NCBI RefSeq assembly: GCF_010093815.1
Contig: NW_022985580.1
Coordinates: 6,565 to 70,564 of the forward strand
Source: Pseudovirgaria hyperparasitica
Taxonomy: Eukaryota > Ascomycota > Dothideomycetes > Acrospermales > Acrospermaceae
Direction: 5' to 3'
DNA: 64,000 nucleotides
The notes beneath the pieces are model-generated. The model saw only the letters and a program-made list of their open reading frames with translations, did not search any database and was not told the DNA's origin. A program made the position numbers and the translations under genes. Position 1 is the stretch's first letter; each line of letters opens with the position of its first letter. Positions 1 to 64,000 of the stretch are shown here, in pieces.

Positions 1-94
1 AAAGAGACACTCCGGGCCTAGTAGGCCTCCTAGTAGAATAGGTACCTAGAGTAGATCCGAGGACCATAGAAGGAGCCGAGTAAATAGATATATA
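1..94 (+). mobile_element. LINE copy 1, first part (ORF2 C-terminal region)
   Basis: This is the plus-strand ORF2 C-terminal region of the Tad1-like LINE, nearly identical to the stretch beginning near 28794 in copy 4. It is cut at the window edge and interrupted after aaatagatatata (82-94). The same 13 bp recur at 5403-5415, where copy 1 resumes. The pair is the target-site duplication of the minus-strand LINE inserted between them. Confidence 0.9.
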
Positions 95-338
95 ATAATA
101 ATAATAATAATATTATATAACTAGGTAGAGTAGTACTCTATAGGCCTATACCTCCTCTAGTCTAAGCCGCTATATAAGGAGAAACCCGAGTGGAAAAAAC
201 TCCCTTATGTCTATAACTACATCTCGTTAAACCTCTGTTTTGTCTTAAGTATACAGCTATAGGGTATACCTATTAGCCTATAGCCTATGTTACCGTTGTT
301 TTACCCTCAGGCAGCACGTGTAGGTGTAGGTGTGGAGG

Positions 339-369
339 TTATTAGTCAAGGGCTACCCTTAACTAATAA
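339..369. repeat. 31 nt hairpin palindrome, copy P1
   Basis: Lies in the 3' UTR of LINE copy 2, after ORF2. It has two differences from the consensus (arm TTATTAGTTAAGGGC, one central base, complementary arm). It holds stops in all frames on both strands. Confidence 0.9.
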
Positions 370-387
370 TCGGGGTTCTCCCGGGGT

Positions 388-452
388 TCTTCCGGTATAT
401 ATCGGGTTACTACCGGCGTATGCCGGGTCTCTTCCGGTATATATTTCCGGGT
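388..452 (-). repeat. 3' UTR near-palindromic CCGGTATATATCGG repeats
   Basis: Three successive units of about 22-30 bp, each centred on ccggtatatatcgg or ccggcgtatgccggg, sit between ORF2 and the 3' hairpin. The same cluster occurs in the other LINE copies (for example 20475-20545, 29190-29240, 35245-35300). They could be RNA stem elements of the 3' UTR; that role is inferred. Confidence 0.7.
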
Positions 453-3400
453 CCACTAGTACTAGAGGAGTAGTAGATATATAAGTATCTATCGGGAGAT
501 ATTCTTAGGGTACTCATTAAGCTATTATGCGATATCTAAAGTCTTCGTAATATAGATAAGCCATTACTATTATATATGGAGGTTAGGGTATATAGCTAGA
601 TAGTGGCGTATTATACCTCTCCGGCCGTACGCTTTATACTATAGGGAGGTATCGGGAACGCCTCTCTTATAGAGGTAGTATAGAAGTCCTATAGCGCCCG
701 TTCGGGCTTAGATAAGTATAGATACTTAGGCTTTCGTTAGCCCTTTATATATCTATTTACTCGGCTCCTTCTATGGCCCTCGAATCCACTCTAGGTACCT
801 ATCCTACTAGGAGGTCTAGTGGGCATAGAGTGTCTCTTTCTACTTATCTTAGGTCCACGACCGTATATTCTTTACGAGTTCTTAAGGGCTCTACTAGTCT
901 AGGAGAGTATCCGGGTTATCTCGGATTTCTTATACTACTTAGCTAGAGTCGGTTTCTATTAAGCACCTATACCGTATTCGATTCCGGCCTATATATAGAA
1001 GTGCGCGGTAATATATACTAATTCGTGCACGTAGCGCGGCGAAAGTGTATTCTACGTTTCCTATACGTTCCTATGCTTATTATTTAGTGAAGTATACCAC
1101 CCTCTATATCTAGTAGAAGTTATATATACTTATGACGTCTATCTCGCGTCGTAGTAGCACCGTGTTAGTAGCTTTATATACGCCTAATATAAGACGGAGT
1201 ATGCGGTTCTATATAGATTCGAGCTTCATTCGCCTAGTCTATATAAGGGCCGTATACTAGCACTCGTGTCCGTACGTGAAGGCGGGTCGTGCTATAGATA
1301 TATATAGCTGGCGTGCCTTATCCCGGGCGGTTCCCTATGTGGAGGCTATAATCCGTCGTATAGCGGCTTCTACCTAGAGGGCCCTAGAGACGGCGTATGC
1401 TACTTGTGGTCCCCATTTAAGCTTGCTATCTAGTATAACTCCGAGCGCGTGCATGCTTTATACTAGTAGTTCGTTAAATACGTCGATTCGGGGGCGTCGT
1501 TCGCCTTCCCTAGTTACCTATTTCCCTTAACGATTAATAAAGTATATAAGCTAGTATTTCTCCGGGGCGAACTTTACTCCGTGGCGTTTTACCTACTAGA
1601 GGCACCTCTTATAGTCCTATTCTAGTCGTCTATACGTTCGGTTAGTATTATTATTAATGGCTAGGAGGTATATATTATCGGCGTATCCGACTACCTCTAT
1701 ATACTTTATTCCTTAAAGAAGGTCTACCGTAAAGAAGAGGAATAGAATCGGAGAGATGGTACTCCCTTATAGGATGCCGCATACCGTCTCTTTATATTCG
1801 CTCTAGTACCTAGGGATATATATCTAAGTTATTCTTCCTATAAGGAATAACTATATGAAGCGTATAATCCATTCTAGTATTCGTCTTATCCGGAGGTTAT
1901 AAATAAGTCTTATATAGTTTACCTTATTAAACGCTCCGGCCATATCGAGGGAGAGAAGCGATACTACCCGTCCCTATTTCCATGCGGCCTGGACGACTTT
2001 AATAATATATTAGATAGCTATTATTAGGGAGCTATCTACCTTTGCCTTCTAGTTCGGAGGGAGAAGATTATATTCCTATACCGCGGTGCTCATCTTCTTC
2101 GCTATCGTGGCCTCTAGTATCTTATCTAGTTAGGAGAGAAGGGCGATTAGTCTCTATCCCTTTAGGGAGTTAGGGCTCTTTCCTAGTTTCGGGAGTATAA
2201 TAGTATAGGCGACTCGGAAGCTCTAGGGGTGGTACCCCTACGTGACGCATGCTTAGAATATACGAGTAATAAGCGGTAGGGTTACTTTTATAGTGCTTTT
2301 TAGGCATCGATTTAGAATTCCATCTAGTCCGGGTGCTTTATTATTTGGGAGTGTCTTAATAATATTAAGTATATCCTCCTCCGTAACTTCTTCGGGGATA
2401 TCTACCGCGTATAGGTATTCGGCGCCGTGAACGTCTAATAGGTCTACTAGTTCCGGGAGAGGGAACATGGCCTCCCGTAGGGCCTTAGTTTTCTTAAGGC
2501 TCGTGGAGTATGTTCTCCCCTAATGTATTAGGGGAGGCATAAGTGGCGGGGGTGTCGGAGTGTCTACGCCCTTAGTCCATTTCGCCATGCGCCATAGCCC
2601 TATTACGTGTCGTGTCTATTAACTAGTAATTATACGCTACTATTTACGCCTTTCGTTACGGAGGACTTTATCGCGTTATCGTATTACTTCCTTCTATTCT
2701 TCCTACGACTCGGGTGTTCTCGTACGGTATACGCGTATATATAGCCTTTAGGCGTCTTATCTACTTTCCCGTACTCAAGGAATCCCCTTTGCTTCCGGGG
2801 GCCGGTATATTCGGTATAGTACGTGTTTATTTCTTATATTCTAGTATGTTTATAGGAGTGTCTATACGGCCTGGTCTATGGCTAGGTCGTTGGATATATC
2901 GACTATAGAGGGATCTAGGATCGCCGATTCTAGGTCCTTTAGGTACTTTTCCTAGTCGGTGTCCTTCTATATCCATCGTCCCCGTTATTTATTCGGGGTA
3001 TATACGTTTATTATAGTTTCTATATATTTATGGTCGGAATCCGTCTATACCTAGCCTAGGCGGTAGTATTAGATCCGGTAACTAATGTGCTCCGTGGCGA
3101 AGGTAAGGTTAAGCGTGGACCCGTCTTCGTCCTATTTATGTTTTTTCTATATAACTTATTCTATAGGTGTAAGTAGGTATAGGAAGTCGTGGCAGCGGGT
3201 GCGTAGTTCCCTTACTCTAAGTTCTTCCCTAACCATGGCTAGGCCTCTCTACTATTAGTGGTGGAGGTTGAAGTCTCCTAGGAGGATGTGTTACCCTAGT
3301 TCCGTGGTACCCTCGAGCATCTCGTCTAGTATAAGTATACGTTATTAGTTATATGTGTTATATATATATAGGGGGCCTATATCTATTTATAGGTGTAGTG

Positions 3401-3860
3401 TTATCCTAAGGTTATCGCGCTCGGTGTACGACCATGATAAGAGTGGTATTAACCTATGAATATGGAAGAGGACTCGTCTTTCTGGTCCTAGAGGGTGTAT
3501 AGTGTGGTATCCGGGGTGTGTGGTTGGTTTGCTCGTCTAGTAGTGTTTGTAGGGTTCCTAGATAGCGAGTATTATGGCCCCGGTCTCTTCGAGGAGCGTC
3601 GCCTGGTTCTCTCTTTTATATTATACGTTTACCTATATAATTCGGAGTATATTCTGGTCCCTTATTAGGTACTAGGGAGTATATATACCTACATGCTTAT
3701 TCCTTAGAGGCGCGACTATCCTCGCGCGGCAGCGGCTTTAACTATGCCTTTTAGTCGTCCTATCGTCTTCGGGATAGTCTACTATCCCGCCTAACTACCT
3801 TCCGGAGGGGAGGTTAGAGGTGTTATAAAGGAAGGGCCCGTAGTAGATATTATATTCTAT
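430..3860 (-). pseudogene. LINE copy 2 ORF2 (APE endonuclease, RT, Cys/His tail), degraded
   Basis: ORF2 would encode the target-primed reverse transcription machinery. On the minus strand: an APE-type endonuclease region with a GDFN-like motif near 3263-3290; the RT N-terminal segment, still open at 2253-2468 and containing NNKAPGLDGILNRCLK; the RT catalytic site at 1671-1689, which reads YADN in place of YADD; and a C-terminal region ending in a Cys/His motif like that after the RT in Tad-type elements. Stops recur throughout, nearly all explicable as C-to-T at CAG/CAA. The boundaries are approximate because start and stop codons are not certain. RT identity is strong; clade assignment is moderate. 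Confidence 0.85.
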
Positions 3861-3869
3861 AACCATCTC

Positions 3870-5113
3870 GCGCCTCTCGCTTTTATCGTGCGAATGTATT
3901 CTATAATCTATTTACGTTTTATACACGTTAACGACCACGACGGGTGTTTCCCGTCGTAGTTTAAATACTATGCTATGTCCCTGTTTCTTAGTCCGTCTCC
4001 TCGCGGTTTATAAGGGCACTCCTAGGTAGCGTGGTCTCTACGGCACCATCCGCACTTGGTCTTCTATAAGCACCTTTATACAGTGTGTCTATACCCTTAA
4101 TAGTTAAAGCACTATATTATTACCCATGCCCTATCCCATGGCTCGGCCATAAGGAGCTCTCCTTCTACTAGGAATCCCTCCTATATAATGCGTTATACGA
4201 GGGCGGGGTCTCGGAGCTCTATAATTATAGTAGAGTGTTTTTTCGCCGTCGTCTTAATCGTCTATGGGTTCTTCTACCACGCTTTTATAATCTTAATCCC
4301 TGGGTATTTTCGCACGTTGGATTGTTCCATGCGCGTAATATCCTCCGCTCCGATAGCCTGTCCCCGCATAGGTACTACGTGTACTATAATTAGGTATGTA
4401 GCTACCCTAATAGACGCGCCGGGGAAGATACTACCTATCACGTTCGGATCTCGCGAGATGTTTTACTACGTAGTATTCGTTATAGTAGTAAGTACTACCC
4501 TACCTAGTGTAACTTTAGTAGCCACGACGCTCGACTACATTCCTTTCTATTCGTTAATCTTATTTATAATTTCCTTTGGGGATGCCTATTGGACCTACGC
4601 TAGCGTGTCCTTATCCTAGATTACGACATGTATACTATATACTCCATCTATAGTCCTAGTGGTCCTTAGTGCGGTAGCTCCGGGTATTACTATAATCTAA
4701 GCCCACGTGTTAGGGCGCTTACCTTAGGATAGCTCTTCCTAGATTCTCCGCAGGCTGGCTTCCATTCGGTCGAGCCTACCACTAGGTTCCTCCCGTAGTG
4801 ACTTCCTTTCTTCCTCTATAATTCCTCTTAGGTTCCGGATAAGGTCCCGGAATATATAAAGGAGGGTCTTCTTTCCCTCCTCGGCGTCCCTCTCTACACG
4901 TATTACCTAGTATTTAATTTTATCTAGGAGGGTCTCCCCTCTCGGGGTCCCCTCGGTCTAGGTTATCTATAGCGCTTCGCACCCTTAGTTAGTTCCTATA
5001 TTTTAGATAGGTGTCTAGCTATCCACATTAATATCGCTATATAGCCGTTTCTACCATACTAGTGGGGGCATATCCGGCGTATACCAGGGTATTACGATGC
5101 CTAAGGCCGCCAT
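3870..5113 (-). pseudogene. LINE copy 2 ORF1 (nucleic-acid-binding, gag-like), degraded
   Basis: ORF1 of the LINE starts at an ATG in good context (ccATGGCGG, first base 5113), only 2 nt after a 31 nt palindrome. The protein begins MAALGIVIP. Its middle is charged and probably coiled. The C-terminal part, around 4000-4150, holds spaced Cys/His positions matching CCHC zinc knuckles in the related copies. Such ORF1 proteins bind element RNA and form the RNP. The plus-strand open frame at 4188-4619 is the antisense shadow of this region. RIP has introduced numerous TAG/TAA codons at former Gln codons, so no full protein can be made. The end coordinate is approximate. Confidence 0.75.
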
Positions 5114-5115
5114 GG

Positions 5116-5146
5116 TTATTAGTTAAGGGCAGCCCTTAACTAATAA
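5116..5146. repeat. 31 nt hairpin palindrome, copy P2
   Basis: Perfect palindrome 2 nt upstream of the ORF1 ATG of LINE copy 2. The central base is A on the plus strand. Confidence 0.93.
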
Positions 5147-5402
5147 AAGGGGGTCGGCGTATCGGCGTTTATTAGATATAGTCTATACTCATATTATTAA
5201 AGAGTCTTTAAGCGTATATATATAGTATCTCTATACGTTGGTATCGTCGCGTATTATACGCTACACGTACGCACGTATGTCGGAGGTTGTTATACTCGGT
5301 ATACTCTATCGTTTAATGTATGTAAATCGCTATTTTACCCCGAATTGACTAGTTTGGTCCGTTGGGGTGTAAGAAGTTTTTCAGCTATATATATATAAGG
5401 TC

Positions 5403-6062
5403 AAATAGATATATAAAGGGCTTATAAAGGCCTAGACATCTATACTCCTCTAAGCCCGAACGGGCGCTATAGAACTCCTATACTACCTCTATAAGAGAGG
5501 CGTCCCTAACGTATCTCTATGGTATAAGGCGTATAGCCAGAGAGGCATAATACGCTACTATCTTATAATATGCCCCGATCTTTATACGTAAAGGTAGAAG
5601 CTTATCTATATAATAAGAACCTCCGATATCGTATAATAGCTTAATAAGTACCCTAAGGACGTCGCCCGGTAGATGATTATACACCTACTACTCCTCTAAT
5701 TCTAGTAGACCCGGAAATATATACCGGAAGAGACCCGGTATACGCTAGTAGTAACCCGATATATACCGGAAGAACCCCGGGAGAACCCCGATTATTAGTT
5801 AAGGGCAGCCCTTAACTAATAACCTCCGCACCTACACGTGCTACCTAAGGGTAAAATAACAGTAATATAGACTATAGGCTAATAGGCGTACCCTATAGCT
5901 ATATACTTAAGACGAAATAGAGGCTTAACGAGATATAGTTATAGATATAAGGAAGTTTTTCCCTATAGGGTTTCTTCTTACATAGTAGCTTAGACTAGAG
6001 GAGGCATAGGCCTGTAGAGTACTACTCTACCTAGTTATACAATATTATTATTATTATTATTA
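5403..6062 (+). mobile_element. LINE copy 1, second part (ORF2 end, 3' UTR, tail)
   Basis: Continuation of the plus-strand LINE interrupted at 94. It starts with the repeated target aaatagatatata and runs through the ORF2 C-terminal region, the CCGGTATATA repeats and hairpin P3, to an (ATT)n tail at about 6042-6062. It is close in sequence to 28870-29534 of copy 4. Confidence 0.9.
5792..5822. repeat. 31 nt hairpin palindrome, copy P3
   Basis: Perfect palindrome in the 3' UTR of LINE copy 1, about 230 nt before the (ATT)n tail. Confidence 0.93.
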
Positions 6063-9000
6063 TAATATAGTATAAACTAGTATTTTAGATTATCTAAGCG
6101 TAATATAGTCTTCTCTAAGTATACTAGTATCTACGTATTATATATATAGTACGCTACTAATATATATATAAATAACCGCCCGTACTATACTTAGAAAGTA
6201 TTAATTATAATATAGAAGCGGTTTAAACATAACTATAAATACTACTAGTATACGCTTAAATATTACCCCCGTCTATTATATTACTAAAGTTATATATATA
6301 AGTAGATTATAACGACCGAATACCCTAATAGACGCGAATTACTTATCGATCGCCTTCTTTACTCGTTCTATAGGGGGTATACTAGTAAATATACCCTTTA
6401 ATCTATATCCTATATACTCTTAATTAATAATATATAAGACTATCTAATTAAATATATATTCTAATATACCCTTATATAGTTGATATAGAATATCTAGAGC
6501 GACCGCGTGGTATATATTAACTCTAGTAAGTAACTAGGTAAAATTATCTAATAGCTCTATCTATCTACTAGAATACTAAATCTTAACTAATTAGTAAATA
6601 TAATAGCCCTATACTACTAGCGTGAAAGATATCGACGAAAATAATAAGATACTAGATATACTTATTCTATTATCTATCTTACTACTAGTATACTTACTAC
6701 TATAGCTATTAGTTATTAACTTATAATATATATAGTAAATCTATTTCTATAACGACGAGTATATATAGAACTCCTATATACTAGTAATAGCTTCTTATAG
6801 ATACTATCGTCTATTACTAGAGACTATATATATTAGATATATATACTAATAGAATACACCTATAATAAGTACCTACTCTAGAAAATCTATAATATATAAA
6901 GCTAAACGTGGATAGTATATACGTAAGCCGCTATTAGTATATAATACTAATACTCTAGTACTCTATATAGCCTATAATACTATATAATAATTAGTATAGT
7001 TAATAACTCTATTATAGGCGGATATACAGACTAGAACTTTACTTATAACCTAATAGAATATAAAGTAATTTGCTACTATTTCTAGCTTAACTACTAGTAA
7101 TAGAGTAAGTAGTAGAAATAATAGTAGACTCCTAGATAAGCAGACATTTAGTAGTAGATTATAAATAGATAGATAGACTAGCTATACTACTCTATTACTA
7201 CTATAGTTAGTAAGATTTATCTTATCTAAAGATAAAATAATAGAGATAATAAAGGTACTATCTGGAATAGTAGTATATATATTCTACTAACTATCTACTA
7301 TATAGACTTTACTATATACCTAGTCGCCTAAACTAGTAAATTATTATACTAGCTTAAACATAAGCTTACTAGTAAATAGTTAGTATCTAAGAAGGAATTC
7401 TACTAACGTAAGCGGATCTCTATACTAGTATTTAACTATAGTAGTACTAAATATATTATAGCTATACTACTAACTTTTATATAGTATCCCTTTAGAGTAG
7501 TATAATAACTACTTATATATAATATTAGATTTTAGTATAAAAAGGTTAGAGGGTATAGTAGAAGTCTATTTAAGAATAGTAGTTAATTTATTATATACTA
7601 TATTTAAAATACTAAACTAATTCGTCTATATTATAAGGCGCTCTATAAACTTACTATTAAATTAACTAAATCGAGTCTACTAAATTAGTTACTACTATAA
7701 TAATAGACTATATATACTTACGTTAGACGGATTATTATATCTACTATAGTCTACTAGAATATATATACCGCTCTCTTCTTTAAACGTTTTCGTTAAATAT
7801 ATAGTACTAGATACTCTTATTACTATAGTTATAGTATTTCTACTATATATATTAGACTAATATACTAAATTAGTACTATAGCTACTAGTAACGCCCTCTA
7901 TAGATTCTAGGTCCGAAATATAATTAGAGAATATAGTAGTATCTTTATATAGAACTATATTAGTAGTAGAAGTATCTAATTCTATAGACTCGGACTTCTA
8001 ATTAATACTTAGTAGCTAAATACTAATAGAGCGAACTAAAGAGTTCTATTAACTAATATAACTATAAGTACTAAAGCCGCGCCGTAACCCGGTTAATAGT
8101 AGTAGCTATGGGCCTAATAGTTATAATAATAATAGTAATACGGTAAGCTATACTTATCTATATAGTTCCGAGTTATAGTACCTACGAATTATATAGTATA
8201 TACTACTAATCTTTCTACTATAGTATTAGTAGAAGACTATAGCCCGTAGTATCTTAAGGTATAGTTACTATAAAGGAAAAATACTATAGTATAATCGTTA
8301 GTAGATAGTAATAATATAGTATATAGTAGATATTCTAGGTATATACCGGAAGAAGTTAGGTGTAAGCCTATTAAAAGCCCGATATATATCTACTAGCCCC
8401 CGACTTCTACCCGGCTCTTAGTCCCTTAATTTCTATATATACTTATATAAAATTATTAATAATAACGCGTAAGTATTACGTATCTATATAAAATACTATA
8501 TTAGTCTATGTCTAAACCTTTATCGTATCTACTAGCTAGTTATTATTCTACTATCTAATATTATTACCTAGTAGGTTACTAACCTATAGCTAATAAAAAT
8601 ATCTACTAATCTCTTATATATCTTCTCTATAGAACCTCTAATATAGAAGATAGTTAAGGGGCTATCTAGCTACTATAGTAGTAATACTAATAGAAGATGA
8701 TCTAGTAACTATAGTAAACTAAACGGGATAGATAAATGAAAATACGATATAATATAGACACGTATTAGTATTAATAATAGGGACTTATATAATAGCTATT
8801 AATATAAAATATATATATATATATATCTAGCTTATCTTAACGTGTTCGTTTATCTACTAATAAACTAGTAGTCTAGGTATACTAGTAGTAAATATAGTAG
8901 TAACGCCCTATATAGCTTAGAAGTTATAGTAATATTCTACTATAATAGTAACTAGGGATATAATAGCCTTACGTTCTCTTCTCTACTATATTAGCTATCT

Positions 9001-9660
9001 AGCTTAATAGAAGAAGATAGAGAAATAGTAGTAGAGAGAGAACTAACTATCTATAAAAAGAGGCGGTCCTATAGAGATAGTCTCTAGCCTTATAAATAAG
9101 ACCGGTACCTTACGATAATAGAGATTTTAATTACTATAATGTTTTTAGGCCGGTTACTACTAGTATTTAATTATCTTAATATATAGCTAGATAGTAGCCT
9201 AGATAGTTTTAGAATACTAGTATAATCAGCCTAGATAGCCGCGGGAGATATTAATCTTAGTAGCTACTACCTTAATTATAATTTATAAAATATACCTCCC
9301 GCCTATATTATTACGCTAGTAAAGAAAGATATAATAGACTTCTATTACTAACTTCTCTCTAGAGTTAGATAGATAGTATCTAAATACTAGAACTAGAAGA
9401 TAGCTAAGAAGAGAAAAGCTAGTATAAGTAACCTAATATATAATAACACGTATATAGGAGTAAAGGTATACTACTTATATTATATTAGATATATTACTAA
9501 TTATTAGTATAATACTAGCGTAACTTAGAAAATATTTATAGGGCTAGTAGTAATTAAGGCTCTAAAGTTAGTTCTACTATAGTCCCTAAGATTCCTTAGA
9601 TTAAAGAAGTACTATAGTAGTATATTCCAACCGATTCTACTATCTATAATTACTATTATA
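6063..9660 (+). other. AT-saturated relic with degraded plus-strand coding stretches
   Basis: About 3.6 kb of extremely TA-rich sequence between two LINE copies. No LINE homology, terminal repeats or known domain is recognised. Plus-strand frames can be followed over long stretches (about 6310-7200, 7990-8350 and 8600-9650) where nearly all interruptions are TAG/TAA, the RIP products of Gln codons. This suggests old coding sequence rather than spacer. The stretch near 8080-8150 looks like a former Gln-rich run. A short motif, tatataccggaagaa, at 8338-8355 also occurs in the LINE 3' UTR. It may be an old retroelement or a host gene captured in the repeat island. I cannot assign a family. Confidence 0.5.
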
Positions 9661-9900
9661 TATAATAATAATAATAATATTAGTAAACTAGGTAGAGTAC
9701 CACTCTATAGGCGCATGCCTCCTCTAGTCTAAGCTACTATATAAGAAGAAACCTACGAATAGGAAAAACTCCCTTATATCTATAACTACACTCTATCTAT
9801 CCTCTCGTTCTTTATATATATATAGCCCTAGGGGCTACCTATAGGCCTATAGCCTATATTATAATAGTTTACCCTTAGGTAGCACGTATAGGTGCGGAGA

Positions 9901-9931
9901 TTATTAGTTAAGGGCTGCCCTTAACTAATAA
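9901..9931. repeat. 31 nt hairpin palindrome, copy P4
   Basis: Perfect palindrome with central T in the 3' UTR of LINE copy 3. Confidence 0.93.
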
Positions 9932-10049
9932 TCGTGGTTCTCCTGGGGTTCTTCCGACGTATACTAGGGTTCTTCTAGTATATATCGGGCTTCTTCTAGT
10001 ATATATACGCGGGTCCACTAGAACTAGGGGAGAGGAAGGTGTATAAGTA

Positions 10050-13000
10050 TCTATCGGGCGACGTCCTTAGAGTACTTATTAAGCTATTACGTAATATCGG
10101 AGGTCCTTATTATACGGACGAGGGCTTATCTTAGGGTATAGAGGCTAGAGCACGTCGCGAGATAGTGGCGTATTATATCTCTCCGGCTATAGTCCTCGCA
10201 CTAGGGAGATATATCTAGGACGCCTCTCTAGTAGAGATAATATAGAAGACCTATAGCGCCTATTCGGGCTTAGAGGAGCATAGATACTTAGGCCTTCGTT
10301 AGCCCTTTATATATCTATTTACTTAGTTCCTTCTAAGGCCCTCGGATCTATTCTAGATACCTATTCTATTAGGAGGCCTACTAGGCTTTAAGTACCTCCC
10401 TCTATTTATTCTAGATCTACGACTATATAACGCGGCTAAGCTCCTTAGGGCTCTATTAGCTCGGGACGGTATCCGGGTTATTTCGAACCTCCTACGCGGT
10501 CTAGCTTAAGTCCGCCTCTATATAGTATTTATATTATACTCGAGTTTATTCTATAGTAGAGAGGGCCTAGTAATACGCGCGGATACGTATACGTAGTACG
10601 GCGAAGATATATACTCTATCTCCTCTACGTTCTTATACTTATTATTTAGTAAAGTATATAAGTCTCTATGTCTAGTAGAAGTCCTATATACTCGTTACGT
10701 TTATCTCGCGTTAGAGAAGCGTCGTGTTAGTAGCTTTATATACGCCAGAGATAAGGCGGAGTATATAGTTTTATATAGACTTAAGCTTTGCCCGCCAAGC
10801 TTATATAAGGGCCGTATACTAGTACTCGTATCTATATATAAAGGCTAGGCGTACTAGGGAGACGTATAGCTATCTCGCCTTATCCCGGGCTGTTCTCTAC
10901 ATAGATACCGTAATCTAGTATATAGTGGTTTCTACCTAGAGGGCTCTAGAGACGGCGTGTGCCACCTATAGTCCCCATTTTAGCTTATTATTAATTATAA
11001 CGCCGAGTGCTCGTATACTCTATACTAGTAGTTCTATAAAGGTATTAATTTAGGGGCGACGTGCCCCCTCCCTAGTAGCCTATTCTCTATAGCGGTTAAT
11101 AAAGTATATAAGCTAGTATTTTTTAGGTACGAATTTTACTCCATGGCGCTTTATCTACTAGACGCATTTCTCGTGGTCTCGTTCGAGTCGTGTATATATT
11201 CTACTAGTACTACTATCGACTATAAGGAGGTATATATCGTCCGCGTATCTAACTACCTCTATATATTCTATTCTCTAAAGAAGGTCTACTATAAAGAAGA
11301 GGAAGAGGATCGGGGAGATAGTACTCCCTTACGGGATGCCGTATACCGTCTCCTTATATTCGCTTCGGTATCCGGGGATATATATTTAAGTAGTCCTTTA
11401 CGCGAGGAAGGACTATATAAATCGTATAATCCACTTAGGTATTCGCGTTATCCGGAGGTTATAGATAAGTCTTATATGGTTTACCTTATTAAACGCCCCT
11501 ACTATATCTAGGGAGAGTAGCGTAATAACTCGTCCTTATTTCTATATAGTCTAGATAACCTTAAGGATGTGTTAAATAGCTATAATTAGGGAGCTTTCTA
11601 CCTTCGCCTTCTAGTTTACTAGGAGAAGGCCGTATACCTATACTACTATACTTATCTTCTTAGTAATCGTAGCTTCTAGTACCTTACTAAGGTAGAAGAG
11701 GAGGGCGATCGGCCTCTATCCCTTCGGCGTATTTAGGCTCTTCCCTAGTTTTAGGAGTATAACTATATATATAGTTCGGAAGCTCTATAGGTGGTATCCT
11801 ATACGGGCGCACGCTTAGAATATATGGCCTATAATTAGTAAGGTCGCCTATATAGTCCTCTTAAGGCATTAATTTGGAATTCCATCTAGCCCGGGCGCTT
11901 TATTATTCAGGAGTATCTTAATAGCGCCGAGTATATCGTTATCCGTGATTTCCCTAGGGATACTTACAGCTTCTAGGTATTCCGTGCCGTCGATATCTAA
12001 TAGGTCTACGGGTTCTAGGAGAGGGAATATAACCTCTTATAGGATCTCTATTTTCTCGAGGCTCGTGGAGTACGTCTTTTCTTAATATATAAGAGGGGGT
12101 ATAAGTGGTATAGGTGTCGGGGAGGCGGTGCTTTTAGCCTATTTTACTATATACCATAGTCTAGTAGTATTACGTATGTATCTATCCGTGACTATATACT
12201 ACTATTTACGTCGCTCGTTACGGAGGACCTTATCTTATTATCTTCTCGCCTCTCTCTATTTATCCTACGCTTTAGGTATACGGTTATAGTATACGCGTAT
12301 ATATAATCTCCGGACTTCTCGCCTATACTCTCGTACTTAAGGTATGCTTTTCGGGTCTAGGGGTCTATATATTCGGTACGGCACGTGTTTATCTCTTACT
12401 CCCTAGTATATCTATAGGAGTATATTCACGGCCTGGTTAATGGCCGGGCCATTAGATACGTCGACTATAGACGGGTCTAGGATCGTTAATTCTAGGTCCT
12501 TCAGGTACTTTTCCTAGTTAGTATCCTTCTATAGCTATCGCCCTTATTAGTCTTAAGGGGTAGATACATCTATTACGGTCTCCATGTATTCGTAGTTAGA
12601 GTCTATCTATATAAGGCTTAGGCGGTAGTATTAAGTTCTATTATAAATATATCTAGTGGCTAGGGTAAGGTCGAGTGTAGATCCGCCCTTATCTTATTTA
12701 TATTTTCGCTAGGTAATCTATCCTACTAGTATAAGAAGGTATAGAAAGCCGTAGTATTAGGTGCGTAGTTCTCTAGCTCGAAGCTCTTCGCGGGTGACGG
12801 TTAGTCTACCCTACTAGCTATAATAGAGGTTGAAGTCTCCTAGGAGGATATATTATTCTAGCTTAGTAGTACCCTTAAGCATGTTATCCGCCTAAAGCGA
12901 TTAGTTCTAATTATATATATTATATATATAGAGGGGTCCGATGTTCGTCTAGAGGTGTAGTATTATCTAGAGGTTATCCCGTTTAGTATACGACCATAAT

Positions 13001-13180
13001 AAGAGTAGAATAGACTTATAGATATGGAAGAGGACTCTCCTCTCCGGTCCTAGGGGGTGTATTATATAATATCCTAGGTGTGTTATTGGTTTATTCGTCT
13101 GGTAGTGTTTATATAGCTTCTATATAGCGAGTATTATAGCTCCGGTCTCCTCGAGGAGTGTCGCCTAGTCCTCTAGTTTA
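10050..13180 (-). pseudogene. LINE copy 3 ORF2 (endonuclease to C-terminus), degraded
   Basis: Same ORF2 as in the other copies but from a diverged subfamily. The RT catalytic motif at about 11233-11253 (minus) still reads YADD. The RT N-terminal PGLDGIPN-like block lies near 11880-11910. The endonuclease GDFN-like block is near 12830-12850. The plus-strand open frame at 11143-11511 is antisense. Frames are broken by many TAG/TAA codons. The N-terminal limit is set by loss of homology near 13180. Confidence 0.8.
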
Positions 13181-14480
13181 GAGTTAGATAACTTCTATAG
13201 ATTCGACGTGCCCTATACTATTAGGCCCTGCTCCTATTTTCGCCTTATCTTATCCCCTCTAGACTTATACCTCCGGCTCTACTAGGAGAGGTGACCGAAG
13301 CCTCTCCTAGCTAGGTAACTACGAGGTTTACTCCTTAAACTCATGATACTAGCGTACGTGCCTTGTAGATGACACGTTCTATCTCTTTATAAATTAATAC
13401 GCGCATCCGTTCTCTCGGGCCATATAGTAGTCTCTCTAGCTAGAATATAATTCTATCTACTTCTAGATATACTAAGGGTTAGAGCCTATTAAAGGGGTAA
13501 GGTCCTTAGAGCTAGTAGTTACTACTATATACCACGCCCCGCCTTTAAGTATTACTACTTTTCGGTTTCGCGTTACCTATAAGGATCTCTCTATAATAGA
13601 CCGACCGTGTCTTATAGGAGAGTATCCTCTAAATCCCTTACGTATATACGCCTAGGCGACTTAGGTATTCTCTTCCTACTAACCCGACTTGTTTCTACTA
13701 CTCTTAAAGGGTCCCTATAGCTGCCTCCTATCTATGTCTATGTACTATTATCTATATGCTCTAGTATCCCACCTTCTACGGTAGACTATAACATCTCTCA
13801 TACGCGGGAGCTACTCTACCTATTAGTAGTAAAGTAGTATCTTATATCGAGCGAAAGGTCTTAATAGAGTCGTGCTACTAGTAGTCGTACTAGGCGGCTT
13901 AATAAATGTAGTTTAACACTATAGGAGAGTTAGCTTTAATAAGTTCTTCTAGTAGTAGTTTCTTAGTTACCCTCGACGTGTTCCTTACGTTCCTAGAGCC
14001 GTTTAAGCCTCGAGGTGTCCTATCGCGCTACTAGGACCTCCGCTTCCTCTACCTAGTTAGTAAGATAGATTCAGGCCTACTTTCGACATAGTAGTAGCGC
14101 GTTAGATGGTTTTCTTATCCCTTTATCCTCGTGAACTTCTCTTAACGCGTTAATTAGGGATAGGATAGAAGTATATACTTCCCTAGCTGGGTTATGTTAG
14201 CGTGGTTTAGTAAGGTAGACGCTCCGTGAAAACTCTTTAACCATCTATCTAGCGACGACTAGGTTACCATTAACGCCGCTCCGAACCTCTTACTACCTCT
14301 ATAGAGGCATTGCCTAGCTACGACGACGTGGACGCGGTTCGTGAGGCTTCGTAGCCACTATTATATATATTATAATAAGGTATACCCTTAATAAATATAG
14401 TAGTAGGCGGGCGCTAAACTCGTTCTTTAGTCGCTATAGATTCGTATACTCTCTACTAATACTAGGTATATATATATACC
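13181..14480. other. GC-richer unassigned island
   Basis: About 1.3 kb with visibly higher GC and more surviving CA/TG than its AT-saturated neighbours. It is bounded by the broken end of LINE copy 3 and by an AT-rich relic. Both strands give interrupted frames whose stops are mostly TAG/TAA. The minus strand shows the longer near-continuous stretches, rich in Arg, Lys and Leu. No motif was recognised. It could be a captured host fragment or part of a younger transposon. Confidence 0.4.
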
Positions 14481-16030
14481 TTTATCTAATTACGTACTAA
14501 ATTATATAGAGAAATAGTAAGCGCTAAGTCTAATATAGTTAAACTAGGTACTCTACTATATTAACTATATTTAAAAATTACTAATAGTATTAGTATTTAT
14601 AGTACTAATACTAATTAACCTAGATACTATATATATAAATCTATATAAAGATAATCTAGATAACTTCTCTAAAGTAGATATAGATAACTTAGATAAGAGT
14701 AAGAAGTCTAAGCTATCGGGTAATATAAGTATATACTAAAGTTATAGAAACTATATATATACTAACTACTATAAAAAGAATAAGTTAGATACTCTAAACT
14801 AGTTAGATAAGTACCTCGAATTATCTTATATACTATTAGATATAGATAAGAGTTCTATACTACTAGTAGTAGCTATAGATAAGATTATACTATCTTAGGT
14901 ATTAAGTATAGACCCGCTCTAAGTAACCACGGGAATAGTAAATAATAGTATATATATATATATATAGTATAAATAAGTCTATTACTAACTTATTATCCCT
15001 AGTTATAGCTACCTTAACTAGTAGTCTATCTACCCTAACCGATACTTAAATTAAAATAAAGTTAGATAGTAGCGGACGTTTAAGTTAGGTCTTTACTCTA
15101 TATATAAAGAGTAAATACTTTTAAGAGAAGTCGGATATTAGTATATAACTAGAGAACTATATAGACTACCACGAGGCCAAATAGATAATATAAGAGAGAA
15201 TAAAAATAGTAACTAGAAATATAGAGGGAAGTATCTAGTAGAAGAAAAGGTTATTAAAGGTAGTTCTAGATAAGAATACCTTTTAATAGATAAAGGACAC
15301 CGCCTAAAGATAGAAGAAAGGAAGATCTACTATATTTTATTATAGCTATATAGTTAGAGAGAGCTTAGAATAGTACTATTTAATTTAAGTTCCTAGTCTA
15401 ATTAATTTTAAACCTCTACTCTCTATTATATACTATCTTTCTAGTATTAAATTTAAAGACTATAATTAAATATACTAAAGATATAATTTAGAATAATAAG
15501 ATATATAGAGTTATAGAAATACTTTAGATAAAGATATTACTTTAGAAAAGAGACTTCTATTAAAATAGATAGAGTATATAGAGTAGATAGAGTAGATAGA
15601 GTAGATAGAGAAGCTAAAATACTAGATACTATTTATTCTATAAGAGTTATTAGTATATAGTAAATAAGTAGTACTAGTAAGCTAATTAGTATTAAGGAAA
15701 TAACTAGTACTAATTATTCCGTTAGTATAAATAGTACGTTCGATATAAACGGGACGTTTAGTATAACTAGTACGTTTAGTATAAACGGGACGTTTAGTAT
15801 AACTAGTATATTTAGTATAAACGGGACGTTTAGTATAAATAGAACGTTCGGTATAAATAGAATGTTTAGTATAAACGGGACGTTCGGTATAAACGGAATA
15901 CTTAGTATAAATTATATAAAGCCGTCCTATTAGAATAGATAGTAAGTAGATCCGTCTAATAAATATAATAGAATAAAAGAATACTTAGAGAGTACTTAGG
16001 AGTACTTAGAAGCGCTATATCTTTCCTAAT
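14481..16030 (+). other. AT-rich relic with degraded coding traces
   Basis: TA-rich sequence of about 1.55 kb. Plus-strand frames are charged and Ser/Lys/Asp-rich near 14640-14900. Near 15540-15610 it has a short gagtagata direct repeat, and at 15721-15911 a hexapeptide-type tandem repeat. No family is recognised. It ends where LINE ORF1 homology begins near 16031. Confidence 0.45.
15721..15911 (+). repeat. 18 bp tandem repeat (about 10 units)
   Basis: Units of the type tttagtataaacgggacg, about ten in tandem, alternating with a variant ending ctagtacg. The 18 bp period keeps frame; in the plus frame it reads as a Ser-Ile-Asn-Gly-Thr-Phe-like hexapeptide repeat. It is embedded in otherwise degraded coding-like sequence, so it may be a former repeat domain. 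Confidence 0.8.
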
Positions 16031-17002
16031 ATACTATACCTTTATAATCTTAATCCCTAGATATTTTTACTTATTAGCTTATTCTATATATAAAAGATTC
16101 TCTATACTAATAGTCTATCTCTATACTAGTACTACGTATATCTATATTAGATATATAGCTACTTAGATAGACGCGCTAGGGAAGATATTATCTATTACGT
16201 TTAGGTTACGTAAGATATTTTACTATACTATATTAGTTATAGTAGTAAGTACTATCTCTTTTAGTATAACTTTAGTAGCTATAATATTTAACTATATTCC
16301 CTTCTATTTATTAATCTTATTTATAATTTCCTTTAGGGATACTTATTAGACCTATATAAGGGTATCTCTATTCTAGATTATAATATATATACTATATACT
16401 CTATCTATAATTCTAGCCGTTCTTAGGGCGGTAGCTCTAGATATAGCTATAATCTATATCTATATATTAGAGTACTTATCTTAGGATAGCTCTTTCTAAA
16501 TCCGTCGTAAGCTAGTCTCTATTCTATTAAATCTATTATCTAGTTCTCTTTATAGTAACTTCTATAGTAATCTTCTCTCTTCCTCTATAAGTTCTCTTAG
16601 ATTCTAGATAAGGTTCTAGAATATATAGAGGAGGGTCTTCTTCCCTTCCTCTATATCTTTCTCTATATATATTATCTAGTATTTAATTTTATCTATAAGG
16701 GTCTCCCCTCTTAGAGTCCCCTTAGACTTAGTTATCTATAGTATCTCTTATTCTTAGTTAGTTTCTATATTTTAGATAGGTATTTAACTATCTATATTAA
16801 TATTACTATATAGCCGTTTCTATTATACTAGTAGAGGTATTTCTAGTATATACTAGGGTATAGCTATATCTAAGGCCGCTATAGTTATTAGTTAAGAGCT
16901 ACCCTTAACTAATAAAAGGGGTTTAGTATATTAGCGTTTATTAGATATAGTCTATACTTATATTATTAAGGAGTCTTCGAGCGTATATATATAGCTTCTT
17001 TA
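16031..17002 (-). mobile_element. LINE fragment (ORF1 and 5' UTR), part A
   Basis: Minus-strand LINE sequence covering most of ORF1 and part of the 5' UTR, including hairpin P5. It is closest to the heavily mutated copy 7 (60540-61510). It breaks off after agcttcttta at about 17002 and resumes at about 18524, so 17003-18523 interrupts it. It is too decayed to code. Confidence 0.85.
16885..16915. repeat. 31 nt hairpin palindrome, copy P5
   Basis: Palindrome with two differences from consensus, upstream of the ORF1 start position of a decayed minus-strand LINE. Confidence 0.88.
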
Positions 17003-17147
17003 CTAGGGTAGCCTACGGCCGGTAGACTATAAGTAGCCTAGAAATTCAATCTACTTTCCTAGGGTATAGATACTCTTTAGTCTATCTAATCTACTAATTA
17101 ATAGTTTAGATTATATATTAGTATATATACTACTTTATATATTACTC

Positions 17148-17560
17148 TATATATTAACTCTATATTAACTCTCTATTAACTCTCTATTAACTCTCTATTA
17201 ACTCTCTATTAACTCTCTATTAACTCTCTATTAACTCTCTATTAATTCTCTATTAATTATCTATTAACTCTCTATTAACTCTCTATTAATTCTCTATTAA
17301 TTCTCTATTAACTATCTATTAAGTCTCTATTAACTATCTATTAAGTCTCTATTAACTCTATATTAACTCTCTATTAACTCTCTATTAAGTCTATATTAAT
17401 TCTATATTAACTTTCTATTAACTCTCTATTAAGTCTATATTAATTCTTTATTAACTCTCTATTAGTAAAACTATATTAATTCTCTATTAACTATCTATTA
17501 AATCTCTATTAACTCTCTATTAACTCTATATTAATTCTCTATTAACTCTCTATTAATTTA
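17148..17560 (+). repeat. 12 bp minisatellite ttaactctctat, about 34 units
   Basis: Tandem array of ttaactctctat with point variants (ttaattctctat, ttaagtctctat, ttaactatctat). Unit length is constant at 12 bp except for one or two irregular units near 17465. No coding role is apparent. Confidence 0.95.
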
Positions 17561-17764
17561 AAGATAGTATTATTTATTTTCTAATATTTTCTTCTATATT
17601 CTTTCTTACTTTCTACTCTATATATTATTCTATACTATCTTCTATCTACTTTATTATAGAGAATATATAAAGTCTATTTTAAGTTCTAAGAAGTAGATAT
17701 CTATTATATATTATTCTAATTAAAAATAAAGTAAAAGAAAAATATTAGAGTTAGAAGAATTATC

Positions 17765-17878
17765 TTTAGATAAGGATTAGTCTTAGAGTTTTAGATAAGA
17801 ATTAGTCTTAGAAGCTTAGATAGAATAATCTTAGAGTCTTAGATAGAGTAGTCTTAGAGTCTTAGATAGAGAAGATAG
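17765..17878 (+). repeat. About 24 bp tandem repeat (4-5 units)
   Basis: Imperfect tandem units around tagtcttagagtcttagata. They lie between the 12 bp minisatellite and the tRNA-like patch. Confidence 0.75.
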
Positions 17879-17889
17879 GTTATAGAATT

Positions 17890-17990
17890 AATATAAAACT
17901 ACTATACGGTTAAGAATCGAACCCTTAACCTTTCTATTACTTTCTATTACTATCTATACTATATACTACTATACTATCTATCTAAGTTCT
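17890..17990 (-). other. tRNA-like patch (possible SINE head or tRNA relic)
   Basis: On the minus strand a box B-like GGTTCGATTC sits in a T-arm-like stem (taagg/tctta). About 38 nt upstream is an A-box-like tagtatagatag. The A-to-B spacing fits RNA polymerase III internal promoters. A convincing acceptor stem could not be drawn, so this is at best a mutated tRNA-derived sequence or SINE head. Confidence 0.3.
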
Positions 17991-18523
17991 AAGGAGTCTT
18001 ACTTCTAGAGTAAATAAACCCTTTCTACTTATACTTAAAACTCTATTTTTATCCTTAAATATAGTACTATATATACTAAAAAGTATATAGAATTACTCGC
18101 CGTAAAGAGATCTATAAGAGAGTTTACTTAGAATTCTTAATTAGGCCGTGGGTAATTTATTACGTTATAAAATGTAGATTATTTATCGTGGTTTAGGCGT
18201 AGAGAGAGAGTAACATCTAAGGTACTAAGGTACGTTTAAGGCCCTAAGGCACGCCGGAAAATCCACGGCAAAGTTAAATTTTTAAACCTACTACTAAACG
18301 CGATACTAGAGGCTTATAAACCTATCTTATCTATAAGTATAGCTCTATAGAGGGTAAAAAGTATATAAAAATACTTATTATAGGTAGAGCTATAAAACTA
18401 GGGACTAGACTTTTAAATTAGACCCTAGTTAATTTAATATATAGTAAAAGGTAGTTTTTTAGTTATGGTTTTAGTAAGGGCGCTAGCGGGAACTTATATC
18501 TTTTTATAAGATTCTATAGAAAT

Positions 18524-18689
18524 ATATTAGTATTATTATATACTATATACTATATATACGTACGTGTATTAGAGGTTATTATACTTAGTATACTCTATTA
18601 TATAATATATATAAATTACTATTTTACCCTAAATTAACTAGTTTAGTCCATTAGAATATAAGAAGTTTTTTTTAATATATATTTATATA
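18524..18689 (-). mobile_element. LINE fragment (5' UTR end), part B
   Basis: Continues part A up to the LINE 5' terminus (minus strand starts aaaaaaaacttc near 18680). The sequence matches copy 7 at 61522-61690. Confidence 0.85.
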
Positions 18690-18922
18690 GATAGATACGC
18701 TAGAAAAGATATTATTTATTTTATTTAGGTCGTAGAAGATAGTCTACTAGACTATATTTCTAGTAGTAGTTAGTACTATACCTTCTAGAGTAAGTTTAGC
18801 TATAACTATATTTAACTATATTTCTTTCTATTTATTAATTTTATTAATAATATTCTTTAGAGATATCTACTAGACTTATATAAGTACTTTCTTATTCTAA
18901 ATAGTAACTTTATACTATATAC
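18690..18922 (-). mobile_element. LINE ORF1 fragment, heavily mutated
   Basis: Minus-strand ORF1 piece matching 60685-60915 of copy 7. It borders the 5' end of LINE copy 4. A short match (tatatactt) at both ends of copy 4 may be that copy's target duplication. Confidence 0.75.
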
Positions 18923-19162
18923 TTCAAAAAAACTTCTCACACCCCAACGGACCAAACTAGTTAATTCGGGGCAAAACAGCGATTTACATACATTAAACGA
19001 TAGAGTATACCGAGTATAATAACCTCCGACACACGTACGTACGTACAGCGTATAATACGCGACGATACTAACGTATAGAGACACTATATATATACGCTCG
19101 AAGACTCTTCGATAATATAAGCATAGACCATATCTAATAAACGCCGACACGCCGACCCCCTT

Positions 19163-19193
19163 TTATTAGTTAAGGGCTACCCTTAACTAATAA
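19163..19193. repeat. 31 nt hairpin palindrome, copy P6
   Basis: One difference from consensus (central TG to TA). It lies 2 nt upstream of the ORF1 start position of LINE copy 4. Confidence 0.92.
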
Positions 19194-19195
19194 TT

Positions 19196-20189
19196 ATAGC
19201 GGCCTTAGGCACCGACGTACCCCGGCTTCTACCGGGTATACCCCTAACACTAGTACGGTAGAAACGGCCATATAGCGGCATATCCTAGGACGATTAAACC
19301 CCCGTCTAATAAACGACAAATAACTAAGGGCGTATAACGCCATAGATAATAGAGACGGAGGGGACCCCGCCCGGGGAGACCCTCCCGGATAAGATTAACT
19401 ACTAGGTAGCACGTGTAGAGAGGGAAGTTAAGAAGGGAGAAACGGCCCTCCTTAGTATCTTCCGGAACCTCATCTAGAATATTAGGGAGCTTACCATAGG
19501 AGTAAAATAGGCGCCGGAATTGGACCCGGAATCTAGACTAGATCGTATAGAGGCCAGCCTATAGAGGATCTAGGAGGGCCTCGCCTAGGGAAAACGCTCT
19601 AGTACGTAGGCATAGGTCGCCGCACCCATAAGCGGAACAGCCATATTAGCTAAAACACTAAGGGCACCCACGGACGGGGTATATAGTATATAAGTCGCTA
19701 TTTAGGATAAAGAAGTACTCGTATAAGTCTAGTAAGCGTCCCTAAAGGATATTATAAATAAGATTAATAAATAGAAAGGGATATGGTTAAATATGGTAGC
19801 CGCTAAACTCACCCTAGGAGGTATAGTACTAACTACTACTACTAATACGGCCTAGTAGACTATCTCGCGCGACCCGAACGCAATTAATAACATCTTCCCT
19901 AGCGCGTCCGTCCGCGTAACCATGTACCTAATATAGGTATATACCGTCCCCGTCCGAGGACACGTTATTAGAGAAGATAATATCGAGCGAATAGAGTAAT
20001 CTAACGAACCGAAGTACCCCGGGATTAAGATCGCGAAGGCGTGGTAGAAGAACGTCCAAGGGATTAAGATAAAATTAAAAAAGCACTCTACTATAATAGT
20101 AGAGCTTAGAGACCCCGCTCTCGCCTATAGAATAATGTAGAAGGGCTTCCTAGCTAAAGGAGAGCTACTTACGGCGGAACTATAGGATA
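19196..20189 (+). pseudogene. LINE copy 4 ORF1, first part, degraded
   Basis: ORF1 begins right after hairpin P6, but the start codon reads ATA where copies 2 and 6 have ATG, as RIP would produce. The frame continues to the insertion site of copy 5, and the zinc-knuckle region lies beyond it at 25480-25640. Many in-frame TAG/TAA codons. The protein lineage is distinct from the other copies. Confidence 0.7.
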
Positions 20190-20427
20190 ATAATAATAAT
20201 AATAATATTATATAACTAGGTAGAGTAGTACTCTATAGGTCTATGCCTCCTCTAGTCTAAGCCACTATATAAGAAGAAACCCCATAGAGAAAAACTTCCT
20301 TATATCTATAACTACATCTCGTTAAACCTCTATTTCGTCTTAAGTATATAGCTATAGGGTACGCCTATTAGCCTATAGCCTATATTACTATTATTTTACC
20401 CTTAGGTAGCACGTATAGGTACGGAGG

Positions 20428-20458
20428 TTATTAGTTAAGGGCAGCCCTTAACTAATAA
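20428..20458. repeat. 31 nt hairpin palindrome, copy P7
   Basis: Perfect palindrome in the 3' UTR of LINE copy 5. Confidence 0.93.
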
Positions 20459-20559
20459 TCGGGGTTCTCCCGGGGTTCTTCCGGTATATATCGGGTTACT
20501 ACCGGCGTATACCGGGTCTCTTCCGATATATATTTCTAGGTCTACTAGTACTAGAGGAG

Positions 20560-23500
20560 TAGTAGATATATAAGTATCTATTAGGAGACGTCCTTAGGGT
20601 ACTTATTAAGCTATTATATAATATCTAAAGTCTTCGTAACGTAGATAAGCTATTACCATTATATATAGAGGTTAGGGCATATAGCTAGATAGTAGCGTAT
20701 TATACCTCTCCGGCCGCACGCCTTATACCATAGAGATACATCGGGGACGCCTCTCTTATAGAGGTAGTATAGGAGTCCCATGGCGCCCGTTCGGGCTTGG
20801 ATAAGTATAGATACTTAGGCTTTCGTTAGCCCTTTATACATCTATTTACTCGGTTCCTTCTATAGCCCTCGAATCTACTCTAGATACCTATTCTACTAGG
20901 AGGTCTAGTGGGCATAGAGTGCCTCTTTCTACTTATCTTAAGTCCACGACCGTATATTTTTCACGAGTTCTTAAAGGCTCTACCGGTCTAGGAGAGCGTC
21001 CGGGTTATCTTAGACTTCTTATACTACTTAGCTAGAGTCGGCTTCTATTAAGCACCTATACCGTATTCGATTCCGGCCTATATATAGGAGTACGCGGTAA
21101 TATATACTAATTCATACACGTAGCGCGGCGAAAGTATATTCTACGTTTCCTATACGTTCCTATACTTATTATTTAGTAAAGTATACCACCCTCTATATCT
21201 AGTAGAAGTTATATATACTTATAACATCTATCTCGCGTCGCAGTAGCACCGTATTAGTAGCTTTATATACGCCTAATATAAGACGGAGTATACGGTTCTA
21301 TATAGATTCGAGCTTCATTCGCCTAGTCTATATAAGGGCCGTGTACTAGTACTCGTGTCCGTACGTAAAGGCGGGTCGTACTATAGATATATATAGCTAG
21401 CGTGCCTTATCCCGGGCGGTTCTCTATATAGAGACTATAATCCGTTATATAGCGGCTTCTACCCGGAGGGCCCTAGAGACGGCGTATACCACTTATAGTC
21501 CCTATTTAAGCTTACTATCTAGTATAACTCCGAGCGCGCGCATGCTTTATACTAGTAGTTCGTTAAATGCGTCGATTCGGGGGCATTGTTCGCCTTCCCT
21601 AGTTACCCATTTCCCTTAACGATTAATAAAGTGCATAAGCTAGTATTTCTCCGGGGCGAACTTTACTCCGTAGCGTTTTACCCACTAGAGGCACCTCTCA
21701 TGGTCCTATTCTAGTCTTCTACACGTTCGGTTAGTATTATTATTAATAGCTAGAAGATATATATTATCGGCGTATCCGACTACCTCTATATACTTTATTC
21801 CTTAAAGAAGGTCTACCGTAAAGAAGAGGAATAGGATCGGAGAGATGGTGCTCCCTTATGGGATGCCGTATACCGTCTCTTTATATTCGCTTTAGTATCT
21901 AGGGATATATATCTAAGTTATTCTTTCTATAAGGAATAACTATATAAAGCGTGTAATCTATTCTAGTATTCGTCTCATCCGGAGGTTATAAATAAGTCTT
22001 ATATAGTTTACCTTATTAAACGCTCCGGCCATATCGAGGGAGAGGAGTAATACTACCCGTCCCTACTTCTATACGGCCTAGACGACTTCAATAATATATT
22101 AGATAGCTATTATTAGGGAGCTATCTACCTTTGCCTTCTAGTTCGGAGGGAGGAGATTATATTCCTATACCGCGGTACTTATCTTCTTCGCTATTATAGC
22201 CTCTAGTATCTTATCTAGGTAGAAGAGAAGGGCGATTAGTCTCCATCCCTTTAGAGAGTTAGGGCTCTTTCCTAGTTTCGGGAGTATAATAGTATAGGCG
22301 ACTCGGAAGCACTAGGGGTGGTACCCCTATGTAACGCATGCTTAGAATATACGAGTAATAAGCGGTAGGGTCGCCTTTATAGTTCTTTTTAGGCATCGAT
22401 TTAGAATTCCATCTAGTCCGGGTGCTTTATTATTTAGAAGTATCTTAATAATATTAAGTATATCCTCCTCCGTAACTTCTTCGGGGATGTCTACTATATA
22501 TAGGTATTCGGCGTCGTAAACGTCTAATAGGTCTACTAGTTCCGGGAGAGGGAACATGGCCTCCCGTAGGGCCTTAGTTTTCTTAAGGCTCGTGGAGTAT
22601 GTTCTCCCCTAATATATTAGGGGAGGTATAAGTAGTAGGGGTATCGGAGTATCTACGCCTTTGGCCTATTTCGCCATGCGCCATAGCCCTATTATATATT
22701 ATGTCTATTAACTAGTAATTATACGCTACTATTTACGCCTTTCGTTACGGAGGACTTTATCACATTATTATATCGCTTCCTTCTATTCTTTCTACGACTC
22801 GGGTGTTCTCATACGGTATATATATCTATATAGCCTTCGGGCGTCTTATCTACTTTCCTATACTTAAGGAATCCCCTTTACTTCCGGGGGCTAGTATATT
22901 CGGTATAGTACGTGTTTATTTCTCGTATTCTAGTATATTTATAGGAGTGTCTATACGGCCTAGTCTATAGCTAGGTTATTAGATATATCGACTATAGAGG
23001 GATCTAAGATCGCCGATTCCAGGTCCTTCAGGTACTTTTCCTAGTCGGTGTCCTTCTATATCTATCGTCCCCGTTATTCATTCGGGGTATATACATTTAT
23101 TATAGTTTCTATATATTCGTGGTTAGAATCCGTCTATACCTAGCCTAGGCGGTAGTATTAGATCCGGTAACTAATATACTCCGTGGCGAAGGTAAGGTTA
23201 AGCGTGGACCCGTCTTCATCCTATTTATGTTTTTTCTATATAACTTATTCTATAGATATAAGTAGGTATAGGAAGTCGTGGTAGCGGGTGCGTAGTTCCC
23301 TTACTCTAAGTTCTTCCCTAACCACGGCTAGGCCTCCCTACTATCGGTAGTAGAGGTTAAAGTCTCCTAGGAGGATGTATTACCCTAGTTCCGTAGTACC
23401 CTCGAGCATCTCGTCTAGTATAAGTACACGTTATTAGTTATATATATTATATATATATAGGGGGCCTATATCTATTTATAGGTATAGTATTATCCTAAGG

Positions 23501-24000
23501 TTATCGCGCTCGGTGTACGACCATAATAAGAGTAGTATTAATCTATAAATATAGAAGAGGACTCGTCTTTCTAGTCCTAGAGGGTGTATAGTATAGTATC
23601 TGGGGTGTGTGGTTGGTTTACTCGTCTAGTAGTATTTATAGGGTTCCTAGATAGCGAGTATTATGGCCCCGGTCTCTTCGAGGAGCGTCACCTAGTTCTC
23701 TCTTTTATATTATATATTTACCTATATAATTTAGAGTATATTCTAGTCCCTTATTAGGTACTAGGGAGTATATATACCTATATACTTATTCCTCGGAGGC
23801 GCGACTATCCTCGCGCGGCAGCGGCTTTAACTATGCCTTTTAGTCGTCCTATTATCTTCGGGATAATCTACTATTCCGCCTAACTACCTTTCGGAGGGGA
23901 GGTTAGGGGTATTATAAAGAAAGGGCCCGAGATAGGTATTATATTCTATAACTATCTTACGCCTCTCGCTTTTATCGTGCGAATATATTCTATGACCTAT
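20560..24000 (-). pseudogene. LINE copy 5 ORF2, degraded
   Basis: Same domain order as copy 2: endonuclease (about 23750-22980), RT with an open stretch at 22342-22557 containing NNKAPGLDGILNRCLK, catalytic motif near 21768-21790 reading YADN, and the C-terminal Cys/His region toward 20650. Stops are mainly former Gln codons. Confidence 0.82.
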
Positions 24001-24009
24001 TTACGTTTT

Positions 24010-25199
24010 ATACACGTTAACGACCACGACAGGTGTTTCCCGTCGTAGTTTAAACACTATACTATGTCCCTATTTCTTAGCCCTTCTCCTCGCGGTTTAT
24101 AAGGGTACTCCTAGATAGCGTAGTCCCTACGGTACTATCCGTACTTAGTCTTCTATAAGCACCTTTATATAGTATGTCCATACCCTTAGTAGTTAAAGCA
24201 CTATATTATTACCCATGCCCTATCCCATGGCTCGGCCATAAGGAGCTCTCCTTCTACTAGGAATCCCTCCTATATAATATATTATATAAGGGCGGGGTCT
24301 CGGAGCTCTATAATTATAGTAGAGTGTTTTTTCGCCGTCGTCTTAATCGCCTATAGGTTCTTCTACCACGCTTTCACGATCTTAATCCCTGGGTATTTTC
24401 GCGTGTTAGATTATTCTATACACGTAATATCCTCCGCTCCGATAGCCTATCCCCGCACGGGTACTAAGTATACCTATATTAGGTATATGGCCGCTCTAAT
24501 AGAGGCGTCTAGGAAGATACTACTAATCGCGTTTGGATCGCGCGAGATAGTCTACTACGCGATATTCGTTATCGTGGTAAGTACTACTCCTTCTAGCGTG
24601 AGTTTAGCGGCGACGATATTTAACTATATTCCCTTTTATTCGTTAATCTTACTTACTATATCCTTTGGGGATGCTCGCTAGACCTGTGCTAGGGTGTCCT
24701 TATCCTAGATTATAATATATATACTACACGCCACGTCACTGGTCCGGGGGGCCCGTGGTATAGCTTCCGGTGTTACTACTATTTATACCCATATACTAGG
24801 GCGCTTACCTTAAGTGAGTTCCTCCTAGATTCTACGTAGGCTAGCCTCCATTCGGTCGAGCCTACCCTCCGGTCCTCCTAGTTATGTCTTCTTCTCCTCC
24901 TCCGTAATTCCCCTTAGGTTCCGGATAAGGTCCTAGAATATATATAGAAGGGTCTTCTAGCCCTCTCCGGCTTCCTTCTCTACACGTACTACCTAGTAGT
25001 TAATGCGATCTAGAAGGGTTTCCCCTCTCGGGGTCCCCTTTGTTCCGCCTATCTATAGCGGCATGCACCTTTGGGTGTGTTCTACGTTTTAGATAGGTGT
25101 ATAGCTACCCTTAGTAATATCGCTATATGGCCTTTTCTATCGTACTAGTAGGGATATATCCGGTATATACCGGGGTATGTCGGTGCCTAAGGCCGCTAT
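24010..25199 (-). pseudogene. LINE copy 5 ORF1, degraded, divergent lineage
   Basis: ORF1 lies downstream of hairpin P8 on the minus strand. The start position reads ATA rather than ATG. The N-terminal half differs from copies 2, 4 and 6, while the C-terminal third with the knuckle region (about 24000-24260) matches copy 2. The antisense open frame 24403-24681 lies over it. Confidence 0.7.
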
Positions 25200-25201
25200 A
25201 T

Positions 25202-25232
25202 TTATTAGTTAAGGGCTACCCTTAACTAATAA
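25202..25232. repeat. 31 nt hairpin palindrome, copy P8
   Basis: One difference from consensus. It lies 2 nt upstream of the ORF1 start position of LINE copy 5. Confidence 0.92.
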
Positions 25233-25749
25233 AAGGGGGTCGGCGTATCGGCGTTCTAGTAGCGTGGTCCATGCCTCTGTCTCCGTGAGGATTTTAAGAG
25301 GGTGTATATATGTCTTTGCACGGCGATAACGTCTTGGTTTCGATGCTACACGTACGTGCGTGTGGTAGTAGTTGGTATACTCGGTATACTCTATCGATTA
25401 AGGTGTGTATCTCGCTATATTACACGGAATAAAGTATAGAAGGTAAGATTTTTTTTCTTCATCGGAACTATAGGATAGGGCATAGGTAATGACGTAATGC
25501 TTTAACTATTAGGGATATAGGCATACTAGGCAGAGGTACTCTTAGAAGACCGCCTATGGGTAGTATAAATAGGGCCATAATACTAAGGAATGCCCTTATA
25601 AGACGTAGAGCGACGAGACGCGAGACAGGGATACCGCTAAGTACTCTAACTACGATGGGAAATACCTATCCTAGTCGGTAACGTGCACGAAACGTAAGTA
25701 GATCGTAGAATATATTAACGCGATGAAGATAAGAGGAGCGAGGTAGATA

Positions 25750-28700
25750 TACTAAGCCATAAGGCCCTCGCTGCCCTCGCCGCCATCCCTAACTTTACTT
25801 ATAAATCCGGTAACCACCCCCCGAAGGGGAGAGGATAACGCGTAATAGTATACTATATAGAGAAAGATAGGCCGACCCCGGGGTATACTTAAAGCCGCTA
25901 CCACGCGAGGATAATCACGCCTTAGCGCCACTAATATATAGACTCGAACTTTCCCTAGCACCTAATAAGGGTATAAGATACACTTATTATTATATAGGCG
26001 AACGTATAACATAAATAAGAAAACCAAGCGACGCTCCTAGAAGAGATAGGAGCCGTAATAATAGCTATCTAGGAACCATATAAATACTACTAAACCAACA
26101 AGCTAATAATACACCTAGGATACTATACCATCCACCCCATAGGCCCGGACAGGAGAGTTATGTTTCATATATATAAGTCGATCCCGCTCTTAGAATAGTC
26201 TTACACCGAACGTAATAACCTCCGGATAATGTTACATCTCTAGATAAGTATAGGGCCTATCTACATCCATAACATCTATAATTAATAGCGATCGCTTACG
26301 CTAGACGATATACTAGAGGGCACCACGACGCTAGGATAATACATCCTCCTAGACGACTTTAATCTCTACCATAGGTAGTAGGGAGGCCCAGCCGTCGCGA
26401 GAGAAGAACTTAGAGTAAGGGAACTATATATACGGTGCCACGACTTCCTATATCTCCTTATACCCGTGGGGTAGATTATCTAGAGGAAATATAAATAGGA
26501 CGAGGACGGGTCTACGCTCGACCTTACCCTCGCCACCGAGCACATTAGCCATAGAGTATAGTACTACCGCCCGAGCCGGATATAGATGGACTCCGACTAT
26601 AAATATATAGAAACCGTAATAGACGTCTCCACTCTTAACGAATAATATAGGAAATAGCTATAGAAGGACACCGATTAGGATAAATACCTAGAGGACCTAG
26701 AATCGGCGATTCTAGACCCCTCTATAGTCGACGTATCCAACGGCCTAGCCATAGATAAGGCCGTGTAAGTCCTCCTTTAAGTATACCAAGTTACGAGAGA
26801 TAAACACGTACTATACCGAACGTATAGACCCCTAGAAGCGAGGGGCATACCTTAAATATAAGAGTATAGAAGAGACGCCCGTAGACTATATACACGTGTA
26901 TACTATATCCGGACGACCGAGGCGTAGAAAGAGTAGAAGGAAGTAGTGCGATATCGTGATAGGGCCCTCCGTAATAAATAACGAAAGCAATAGCGTACGA
27001 TTACTAATAAACACACACGGTAAGCCGTAGGGCTATAGCGCATGGTAAAGTAGGCTAAGGGTGTAGACGCGCCGATACCGCCGCTACTAATGCCTCCCCT
27101 AATATACTAAGAGAGGATATACTCTATAAGCCCGGAGAAGACGGAGATCTTACGTAAAGTTATGTTTCCCCTCCCGGAGCTAGTAGACCTATTAGACATT
27201 AATAATACTAAATACCTAGATATAATTAATATCCCCTAAGAGGTTACTAAGGAGGATATACTCGACGCCGTTAAAGTACTCCCGAATAATAAGGTACCCG
27301 GACCGGATAGAATACCGAATAGGTGCCTTAAACGCACTATACTAGCTACCCTACCGCTTATTAGTTATATATTTCAAGCATGTATTAAGAACGGATACCA
27401 CCCCTAAAGCTTCCGGGCCGCCTATACCGTTATACTCCCGAAACTAGGGAAGAACTCTAACTCCCCGAAAGGATAGAGGCCAATCACCCTTCTCTCCTAT
27501 CTCGGGAAGATACTAGAGGCCACGATTACGAAGAAGATAAGTACCGTAGTATAGGAATATAACCTCCTCCTAGTAAACCAGAAGGCGAAGACTAGAAGCT
27601 CCCTAATTACCGCTATCTAATATATCCTTAAAGTCGTCTAGGCCGTATGGAAGTAGGGACGTGTAGTAACGCTACTCTCCCTCGACATGGCCGGCGTATT
27701 CGATAAAGTAAACTACACGAGACTCATCTATAACTTACGGAAGAGGCGTATACCCGCGTGGATTACGCGGTTTATATAGTCCTTCCTCGCCGAAAGAGTT
27801 ACCTAGATATATATCTCTAGATATCTAAGTAAGTACGAGAAGACGGCTTACGGCATCCTATAAGGAAGTACCATCTCCCCGATCCTATTCCTCTTCTTTA
27901 CTATAGACCTCCTCTAGGGAATGTAACGTATAGAGGTAGTAGGGTACGTAGATGATATATACCTTCTAGCCATTAATAATAATACTAGCTAAACATATAG
28001 ACGACTCGAATAAGACCACGGGAGATGTGTCTAATGGGCAAAGCGCTACGGAGTAAAGTTCGCCCCCGAAAAGTACTAACTCATATACTTTATTAACCGC
28101 TATAGGAAATGGGCTACTAGGGAAGGCAAGCGACGCCCTAGAATAGACGCCTTTGACGAACCGCCGACATAAAGTATACGCGCACTCGGCGTTATAATCG
28201 ATAATAAGCTTAAATAGGGACCATAGATAGTATACGCCGTTTCTAGGGCCCTCTAGGTAGAAGCCGCTATACGACGGATTATAGCCTCTATATAGGGAAC
28301 CGCCCGGGATAAGGCACGCTAACTATATATATCTATAGTACGACCCGCCTTTACGTACGGACACGAGTACTAGTATACGGCCCTTATATAGACTAGGCGA
28401 ATAAAGCTCGAATCTATATAGAACCGTATACTCCGTCTTATATTAGGCGTATATAAAGCTACTAACACGGTACTACTATGACGCAAGACAGACGTTATAA
28501 GTATATATAACTTCTACTAGATATAGAGGGTGGTATACTTTACTAAATAATAAGTATAGGAACATATAGGAAAAGTAGAATATACCTTCGCCGCGCTGCG
28601 CGCGCGAGTTAGTATATACTACTAAGTACTCTTATATATAGGCCGGACTCGACTACGGTATAAGTACCCGATAGAAATAGACTTAAACCGAGTAGTATAA

Positions 28701-29180
28701 GAGATTAAGGATAACCTAGATACCCTTCTAGACTAATAGAGCCTTTAAGAGCTCGGATAAAGTATACGGTTATAGATCTAAGATAAGTAGAAAGAGATAC
28801 TCCGGGCCTAGTAGGCCTCCTAGTAGAATAGGTACCTAGAGTAGATCCGAGGACCATAGAAGGAGCCGAGTAAATAGATATATAAAGGGCTTATAAAGGC
28901 CTAGATATCTATACTCCTCTAAGCCCGAACGGGCGCTATAGGACTCCTATACTACCTCTATAAGAGAGGCGTCCCCGATATATCTCTATAGTATAAGGCG
29001 TGCGGCCGGAGAGGCATAATACGCCACTATCTCGTAATATACCCCGATCTTTACACGTAAAGGTAGAAGCTTATCTATACGATAAGAACCTCCGATATCG
29101 TACGATGGCTTAATAAGTACTCTAAGGACGTCGCCCGGTAGATAATTACACACCTACCACTCCTCTAATTCTAGTGGACC
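25750..29180 (+). pseudogene. LINE copy 4 ORF2 (endonuclease, RT, Cys/His tail), degraded
   Basis: Best-preserved ORF2 of the window. An endonuclease GDFN-type block lies at about 26350-26375 and an SDxE-type block at about 26590-26615. RT begins near 27170 with LPELVDLLD and the VPGPDRIPNRCLKRT block (27295-27345). The catalytic motif at 27946-27966 reads YVDD, so the acidic pair is intact. The C-terminal region includes a TR-G-IGL block and a later Cys/His stretch near 29020-29050. Interruptions are still frequent, mostly TAG at former CAG. In plus-strand frame with the rest of copy 4. The start of ORF2 is not certain. Confidence 0.85.
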
Positions 29181-29260
29181 CGGAAATATATACCGGAAGA
29201 GACCCGGTACACGCCGGTAGTAACCCGATATATACCGGAAGAACCCTAGGAGAACCCCGA

Positions 29261-29291
29261 TTATTAGTTAAGGGCAGCCCTTAACTAATAA
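29261..29291. repeat. 31 nt hairpin palindrome, copy P9
   Basis: Perfect palindrome in the 3' UTR of LINE copy 4. Confidence 0.93.
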
Positions 29292-29534
29292 CCTCCGCAC
29301 CTACACGTGCTACCTAAGGATAAAATAACGGTAATATAGACTATAGACTAATAGGCGTACCCTATAGCTATATACTTAAGACGAAACAGAGGCTTAACGA
29401 GATGTAGTTATAGACATAAGGAAGTTTTTCCCTATGGGGTTTCTTCTTATATAGTAGCTTAGACTAGAGGAGGCATAGGCCTGTAGAGTACTACTCTACC
29501 TAGTTATATAATATTATTATTATTATTATTATTA

Positions 29535-29690
29535 TATACTTATTTCTTAGAGGTATAGCTATCCCCTTATAGTAGTAGCTTTAACTATACCTTTTAGTTA
29601 TTCTATTATTCTAGAGATAGTCTACTATTCTACTAGGTTACTATTCTAGAAGAAGATTAAGGTTATATTTATTATAATAGAAGAGTTTAT
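29535..29690 (-). mobile_element. LINE fragment (start of endonuclease), heavily mutated
   Basis: Minus-strand LINE piece matching 59960-60115 of copy 7. It runs directly into the unknown repeat at 29691. Confidence 0.75.
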
Positions 29691-30308
29691 ATAAGTTTTA
29701 TATATATAATAACCTTATAATCTATTATATATATAATATATAAGTTATATAGAATAAGAGTCTAGCTCTACTCTATTCTATTCTATAGAGTTATACTCTC
29801 TAGTACTCTATAGAAGAGTTCTAGTTCTACTCTACTCTAGAGCTATTCTACCTCTACTCTATTCTAGAGGTAACTAGCTCTATTCTACTCTAGAGACTAG
29901 ACTAGACTCTATAACTTTCTTAGAGACTATAGACTAGAAGAGTTATATTAATATAAGCTAGTACTAGCTTATATTAGATTAAGTAGAAATTAGAAGTATA
30001 TAGATAGAGATAATATATTAGTTAATATATTAGTCCTTAGTATACTAAAACGGACTATTATAGATAATTTCGGATATTTATAAAATACTATTAGTATTTA
30101 GTATACTATTTAATATATATTATCGATTCTTAATAATAATACATATAAACTATATATATATATAGACCTTTCTATAGCTATAGATAGTTATCTCTTTAAG
30201 CCTTTTAATTAAATATACTTTATATACTATATATTATATCTCTTAGTCTTATTTATTAAAGATACCTTCTATACTATCTATTCTTTATAAGGGTATTATA
30301 TATATTAA
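29691..30308. repeat. Unknown repeat U, copy U1
   Basis: AT-rich repeat present again in opposite orientation at about 36170-36855. It contains runs of ctctagagtagaatag-type direct repeats (29760-29960) and ends at ggtattatatatat, where LINE copy 6 is inserted. Its one clear edge is at about 29690 (tatataagttttatata), equivalent to 61716 in the other copy. No coding family is recognised. Confidence 0.7.
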
Positions 30309-30544
30309 GAAAAACTTCTCACACCCCAACGGACCAAACTAGTTAATTCGGGGTAAAACAGTAATTTACATACATTAAACGATAGAGTATACCGAGTATA
30401 ATAACCTCCGACATACGTACGTACGTATAGTATATAATACACGACGATACCGACATATAGAGACACTATATATATATACTCGAAGACTCTTTAATAATAT
30501 AAGTATAGACTATATCTAATAAACGCCGATACGCCGACCCCCTT

Positions 30545-30575
30545 TTATTAGTTAAGGGCTACCCTTAACTAATAA
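30545..30575. repeat. 31 nt hairpin palindrome, copy P10
   Basis: One difference from consensus. It ends 2 nt before the intact ORF1 ATG at 30578, the clearest example of the hairpin-start arrangement. Confidence 0.94.
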
Positions 30576-30577
30576 CC

Positions 30578-31830
30578 ATGGCGGCCTTAGGCATCGTAAT
30601 ACCCCGGTATACGCCGGATATACCCCTACTAGTACGGTAGAAACGGCCATATAGCGATATTAATATAGATAGCTAGACACCTATCTAAAATATAGGAACT
30701 AACTAAGGGTGTAAAGTACTATAGATAACCTAGACCGAGGGGACCCTAAGAGGGGAGACCCTCCTAGATAAAATTAAATACTAGATAATATATATAGAGA
30801 GGGATACTAAGAAGGGAAAGAAGACCCTCCTTTATATATTCCGGGACCTTATCCGGAACCTAAGAGGAATCACGGAGGAAGAAAGGAAGTCGCTATAAGA
30901 GGAATCTAGTAGTAGGCTTAACCGAATGGAAGCTAGCCTACGGAGAATCTAGAAAGAGCTATCCTAAGGTAAGCGCCCTAATATATAGGCTTAGATTATA
31001 GTAATACCCGGAGCTACCGCACTAAGGACTACTAGGACTATAGATAGAGTATATAGTATATATATTATAATCTAGGATAAGGATACGCTAGCGTAGGTCT
31101 AATAGGCATCCCTAAAGGAAATTATAAATAAGATTAATAAATAGAAAGGAATGTAGTCGAGCGTCGTGGCTACTAAAGTTACGCTAGGTAGGGTAGTACT
31201 TACTACTATAACGAATACTATATAGTAAAACATCTTGCGAGATCCGAACGTAATAGGTAGTATCTTCCCCGGCGCGTCCATTAGAGTAGCTATATACCTA
31301 ATTATAGTACACGTAGTACCCGTGCGGGGATAGGCTATCGGAGCGGAGGATATTACGCGTATAGAATAATCCAACACGCGAAAATACCTAGGGATTAAGA
31401 TCGTAAAAGCGTGGTAGAAGAACCTATAGGCGATTAAGACGACAGCGAAAAAACACTCTACTATAATTATGGAGCTCCGAGACCCCGCCCTCGCATAATA
31501 TATTATATAGGAGGGATTCCTAGTAGAAGGAGAGCTCCTTATGGCCGAGCCATAGGATAGGGCATAGGTAATAATATAGTACTTTAACTATTAAGGGTAT
31601 AGATATACTATATAAAGGTACTTATAGAAGACTAAGTACGGATAGTACCGTAGGGACCACGCTATCTAGGAGTACCCTTATAAACCGCGAGGAGACGGAC
31701 TAAGAAATAGGGATATAGTATAGTATTTAAACTATAACGGGAAATACCCGTCGTGGTCGTTAACGTATATAAAACGCAAATAGATTATAGAATATATTCG
31801 CACGATAAAAGCGAGAGGCGCGAGATAGTT
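30578..31830 (+). pseudogene. LINE copy 6 ORF1, degraded
   Basis: ATG at 30578 in Kozak-like context (aataaccATGG), 2 nt after hairpin P10. The N-terminus reads MAALGIVIPRYTP. A charged central section (30750-31000) is followed by a conserved core around 31250-31560. Spaced Tyr/Cys/His positions at 31570-31740 correspond to two or three CCHC knuckles. More than twenty RIP-type stops. The antisense frame at 31099-31377 is a shadow. ORF1 proteins of this class package the LINE RNA. Confidence 0.8.
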
Positions 31831-31859
31831 ATAGAATATAACACCTACCACGGGCCCTT

Positions 31860-34800
31860 CCTCTATAACACCCCTAACCTCCCCTCCGGAAGGTAGTTAG
31901 ATAGGATAGTAGACTATCCTAAAGACGATAGGATAACTAAAAGGTATAGTTAAAGTCGCTGCCGCGTGAGGATAGTCGCGCCTCTAAGGAATAAGTATAT
32001 AGATATATATACTCCCTAGTATCTAATAAGGGACTAGAATATACTCTAAATTATATAGGTAAATATATAATATAAAAGAGAGAACTAGGTGACGCTCCTC
32101 GAAGAGACCGGGGCCATAATACTCGCCATCTAGAAACCCTATAAATACTACTAGATGAGTAAACTAACTACACACCCCGGATACCATACTATATACCCTC
32201 TAGGACTAGAAAGACGAGTTCTCTTCCACATTTATAGGTCTATACTACTCTTATTATAGTCGTATACTAAGCGCGATAACCTTAGGATAACACTACACCT
32301 ATAAATAGATATAGGCCCCCTATATATATATAACATATATAACTAATAACATATACTTATACTAGACGAGATACTCGAGGGTACTACGGAACTAGGGTAA
32401 TATATCCTCCTAGGAGACTTTAACCTCTACCACTAATAGTAGGGAGGCCTAGCCGTAGTAAGGGAAGAACTTAGAGTAAGGGAACTATGTACCCGCTACC
32501 ACGACTTCCTATACCTACTTATACTAGTAGAATAAGTTATATAGAAAAAACATAAATAGAACGAAGACGGGTCTACGCTTAACCTTACCTTCGCCACGGA
32601 GTACATTAGTTACTAGATCCAATACTACCGCCTAAGCTAGGTATAGACGGATTCCGACCACGAATATATAGAAACCGTAATAAACGTATATACCCCGAAT
32701 GAATAACGGGGACGATAGATATAGAAGGATACCGACTAGGAAAAGTACCTGAAGGACCTGGAATCGGCGATTCTAGACCCCTCTATAGTCGATATATCTA
32801 ATAATCTAGCCATAGACTAGACCGTATAGACACTCCTATAAACATACTAGAATACGAGAAATAAACACGTACTATACTAAATATACCGGCCCCCGGAAGC
32901 AAAGGGGATTTCTTAAGTATAGGAAAGTAGATAAGACGCCCGAAGACTATATACACGCGTATACTATATAAGAATACCCGAGTCGTAGGAAGAATAGAAG
33001 GAAGTAATACGATAACGTAATAAAGTCCTCTATAATAAAAGGCGTAAATAGTAGCGTATAATTACTAGTTAATAGACACGATACGTAATAGGGCTATAGC
33101 GTATAGCGAAATAGGCTAAGGGCGTAGACACTCCGACACCCCTACTACTTATACCTCCTCTAATATATTAGGGGAGAATATACTCCACGAGCCTTAAGAA
33201 AACTAAGGCCCTATGGGAGGCCATGTTCCCTCTCCCGGAACTAGTAGACCTATTAGATATTCACGGCGCCGAATACCTATATACGGTAGATATTCCCGAA
33301 GAAGTTACGGAGGAGGACATACTTAATATTATTAAGACACTCCTAAATGATAAAGTACCCGGACTAGATAGAATTCTAAATCGATGCCTAAAAAGTACTA
33401 TAAAAGCGACCCTACCGCTTATTACTCGTATATTCTAAGTATACGTCACGTAGGGGTACTACCCCTAGAGCTTCTAAGTCGCCTATACTATTATACTCCC
33501 GAAACTAGGAAAGAGCCCTAACTCCCTAAAGGGATAGAGACTAATCGCCCTTCTCTCCTACCTAGGTAAGATACTAGAGGCTACGGTAGCGAAGAAGATA
33601 AGTACCGCGGTATAGGAATATAATCTCCTCCCTCCGAACCAGAAGGTAAAGGTAGATAGCTCTCTAATAATAGCTATCTAATATATTATCGAAGTCGTCT
33701 AGGCCGTATAGAAATAGGGACGGGTAGTATTACTCCTCTCCCTCGATATAGCCGGAGCGTTTAATAAGGTAAACTATATAAGACTTATTCATAACCTCCG
33801 GATAAGACGAATACTAGAATGGATTATACGCTTTATATAATCATTCCTCATAGGCAGAATAACTTAGAAATATATCTCTAGGTACTAGAGCGAATATAAA
33901 GAGATGGTATACGGCATCCTATAAGGGAGTACCATCTCTCCGATCCTATTCCTCTTCTTTATAGTAGACCTTCTTTAAGAAATAAAGTATATAGAGGTAG
34001 TCGGATACGCCGATAATATATACCTCCTAGCTATTAATAATAATACCAACCGAACGTATAGACGACTAGAATAGAACTATAAGAGGTGCCTCTAGTAGGT
34101 AAAACGCTACGGAGCAAAGTTCGCCCCGGAGAAATACTAGCTTATATACTTTATTAACTATTAAGGGAAATAGGTAACTAGGGAAGGCGAATAACGCCCC
34201 CGAATCGACGTATTTAACGAACTACTAGTATAAAGTATACACGCGCTCGGAGTCATACTAGATAGCAAGCTTAAATGGGGACTATAAGTAGTATACGCCG
34301 CCTCTAGGGCCCTCTAGGTAGAAGCCACTATATAACGGATTATAGCCTCTATATAGGGAACCGCCTAGGATAAGGCACGCTAGCTATATATATCTATAGC
34401 ACGACCCGCCTTCACGTATAGACACGAGTGCTAGTACACGGCCCTTATATAGACTAGGCGAATAAAGCTCGAATCCATATAGAACCGTATACTCCGTCTT
34501 ATATTAGGTGTATATAAAGCTACTAACACGGTACTACTACGACGCGAGACAGACGTTATAAGTATATATAACTTCTACTAGATATAGAGGGTGGTATACT
34601 TTACTAAATAATAAGTATAGAAACGCATAGGAAACGTAGAATATACTTTCGCCGCGCTACGTGCACGAATTAGTATATATTACCGCGTACTCCTATATAT
34701 AGGCTAGAATTAAATACGGTATAGGTGCTTAATAGAAACCGACTCTAGCTAAGTAGTATAAGAAGTCTAAGATAACCCAGACGCTCTCCTAGACCGGTAG

Positions 34801-35230
34801 AGCCTTTAAGAACTCGTAAAAAACATACGGTTATAGACTTAAGATAAGTAGAAAGAGGCACTCCGTGCCCACTAGACCTCCTAGTAGGATAGGTACCTAG
34901 AATAGATTTGAGGGCTATAGAAGGAACCGAGTAAATAGATGTATAAAGGGCTAACGAAAGCCTAAGCATCTATACTCATCTAAGCCCGAACAGGCGCCAT
35001 AGGACTCCTATACTACATCCATAAGAGAGGCGTTCCCGATACCTCCCTATGGTATAAGGCGTACGGCTAGAGAGGTATAATACACCACTATCTAGCTATA
35101 TGCCCTAACCTCCATATATAATAGTAATAGCTTATCCACGTCACGAAGACTTTAGATACCGTATAATGGCTTAATAAGTACCCTAAGGACGTCTCCCGAT
35201 AGATACTTATATATCTACTACTCCTCTAGC
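31860..35230 (+). pseudogene. LINE copy 6 ORF2, degraded
   Basis: Endonuclease: LLGDFNLYH at about 32408-32434 and SDHEYIE near 32653-32673. RT: LPELVDLLD at 33232 onward, an open 71-codon stretch at 33223-33438, then the catalytic motif at about 34010-34025 reading YADN (second Asp lost by G to A). The C-terminal region has a TRTGAIGL block near 34975 and a following Cys/His-type stretch with a CP near 35105. Stops are abundant. The limits are approximate. Confidence 0.85.
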
Positions 35231-35321
35231 ACTAGTAGACCCGGAAATATATACCGGAAGAGACCCGGTATACGCTAGTAGTAACCCGATATATACCGGA
35301 AGAACCCTAGGAGAACCCCGA

Positions 35322-35352
35322 TTATTAGTTGAGGGCAGCCCTTAACTAATAA
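35322..35352. repeat. 31 nt hairpin palindrome, copy P11
   Basis: One difference from consensus, in the 3' UTR of LINE copy 6. Confidence 0.92.
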
Positions 35353-35591
35353 TCTCCGCATCTACACGTGCTACCTAAGGGTAAAATAATAGTAATATAG
35401 GCTATAGGCTAATAGGTGTACCCTATAGCTATATACTTAAGACGAAACAGAGGTTTAACGAGATGTAGTTATAGATATAAGGAAGTTTTTCCCTATGGGG
35501 TTTCTTCTTATATAGTGGCTTAGACTAGAGGAGGCATAGGCCTATAGAGTACTACTCTACCTAGTTATATAATATTATTATTATTATTATT

Positions 35592-35850
35592 ATATATATC
35601 TATTCTATCTATACTCTTTAAACTTTTATAGGTTATAAGCCTAGCTCTTACCTAATTCTTTTATAATTTAAGCCTTTTAATTAAATATACTTTATATACT
35701 ATATATTATATCTCTTAGTCTTATTTATTAAAGATACCTTCTATACTATCTATCCTTTATAAGGGTATTATATATATCTATTTTATATATACTATTTAAA
35801 CTTTTATAGGTTATAAGCCTAGCTCTTACCTAATTCTTTTATAAATTAAG
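35592..35850. repeat. Repeat U tandem units of about 180 bp
   Basis: The end of the unit interrupted by LINE copy 6 (35592-35670, continuing 30195-30308) is followed by a second complete unit at about 35670-35850. Both end in a near-identical segment that contains ggttataagcctagctctt. Confidence 0.75.
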
Positions 35851-36169
35851 ACCTTTTTATCTATACTTTAAGCTTTAAAGATAACCTTAGGGCGTTCTAT
35901 TTATATTAGACGTCCCTATACCTCTCTCTCCCTTCCTAGAATACTTCTAGAATTAAAATAGATACTCTTAGTCTATAATAAGTCCCTACTTACCTTACTC
36001 TAGTAATAGAGAATTATAAGATTCTACTATAGATAATTAGATTCCCTAGAGGGCCCTATAGAAAAATAAAAGTATTACTTATAGGTATTAACTTATATAG
36101 CTACTAGAAAGATAGAATTACTCTATTCGTTTACTCTAATTTCCTTATTAAGGAATAAGAATTATTAAA
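35851..36169. other. AT-rich spacer between inverted U repeats
   Basis: About 320 bp separating the direct and inverted copies of repeat U. It includes a slightly GC-richer patch near 35885-35940. No ORF or motif was recognised. It may be the interior of the U element. Confidence 0.4.
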
Positions 36170-36847
36170 ATATAGAGAGTAATTCTACCTAGCTTAGAGT
36201 AGAGACTTCTAAGTACCTAGTGTATAAGAGTTTAAAGGGTATATATAGGATAGATATATATAATACCCTTATAAAGAATAGATAGTATAGAAGGTATCTT
36301 AAATAAATAAGACTAAGGGATATAATATATAGTATATAAAGTATATTTAATTAAAAGGCTTAAAGAGACGACTATATACGGCTATAGAAAGGTCTATATA
36401 TAAATAGTTTATATGTATTATTATTAAGAATCGATAATATATATTAAATAGTATACTAAATACTAATAGTATTCTATAAATATCTAAAATTAACTATAAT
36501 AGTCTATTTTAGTATACTAAGGGCTAATATATTAACTAATATATTATCTCTATCTATATACTTCTAATTTCTACTTTATCTAATATAAGCTAGTACTAGC
36601 TTATATTAATATAACTCTTCTAGTCTATAGTCTCTAAGGAAGTTATAGAGTCTAGTTTAGTCTCTAGAGTAGAATAGAGCTTAGTTACCTCTAGAGTAGA
36701 GTAGAGATAGAATAGCTCTAGAGTAGAGTAGAACTAGAACTCTTCTATAGAGTACTAGAGAACGTACTTCTATAGAATAGAATAGAGTAGAGCTAGACTC
36801 TTATTCTATATAACTTATATATTATATATAATAGATTATAAGGTTAT

Positions 36848-36855
<8 letters not shown>
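36170..36855. repeat. Unknown repeat U, inverted copy U2
   Basis: Reverse complement of U1 (29691-30308), continuing past LINE copy 7 to 61691-61716. It has the same gagtagaatagagct-type internal repeats (36640-36800). With 35670-35850 it forms a long imperfect fold-back. Confidence 0.75.

Positions 36856-36925
<70 letters not shown>
36856..36925. repeat. (AAT)n microsatellite, expanded LINE tail
   Basis: About 22 AAT/ATT units form the 3' tail of LINE copy 7. The other copies have only 6-8 units. Confidence 0.95.
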
Positions 36926-36937
<12 letters not shown>

Positions 36938-37158
36938 TTAACTAGCTAGAGTAGTACTCTATAGACCGATACCTTCTCTAGTCTAAGCTACTATATAGAA
37001 AGAAACCCCTAGGGAAAAACTTCCTTATTCTAGTAATTATATCTTATTAAATCTTTATTTCGTCTTAAGTATATAGCTATAGGGTAAACCTATTAGCCTA
37101 TAGCCTATATTACTATTATTTTACCCTTAGATAGTACGTATAGATATAGATACGGAGG

Positions 37159-37189
37159 TTATTAGTTAAGGGCTACCCTTAACTAATAA
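37159..37189. repeat. 31 nt hairpin palindrome, copy P12
   Basis: One difference from consensus despite the heavily mutated surroundings. 3' UTR of LINE copy 7. Confidence 0.92.
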
Positions 37190-38324
37190 TTAGAGTTTTC
37201 CTAGAATTCTTCTAGTATATATTAGGTGTCTTCTAATATATATCGGGCCTCTTCTAATATATATTTCTAGGTCTACTAGAACTAGAGGAGTAGTAGGTAT
37301 ATAAGTATCTATTATAAGACTTTCTTAGGGTACTCGTTTAGCTATTATATAATATTAGAGGTCTAGGTTATATAGATAAGCTATTATCTCTATATATAGA
37401 GGTTAGAGTATATTACTAAATAGTAGCGTACTATATCTCTCCCGCTATATACTTTATACTATAGAGATATATTAGGGATACCTCTCTTATAGAGATAGTA
37501 TAGAAGTTCTATAATATCTATTCGGGCTTAGAGAAGTATAGATACTTAGGCTTTTATAAGCTCTTTATATATCTATTTACTTAGTTCCGTCTATAGCCCT
37601 TTAATCTACTCTAGATATCTATTCTACTAGAAGGTCTAGTAGGCTTAGAGTATCTCTTTCTATTTATTCTAGGTCTATATCTATATACTCCGTTCGAGTT
37701 TCCAAGGGCTCTACTAGCCTAGAATAGTATCTAGGTTATCCCTAATCTCTTATACTACTTATCCCGAGTCTACTTCTATTAGGTATATATATTATATCTA
37801 AGTTTAGCCGGTATATTAGAGTATCTAGTAGTATATATAAATATACGTACGTAGTATAGTAAAGGTATATTTAGTATCTCTATTATATTTCTATACTTAT
37901 TATTTAGTAAAGTATACTACTCTCTATATTTAGTAGAAGTTCTATATACTAGCTATATTTATTTTACGTTATAATAATATTATATTAGTAGCTTTATATA
38001 TACTAGAGATAAGGTAGAGTATATAGTTCTATATAGACTTAAGTTTTATTTACCTAGCCTATATAAGGACTATATACTAGTACTTATATCTATATATAAA
38101 GGCTAGTTATACTATAGAGACGTATAGCTAGCGCGCCTTATCTTAGATGGTTCCCTATATAGAGGCCGTAATCTAGTATATAGTAGCTTCTATCTAGAGG
38201 GTTCTAGAAACGGCGTATATTATCTATAGGCCCTATTAGAGTTTATTATTAATTATAATACTAAGTATATATATATTTAGTATTAGAGATTTATTAAAGG
38301 CGTCTATTCTAGGACGTCGCTTAC

Positions 38325-38564
38325 TGTTAGGGCTAACACTAGGATGGACTTAACTAGAATACTATGGTCTAGTACGGTCCATGACAGGTGGACCTAGGGT
38401 AAGTCAGCTAGAATAAGCGAGACCACTATATAAGTAGGCCGTATACACTTAATTCCTACTCTTTAGGAATCAACCTCGTTAGAAGAGTAGACTACCCTTT
38501 TAAATATATTCCCGAATCCTCCTATGACCTATTAGACTACTATCCTACGTCTATAATCCTTATA
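38325..38564 (+). repeat. Outer element 5' LTR
   Basis: 240 bp. It starts tgttagggc and ends ccttata, with a TATA-like ctatataag near 38425. Its partner is at 57537-57776. Confidence 0.94.
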
Positions 38565-38605
38565 TTTTAATTTCTCTTTATATAGCACGACGGTAGTTCA
38601 TAGAA

Positions 38606-40100
38606 ATGGCTCTAACTACTCGTCATAACACTCGTGGCACCGCCTCTTATAGTAGACCTTCTCCCAACCTAAACGAGGAGAATAGTCTACCTATAACTAC
38701 CCCTACCGATAACTATACCTTATAGGCTATCGTACCGATAACTCGCACGACATTCCGTATAACTATAGAAGATATTATAGAACACGAGGATGGAGTCTAT
38801 TATACTCTATCTTGGTCTAGTTTAAACTATACTAGACCTAACCTTAACACAAGGCTAGACCTTATTAACGTTAACGAGTTAATCTATTAGAATCGCCTAA
38901 CGTTAACTACACCTTATAATAACGTATATACTAGACTACACGAAGAGAGGTAATAATAGGTTTAACTCGAGTAATAACTATACGAACTCGACGAAGCTTA
39001 AGGACGTACTACGAGACTTAAAGCTACATTACGCGCTTTAGTTCTAGTAATAACTAATCTATATTCACATAGACCTATACCAACTAAAACGATCCATCCT
39101 AGTCTACTACTATCCCAATTACCCCGACCTAAGAAACCACCTTACTTTAATAGTAAAAGTAGAAAGAGTTTCCACGTATAGGCTTACTAATATAGCCGAT
39201 TCTTCTATCTATTCACGAACGACAGCGATAAAATTAGATTCGCCTAGAACTACCTTAACCCGATGCCTTTAGAACGTTAGATGGTATACTAAATTAAACA
39301 TTCTAAGGATGCCCATAACTAGGACACGTTCACCGAATTTCTCCTCTAATATTTTGGCGATAGAGCTAAATAACGCGACTAGGCCTAGGGCCATATCTTC
39401 GAGACTCGATAACGAGATAATTAGTTACCGTTATAACTCCTTAAATACCTTCGGCCCCTCTAGAGAGAAGCCGAAGAAGATTATATAATTCGATAGTATA
39501 ATAACTTTAAACGGTCTCTCGCCCTAAATATAAAGAACCGTCTCGACCTTATAACGATAATCTCTATAGACCTCTAAGCTCTTATAAACCTCGCGGAGCG
39601 ATACTAGCGTATAATAAATAATTAATACCGCGCTAGTACACGACTATCTCTAACGATCTAATCTAATATAAAATCGTCTAACTAAAACTAATTTAGTAAT
39701 AGATCTCGCGGGACATTACGAGGCTACTACCACGCCTTAAATTCAAAACCACGCGGATCGTATCGTGGATCTCCCTACTAATCGATACATCGAGATACGA
39801 GGACCGACTCGCATAAACGACCCAAAGTTACTTACTATACCTATAGTAGAATAGACTATATAGTACCTAAGTACCGTTTAGGGAAGCTACTAAGTGCTAA
39901 CATAACTAACTAACTAGTTATATACTATAAGTGCTAGTAGCTAGGATATATCGCGCCTAACTACCTAGCATAGAATATAAAAAACTAATAGCCTATAAGA
40001 AACCCTCGCGACTTATAGGCGCGACTATAATAGAGGGGTAATCCGCTAAATAGTATATCGAACTATAGACTAGACCTATCGAGGTCCCTTATGGATAATA
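38606..40100 (+). pseudogene. Outer element gag region (fossil)
   Basis: The first ATG after the 5' LTR (38606) opens a coding region beginning MALTTRHNTRG. A Retrotrans_gag-like capsid region spans about 39060-39600. A nucleocapsid-like region with two knuckle-type spacings lies at about 39820-39960. Gag forms the particle of Ty3/Gypsy elements. The region is a broken fossil and continues without a clear boundary into pol. Confidence 0.75.
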
Positions 40101-43100
40101 TTAGACCGTAATACTTAATAGTGGTTTAGCTACTAACGTTATATCGACTTAACGAGCACGAGAACTTAACGTCGATATTTAAGTACTAATAGATACTACC
40201 TTCCATAGTATCGATAGTCCTATTAAATCGCAGGGTACCTATACCATTAAATATAGTATCTAGGACAGCGGGGGGAAGTGGAAACCCTACTACTTAACCT
40301 TTATCATGGTAGATAGTCCCTTTAATATGATCCTCGGTATACCGTAGCTCGAAAAACATAACCCGAAACTAGACTTCATCTAGAAAACAGCTAGCTGGCG
40401 TATATACCTACTATAATGGAATCTAGTATAGCTAGTCGACGACGAATAATTCTAGAAGGACTATGAAAAGGTAATCTCCGCTATCTACGTCCTCTTACTT
40501 ACTTAAAATAGAGAGCTTAGCATTAAAGTAGACGAAAACCTACTACATTAGTATAAAATGTACTAATATGTCGCGTTAGCGATCGACTCGTCCGAATTAC
40601 CTTAATACTAATCTACTAACCTTACTATTAACCTCGAAAACGGTTAATAACCCCTATACGGACCCATCTACCCTCTATTAGAACCCGAGCTATAGTTCCT
40701 CTAAGAATACATTGAAAAGAACCTTACGCGAGGATAGATTAGGCCTAGTATATCCCTAGCCGGAGCTCTAATCCTCTTTATAAAGAAGAAGGATAGGAGT
40801 CTCCGTCTATGTATCGACTACCATAGCCTAAATAATATTATATAAAAGAATCATTACCTACTACCTCTTATCTCCGAGTCTATTAATAGACTAGGGCGCG
40901 TGAAGATCTTTACTAAGCTCGATCTACACGACGCCTACTACCGCCTATATATTAAGAAGGGTAATAAGTAGAAAACGGCGTTTAGGACCCGTTATAGATA
41001 CTTCGAGTATATAGTGGTCCCTTTTAGACTAACTAACGCGCTAGGAACCTTCTAAGCGTACATTAATAACGCGCTAGTAGGCCTACTCGACACGACGTGC
41101 ATCATATACCTCAATAACATCCTTATCTTCTCTAATAATAAAGAAGAACACATCTAGCACGTACACGCAGTCCTAGATAGGCTAGAAAAACATAAGCTAT
41201 ATATTAAGCTATCTAAATACGAGTTCCACTAGGACCACGTTAACTTCCTTAGCTTCGTTATTACTAATTAAGGTATAACCATAGAAAGAGACAGGGTCGC
41301 TACTATCGTGGACTGGCCTAAACTAAAATCGGTTTAAGATATACGTGTCCTTATTAGATTCGCTAATTACTACCGAAAATTCGTTAAGTACTTCTTCTGT
41401 TTAGCCGCACCACTTAATGCGCGTACTACTACCACCGACTCGTCTATTACGGTCTATGGTAGATAGAAACAGCGTAATATTAAATTATAACCTATTAAAT
41501 TAACTAAGGTCGAAAGAACATCCTTCGAGAAGATTAAAGAAGCATTTATAACCGCCCTATTACTAGTGTACTTCGACCTAACCAAACCTATTCGCGTTAA
41601 AACTAATGTATTAGGATTTATAATCTCGGGTATACTCTCCTAGCCTAGACTAATAGAGTCTAAAAAGGTCTAATGGTATCTAGTTACGTTCTTCTTACGC
41701 AAGATAGCCGACGTCGAGACTAGATATACTATTTATAACTAAGAGCTGCTAGTAATAGTAGAGTCGTTCAAGCAGTAGCGACATTATCTTAAAGGTACCA
41801 TATATAACATTAAGTTACTAACTAATTACTATAACTTAAAGGGGTTTATAAGTACGATGGTTTTAAATCGTTAATAGATCTAATAGACTAAGTGGCTTAT
41901 GAACTTTTACTTTATAATCTACCATCGACCTAGAAGTATAAACCTAGCTAATAGAATATTAAGAAGACCTAACTATAAAGAAGGCGCCTAGAATTATAGT
42001 AGCCATAGGGTCCTAGAGTAGCTGTAGGCCTAACTCTTAAGGATGAGGTTAGATTTTAAGTTATTAGGCGATTAGCGAGATACTAACGTTAATGCTAGTA
42101 ATTGAATCTCTAAGACCGAAGCCGGTAACTAAAGACGCGGTACCAAAGTCCCTAGTAGGCCGTTTATTAGCGCTATTAGGAAGGGCGATAATGCCCAGCG
42201 TAAATATCTAATTAACCTCGCCTAGTTAATCGTAGATCTATAGAAGATAGACCCGATAGTTTTAAAGTTATATAAAATATAGTAAGATAGGTTATTACGG
42301 ACTAAAGTAGACTATAAGTAGACCTTCGTAGACGGCTTGCTTTACTACGATAGAAAGTACTATATACTAATAGGTAACGCGCGATTTAACGTAGTTAGCT
42401 AATACCATAACGCGAACCTAGTAGGACACTTTAGGTATGTACGTACCCTAAGCTCAATTCATTAGTACTATTTTTAGGAAGATATACCTAAGTACGTCGA
42501 AGAATAGATAGCTACTTATCCGATTTATTAAAGAACGAAGGCCCCTAGGCATAAGCCATATAGGAATTTATAGCCTCTTTTAGCCCCCCTCTTTATATAG
42601 AAAGACGTTACTATAGATTTTATAGTTAACTTATCTCTAAGCGAGATACTTAGGATAAGTTATAATTCTATTCTTATTATCGTAGATAGACTTATAAAGA
42701 TATCTAGGTACATCCTAGTATAGAAGACGATTACATCTAAAGAACTAGCGTAGATATTCTAGAATAAGATTATTAAGGTCCATGGTATACTAAAAAGGAT
42801 CGTTACGGACCGAGGAAGTACCTTCACGTCTAAATTCTAGACGTTATTCTACGAAATGGCAAGCATAAATAGAAATATATCTATAGCATTTCATCCTTAG
42901 ACGGATGGCTAGATAGAGCGATAGAACTAGACGCTCGAGGCCTACCTACGCGTATTCTATAATTTCGAGTAGGACGACTAGGCCTCCCTACTAAGTATAG
43001 TAGAGTTCGTATATAATAATAGTCGTTATAGTACGATAGATATTATACCTTTCTAGGCGAACCTCGGACGTAGTCTAAGGATAGGTTTTAAGCCTTAGAC

Positions 43101-43790
43101 GGTCTAATTTAATCGAATAATAGACGTGAACGTCCACGCTTAGGAATTAGCGATTAAAATCTTCAAAACCGCACGTAACTATCGCACTATAATCTAATAA
43201 GTAAACGACTCGTATACGAAGTACTATAATAGGTTAGCCAAGGATTAGACGTACGAGGAGGGTGATAAGGTCCTTCTTAACGTCCGTAATATATAAACGT
43301 CGCAAGTAAACAAGAAGCTCGATTATAAAATGGCTAGTCCCTTCCGAATTAAACGTCGTATCGGTATAAGAGTCTACGAGCTCGACTTAGAAAGTAATAT
43401 AAGAATCTATAACGTGTTCCACGTCTTACTACTCGAAAGATTTCGACCTAACGTGTATGGCCGCACGAACGTATAGTTACACTCTATTATACCCTAAGAT
43501 AGACTAGGCGTGTTCGAAGTAGACCATATTATTAAACATAGAATTAATAAAGACGGTGTTTAGAAATATAGAATCCGTTAGAAGGACTACACTAAGGACA
43601 AGGATACCTAGGAACTAGCGGTATATATCTTAAGTTCTATAATAGCTACGTATAAGTAAAAGATATAGAATAGCGTATTATTAATGTAAGTATAGCGACG
43701 TCGCGGTCGTTATAAAAAGAAGAAGGATGCCGTAGAGAACGAAGTGTCGAATTACGAATCCCAAACGCATACTAGGAAAACTCTATAAGG
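40100..43790 (+). pseudogene. Outer element pol region: PR, RT, RNase H, INT, chromodomain (fossil)
   Basis: Order seen: aspartic protease-like region at about 40120-40400; RT at about 40680-41290, with the [13 protein letters not shown] block near 40801-40840; RNase H at about 41480-41850; integrase at about 42220-43120, with an N-terminal HHCC-type section near 42400-42540 followed by the DDE core; and a C-terminal chromodomain-like stretch at about 43510-43630 followed by a basic tail. A chromodomain after integrase defines chromoviruses (Tf1/sushi and relatives), which target heterochromatin. The fossil is broken in many places by RIP-type changes. Confidence 0.85.
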
Positions 43791-44004
43791 CAGCCCTATA
43801 ATTCAAGCGATACACGGTTACCAAACGCGAAGAAAACGTAAATAACCGTTATAGGCACGCGACGCGATATATTATAATAGAATAACATAGAGAAGTCTAG
43901 AATAGACTAACATGGACCATTACACACGAGAAGAACATGGGACTAAGAAACCAAAAAGGTACCCCACTACGGAATTGAACTCGTAACATATAATATAAAA
44001 GGTT

Positions 44005-44050
44005 AGAGTACCCGAACTAATAACTACTAGGCTACTAGTTCGGGTGCTCT
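44005..44050. repeat. Inverted repeat, 15 bp arms
   Basis: Arms agagtacccgaacta and tagttcgggtgctct (one mismatch, 16 nt loop) lie just after the pol region of the outer element. This is a possible RNA hairpin or transcript-end signal. It is unrelated in sequence to the 31 nt palindrome. Confidence 0.75.
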
Positions 44051-44289
44051 AATATAATTTAGAGAGATAAACCAATTTATATACGATGCCTACACTCAAG
44101 TAACTTAAAGGAAATTAGAACCTAAAATTCAATAGTCATAGAACAAACAAGAACGCATATAATATCATTAAGTTAAGAATTAAATTACTAGAAAACTAGC
44201 AGACGGGTATCTAAACGGTCTAAAAAGGACTAAAACGGACAGAAACCAGGTAGATAGAGCCAACACACACTACACAGAAACCCTAGCAA

Positions 44290-45225
44290 ATAGAGTTATA
44301 GAGCTACTCCTCTATCTCATTATTACTCTTAGAGCGTAGCGAACGAACTAACCGAGTAATAGAGCGACGGAGGTTAGAGACCTTATCCTCTAGAGTAACC
44401 ACGCGCTTAGTTAGAGCCTAGTAAGACAACGACTAAGCGCTAGAGCAGAGCGACTAGACCTAAAGTTAGCTAACGCGGTCTAGAATAATCTAGAATAGAA
44501 TATATACCCTCTTACGAGGCGACTTAGAGGGAGAAATAGTAGACCTCTTATAAGATTCGTTAGTAGCGCGAGACGGATAGGGGGGGATAGAGTGAATCCT
44601 CTCTACGGCCTCTATAGCTAGGATAGACTCCCTAGAATAGATAGCCTAGGCGCTAGGGATCTCGCGGCGGCTAGAAAAATCAATAGGTATTAAAAACAAT
44701 TAACGTGCTTATAACTTACACTTTAATAACCTCTAGGAAGAGCTTATAGCGCTCCCTAAACTCCCTCTATATAGTAGGTAGGCGGCTATAAGGACCCCCG
44801 AGGGTCTTACGGACGCGAAGGTCGTTATATATATCTTATATACGCATAGAAATCTAAGAATATATTAGCGCGGACTACTTTAGATTATACTAGATTAAGA
44901 CAGCCTATTATACTTACCTATAGACAAGTCTTACTAGTCACGGTATAGCGGCGGTAGCGGGTAGGGAGCTTAAAGATTAGGCGTATAGGCCCGTCGCGGT
45001 TAGTAGAGTAGTAGCTAATGCTAGAGTTAGAGCGGAAGAGATATTTAGAGCCGGTGGCGTAAGCCTTAATATACTTAAAGCATATCGAACCGTAGTTCGC
45101 CGTTTTCCTATAGCGTAAACCACGACTACGTTTAGTATCTTCGGCGACCTAGGCCTTATTATTACTAGGGCTAGGTTTAGAGCGAATATTAAGGTCCTAA
45201 AAGGACCTAGAGCGACTAAGTTAGT
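44290..45225 (-). pseudogene. Outer element antisense accessory gene, distal part (fossil)
   Basis: Coding-like sequence on the strand opposite gag-pol in the 3' region. A frame with LRVRKTLGGPYSRLP (about 44760-44830) leads to an intron-like gap at 44671-44719, and coding resumes with RREIPSAQAIYSRES. The last part (about 44300-44400) is Lys/Arg/Glu-rich and probably coiled-coil. The inner LTR element separates it from an N-terminal candidate at 56678-57049. No known family is recognised. Fossil, broken. Confidence 0.5.
44671..44719 (-). other. Candidate spliceosomal intron in the antisense gene
   Basis: 49 nt on the minus strand, beginning gtaagt and ending tttttctag. Size and ends are typical of ascomycete introns. 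The branch site is not an exact match to the fungal consensus. The flanking frames are continuous with each other. Confidence 0.55.
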
Positions 45226-45229
45226 CTAT

Positions 45230-45601
45230 TATAGTGAGCTATCGCCACGTGTATCCCTTTTATAAATGGCTATGTTCCTAGTATAGTAGTTGCGACGAAC
45301 TCATAAGTATCTCTCCTAGGTATTATGAGTTCTCTTTGAACGTACGACTTCTTATTAGTTCTCTTTTACGATAGGACGGGTCTATATAATACTCTTAATT
45401 AATTCTTTAATAGCTAAGCCTAATAATTAATACCCATAGAGGCCTATAAACGTAAGGAAAGGTTAAATAGTCGAATATTAGTAATGGGGGAAGCGCGCCG
45501 AGTAGAATGACCAAGGAAAACGCACTCCTTAAATATATAATAAAGCCATGTAATCGAGCTAGGGACATATATATGTGGGGCTATAGGAGCGGCCTTCTAT
45601 A
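45230..45601 (-). repeat. Inner element 3' LTR
   Basis: 372 bp partner of 56296-56667. On the internal side is a purine-rich stretch (minus strand ggccggggaggta), the likely polypurine tract. Confidence 0.94.
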
Positions 45602-45748
45602 TATACCTCCCCGGCCTATAGAACTACTACCCTTAGTAGTATAGTAACCGTGTAAGAAACCGTGTAAAGAACGCCTAAAAGAAAGACCTTAATACGAATA
45701 AAATGCGCCCCTAGTAAACCTCTCGGCGCGGGTAAACCTTAGCCTAGA

Positions 45749-45779
45749 TTATTAGTTAAGGGCAGCCCTTAACTAATAA
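45749..45779. repeat. 31 nt hairpin palindrome, copy P13
   Basis: Perfect palindrome at the end of the accessory coding region of the inner LTR element, about 150 nt before its 3' LTR. Confidence 0.94.
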
Positions 45780-45780
45780 T

Positions 45781-48733
45781 TAGGTAGGTTTTTAGGCGCC
45801 TAATCTTAGTACTCGAGGTCGCGAGCCAGCTTCTAAAGAATCGTATCACTTATCTTAGAGAGGTTAGATTCCTTCTCGTCGGATAGTTCGTTAGGCCTCT
45901 CCTATCTATAGAAGTTCTCTTTAACGTTATCTAGGCCCGCGTTAGACTCGAATTTCTTAAAATTAATTAGCCGCTTAGCGGCGCGCGCCTCGTTAAATTC
46001 CTTCTAGAACGACCTATCCCTATAGACCAGCCTTTTCTACCTTACTATTTTCTTAAAGGTCTCCACAAATACCCTCGAGCCCTCCTTAAACTAGGCGTCT
46101 ACCTTAGCTTTAAGTTATTAAGGACTTATATTAAGCTACGCAGCTACCTCTTCTTTTACCTTCTAGCTATTCTATCTTTTACGGCCGACTAATGCGTTAC
46201 TAACGGCGTTAAAACTCGGGAGTTAAACTACGGCTAGGAAGGTAAAAGGAATCGCGCTATATTTATTAGAAAATCCTAACGGAGACGTAGGCCCCGGAGT
46301 TAAATTCCTATAAGCTACTACGAGTTGTTCCTATGTGCCCATTTTAGGCACTTCCATTATCATGTGATTAGGGCCAATCGCGACATACCATGGAAGTATC
46401 GTACGTCTTCCACCCTTTGCGGGACCCTAGGCGCCGTGTATTATTAGTAGGCTAGAGATACGCACTTTAAGGGACTAGTAGGGGACCGGGACGAAGGGAC
46501 TAAATCGTTTCTTATCGTCCGTATTATAGATCTTATTATTAATAGCCGTAATTATACCGTTTCGATTAACCCCCTCGCGGAGCTTAGCCTTCGACTACTA
46601 TTTATTTAAGAACTTATAGAAGCGGGGAACGATTATAGTATAGTCGTTACTTCGTTCGTTGTCGAGACTAATACTCCCCTAGATTATATTAAACCCGTAT
46701 CTATCGCTAGGATTAAGGATTTGATTAATGGCGTTGTCGAGATACTTAAAACCCGTCTTATCGCCCCTATCCTAGGACTTTACATAGTACGGGTACGAGA
46801 TTAGATAGTAGTTAAGATCGGGCCGAAGAGCGATATAGGTGAGCTAGTAAAGTAGGCATTACCTAATAAACTATTAGATATAGGAGTGGTATATAGTTCG
46901 TAGCTAGCCGTAGTTCGATTTCTTATTAAATATACGCTAGTAGTACTTATATATATTAAATTCATCCCTCGCGAGTTCTAGAATACTCTTATTAAGTATA
47001 GAGGTCGTCTTTTTAAGTAGCTCGAAGAGCCCTTTAATATTAACACTTCCGGTACGTTCCTACTCGTCGAAGAGTTATCTATCTATTCTACCATCCTCCT
47101 TCTAAATCATAAATACGATACTAGTAAGGATGGTTTTAATATTAATAACTTACTTCGGGGTCTCTAGGGCCTAGTAATAATAGACACCTAATGCCTCTAT
47201 CGGATAAGGTGGCCGCGCGTACTTCGTGAACCAGGTATAGCGGTCCTTATAAACTTTAAGGGCCCCCACGTTATCTCTAAACTTATATACTATTTTAAGT
47301 CTCGCTACTAGGTTTAAGTAGGACACGCTAACGAGCATATCATTCTTTCTAGCCACGTCTTAGTAATACTTATAGTAGACTTTATACGGAACAGCCATGT
47401 TACCTATCTACGCTTTCTAGCGTACTAGTAGGGCTATTCCCTTAATGCTCGTGAAATTCTTCTTTAATAATGTAGCTACCTTAAAAGTCTTCGTTACTAA
47501 AGGCGTGTATTAATACTTCTTAGGCTCGTCCTCTTCCTCGACCGATACTATCATCTTAGAGTACGAACTAAGAATAACTAGGGATTATCGTGTAGGCGCC
47601 CCTAGTAATTACTAAGGGCCGGTAGATAAGGCATGTCTACGAGTGGGTTTTGTCGGTATAGCTATAATAAGTACTAAAGAGGTTCTCGTATAGCCCGGTA
47701 AGGGACGTATACTAGTAGTAGTAGAAGGAATACTTACTTTAAACGGACGACTAGCTTCGAAGAGATAATATACTACTAAACTAGAAGGCGTGCTTCGTGG
47801 AGGGGACTTCACCATAGGCGTTACCTACGCTGGTTTTAGCGACGGTAAGGTCTAAGGCGGAGGCGATATACTTATCTCTTTGATTTATAGGTAGTATTCG
47901 ACGGGCCTATGAACCATTCTACTTATCCGTAACTATTGACTGGCGGGGATAATAAGTCCCGTCTTATTATGGAACGTTAGTTCATTTTATCGGCTAGGGT
48001 AGTTCGAGAGTTACTAGAGAGATAGACCGTCCTCATTACTATCGCTGGCTAGGGCGGCATCGATATTAGAGCTCTAAAGATATGCCTTGATTCCCCTTCC
48101 CTTCTATCCCTAGCCGATTCGGGACTATAGAGATACGTTTAACTAGTTCCTCGCTCTCGCCCATGTCCGCATTCGTAAGAGCGCTACTAGCTTTTCTATA
48201 AAGTTCTATATTTACTAGAGCTATCCGAGGGCGGATTAGAGTGACTAGCTATTATTATTAGGGAGGTCTTTTCGCTAGTTTTATAGGATTGCATTTTTAG
48301 CTTTTAGAATGCGGGAGTTAGTGTCTCTTCCACAACGAATTATCTCGTGGACTTCTTTCGGAATAGAGGAGTTAATCTTTACCTTACTATACCCTATTAC
48401 GGCTTCTACTTCCTAGAAGAGGTTAACTATACTACTTAAGAGCTATTCTATAAGGCTAGTGATATAAAGGAGATCATTAAACGTGTCTAGAATATAGTCC
48501 TATCGCTCTTGCGGGTCCTAGATGGCGATAATTCGGTTAATGGTGGACTCATTTACTTCTATAGCTTCTATAGCCTATCTATATAGAGTAGTAGATGGCC
48601 TCGATACCACGATAGCCGTCGATAGCCCTACTTTAGCACTCACGACTCTTAACTAGGACCGCGTCTATCTTATTAGTACTTAATAATCTTATAACTCTTT
48701 ACGGGTAGGCGTTTTCTTTTTCGGCGGGGCCAT
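45781..48733 (-). pseudogene. Inner element accessory gene: basic N-terminus, 2OG-Fe(II) oxygenase-like C-terminal part (fossil)
   Basis: The region opens with an ATG at 48733 (MAPPKKKTPTRKEL; basic, likely nuclear). A helical section follows (about 48560-48300), then a Ser/Pro/Thr-rich part (open stretch 47612-47815). The C-terminal half, about 47400-45790, is well preserved. It includes DVARKNDMLVSVSYLNLVAR (near 47330), GDKTGF just before a potential metal-binding xLD site (about 46740-46770), a conserved PRFYKFL block near 46600, and an IIHG ... RRTILPW block (about 46390-46445). This spacing resembles the HxD...H...R double-stranded beta-helix oxygenases, and I recall similar uncharacterised fungal proteins. 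The last part is charged and coiled. Hairpin P13 follows. It could be one gene or two. Fossil, broken. Confidence 0.5.
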
Positions 48734-48953
48734 TATTATTATTAGTTCTATCGGCGAGTTACGTTCTAAGGAGAGGTAGTTAAGTAAGGCGGAAGTAGAG
48801 GAGGAGGTTTTATTAATTAAGGAGGTATAGAGAGGTATAAGAGGGAAGAGTTATATACTATCTTAAGTTCTATTTTATGCCTCCTCGAATGCCGGGTATA
48901 TAGTAATTTTTATAAATGATCCTTACTAACGGCCGTAGGCCCGTATACGTGTC

Positions 48954-49056
48954 GAATCTATAAATGAATATATACTAGGTACATAGGAAATCTATGAATG
49001 AATGTATCTACTAGGTATATGGCGGAATCTATGAATAAATAGATACCGGGTATATT
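48954..49056 (-). repeat. About 36 bp tandem repeat, 3 units
   Basis: Units around aatctatgaatgaatgtat followed by ctactaggtatat. They lie in the spacer upstream of the accessory gene. Confidence 0.85.
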
Positions 49057-49274
49057 CTCATCCTTATAAGACTTCCTATAAGTATCTTTTTCTTCTATAC
49101 CTCCTCCTTCTTTTCTTCCTTATTAGTTCCTAACGGGGCCCGTTCTATAGTAACGAAATAGGCCTTCGATAGGTGGGCTTCGATTACACGACCGGCTTTA
49201 ATATATAGTAGGTGGAATTCGCGTAAACGCCATTATGTCTTCTTTCGAGCATTGCTTACTTTAATAATAAGTTT

Positions 49275-49362
49275 TATCATTTTATAGTAATGATAGGGTT
49301 TATTATCCTCTTTTAATGATGGAGTTCATCGTCCTTTTTCGATAATAGAGTTTATCGTTATA
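49275..49362 (-). repeat. About 28 bp tandem repeat, 3 units
   Basis: Units of the type aatgatagggtttattatcc with diverged spacers. Confidence 0.75.
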
Positions 49363-49528
49363 AGACTACTTTTATAAGTATCCCTTCCCTCCTTAAAAAA
49401 ACTTCTATCCCCTAGAAGGAGATGTCGATTCTAGAGAAACGTAAATATTCTTCTCTATTGAAGTCTTATAGAGTAGAAATTACCACTTCTACCCGGGTTC
49501 GTATAGCGTCGTTAAGGTATTCCGTAAG

Positions 49529-52500
49529 TTATTTATAATAGTTTTCCTTATCGCTACTCTTCTTATTTTCCTTAGTAATTCTTCTAATTAGTAGTCGCGA
49601 GGGCTCGTCGTAACTCTCGTTACTTATATTTCTTATAAAATATTTCTTTAACCTATGGCTAGGAAACGTCCCTCTAAGCATGGCTCTATTAAGCTCCGCG
49701 AGCTTATAAGTATAATTAAACACGGACTAGATTCTATATGGCCCCCTCTAATGCTACCTTAGCTTCCGCCCTATGTTCTTCTATCGCTACGAGTCGTATA
49801 GAAGGATAATCGTATCGACTAGTAACGACTCTTAACGAAGGTAATGGTCGTTATTCCATGCCTCTCTCGATTCCTTACGCGTTCGTGTCGCGTAGATATA
49901 GGCCTCCTTAAGATCCTCGGATCTTCTCTTAAGTTATCTAGCTCGAAGAGTAAGTAAGTCGGATGTCGATCGCACCTCGTCCTAAGGGAGTATTCGGAGC
50001 GACTCGAATTCGACTTCGATAGGCATGATTAGTTTATAGCTAAGCACGAGGTATATAGTACTATACCCTATACTAGCACGTGTCGTTATTCTATCTACCT
50101 AGATAACCGCATGGAGGTGGCCGGGCTAGTTCTTAAATCCGCTATTAGTTATCTTCGTAAGAGCATTAGCGAGTAGTATAAAACTTCTCTTAATAATTCT
50201 ATTTACTCGGGGATTATATATAGACGTAACCTTCTAATAAATTCTATAGAGTCGGAGGAGCTCCTCTATGGCACCTATATTTTCTCTACCACCATTATAG
50301 GTAATTTTAGGAATGATTCCGTATCTATAGATTACGTTCTTAAAGAGGAACTTTACGACGACTATAGACGTGGCCGCCGTACATGCCTCCGCCTTAGTCT
50401 ATCCGCTTAGCTATTCTCGTATAGATACTACTTTACTATACTCTATAGAAGGTGGTAGCGTCGTTACGTCTAAGTATATTCTTTACTAAAGAATAGACGT
50501 TATAACGTGGTAGAGCCCTTTATTAAGACCTCTAAGAAGTTTACTTTATCGTTAATATTCGTTATAGGTTTTCACGTACTATCGCACGTCTCTACGTATA
50601 TCTACCTACTAATACTTATCCTTAATCCTTCTAAGGGTCCCTTCGCTATCTCTATGATCTATCTTATTATAAGTAGTAGTAATTATACACGCCCTAGTAT
50701 TCGGATCCTTAATTACTCGTGTGTGTTAGCGATACCTATCTTCTCTCTACTAGAGTATTCGGTCACACACGAGGAACTTTAGATAGTTAGTTATAAAGGC
50801 CTTATACGCTCGGTCGGTTAGGTCGGTTAGCCTCTTAAGTATAGTAAGGTACTTCGTAATCCTCTACCATTTATCGCTATATTTATCTATTAAGGGAGAC
50901 TTAATAGCGGTATAGTTGAGTATCCCTATCGTGTAATCTCTCCCGCTAACGGGCTTAATTAACGACGTCTCTAGTACGTCTATATATAGAGCCATATCCA
51001 CGAACTCGTCTAGGTTAAAGGTAGAGACGTCTAGTAGTTCTTCTCCTTCGTATATCCATAAGATACCATCAGCGACTACGTTACGCTTCCTAGGTACGTG
51101 CCTAACTATAAAGTTCTATAGCTAAATCCACGCGAGCCACCTAGTAACGAGCGCCCCTAGTAAGTTAGTTACGGTATAGTTAATTTAAGTAACTAGAGTA
51201 TTCGCGTCTATTTTTATAATAAAGTACGTGCTATAGAGATATTACTAGAACTTCTATAACGCGTGGAGGAGGGCTTAGTACTCTAGCTTCACGGTGTCGT
51301 AGTTTCTGTTAGCTTTTAACTACATTCCTCCATTATACCGCGATAGCTAACGTTTACGATTCTCGTTCTCCTATATTAACGTAGCTCTCTACCTAACGTT
51401 ACTAGAGTCTACTACTAGGATTATGTCTCCCGTACCTATCCTATACCGTAACATTATTAGTATAGGAGTAGTGGTTAGAGCTATCTTTAGCGCGTCCATC
51501 GAGGTCTACTTCTTAGCTATCTACTACTAGACCGATTTATTCTTTAATAGTATAAATAGCGGTAATATAATAATAGCGTACCCGGGGATCTATATCCGGA
51601 AATATATATAAACGCTAAGGAAGGCTCGCACATTCGTCGTGTTTTTATAGGGTTTCTAGTCCCTAATAGTAGTAACCTTTTTATTACTCGGTCGCCTCCC
51701 TTTAATATCGTAGACGTATCCTATAACGTTAGCGGCTTTAACATACTACTAAGTCTTCTTACTACTTAGGGCGTATCCGGCGCGCTCTATATCCGCGAGA
51801 ACCTTATCTATGTTAATTAAATGTTCTAGAATATACCTACGAATTCTAGGCAGGGCCTCCTTAGAGTTATATTTCGTCGTAGGTCCTTTAATATCTAAGT
51901 CATCTAGGAATAGTAGAGCCCTCTCCGGGATGTGTTCTTATATAATAGTTAATATAATTCTAATAAACTAAGCTACTAAATTAGTAGCCCCTTAAGGTAA
52001 TATTATCCCGCGTAGTAATTCTAGGGGCGTTATAAACCCCGTTAAGTCTTAGTAATACTCTACTAATAGAATCTAATTATATCCTAAGAAGAAGTTGGTA
52101 AACGTTAAGACGGCTATCCCCGTAAAGTGCTCCGAGAACTCTTTACACGAGGGCGGCGTGGCCGTATTACGAATAGTGACTCGGTTAATTTCTATCGCCG
52201 AATTGATTAACCTATAATCTCGTTCCTTATTAGCTTCCTTCTTCTTTTCCACGAGAAAATAGGCGTTTTAATAAGGACTACTATAGGGCTCGAGCCTTCC
52301 GCTATTAAGACGCTCTTTTAGGATTATGAGTACCTTCCTATAAAGGGCTCTAGGAATATTAAAGTTCTTAGCCTACTATACCTTATGTTCTACCGTTCGG
52401 ATCTCCTACGGAGATGCCACCTCTTTATTAAATTTACTAAGGTATAAGAATTTCTATGCTAGTACTTCCTCGCGATATAATAAGATTATATATAGTAACT

Positions 52501-53040
52501 TAAGTTCCGCGGGACGTAGCTCTATTCTAATCTTTAGCTAACTTATACGTAGAGGCGTTAGACGTGTTCCTAGCGGGATAGTTACCCTTCAAGGCTCTAT
52601 TAGCCTACTAAACGCGTTAAGGCCTAGATAGACGGCCAGAAGAAGTACCTACCGTGCGATTACTCGTTCACGCTAGTCTAGATACCCTAATAGATTCCTA
52701 GGAACCTTTCGGTAGACTTCGGAGTCATCTACGGGGTATACTTTAACTCCCTTTCTTTTATACATGGTAGCCATATTAAATCCCTTTAATACCCCGGATG
52801 AATACCGTCTTTAGAGGCTAGTAGAGCCTACTATAAGCTATTCTATTATCGTGCCTTATTTATGTACGAAGGCAGCGTACCTTACTACCGTAACTAGGGC
52901 GGCTAAGTCATCTTTTCTTAATAACCGAGTAACATTTTTAGGCCGGATTTTCTCGGAAAGTAACTCTATATAACTCATTTCTATATCCGTATAAAAATAT
53001 AGCCTATCCCCTTCGTTAGTAGGTTTACCGGACCCTATTT
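49529..53040 (-). pseudogene. Inner element RT-RNase H-integrase region (fossil)
   Basis: RT blocks include LLFLDDLDIKGP at about 51885-51920 and a following IRRYILEHL block. RNase H lies at about 51550-51150 and integrase at about 50900-50000. The C-terminal section (minus-strand open frame 49529-49723, YKLAELN...) matches the tail that follows integrase in this fungal Gypsy lineage. The LDDL(D/A)KGP-type RT is distinct from the outer chromovirus RT. No chromodomain was recognised. Fossil, broken. Confidence 0.82.
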
Positions 53041-53048
53041 AGTGCGGA

Positions 53049-53079
53049 TTATTAGTTAAGGGTAGCCCTTAACTAATAA
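53049..53079. repeat. 31 nt hairpin palindrome, copy P14
   Basis: One difference from consensus. Flanks cgga/tccg extend the arms by four bases. It separates the gag-protease and RT regions of the inner LTR element. Confidence 0.93.
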
Positions 53080-53289
53080 TCCGGCTTAACTCCGGCTTCT
53101 AGCGATATACTCCGCTATATAGTTAGTCTCTAGCCACGGAGTTACCCTCCTTCTCTAAGACTAGAATATACTTATCCGGACTAGTTTCGAAGGTTACACG
53201 TTCTTATCTATATACGGAGTAGACTATTAAGAGTACTTACCCGGAGGCTAACCTCTATACTATAAGTAAGGCCTATCTAGTATATGGCT

Positions 53290-55720
53290 CCCCTAGAATA
53301 AGATTATAATTAAGTTCGCTATACACGAATATCGAAGTGGCCGTAACGATCCGACCTATATAGATAGGGTATTACTATACTATTCCTACGAATAGAGTAC
53401 TATACTAAGTAGCGCTAACTAAACTCGAGTTCTTTATATATGGTAGAAGCGAAGATATCGCTAGCCTAAGACGCCTCGTAGCATCTAGTCGAATACTATT
53501 TACCTATGCGCTACTATCGAATAGTACTATACTAGTCGCCCTTTTAGGACTAACTTCCACGGGGTACCTTAGATACTTAGCCACTAGCCTTACTATCCCT
53601 TCCTTAAGCTAATTAATATCTTATTACGTGATGGCCGTCCCTATGGCATAGAGGGGTACTAATACATTAAGTTTATTTATCTTAGAAGCCATAGTATAGT
53701 CGTTTCTTTCTTTCTTCTCGGCTCTCTCTTCTTAAGTCTTATAGACCTCTCTAGCCATGAAGTCGGGGGCGCCCTTCTTAAACACCGTACGATATAAGTT
53801 ACTATTAAGGCTTAATAGTTTACTAATAGTAATGTTTATGGTTATCCCTAGAACGCGCACTAGCTATGCTTCGCTAGCTTCTATACTTAGCCGCTATCCT
53901 TCGCGTAGATAGTTATTAAGCTTAACACCTCGGATACGTGCCTTTTGACTAGGATTTAGGCTATCCCCTTCATCTATCTTGTCCTCCAGCGCCGTTGGCT
54001 CTTATTTAGACGTTCTCTAGTCGCTACTCTTCTCGCCGTCCTCCTATTCCTTAATAATCCTTATATACTACCCTTTACGCATTCCGCGGAGGCGGGCGAT
54101 CTTTCTTTCCTTAGTATAATTAGGTATACTCTTCGTGATCCCCCTTCTAGATATTACGAGTATAGCGGGCTCTTCTAGAGCTATCTCCTTATGGATATAT
54201 CTATTACTAGCCACGTCGAAGCGTTCGTAGAATTCTATATATCTATCTTTCTTACTCTCGGGCGATATAACTTCTTCTTCTAAATCGCTATCCGCCGAGG
54301 CCTAGTAGGGACCCTTCATAGGTTTTATACTAATACTATATACCGGCACTCCCTATAAAGCGTTAATGTTTACTACGGACGTAGAAACCTTTACTCCTTC
54401 TCCGTACTAGCTTAGGCCGTTTTAAACCGTTACTATATAGTTTCGGATAGCTTATAGAGTAGCTTATAGCCCTACCGAGGAGGGTAGTAATAGGATTTCT
54501 TCTCCGTTCGCCCTAAAACGCCCTTAGAATACTCGTACCCCGTTAATATTTAGTAATCCGTCTCTAATATATTCTACTATCTCCGGATATCTATATATTA
54601 GGTGATCTCCTCCGTACGTAATATATACGATCGGTCTTCGAGGCCTATCCTAGGCCATAACGCCTCCTTAGAAGTCTTAGGTAGAGACGTATTCTCTATT
54701 CTATATATAATTCTATGGATAAACTTACGTTAGTTCTATGGATATGCCTCGTACTTAGGGATGTACTAAAAGATTTAGCCTTCGCGCCTACTAGTTAATA
54801 ATAGCCGAAAGTAGCTTAGGTTCGTACTTCTTAAGGGATAGGAATAAGGGATTAGAGGTAAAGTAGGACTTTATCTTAATTAACGTGAGGTCTAGTTTAC
54901 TAAATCTCTCTACTATCTCGTTAAACTTGTCCGATTCTAGCGCGACGTGTACTACGACTAGAGAGGGGTAGTTAAATTTATTAGTTCTTCTTTCTTTATA
55001 TAACTACTCTTCTAAGCCGGTCTTCTTACTCTCTATCTTTAATTTATAGTATATGGCTATGGCTAGCTCTTGTGCGGCTAAGTACTTATTAATATAAGCG
55101 AGTTCCTTAAGTGCTCTAGCCTTTCGTAATACGAAGCCATAGATAATTACCTAGTCGTAACTATGTACTTCCATCGTAAGTTAACATTTCTCTATAGCCC
55201 GAGCCTTAAGACTATTAGGCAGCCCTTCTAGGAAGAGCTCTATTCGCGAATACGAGCTTAGGCTTCCTTTAGCCGTAAGTTTCTCTATAATAACACGATA
55301 CCGGGAGTAGTACATAGGGAGAGAGTAGGATAGGTCTACTTTAACCATTTCCACGTATTTTCGGATAAAGTGGATGGTGCCTTCCTCGAGGGTAGAGTTA
55401 AATAGAGAGAATTCCTTTAATAATTCTTCACGTAGCGTAGCCTACTACTATTTCTAAAACCTACTTATTCCTTTAATAGTAGGACGGAGATAGTCCTCGT
55501 AGTATGACGGTAGAGAGGTTATCTTCTTATTAGGCGGAACTTCGTAGTTTATATACATGTCCTCGTACTTCCGAAGGAAGGCCGTAATATTTATTCCTTT
55601 AAAGCGCTCGGGGGCTAGGGTAGATAGAGGTACTATCCTTCCTTATCGCGCAAATGCTACGAAGAAGTTAAGTATCTCTCTACGAGTTACTAGGTTGTTA
55701 TTTTAAGCTCCTATCGCACT
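53290..55720 (-). pseudogene. Inner element gag-protease region (fossil)
   Basis: Coding region downstream of hairpin P15. The first third has a capsid-like section around ERFKGINITAFLRKYEDMY (about 55560-55620). The final part, about 53650-53290, resembles a retroviral-type protease, with a VNSIRLDATRRL block and a later LGEPY block. Hairpin P14 lies after it, so gag and protease form one ORF separated from RT by the palindrome. Fossil, broken. Confidence 0.7.
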
Positions 55721-55763
55721 ATTACTAGTAGTAGGTATACTAGTGGAGACGCTAGGGGTAAGG

Positions 55764-55790
55764 TTATTAGTTAAGGGATTACCTTAACTA
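55764..55790. repeat. Hairpin palindrome, partial copy P15
   Basis: Imperfect palindrome upstream of the gag region of the inner element. The centre and one end differ from consensus, but both arms are recognisable. Confidence 0.75.
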
Positions 55791-56273
55791 AAGGTTGGCC
55801 TAATGCGTCTACCTATAACACCTATTATCCCTTCTCTATGTTAACTAATCCCTTTATAAGGTGAACTATTACTATCGTCTTCATTAATATAAGGTTCACG
55901 GTATTCTACTTATGTTATTATCTTCGTGTAAGGCGTTCCTAAAGTGGTATACTCGTATAGCCGTGTTTATAAATAATAGCTATAGTAGCACTAAATAGAT
56001 TATATTTGTCGTTTTTGAACTCTTCTTTACTGCTTCATCTAGCCCTATTTTATATCCTATTCCCCTAAGACATTTTCGAGTCGCGCTATCACCCGTGTTA
56101 GTATGCGCATGCTTTTTACGGCTACTTTTAAGAGGCTAGCCCCTAGCGACTCCGGACTCCCTGTTTTCCGGACTCGTGGCTTCGATCTAGTAAGTCTAGA
56201 CTACCTTATTAGGCACGCCATATACTTCCCCTAAGCTAGTTTCGGAGTCCTAATCTCCCCCTATAAGTTCGTA
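55791..56273. other. Inner element 5' leader
   Basis: About 480 nt between the primer-binding site and hairpin P15. No ORF was recognised. It retains relatively many CA/TG dinucleotides. Confidence 0.5.
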
Positions 56274-56291
56274 GTCCGGGTACGACCTCTA
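56274..56291 (-). other. Inner element primer-binding site candidate
   Basis: 18 nt on the minus strand, tagaggtcgtacccggac, a few bases inside the 5' LTR. It has the position and TGG-like start of a tRNA-complementary primer site. The tRNA is not identified. Confidence 0.55.
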
Positions 56292-56295
56292 AAAT

Positions 56296-56667
56296 TATAG
56301 TAAGCTATCGCCACGTGTGTCCCTTTTATAAATAGCTATGTTCCTAGTATAGTAGTCGCGACGAACTCATAAGTATCTCTCCTAGGTATTATGAGTTCTC
56401 TTTGAACGTACGACTTCTTATTAGTTCTCTTTTATAATAGGACGGGTCTATATAATACTCTTAATCAATTCTTTAATAGCTAAGCCTAATAATTAATACC
56501 TATAGAGGCCCATGAACGTAAGAAAAGGTCGAATAGTCGAATATTAGTGATGGGGGAAGCGCGCCGAGTAGAATGACCAAGGAAAACGCCCTCCTTAAAT
56601 ATATAATGAAGCCATGTAATCGAGCTAGGGACATATACATATAGGGCTACAGGAGCGGCCTTCTATA
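56296..56667 (-). repeat. Inner element 5' LTR
   Basis: 372 bp. On the minus strand it begins tatagaaggccgctcc. Its partner is at 45230-45601. Confidence 0.94.
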
Positions 56668-56677
56668 CTATATTAGA

Positions 56678-57049
56678 CTAAAAAGAGAAACGGCGTTTAG
56701 AGCAAGGCGGCGAAGGCGTAAACTCTCGATTATTGTCTACGACAAGATCTTCTTCATCCTCTAAAGGAGGTATAGTAGATAGGCGGCGCGAGTAGGTGTA
56801 GGTAGGCTTTATAGCTACCTCTTCCGTAACACTAGTACTAGGATTACCTAGATTAGAGCGACTAGTGGCCACGTTAGTGGTAATAGTAGTAGTAGCCTTA
56901 GCTACCTTCTTCTCTAACTTAGAGCGCGCCTTTATACTACTATAATAAGTGGATTTTTTAGCCGGTATAGCCGGGGTAGAGATAATCCCTTTAGAGCGAG
57001 TCTTACGAGAGGAGGAGGTAGACTTAGGAATAGAACTAGTATTAGACAT
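56678..57049 (-). CDS. Outer element antisense ORF, 123 codons, Ser/Thr/Lys-rich
   Basis: The longest open minus-strand frame in the LTR region, beginning MSNTSSIPKSTSSSRKTRSK. The product is low-complexity and basic (Ser, Thr, Lys, Arg), with an acidic stretch near residues 96-106 and KRR near the C-terminus. It is probably disordered, possibly nuclear. It lies antisense in the 3' region of the outer chromovirus. Its last codons abut the left-hand insertion point of the inner element, so it may once have joined the coding sequence at 44290-45225. Function unknown. Confidence 0.5.
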   Translation of the reverse strand: MSNTSSIPKSTSSSRKTRSKGIISTPAIPAKKSTYYSSIKARSKLEKKVAKATTTITTNVATSRSNLGNPSTSVTEEVAIKPTYTYSRRLSTIPPLEDEEDLVVDNNREFTPSPPCSKRRFSF

Positions 57050-57518
57050 CTATATATATACGTTAGCTAGAGGTCTAAGAGTAGAATACTTATTTAGCCT
57101 TAAAGGCGATTAAAGAAGCTAAATTAGTAACCGTAATAACGCGAATAGATTACATAGAACCAGCTCTAATAAAAATAGACTACTCTAGACCCGAACGGAT
57201 CTAAACTAAAGGAGATAGTATACGAATTAACGACTTACCTTAAGAGTAAGGTAGATATACTAGAGAAGAAAATTCAGAATAAGAGAACTAAATATAAGCT
57301 TAGTTAATATAGCGGTTATATAACCCGCGGAGCTATCTCTAAGGTAGTAGCTATGAAGTAAGGGATAAGCGTATATATAAATAAAAGTAAACTAGAGCTT
57401 AAGTTTACCGATATAAAGACTATCGATAACGTTACATAGATTTAATTAGATGCGCGTATAAATATAACGCTTATAGAATTACGGATTTATATATAGCTAA
57501 GTGCTTCGGGGCGAAGCA
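57050..57518. other. Outer element 3' noncoding region
   Basis: About 470 bp between the antisense ORF start and the polypurine tract. The first part is the likely 5' flank of the antisense gene. No ORF or known motif was recognised. Confidence 0.45.
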
Positions 57519-57536
57519 TAAAAAGAAGAAGGATAT
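57519..57536 (+). other. Outer element polypurine tract
   Basis: A purine run (aaaaagaagaaggat) directly before the 3' LTR, as expected for plus-strand DNA priming in LTR elements. Confidence 0.8.
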
Positions 57537-57776
57537 TATTAGGGCTAATACCAGGATAGACTTAACTAGAATACTATGGTCTAGTACGGTCCGTGACAGG
57601 TGGACCTAGGGTAAGTTAGCTAGAATAAGCGAGACCACTATATAAGTAGGCCGCATACACTTAATTCCTACTCTTTAGGAATTAACCTTGTTAGGAGAGT
57701 AGACTACCCTTTTAAATATATTCCCGAATCCTCCTATAACCTGTTAGACTACTATCCTACGTCTACAATCCTTATA
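57537..57776 (+). repeat. Outer element 3' LTR
   Basis: 240 bp partner of 38325-38564, followed by the duplicated target cttac. Confidence 0.94.
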
Positions 57777-60700
57777 CTTACCCCCCTTAGTAGTCTATTT
57801 CCCTTAGTAGTTAATAAAGTATATAAGCTAGTACTTTTTAGATATAAACTTTACTCTATAGCGCTTTACCTATTAGATATATCTCTTATAGTTCTATTTA
57901 AGACGCCTATATATCTAGCTAGTATTATTATTAATAGTAAGGAGATATATATTATCTATATATTACGTTCTCTAGAGAAGGTCTATAGTAAAGAAGAGAA
58001 AGAGAATTAGAGAGATAGTACTTCCTTAAGGAATACTATATAATATTTTTTTATATTCGCTATAATATCTAGAAATATATATCTAGATAACCCTTTTAGT
58101 AAGGAAGGACTATATAAACTATATAATCTACTCTAGTATACGTCTCCTCTATAGATTATAGATAAGTCTAGTATAGTTTATCTTATTAAATATACTAGCT
58201 ATATTAAGGGAGAGTAGCGTTACTATATATCTCTATTTCTATATTTATAGTCTAGATAACTTTAAGGATATATTAGATAGCGGTAATTAGAGAGCTACTA
58301 GTCTTTATCTTCTAGTTTACTAGAAGAAGACTATATACCTATACTATAACGCTTATCTTCTTCGCGATTATAGCTTCTAGTATCTTTCTAGGATAGAAGA
58401 GAAGGGTAATTAGTATCTAACCTTTTAGAGAGCTAGGATTCTTTTCTAGTTTCGGGAGTATAACTATATAGATAGCTTAGAAGCTTTAGAGATAGTATCT
58501 ATTCTTAGCGTATACCTAGAAGATAAGATTAATAAGCGGTATAGTTACCCGTATAGTATATTTAAGGTACCTATTTAGTATTCTATCCGGCCTAGATACC
58601 TTATTATTAGAGAGCGCTTTAATAGTATTAAGTATATTCTCTTTAGTAATCTTCTAGGGAATATCTATTAGATCTAGATACTTAGTATCTTTAATATTAG
58701 ATAGGTCTACTAGTTCTAGAAGGGGGAATATAACTTCTCGTAGAATCTCTATCTTCTTCTAGCTTATAGAGTATATTCTTCCTTAGTATATTAGAGGAGG
58801 TATTAGTAGTAGTAATACTAGGGTATTAGTATCCTTAGCCTACTTAGCTATATACTATAGCTCTATAGTTTATTATATATACTTACTAGTAATTATATAC
58901 TATTATTTATGTTATTTATTAAGGAGGGTTTAGTTATAATATTATACTATCTCTTTCTACTTATTCTATGCCTTAGTTATCTAGATATAGTATATATATA
59001 TATATATAGTCTATAGGCCTCCCGTCTATATTCTTATATCTAAGATATACCCCTTACGTCTAGGGGTCTATATAGTTAGTATAGTACGTGTTTATCTCTT
59101 ATATTCTAGTATACTTAAAGGAGGGTTTATACGGCTTTATTAATAGTAGGGCCGTTAGATATATTAACTATAGGGGTATCTAGAATCGCCGATTCTAGAT
59201 TCTCTAGATAGTTATCCTAGTTAGTATCCTTCTATATCTACTTTCCTTATTAGTTATTAAGAGTAGAGACGTCTATTATAGTCTCTATATATTTATAGTT
59301 AGAGTCTATCTATAGTAGGCTTAGGTAGTAGTATTATACTCTATAGCTTATATAGTTAGTAGTAAGTATAAGGTCGATAGTAGATCTATCCTTATTCTAT
59401 TTATATCTCTTCTATATAATCTATTCTATAGATATAAGAAGGTATAGGAAGTCCTAGTATCGTATATATAGCTCCCTTACTCTAAGTTCCTCTCTAATAA
59501 TAGTAGGGCCTCTCTACTATCTATAGTAGAGATTAAAGTTACCTAGAAGGATATATTCTCCTAGTATTATAGTATCCTTAAGTATATTATCTAGTATAAG
59601 TAATTACTATTAATTATATATATTATAGATATAAAGGGGCTCTATACTTATCTAGAGATATAATATTATCTAGAGGTTATTACGTTCGGTATAGGACTAT
59701 TCTAAGAGTAGAATTAACTTATATATATAAAATATTACTCTTCTATCTCGGCTTATAGGGTAGATAGTATAGTATTCTAGATATATTATTAGCTTATTAG
59801 TTTAGTAGTACTTATATAGCTCCTAGATAGTAAGTATTATAGCCCTAGTTTCTTTAAGGAGTATCGCCTAGTTCTCTCTTTTATACTATATATTTACCTA
59901 TATAATTTAGAGTATATTATAGTCCCTTATTAGATACTAGAGAGTATATATATCTATATACTTATTTCTTAGAGGTAGAGCTATCCCCTTATAGTAGTAG
60001 CTTTAACTATATCTTTTAGTCGCCCTATTATTCTAGAAATAGTCTACTATTCTACTAGGTTACCGTTCTAGAAGAAGGTTAAGGTTATATTTATTATAAT
60101 AGAAGAGCTTATAGTAGATATTATATTTTATAGCTATATTATATCTCTTACTTTTATTATATAAATATACTTAGTAATCTATCTATATTTATTATATATT
60201 AATAATTATAATGGGTATTTTCCTTTATAGTTTAAATACTATACTATATTCTTATTTCTTAGTCCGTCTTCTTACGGTTTATAAGAGTATTTCTAGATAG
60301 TATAGTCTCTATAATACTAGCCGTATTTAGTCTTCTATAAATACTATTATATAGTATAGCTATACCCTTAATAGTTAAAGTACTATATTATTATCTATAC
60401 TCTATTCTATAGTTTAGCTATAAAAAGTTTATCTTCTATAAGGAATCCCTTCTATATAATATATTATATAAGGGTAGAGTCCTAGAGCTATATAATTATA
60501 GTAGAGTATTTTTTAATCTTTGCCTTAATCCCTTATAGATTCTTCTATTATACCTTTATAATCTTAATCTCTAGATATTTTTACTTCTTAGCTTATTCTA
60601 TATATAAAAGATTCTCTATACTAATAGTCTATCTCTATACTAGTACTATATATATCTATATTAGATATATAGCTATCTAGATAGATACGCTAGGGAAGAT

Positions 60701-61398
60701 ATTATCTATCGCGTTTAGATTACGTAAGATATTCTACTATACTATATTAGTTATAGTAGTAAGTACTACCCCTTCTAGTATAACTTTAGTAGCTATAATA
60801 TTTAACTATATTCTCTTCTATTTATTTATCTTATTTATAATTTCCTTTAGAGATACTTATTAGATCTATATAAGGGTATTCTTATTCTAGATTATAATAT
60901 ATACGCTATATACTCTATCTATAATTCTAGTAGTCCTTAGGGCGGTAGCTCTAGATATAGCTATAATCTATACCTACGTATTAGGGCGCTTATCTTAGTA
61001 TAGCTCTTTCTAAATCTATCGTAAGCTAGCTTCTATTCTATTAAGTCTATTATCTAGTTCTCTTTATAGTAATTTCTATAGTAACTTTCTCTCTTCCTCT
61101 ATAAGTTCTCTTAGATTCTAGATAAGATCCCGGAATATATAGAGAAGGGTCTTCTTCTCTTCTACCGTATCTTTCTCTATATATATTATCTAGTATTTAA
61201 TTTTATCTATAAGGGTCTCCTCTCTTAGAGTCCTCTTAGACTTAGTTATCTATAGTATTACTTACCCTTAGTTAGTTTCTATATTTTAGATAGGTATTTA
61301 ACTATCTATATTAATATTACTATATAGCTATTTCTATTATACTAGTAGGGGTATTTCTAGTATATACTAGGGTATAGCTATATCTAAGGCCGCTATAG

Positions 61399-61429
61399 TT
61401 ATTAGTTAAGGGCTATCCTTAACTAATAA
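61399..61429. repeat. 31 nt hairpin palindrome, copy P16
   Basis: Two differences from consensus. 2 nt upstream of the ORF1 start position of LINE copy 7. Confidence 0.9.
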
Positions 61430-61537
61430 AAGGGGGTTAGTATATTAGTATTTATTAGATATAGTCTATACTTATATTATTAAGGGGTCTTCGAGCGTAT
61501 ATATATAGCTTCTTTATATATTAGTATTATTATATAC

Positions 61538-61541
61538 TATA

Positions 61542-61580
<39 letters not shown>
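61538..61580. repeat. TA dinucleotide run in LINE copy 7 5' UTR
   Basis: A nearly pure (TA)n run where less mutated copies have acgtacgtacgtac. It looks like a CpA-poor simple repeat that expanded or was converted by RIP. Confidence 0.7.
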
Positions 61581-61585
<5 letters not shown>

Positions 61586-61690
61586 GATTATTATACTTGG
61601 TATACTCTATCGTTTAATATACGTAAATTACTATATTACTCTAGATTAACTAGTTTTAGTCTATAGAGGTATAAGAAGTTTTTTTTTTAG

Positions 61691-61900
61691 ATTATTATAT
61701 ATATAAAACTTATATACCCCCTTAATCTATATATATATATATATACCTTATATACTATTTTTTATTTTTATAGGTTTTTAGCTCTATTAATTAAATTAAT
61801 AGAGTCTATAAAATACTTCTATATAGAGTAGTTAACTACCTTAGTTAGTATTATAGATAGTAATGTTATATCTTAGTTAAGTATTAAATTAATTACTAGC
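61691..61900. other. End of repeat U2 and AT-rich spacer
   Basis: 61691-61716 is the end of repeat U beyond the LINE copy 7 insertion (aaaacttatata). The rest is TA-rich spacer without recognised features. Confidence 0.5.
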
Positions 61901-64000
61901 TACTTTATAAATTCTATGGCTATCTATATCGGATCTTTAGTCCGTAGTTCTTACCGTTATTCGTCTTCTTATTACTTTCTATAATAGCTACCCCTAATTA
62001 AATCGAAACGATAAATTAACTCGAAATAATAATGTCTTCTATAACGATACTAAAGTCCGTTACTCTAGTAGGCTTACTTTAATTAGATACTCGTATAGAT
62101 ACTACGCGATATTACTTTCTAAGTATTAGTAGAAGTATTAATAGTATTATTATAATATAGCTCTACGTTTCTCCGGTTCTTATATAAGGATAGCTTCTAT
62201 TATCTTTAGATTTATAGTAACTATCTAAAGTCTATTATAAACCTTAAGGAAAGCTTTAAATTAGTTATTAGGGTATTCGAATATATAATTTAGTACTATT
62301 CTTATTACTCTTATTTCTTTTATATTTATTTAATCTATTTATAGTATTAGTATAGCTATAGGGATCTAAGACCATTCGTACGTATCGTCGTCTTTTCTTA
62401 GCTAATTTAAGTAAGTAGATTTAGCGGGAGTAGAAACTATAGATATTAGAGTAATAATAGTTTCTATATTTATAGTTATAGCGGCGCTTATAACGACGGT
62501 AGCGGCCGTAGTACTTATAATAACGTTAATCTCTACGTTAGCTATAGTACTTATAATAACGTTAATATCTACGTCGGTTACGGCATTAGTTTCTACTAGT
62601 AGTATAGTTTTAGTAGCGGCTTCTTCTATTTAGGAGTCTTCTATATTATAGAATTCGTTTACTAACTCTAAGTTATTAGTATTTATAAGCTTCGTAAATT
62701 ACTACCTTTATTTCTTAAACTTATCTAAGACTACTTCTTCGTGTATAACTTTTATTAGATTATTATTTATATTAGTATCTAATTCTCTAACTTTAAGTAG
62801 CTTAATATCTAAGCTCGATCTCTTATCGTCTAAGAGCTTCTAGACGTTTTATTCTAGAAGTTCCTTAAACTAATACTCTAGCGTAGGAATTCTAGAAACT
62901 AGTATCTCTATCTAAATATTATTAAGTTTAGAATAGTAATTATAAGTACTAGCGGCCGCTACTTTATTAAAGAGCGTTTCGAAGGGTATTCTATTAGAAG
63001 CTTTATATAGTTTATCTTCTTTTATAGTAAGTAGATATTTAAAGCTATCTTAGATATATTACTAGTATCTTCTAATAATTTCTTCGATATCTTATATATC
63101 TACTTCTATAGTATACTCTATGGTTTTCGTTACGCTATTAGAATATTATAGGTTTATAATTATCTCTATAAATCTTTGTATCTAGCTAGTGATTCTTAGT
63201 ATTTATCTAATTAATTCTTTTCTAGATAAAGTATCTACTACGGGTGTAGTAGTTACTATAGGTGTAGCTATTACTACGGGCGTAGCTATTTCTACTATCG
63301 TAGCTATCTTCTACGTAGTAATCTTTTATACTTCTACTATAAACCTTTTTAGAGCCTCCCTTATAATATCTTTTATCTAAGCTTCTATCTCTTTCTTATA
63401 GGCTAAGATAAGTATATTTATTTCCGTCTCTTATTAACTAATAGCGTTTATAGTTAACGCGGTAGGAATTAAGGTAGATAAGGTTACGGGAATTAAGGTA
63501 GATTATAGCTCCGTTAGCTCTATTAGAGTAGATAGAAGTTCTAATAATATAGAAGCTACCTTAGATACTATTATTTTAGTAGTAATTAACTTTACCTTCT
63601 TTACTATTTTAGCTTTCTTTATAGTAGTAGCTAGTATAGCTTTTATAATAGAGAGTAGAACCTTAATTACCTCTATTACCTTTGTAACTAGAGTCTATAT
63701 TTCTTCTAGTATTCTTAATTTAATAACGCCTTTCGTTAGGTTTATTAGGACGTCTAAGGTAGATACTCTAGCCTTTAGTCTCTTAGGAATCTCTCTTACT
63801 AAAATAATTAGCTATATCTTATTAGTATTTATAAATCCTTTAATTATAAAAAAGTTATCTATTTTATTAAAACTAGGTAGCGAGCTTATAATAATAGTTT
63901 ATATAGAGATAGTCTACGTAGAGATTTCGGGTAGAGTTAAAGTATATCTACTAAGTAGATATTATAGTAGGAGTTTATTAATTTTTCTATTCTATGTAAT
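61900..64000 (-). pseudogene. Long degraded minus-strand reading frame, unknown family
   Basis: One minus-strand frame can be followed for about 650 codons, from about 63900 down to 61900. Nearly every interruption is TAG or TAA, the RIP outcome for Gln codons. The translated composition is Ile/Leu/Lys/Thr/Val-rich, with a Thr/Pro/Val-rich repeat section at about 63230-63310 (TPVV-type units) and a second Val/Thr/Ile repeat at about 62450-62600. Charged, probably helical segments lie around 62700-63150. No catalytic motif is recognised. The 5' end lies beyond the window. It could be a relic gene or part of an unidentified mobile element. Opposite-strand open frames such as 63189-63380 are shadows. 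Confidence 0.5.

Follow-up and report, generated by a model that had tools for sequence, protein, structure and literature searches.

We analysed a 64,000-nt stretch of the Pseudovirgaria hyperparasitica genome (hereafter the window; GCF_010093815.1, NW_022985580.1, positions 6,565-70,564) in which copies of a LINE family surround two LTR elements, one inside the other. Self-alignment delineates full-length LINE copies at 83..5398 (minus strand, with an RT-like fragment at 2256-2519 on the same strand), 20187..25436 (minus) and 30296..35604 (plus), together with 5′-truncated copies that retain the 3′ end at 5403..6069 (plus), 25470..29542 (plus) and 9646..13190 (minus), the last belonging to a diverged subfamily and placed with the help of phase analysis. 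Shorter LINE fragments lie at 16032-17002 and ~18907-20189, and a further minus-strand copy is split into a 3′ part (36901..38326) and a 5′ part (57780..61690) by the outer LTR element. The latter spans 38327..57779, with terminal repeats at 38327-38567 and 57539-57779, and encloses the inner LTR element (45228..56672, minus strand; 5′ LTR at 56294-56672, 3′ LTR at 45228-45605), whose paired LTRs match at 94.5%.

Scattered through these elements are 16 copies of a 31-nt palindrome, 13 in LINE sequence, labelled Tad1-like in the initial annotation, and three in the inner LTR element, labelled Gypsy-type there. Every copy listed in the initial annotation was re-found, and with it the central claim that the motif is common to two unrelated retroelement classes; the outer LTR element itself carries none even at ≤9 mismatches, also as reported. 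The description of the copies as perfect or near-perfect holds for 15 of the 16, which differ from the 31-mer at 0-2 positions, but not for the copy at 55764, which has 6 mismatches. At its core the palindrome consists of two inverted 10-nt half-sites, TTAGTCAAGG, around a 5-nt spacer (written TTAGTCAAGG-N5-CCTTGACTAA), usually flanked by matching outer arms that complete the 31 nt. When spacers of 0-20 nt were allowed, all 5 exact places had a spacing of 5 nt; the spacer itself varies (GCWGC, GATTR, GATTC), as do the outer arms, while the half-sites and their spacing stay fixed. With RIP-type ambiguity, the core pattern matched 14 places in the window and none in 100 dinucleotide shuffles, and no isolated RIPed half-site was present in the window at ≤2 mismatches. 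The perfect 31-nt form, which bears TTAAGG, resembles a RIP-mutated version of TTATTAGTCAAGGGCWGCCCTTGACTAATAA and looks like a RIPed derivative of that slightly different palindrome, which the genome contains exactly at 3 places, with 5 further places one mismatch away. The un-mutated form is found in both classes, in the LINE copies L086, L084 and L087 and, for one arm, in the LTR copy L089. Across the 35-Mb genome we counted 114 exact RIPed copies and ~490 at ≤3 mismatches, with no matches to reversed-pattern controls.

The LINE identity of the first class rests on an un-RIPed relative, L084, which matches RVT_1 (E=2.2e-33) and L1 ORF2 chains (E=4.9e-19) and aligns to the window copies at 66-89%; a Pfam search with 19 stop-free pieces of the window itself returned nothing credible. 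In +-oriented copies the LINE is encoded on the minus strand, so that sites of the 339 type are 3′ and those of the 5116 type 5′. The 5′ sites lie at 5116..5146, 16885..16915, 19163..19193, 25202..25232, 30545..30575 and 61399..61429, and the 3′ sites at 339..369 (left arm un-RIPed), 5792..5822, 9901..9931 (diverged subfamily), 20428..20458, 29261..29291, 35322..35352 (a one-letter arm variant) and 37159..37189. The element has two ORFs, as shown by codon periodicity that follows the 5′ site and precedes the 3′ site; the comparison of L084 with L087 (34/31/28) was set aside because of an internal deletion in L084.

The palindrome had been proposed to delimit coding regions, and in the LINE it does so to the nucleotide. 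The ORF1 ATG begins 2 nt beyond the 5′ palindrome (on the minus strand for the site at 5116), a position occupied by ATG (5) or ATA (14) in 19 of the 20 copies examined, and the N-terminus that follows is alike across LINE subfamilies. Further along the ORF1 frame, transversions favour third codon positions (12/11/30, p=0.0015; 5/7/27, p=1.1e-5). At the other end, the ORF2 stop codon falls inside the 3′ palindrome: in three un-RIPed copies the LINE part reads open as far as ...DY-TAG, and ORF2 periodicity follows this phase (27/7/3, p=1.5e-6). Two counterpoints should be set against these assignments, namely that each of the 22 aligned copies has a stop at the same two codons of the ORF1 frame, and that the ORF2 frame has no fewer shared stops than one other frame (0 and 0). 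A common one-arm deletion at the 3′ site of L100, L109 and L120 further indicates that the full palindrome is not essential there, and in L125, a diverged relative that keeps 24 of the 25 core letters, the ORF2 frame seems to stop upstream.

The same delimiting role does not appear to extend to the middle site of the inner LTR element. By eye, pieces of this element look like gag, RT, RNase H and IN, and none of the 10 pieces searched in Pfam matched a retroelement family. Its minus-strand orientation places the palindrome at 55764..55794 near the gag start and that at 45749..45779 near the 3′ LTR, where it would give a stop codon if in phase with gag-pol; the third lies at 53049..53079, upstream of the RT region. 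The 55764 copy is a variant, in gag phase, whose spacer and one outer arm differ while both half-sites are kept. Where the initial annotation saw a gap between gag-protease and pol ORFs at 53049, the gag-, RT- and integrase-like pieces fall by coordinates into one frame class, which has the fewest shared stops around the 53049 site among 11 copies (8 versus 19 and 21). The 55764 and 53049 copies appear, from reading frames, to be in-frame inside a single gag-pol frame, coding rather than boundary, with the counterpoint that the 53049 site holds a stop in that frame in 11/11 copies. Codon periodicity was uninformative, the LTR copies being too similar (1/1/2 and 1/0/0 transversion columns downstream, 0/0/0 upstream of the end site), and in the alignment at 53049 the upstream block (142/136/142) was left unused because of misalignment.

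The LTR copies do not sit within LINE fragments. Beyond the palindrome, the one resemblance seen was weak and ~70 nt long, linking the 53049 site to the LINE 3′ site. Eight same-sense joint flank tests for this pair gave p=0.001-0.026, uncorrected and out of 56 comparisons; the remaining 48 joint tests of LTR against LINE flanks gave p=0.06-1, and the best single-flank test p=0.0065, likewise uncorrected. Flank homology between these two sites is only suggestive.

Among the matches listed (contigs C1-C11), 103 of 150 copies fit the spacing of the LINE (~4.8 kb) or the LTR element (~7.3 kb) and the other 47 belong to the same families by flank, so that all occupy four fixed positions of two families; free mobility of the palindrome is therefore unlikely. 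A pattern designed for catching new flanks hit 10 places, all LINE 5′ sites. A search with the un-RIPed 13-mer half-site returned 43 rows, 14 from already known sites and 29 from other places: 16 intact LINE sites, 3 one-arm LINE sites, 7 LTR gag sites, 1 host palindrome and 2 chance-like matches. An element carrying the half-site as terminal repeats was rejected after this sorting. The two chance-like matches, L095 and L099, lie in host DNA. Neither form of the palindrome matched any viral contig, and the single match in prokaryote genomes, on an Acinetobacter contig, is by estimate at about chance level.

The one solitary host palindrome, on contig C19, sits between two convergently oriented host genes, ~770 bp beyond a Reb1-family Myb gene (L122; PDB 5eyb, E=1.8e-15; Pfam Reb1_MybAD, E=0.0016, short of that family's cut-off). 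It is the sole hint of a host-recognised signal, another of the roles initially put forward. A Reb1 terminator role at the rDNA was considered and is unsupported: in the only rDNA unit found by 5.8S search (L123), which looks RIPed and is mostly N before the 18S, the 4.2 kb downstream of the 28S contain no half-site, even with 1 mismatch allowed.

RIP does not cause transversions or gaps, and across the six LINE 5′ sites of the window only 1 palindrome column contains either; 414 overlapping windows have a median of 7, and 0.5% of them are as low. The excess of conservation is weak at 3′ sites, with 8% of 387 windows as low, and 7% in four un-RIPed copies. All 10 LINE loci retrieved via neighbouring sequence, one of them the window copy itself, keep the palindrome with transition changes only, and it is retained in LINE subfamilies that align at ~68-78%. 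Several un-RIPed copies came from a palindrome-based search and are biased to conserved copies.

Of the three proposals made at the outset, an acquired functional module fits these data best. Our preferred reading, held tentatively and with somewhat less than even confidence, is that the palindrome is an acquired cis-acting module of two co-resident retroelement families. One family would have obtained it from the other, most simply through template switching in reverse transcription, and it would be kept since something recognises it. Most likely it would act in the element RNA as a hairpin at the limits of coding regions, and might there steer translation, packaging or reverse transcription; a dimeric protein recognising the palindrome as DNA appears nearly as likely. 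The predicted hairpin energy is ~-18 kcal/mol. No convincing compensatory base changes were seen in 124 rows. Double changes to another standard pair take two forms only: C-G has become T-A in 90 rows at pair 9/23 and in 1 row at pair 15/17, both attributable to RIP, and it has become A-T at pair 15/17, next to the loop, in 10 gag-variant rows.

A more specific DNA-level account, in which the half-sites form an operator bound by a dimeric protein, encoded by host or element, that controls or terminates transcription, would accommodate both the constancy of half-sites and spacing amid variable spacers and outer arms and the copy near the Reb1-family gene. It is nonetheless doubtful: just one host copy was found, the rDNA offers the terminator role no support, and why the palindrome fits start and stop codons exactly is left unexplained. 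We consider it improbable that the palindrome is instead a mobile coding element in the style of Rickettsia palindromic elements, which inserts into genes and survives in an open frame or at an ORF end. The un-mutated form is indeed open in one frame per strand, two LTR copies occupy that frame, one LINE copy sits at a stop codon and a solitary copy exists in host DNA; yet the 150 copies among the matches listed keep to their four positions rather than many unrelated sites, and the two further host half-sites resemble chance. Inspection of the flanks revealed no target-site duplication of the kind expected of a MITE, and no empty site was found. An un-RIPed Gypsy element elsewhere (L085), in which no palindrome with 12-nt arms reaches 11 matches, was rejected as an empty site because it is too distant. 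On these grounds the initial suggestion of a small mobile palindrome is disfavoured.

Rather improbable, too, is a neutral hitchhiker, copied once or twice between elements and intact because RIP spares sequence free of CpA/TpG. After RIP the arms are without CpA, so that further RIP cannot touch them, and the CpA/TpG that remains is at the centre, where RIP-type variants do occur; the locus group that has lost an arm points the same way. Against this, transversions and gaps are rare at 5′ sites as well, the fit to ATG and stop codon is exact, and the motif has persisted across diverged LINE subfamilies. We regard as a long shot a 31-nt selfish hairpin in retroelement RNAs, spread between elements by reverse transcriptase template switching at the hairpin; such an entity would colonise reverse-transcribed sequences only, settling at start codons, stop codons and in open frame. 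Very improbable indeed is selection of the LTR copies as protein, with the peptide SQGxPLTN marking protease cleavage sites at domain borders. Two copies lie in gag-pol phase near likely domain borders, the L094 frame across the palindrome reads TFSQGNPLTNN, and SQGxPLTN presumably resembles retroviral protease sites, but the LINE uses the palindrome outside this frame and protein-neutral letters are identical as well.

Four known systems come closest to the palindrome. Rickettsia palindromic elements, ~150 bp long and found in many unrelated host genes (PMC10969869), are likewise short repeated palindromes with one open frame, in-frame in coding genes, whereas the present one measures only 31 nt and goes with two families of retroelements. 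The coding palindromes of Nematomorpha mitochondria, up to 284 bp with arms encoding conserved protein regions (PMC6649704), are also perfect inverted repeats in protein genes; here, by contrast, one short sequence recurs in unrelated elements. The Magnaporthe retroelements WEIRD, Mg-SINE and MGL are chimeras made by fungal LINE template switching (PMC2104539), a machinery that joins RNA pieces of different elements and offers a plausible transfer route, although they are fusions of transcript copies and not a short module kept within two element families. Stem-loops in LINE 3′UTRs are recognised by reverse transcriptase (PMC5135761) and resemble the hairpin close to the LINE 3′ end, but ours lies ~250 nt from that end, over the stop codon, with a twin at the start codon and counterparts in an LTR element. 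Among the papers listed, none deals with this motif or with a palindrome common to LINE and LTR elements, which does not prove that no such paper exists.

The replication machinery of LINEs differs from that of LTR elements, and we know of no untranslated or boundary motif common to both. Judged from its sequence context, the palindrome suggests a small control module with a candidate function that has passed between selfish elements, a question that reporters and binding assays can address, given the un-mutated copies and the single one in host DNA. A short module kept at the start and stop codons of a LINE and in-frame in an LTR element would show either that regulatory parts are exchanged among retroelement classes or that some host factor reads both; were the selfish-hairpin reading true, the palindrome would rank as the smallest parasite of parasites and would cross between the LINE and LTR classes.

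The window (C32:6565-70564) lies in a genome of 35.03 Mb in 59 contigs and consists of nested repeats, in which an inner LTR element sits inside an outer one that is itself inserted in a LINE, among further LINE copies. Only four stop-free frames of at least 150 aa occur in it, as expected after repeat-induced point mutation (RIP); two loci of this genome that are less degraded have balanced CpA+TpG counts. The sixteen palindromes claimed in the initial annotation, thirteen of them within LINEs and the other three within the inner LTR element, are all present, with the 31-mer TTATTAGTTAAGGGCWGCCCTTAACTAATAA found in 15 copies at 0-2 mismatches and in one at 6. Its 25-nt core, searched with RIP-type ambiguity, occurs 14 times in the window and not once in 100 shuffles.

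Genome-wide, the exact 31-mer has 114 copies, and its TA-centred form at up to 3 mismatches yielded 492 forward and 472 reverse matches, mostly at the same places; reversed-pattern controls in the same genome yielded none. The initial annotation had asked whether placement is fixed or random: fixed element positions were found for all 150 places analyzed among the matches listed, which lie on contigs C1-C11. Pairing at LINE spacing (commonest 4789 or 4777) or LTR spacing (commonest 7301 or 7302) accounts for 103 of them, and the remaining 47, sorted by flanking sequence, all match either the LINE or the LTR element. These places occupy four positions (LINE 5′, LINE 3′, LTR-mid and LTR-end), the fifth, a gag variant, being too divergent for these searches to catch. 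Flank scoring of 75 sites gave 28 LINE 5′, 23 LINE 3′, 12 LTR-end, 11 LTR-mid and 1 LTR gag. A pattern designed for new flanks, requiring G at outward position 1 or 2, recovered 10 places, every one a LINE 5′ site with one flank variant.

An un-mutated form of the palindrome, first met with one mismatch at locus L084, was found exactly at 3 places in the genome and with one mismatch at 5 more. Six of these places have the flank of a LINE 3′ site (L084, L086, L087, L090, L091 and L092), L089 has that of the LTR-end site, and L088 is a ~54-nt fragment resembling the LINE 5′ flank; the letters common to both element classes were thus already common before RIP. Exact half-sites TTAGTCAAGG and CCTTGACTAA, with a spacer of 0 to 20 permitted, occur at 5 places, all with spacer 5; allowing one mismatch at that spacing raises the number to 25. 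LINE, LTR-mid and LTR-end sites share the spacer GCWGC, whereas the LTR gag site has GATTR and a host copy GATTC. Half-site variation across 124 collected rows falls mainly on pairs 9/23 (RIP) and 10/22.

In the LINE, the palindrome lies at both ends of the coding region. In the copy at 83-5398 the minus strand carries a fragment with a typical RT motif, which makes site 339 the 3′ and site 5116 the 5′ one. Nineteen of 20 LINE 5′ copies carry ATG (5) or ATA (14) 2 nt beyond the palindrome, an ATG is visible in the flank of the twentieth (L116), and the N-terminus that follows is similar across subfamilies. Two ORF1-frame codons are stops in 22/22 aligned copies, one of these visible in 19/19; they are of RIP-made kinds, yet may be older. 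Downstream, transversions by codon position show no significant bias over 31-331 (15/12/19), with a third-position excess starting farther along (12/11/30 at 331-631; 5/7/27 at 631-931) and none upstream (17/21/21). Toward the 3′ site, one frame stays open through the LINE part of three un-RIPed copies and ends in ...ENPDY or ...ENSDY just before a TAG located in the palindrome's left arm. Between two diverged window copies, transversions from -1500 to -900 favor the third position of this frame (27/7/3, p=1.5e-6); its phase is also highest in nearer bins (12/4/5, 10/5/3, 12/5/8; singly none significant), and the final, repetitive 160 nt show no periodicity (5/3/5). Shared stops among 15 copies leave two frames open, the TAG-ended one and the next. 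At the 3′ end of ORF2, a short tandem repeat (~21 nt; window ~370-480, and upstream of the 3′ palindrome in L086 and L087) varies in length among copies and appears translated.

The proposal that the palindrome delimits coding regions thus held for the LINE, with ATG 2 nt past the 5′ site and TAG inside the 3′ site, and was not supported for two inner LTR sites, which look intragenic. The gag-, RT-, YLDD-type-, RNase H- and integrase-like pieces, named by eye, share one frame class by coordinates relative to the site at 53049, which does not support its placement between gag-protease and pol as an ORF boundary. When stops are counted in 21 windows of 300 nt between 55772 and 49772, this class is strictly lowest in 16, ties in 3 and is beaten in 2. 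Around 53049, stops present in every one of 11 copies number 19, 21 and 8 by frame, the lowest count falling on the frame that runs through the palindrome; that frame nevertheless has a stop inside the palindrome in 11/11 copies (IIS*GLPLTNN in the 5 translated). The gag site (55764), previously placed before gag, is in phase with gag-pol, and in L094, one of the four copies translated, the frame reads TFSQGNPLTNN, stop-free, with 57 codons open ahead of it. At the LTR-end site (45749), the gag-pol-phased frame of L089 would finish ...APENLPDY-TAG; common upstream stops in 13 copies (18, 8, 6) do not separate two of the frames. A plus-strand frame poor in stops at 45971-46801, near the 3′ LTR, may represent an additional gene or only a shadow cast by the sense frame.

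Conservation was gauged by transversion or gap columns. At the six LINE 5′ sites of the window the palindrome has 1 such column against a median of 7, and 0.5% of 414 overlapping windows score that low; the seven LINE 3′ sites of the window give 1 against 4 (8% of 387), and four un-RIPed 3′ sites, a sample biased by discovery through the palindrome itself, give 4 against 15 (7% of 458). Neighboring ORF1 sequence matched 40 places, and the best 10, close relatives that include the window copy, all keep the palindrome with transitions only. Against constraint stand three loci with a common deletion of one arm at the 3′ site, and the loss of the outer arms in a diverged relative, L125.

Host DNA holds one solitary copy at C19:255595, where the surrounding 5.5 kb have 53% GC. 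On one side of it is a Reb1-family Myb gene, which also has a chromodomain match below threshold, and on the other a zf-DNL gene oriented toward the Myb gene, with a cullin gene farther out. By inspection the arms of this copy reach 23 nt with two mismatches, and outside the palindrome the stretch matched none of the other loci compared; the copy may be a source, a target or a relic.

Several other repeats were noted. The LINE-5′-like fragment of L088 (C47:9001-13000, at 1990-2055), with its un-RIPed palindrome, has other DNA on one side and a truncated Gypsy-type pol frame on the other, and an inverted ACTGCGCCG flanks it. Inverted repeats of ~606 bp (95%; window 29701-30305 and 36254-36855) lie on either side of the LINE copy at 30296-35604, each carrying another near-perfect palindrome around TAATATAAGCTAGTACTAGCTTATATTA (29948-29977, 36580-36609). 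The outer LTR element has a different, imperfect palindrome at 44010-44045, with arms near ACCCGAACTA and TAGTTCGGGT, and a strong unrelated one (GCTCTTGGCAACATATTGTTGCCAAGAGC) lies in un-RIPed DNA at L084:1394-1428, beyond that locus's LINE part. A minisatellite at window 17152-17556 has ~36 copies of an 11-bp unit. The sole rDNA unit found in the assembly (L123 and L126, on C40) appears RIP-mutated, including 5.8S/ITS.

Chance cannot account for the letters common to the LINE and the LTR element, and convergence over so many letters is implausible. The simplest account is transfer followed by retention, in which the palindrome would have been copied from one element to another and kept for a putative function. 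Its exact fit to the LINE start and stop codons points to a possible role at the RNA level, and half-sites that are fixed while the spacer is free would fit candidate recognition by a protein, of either RNA or DNA.
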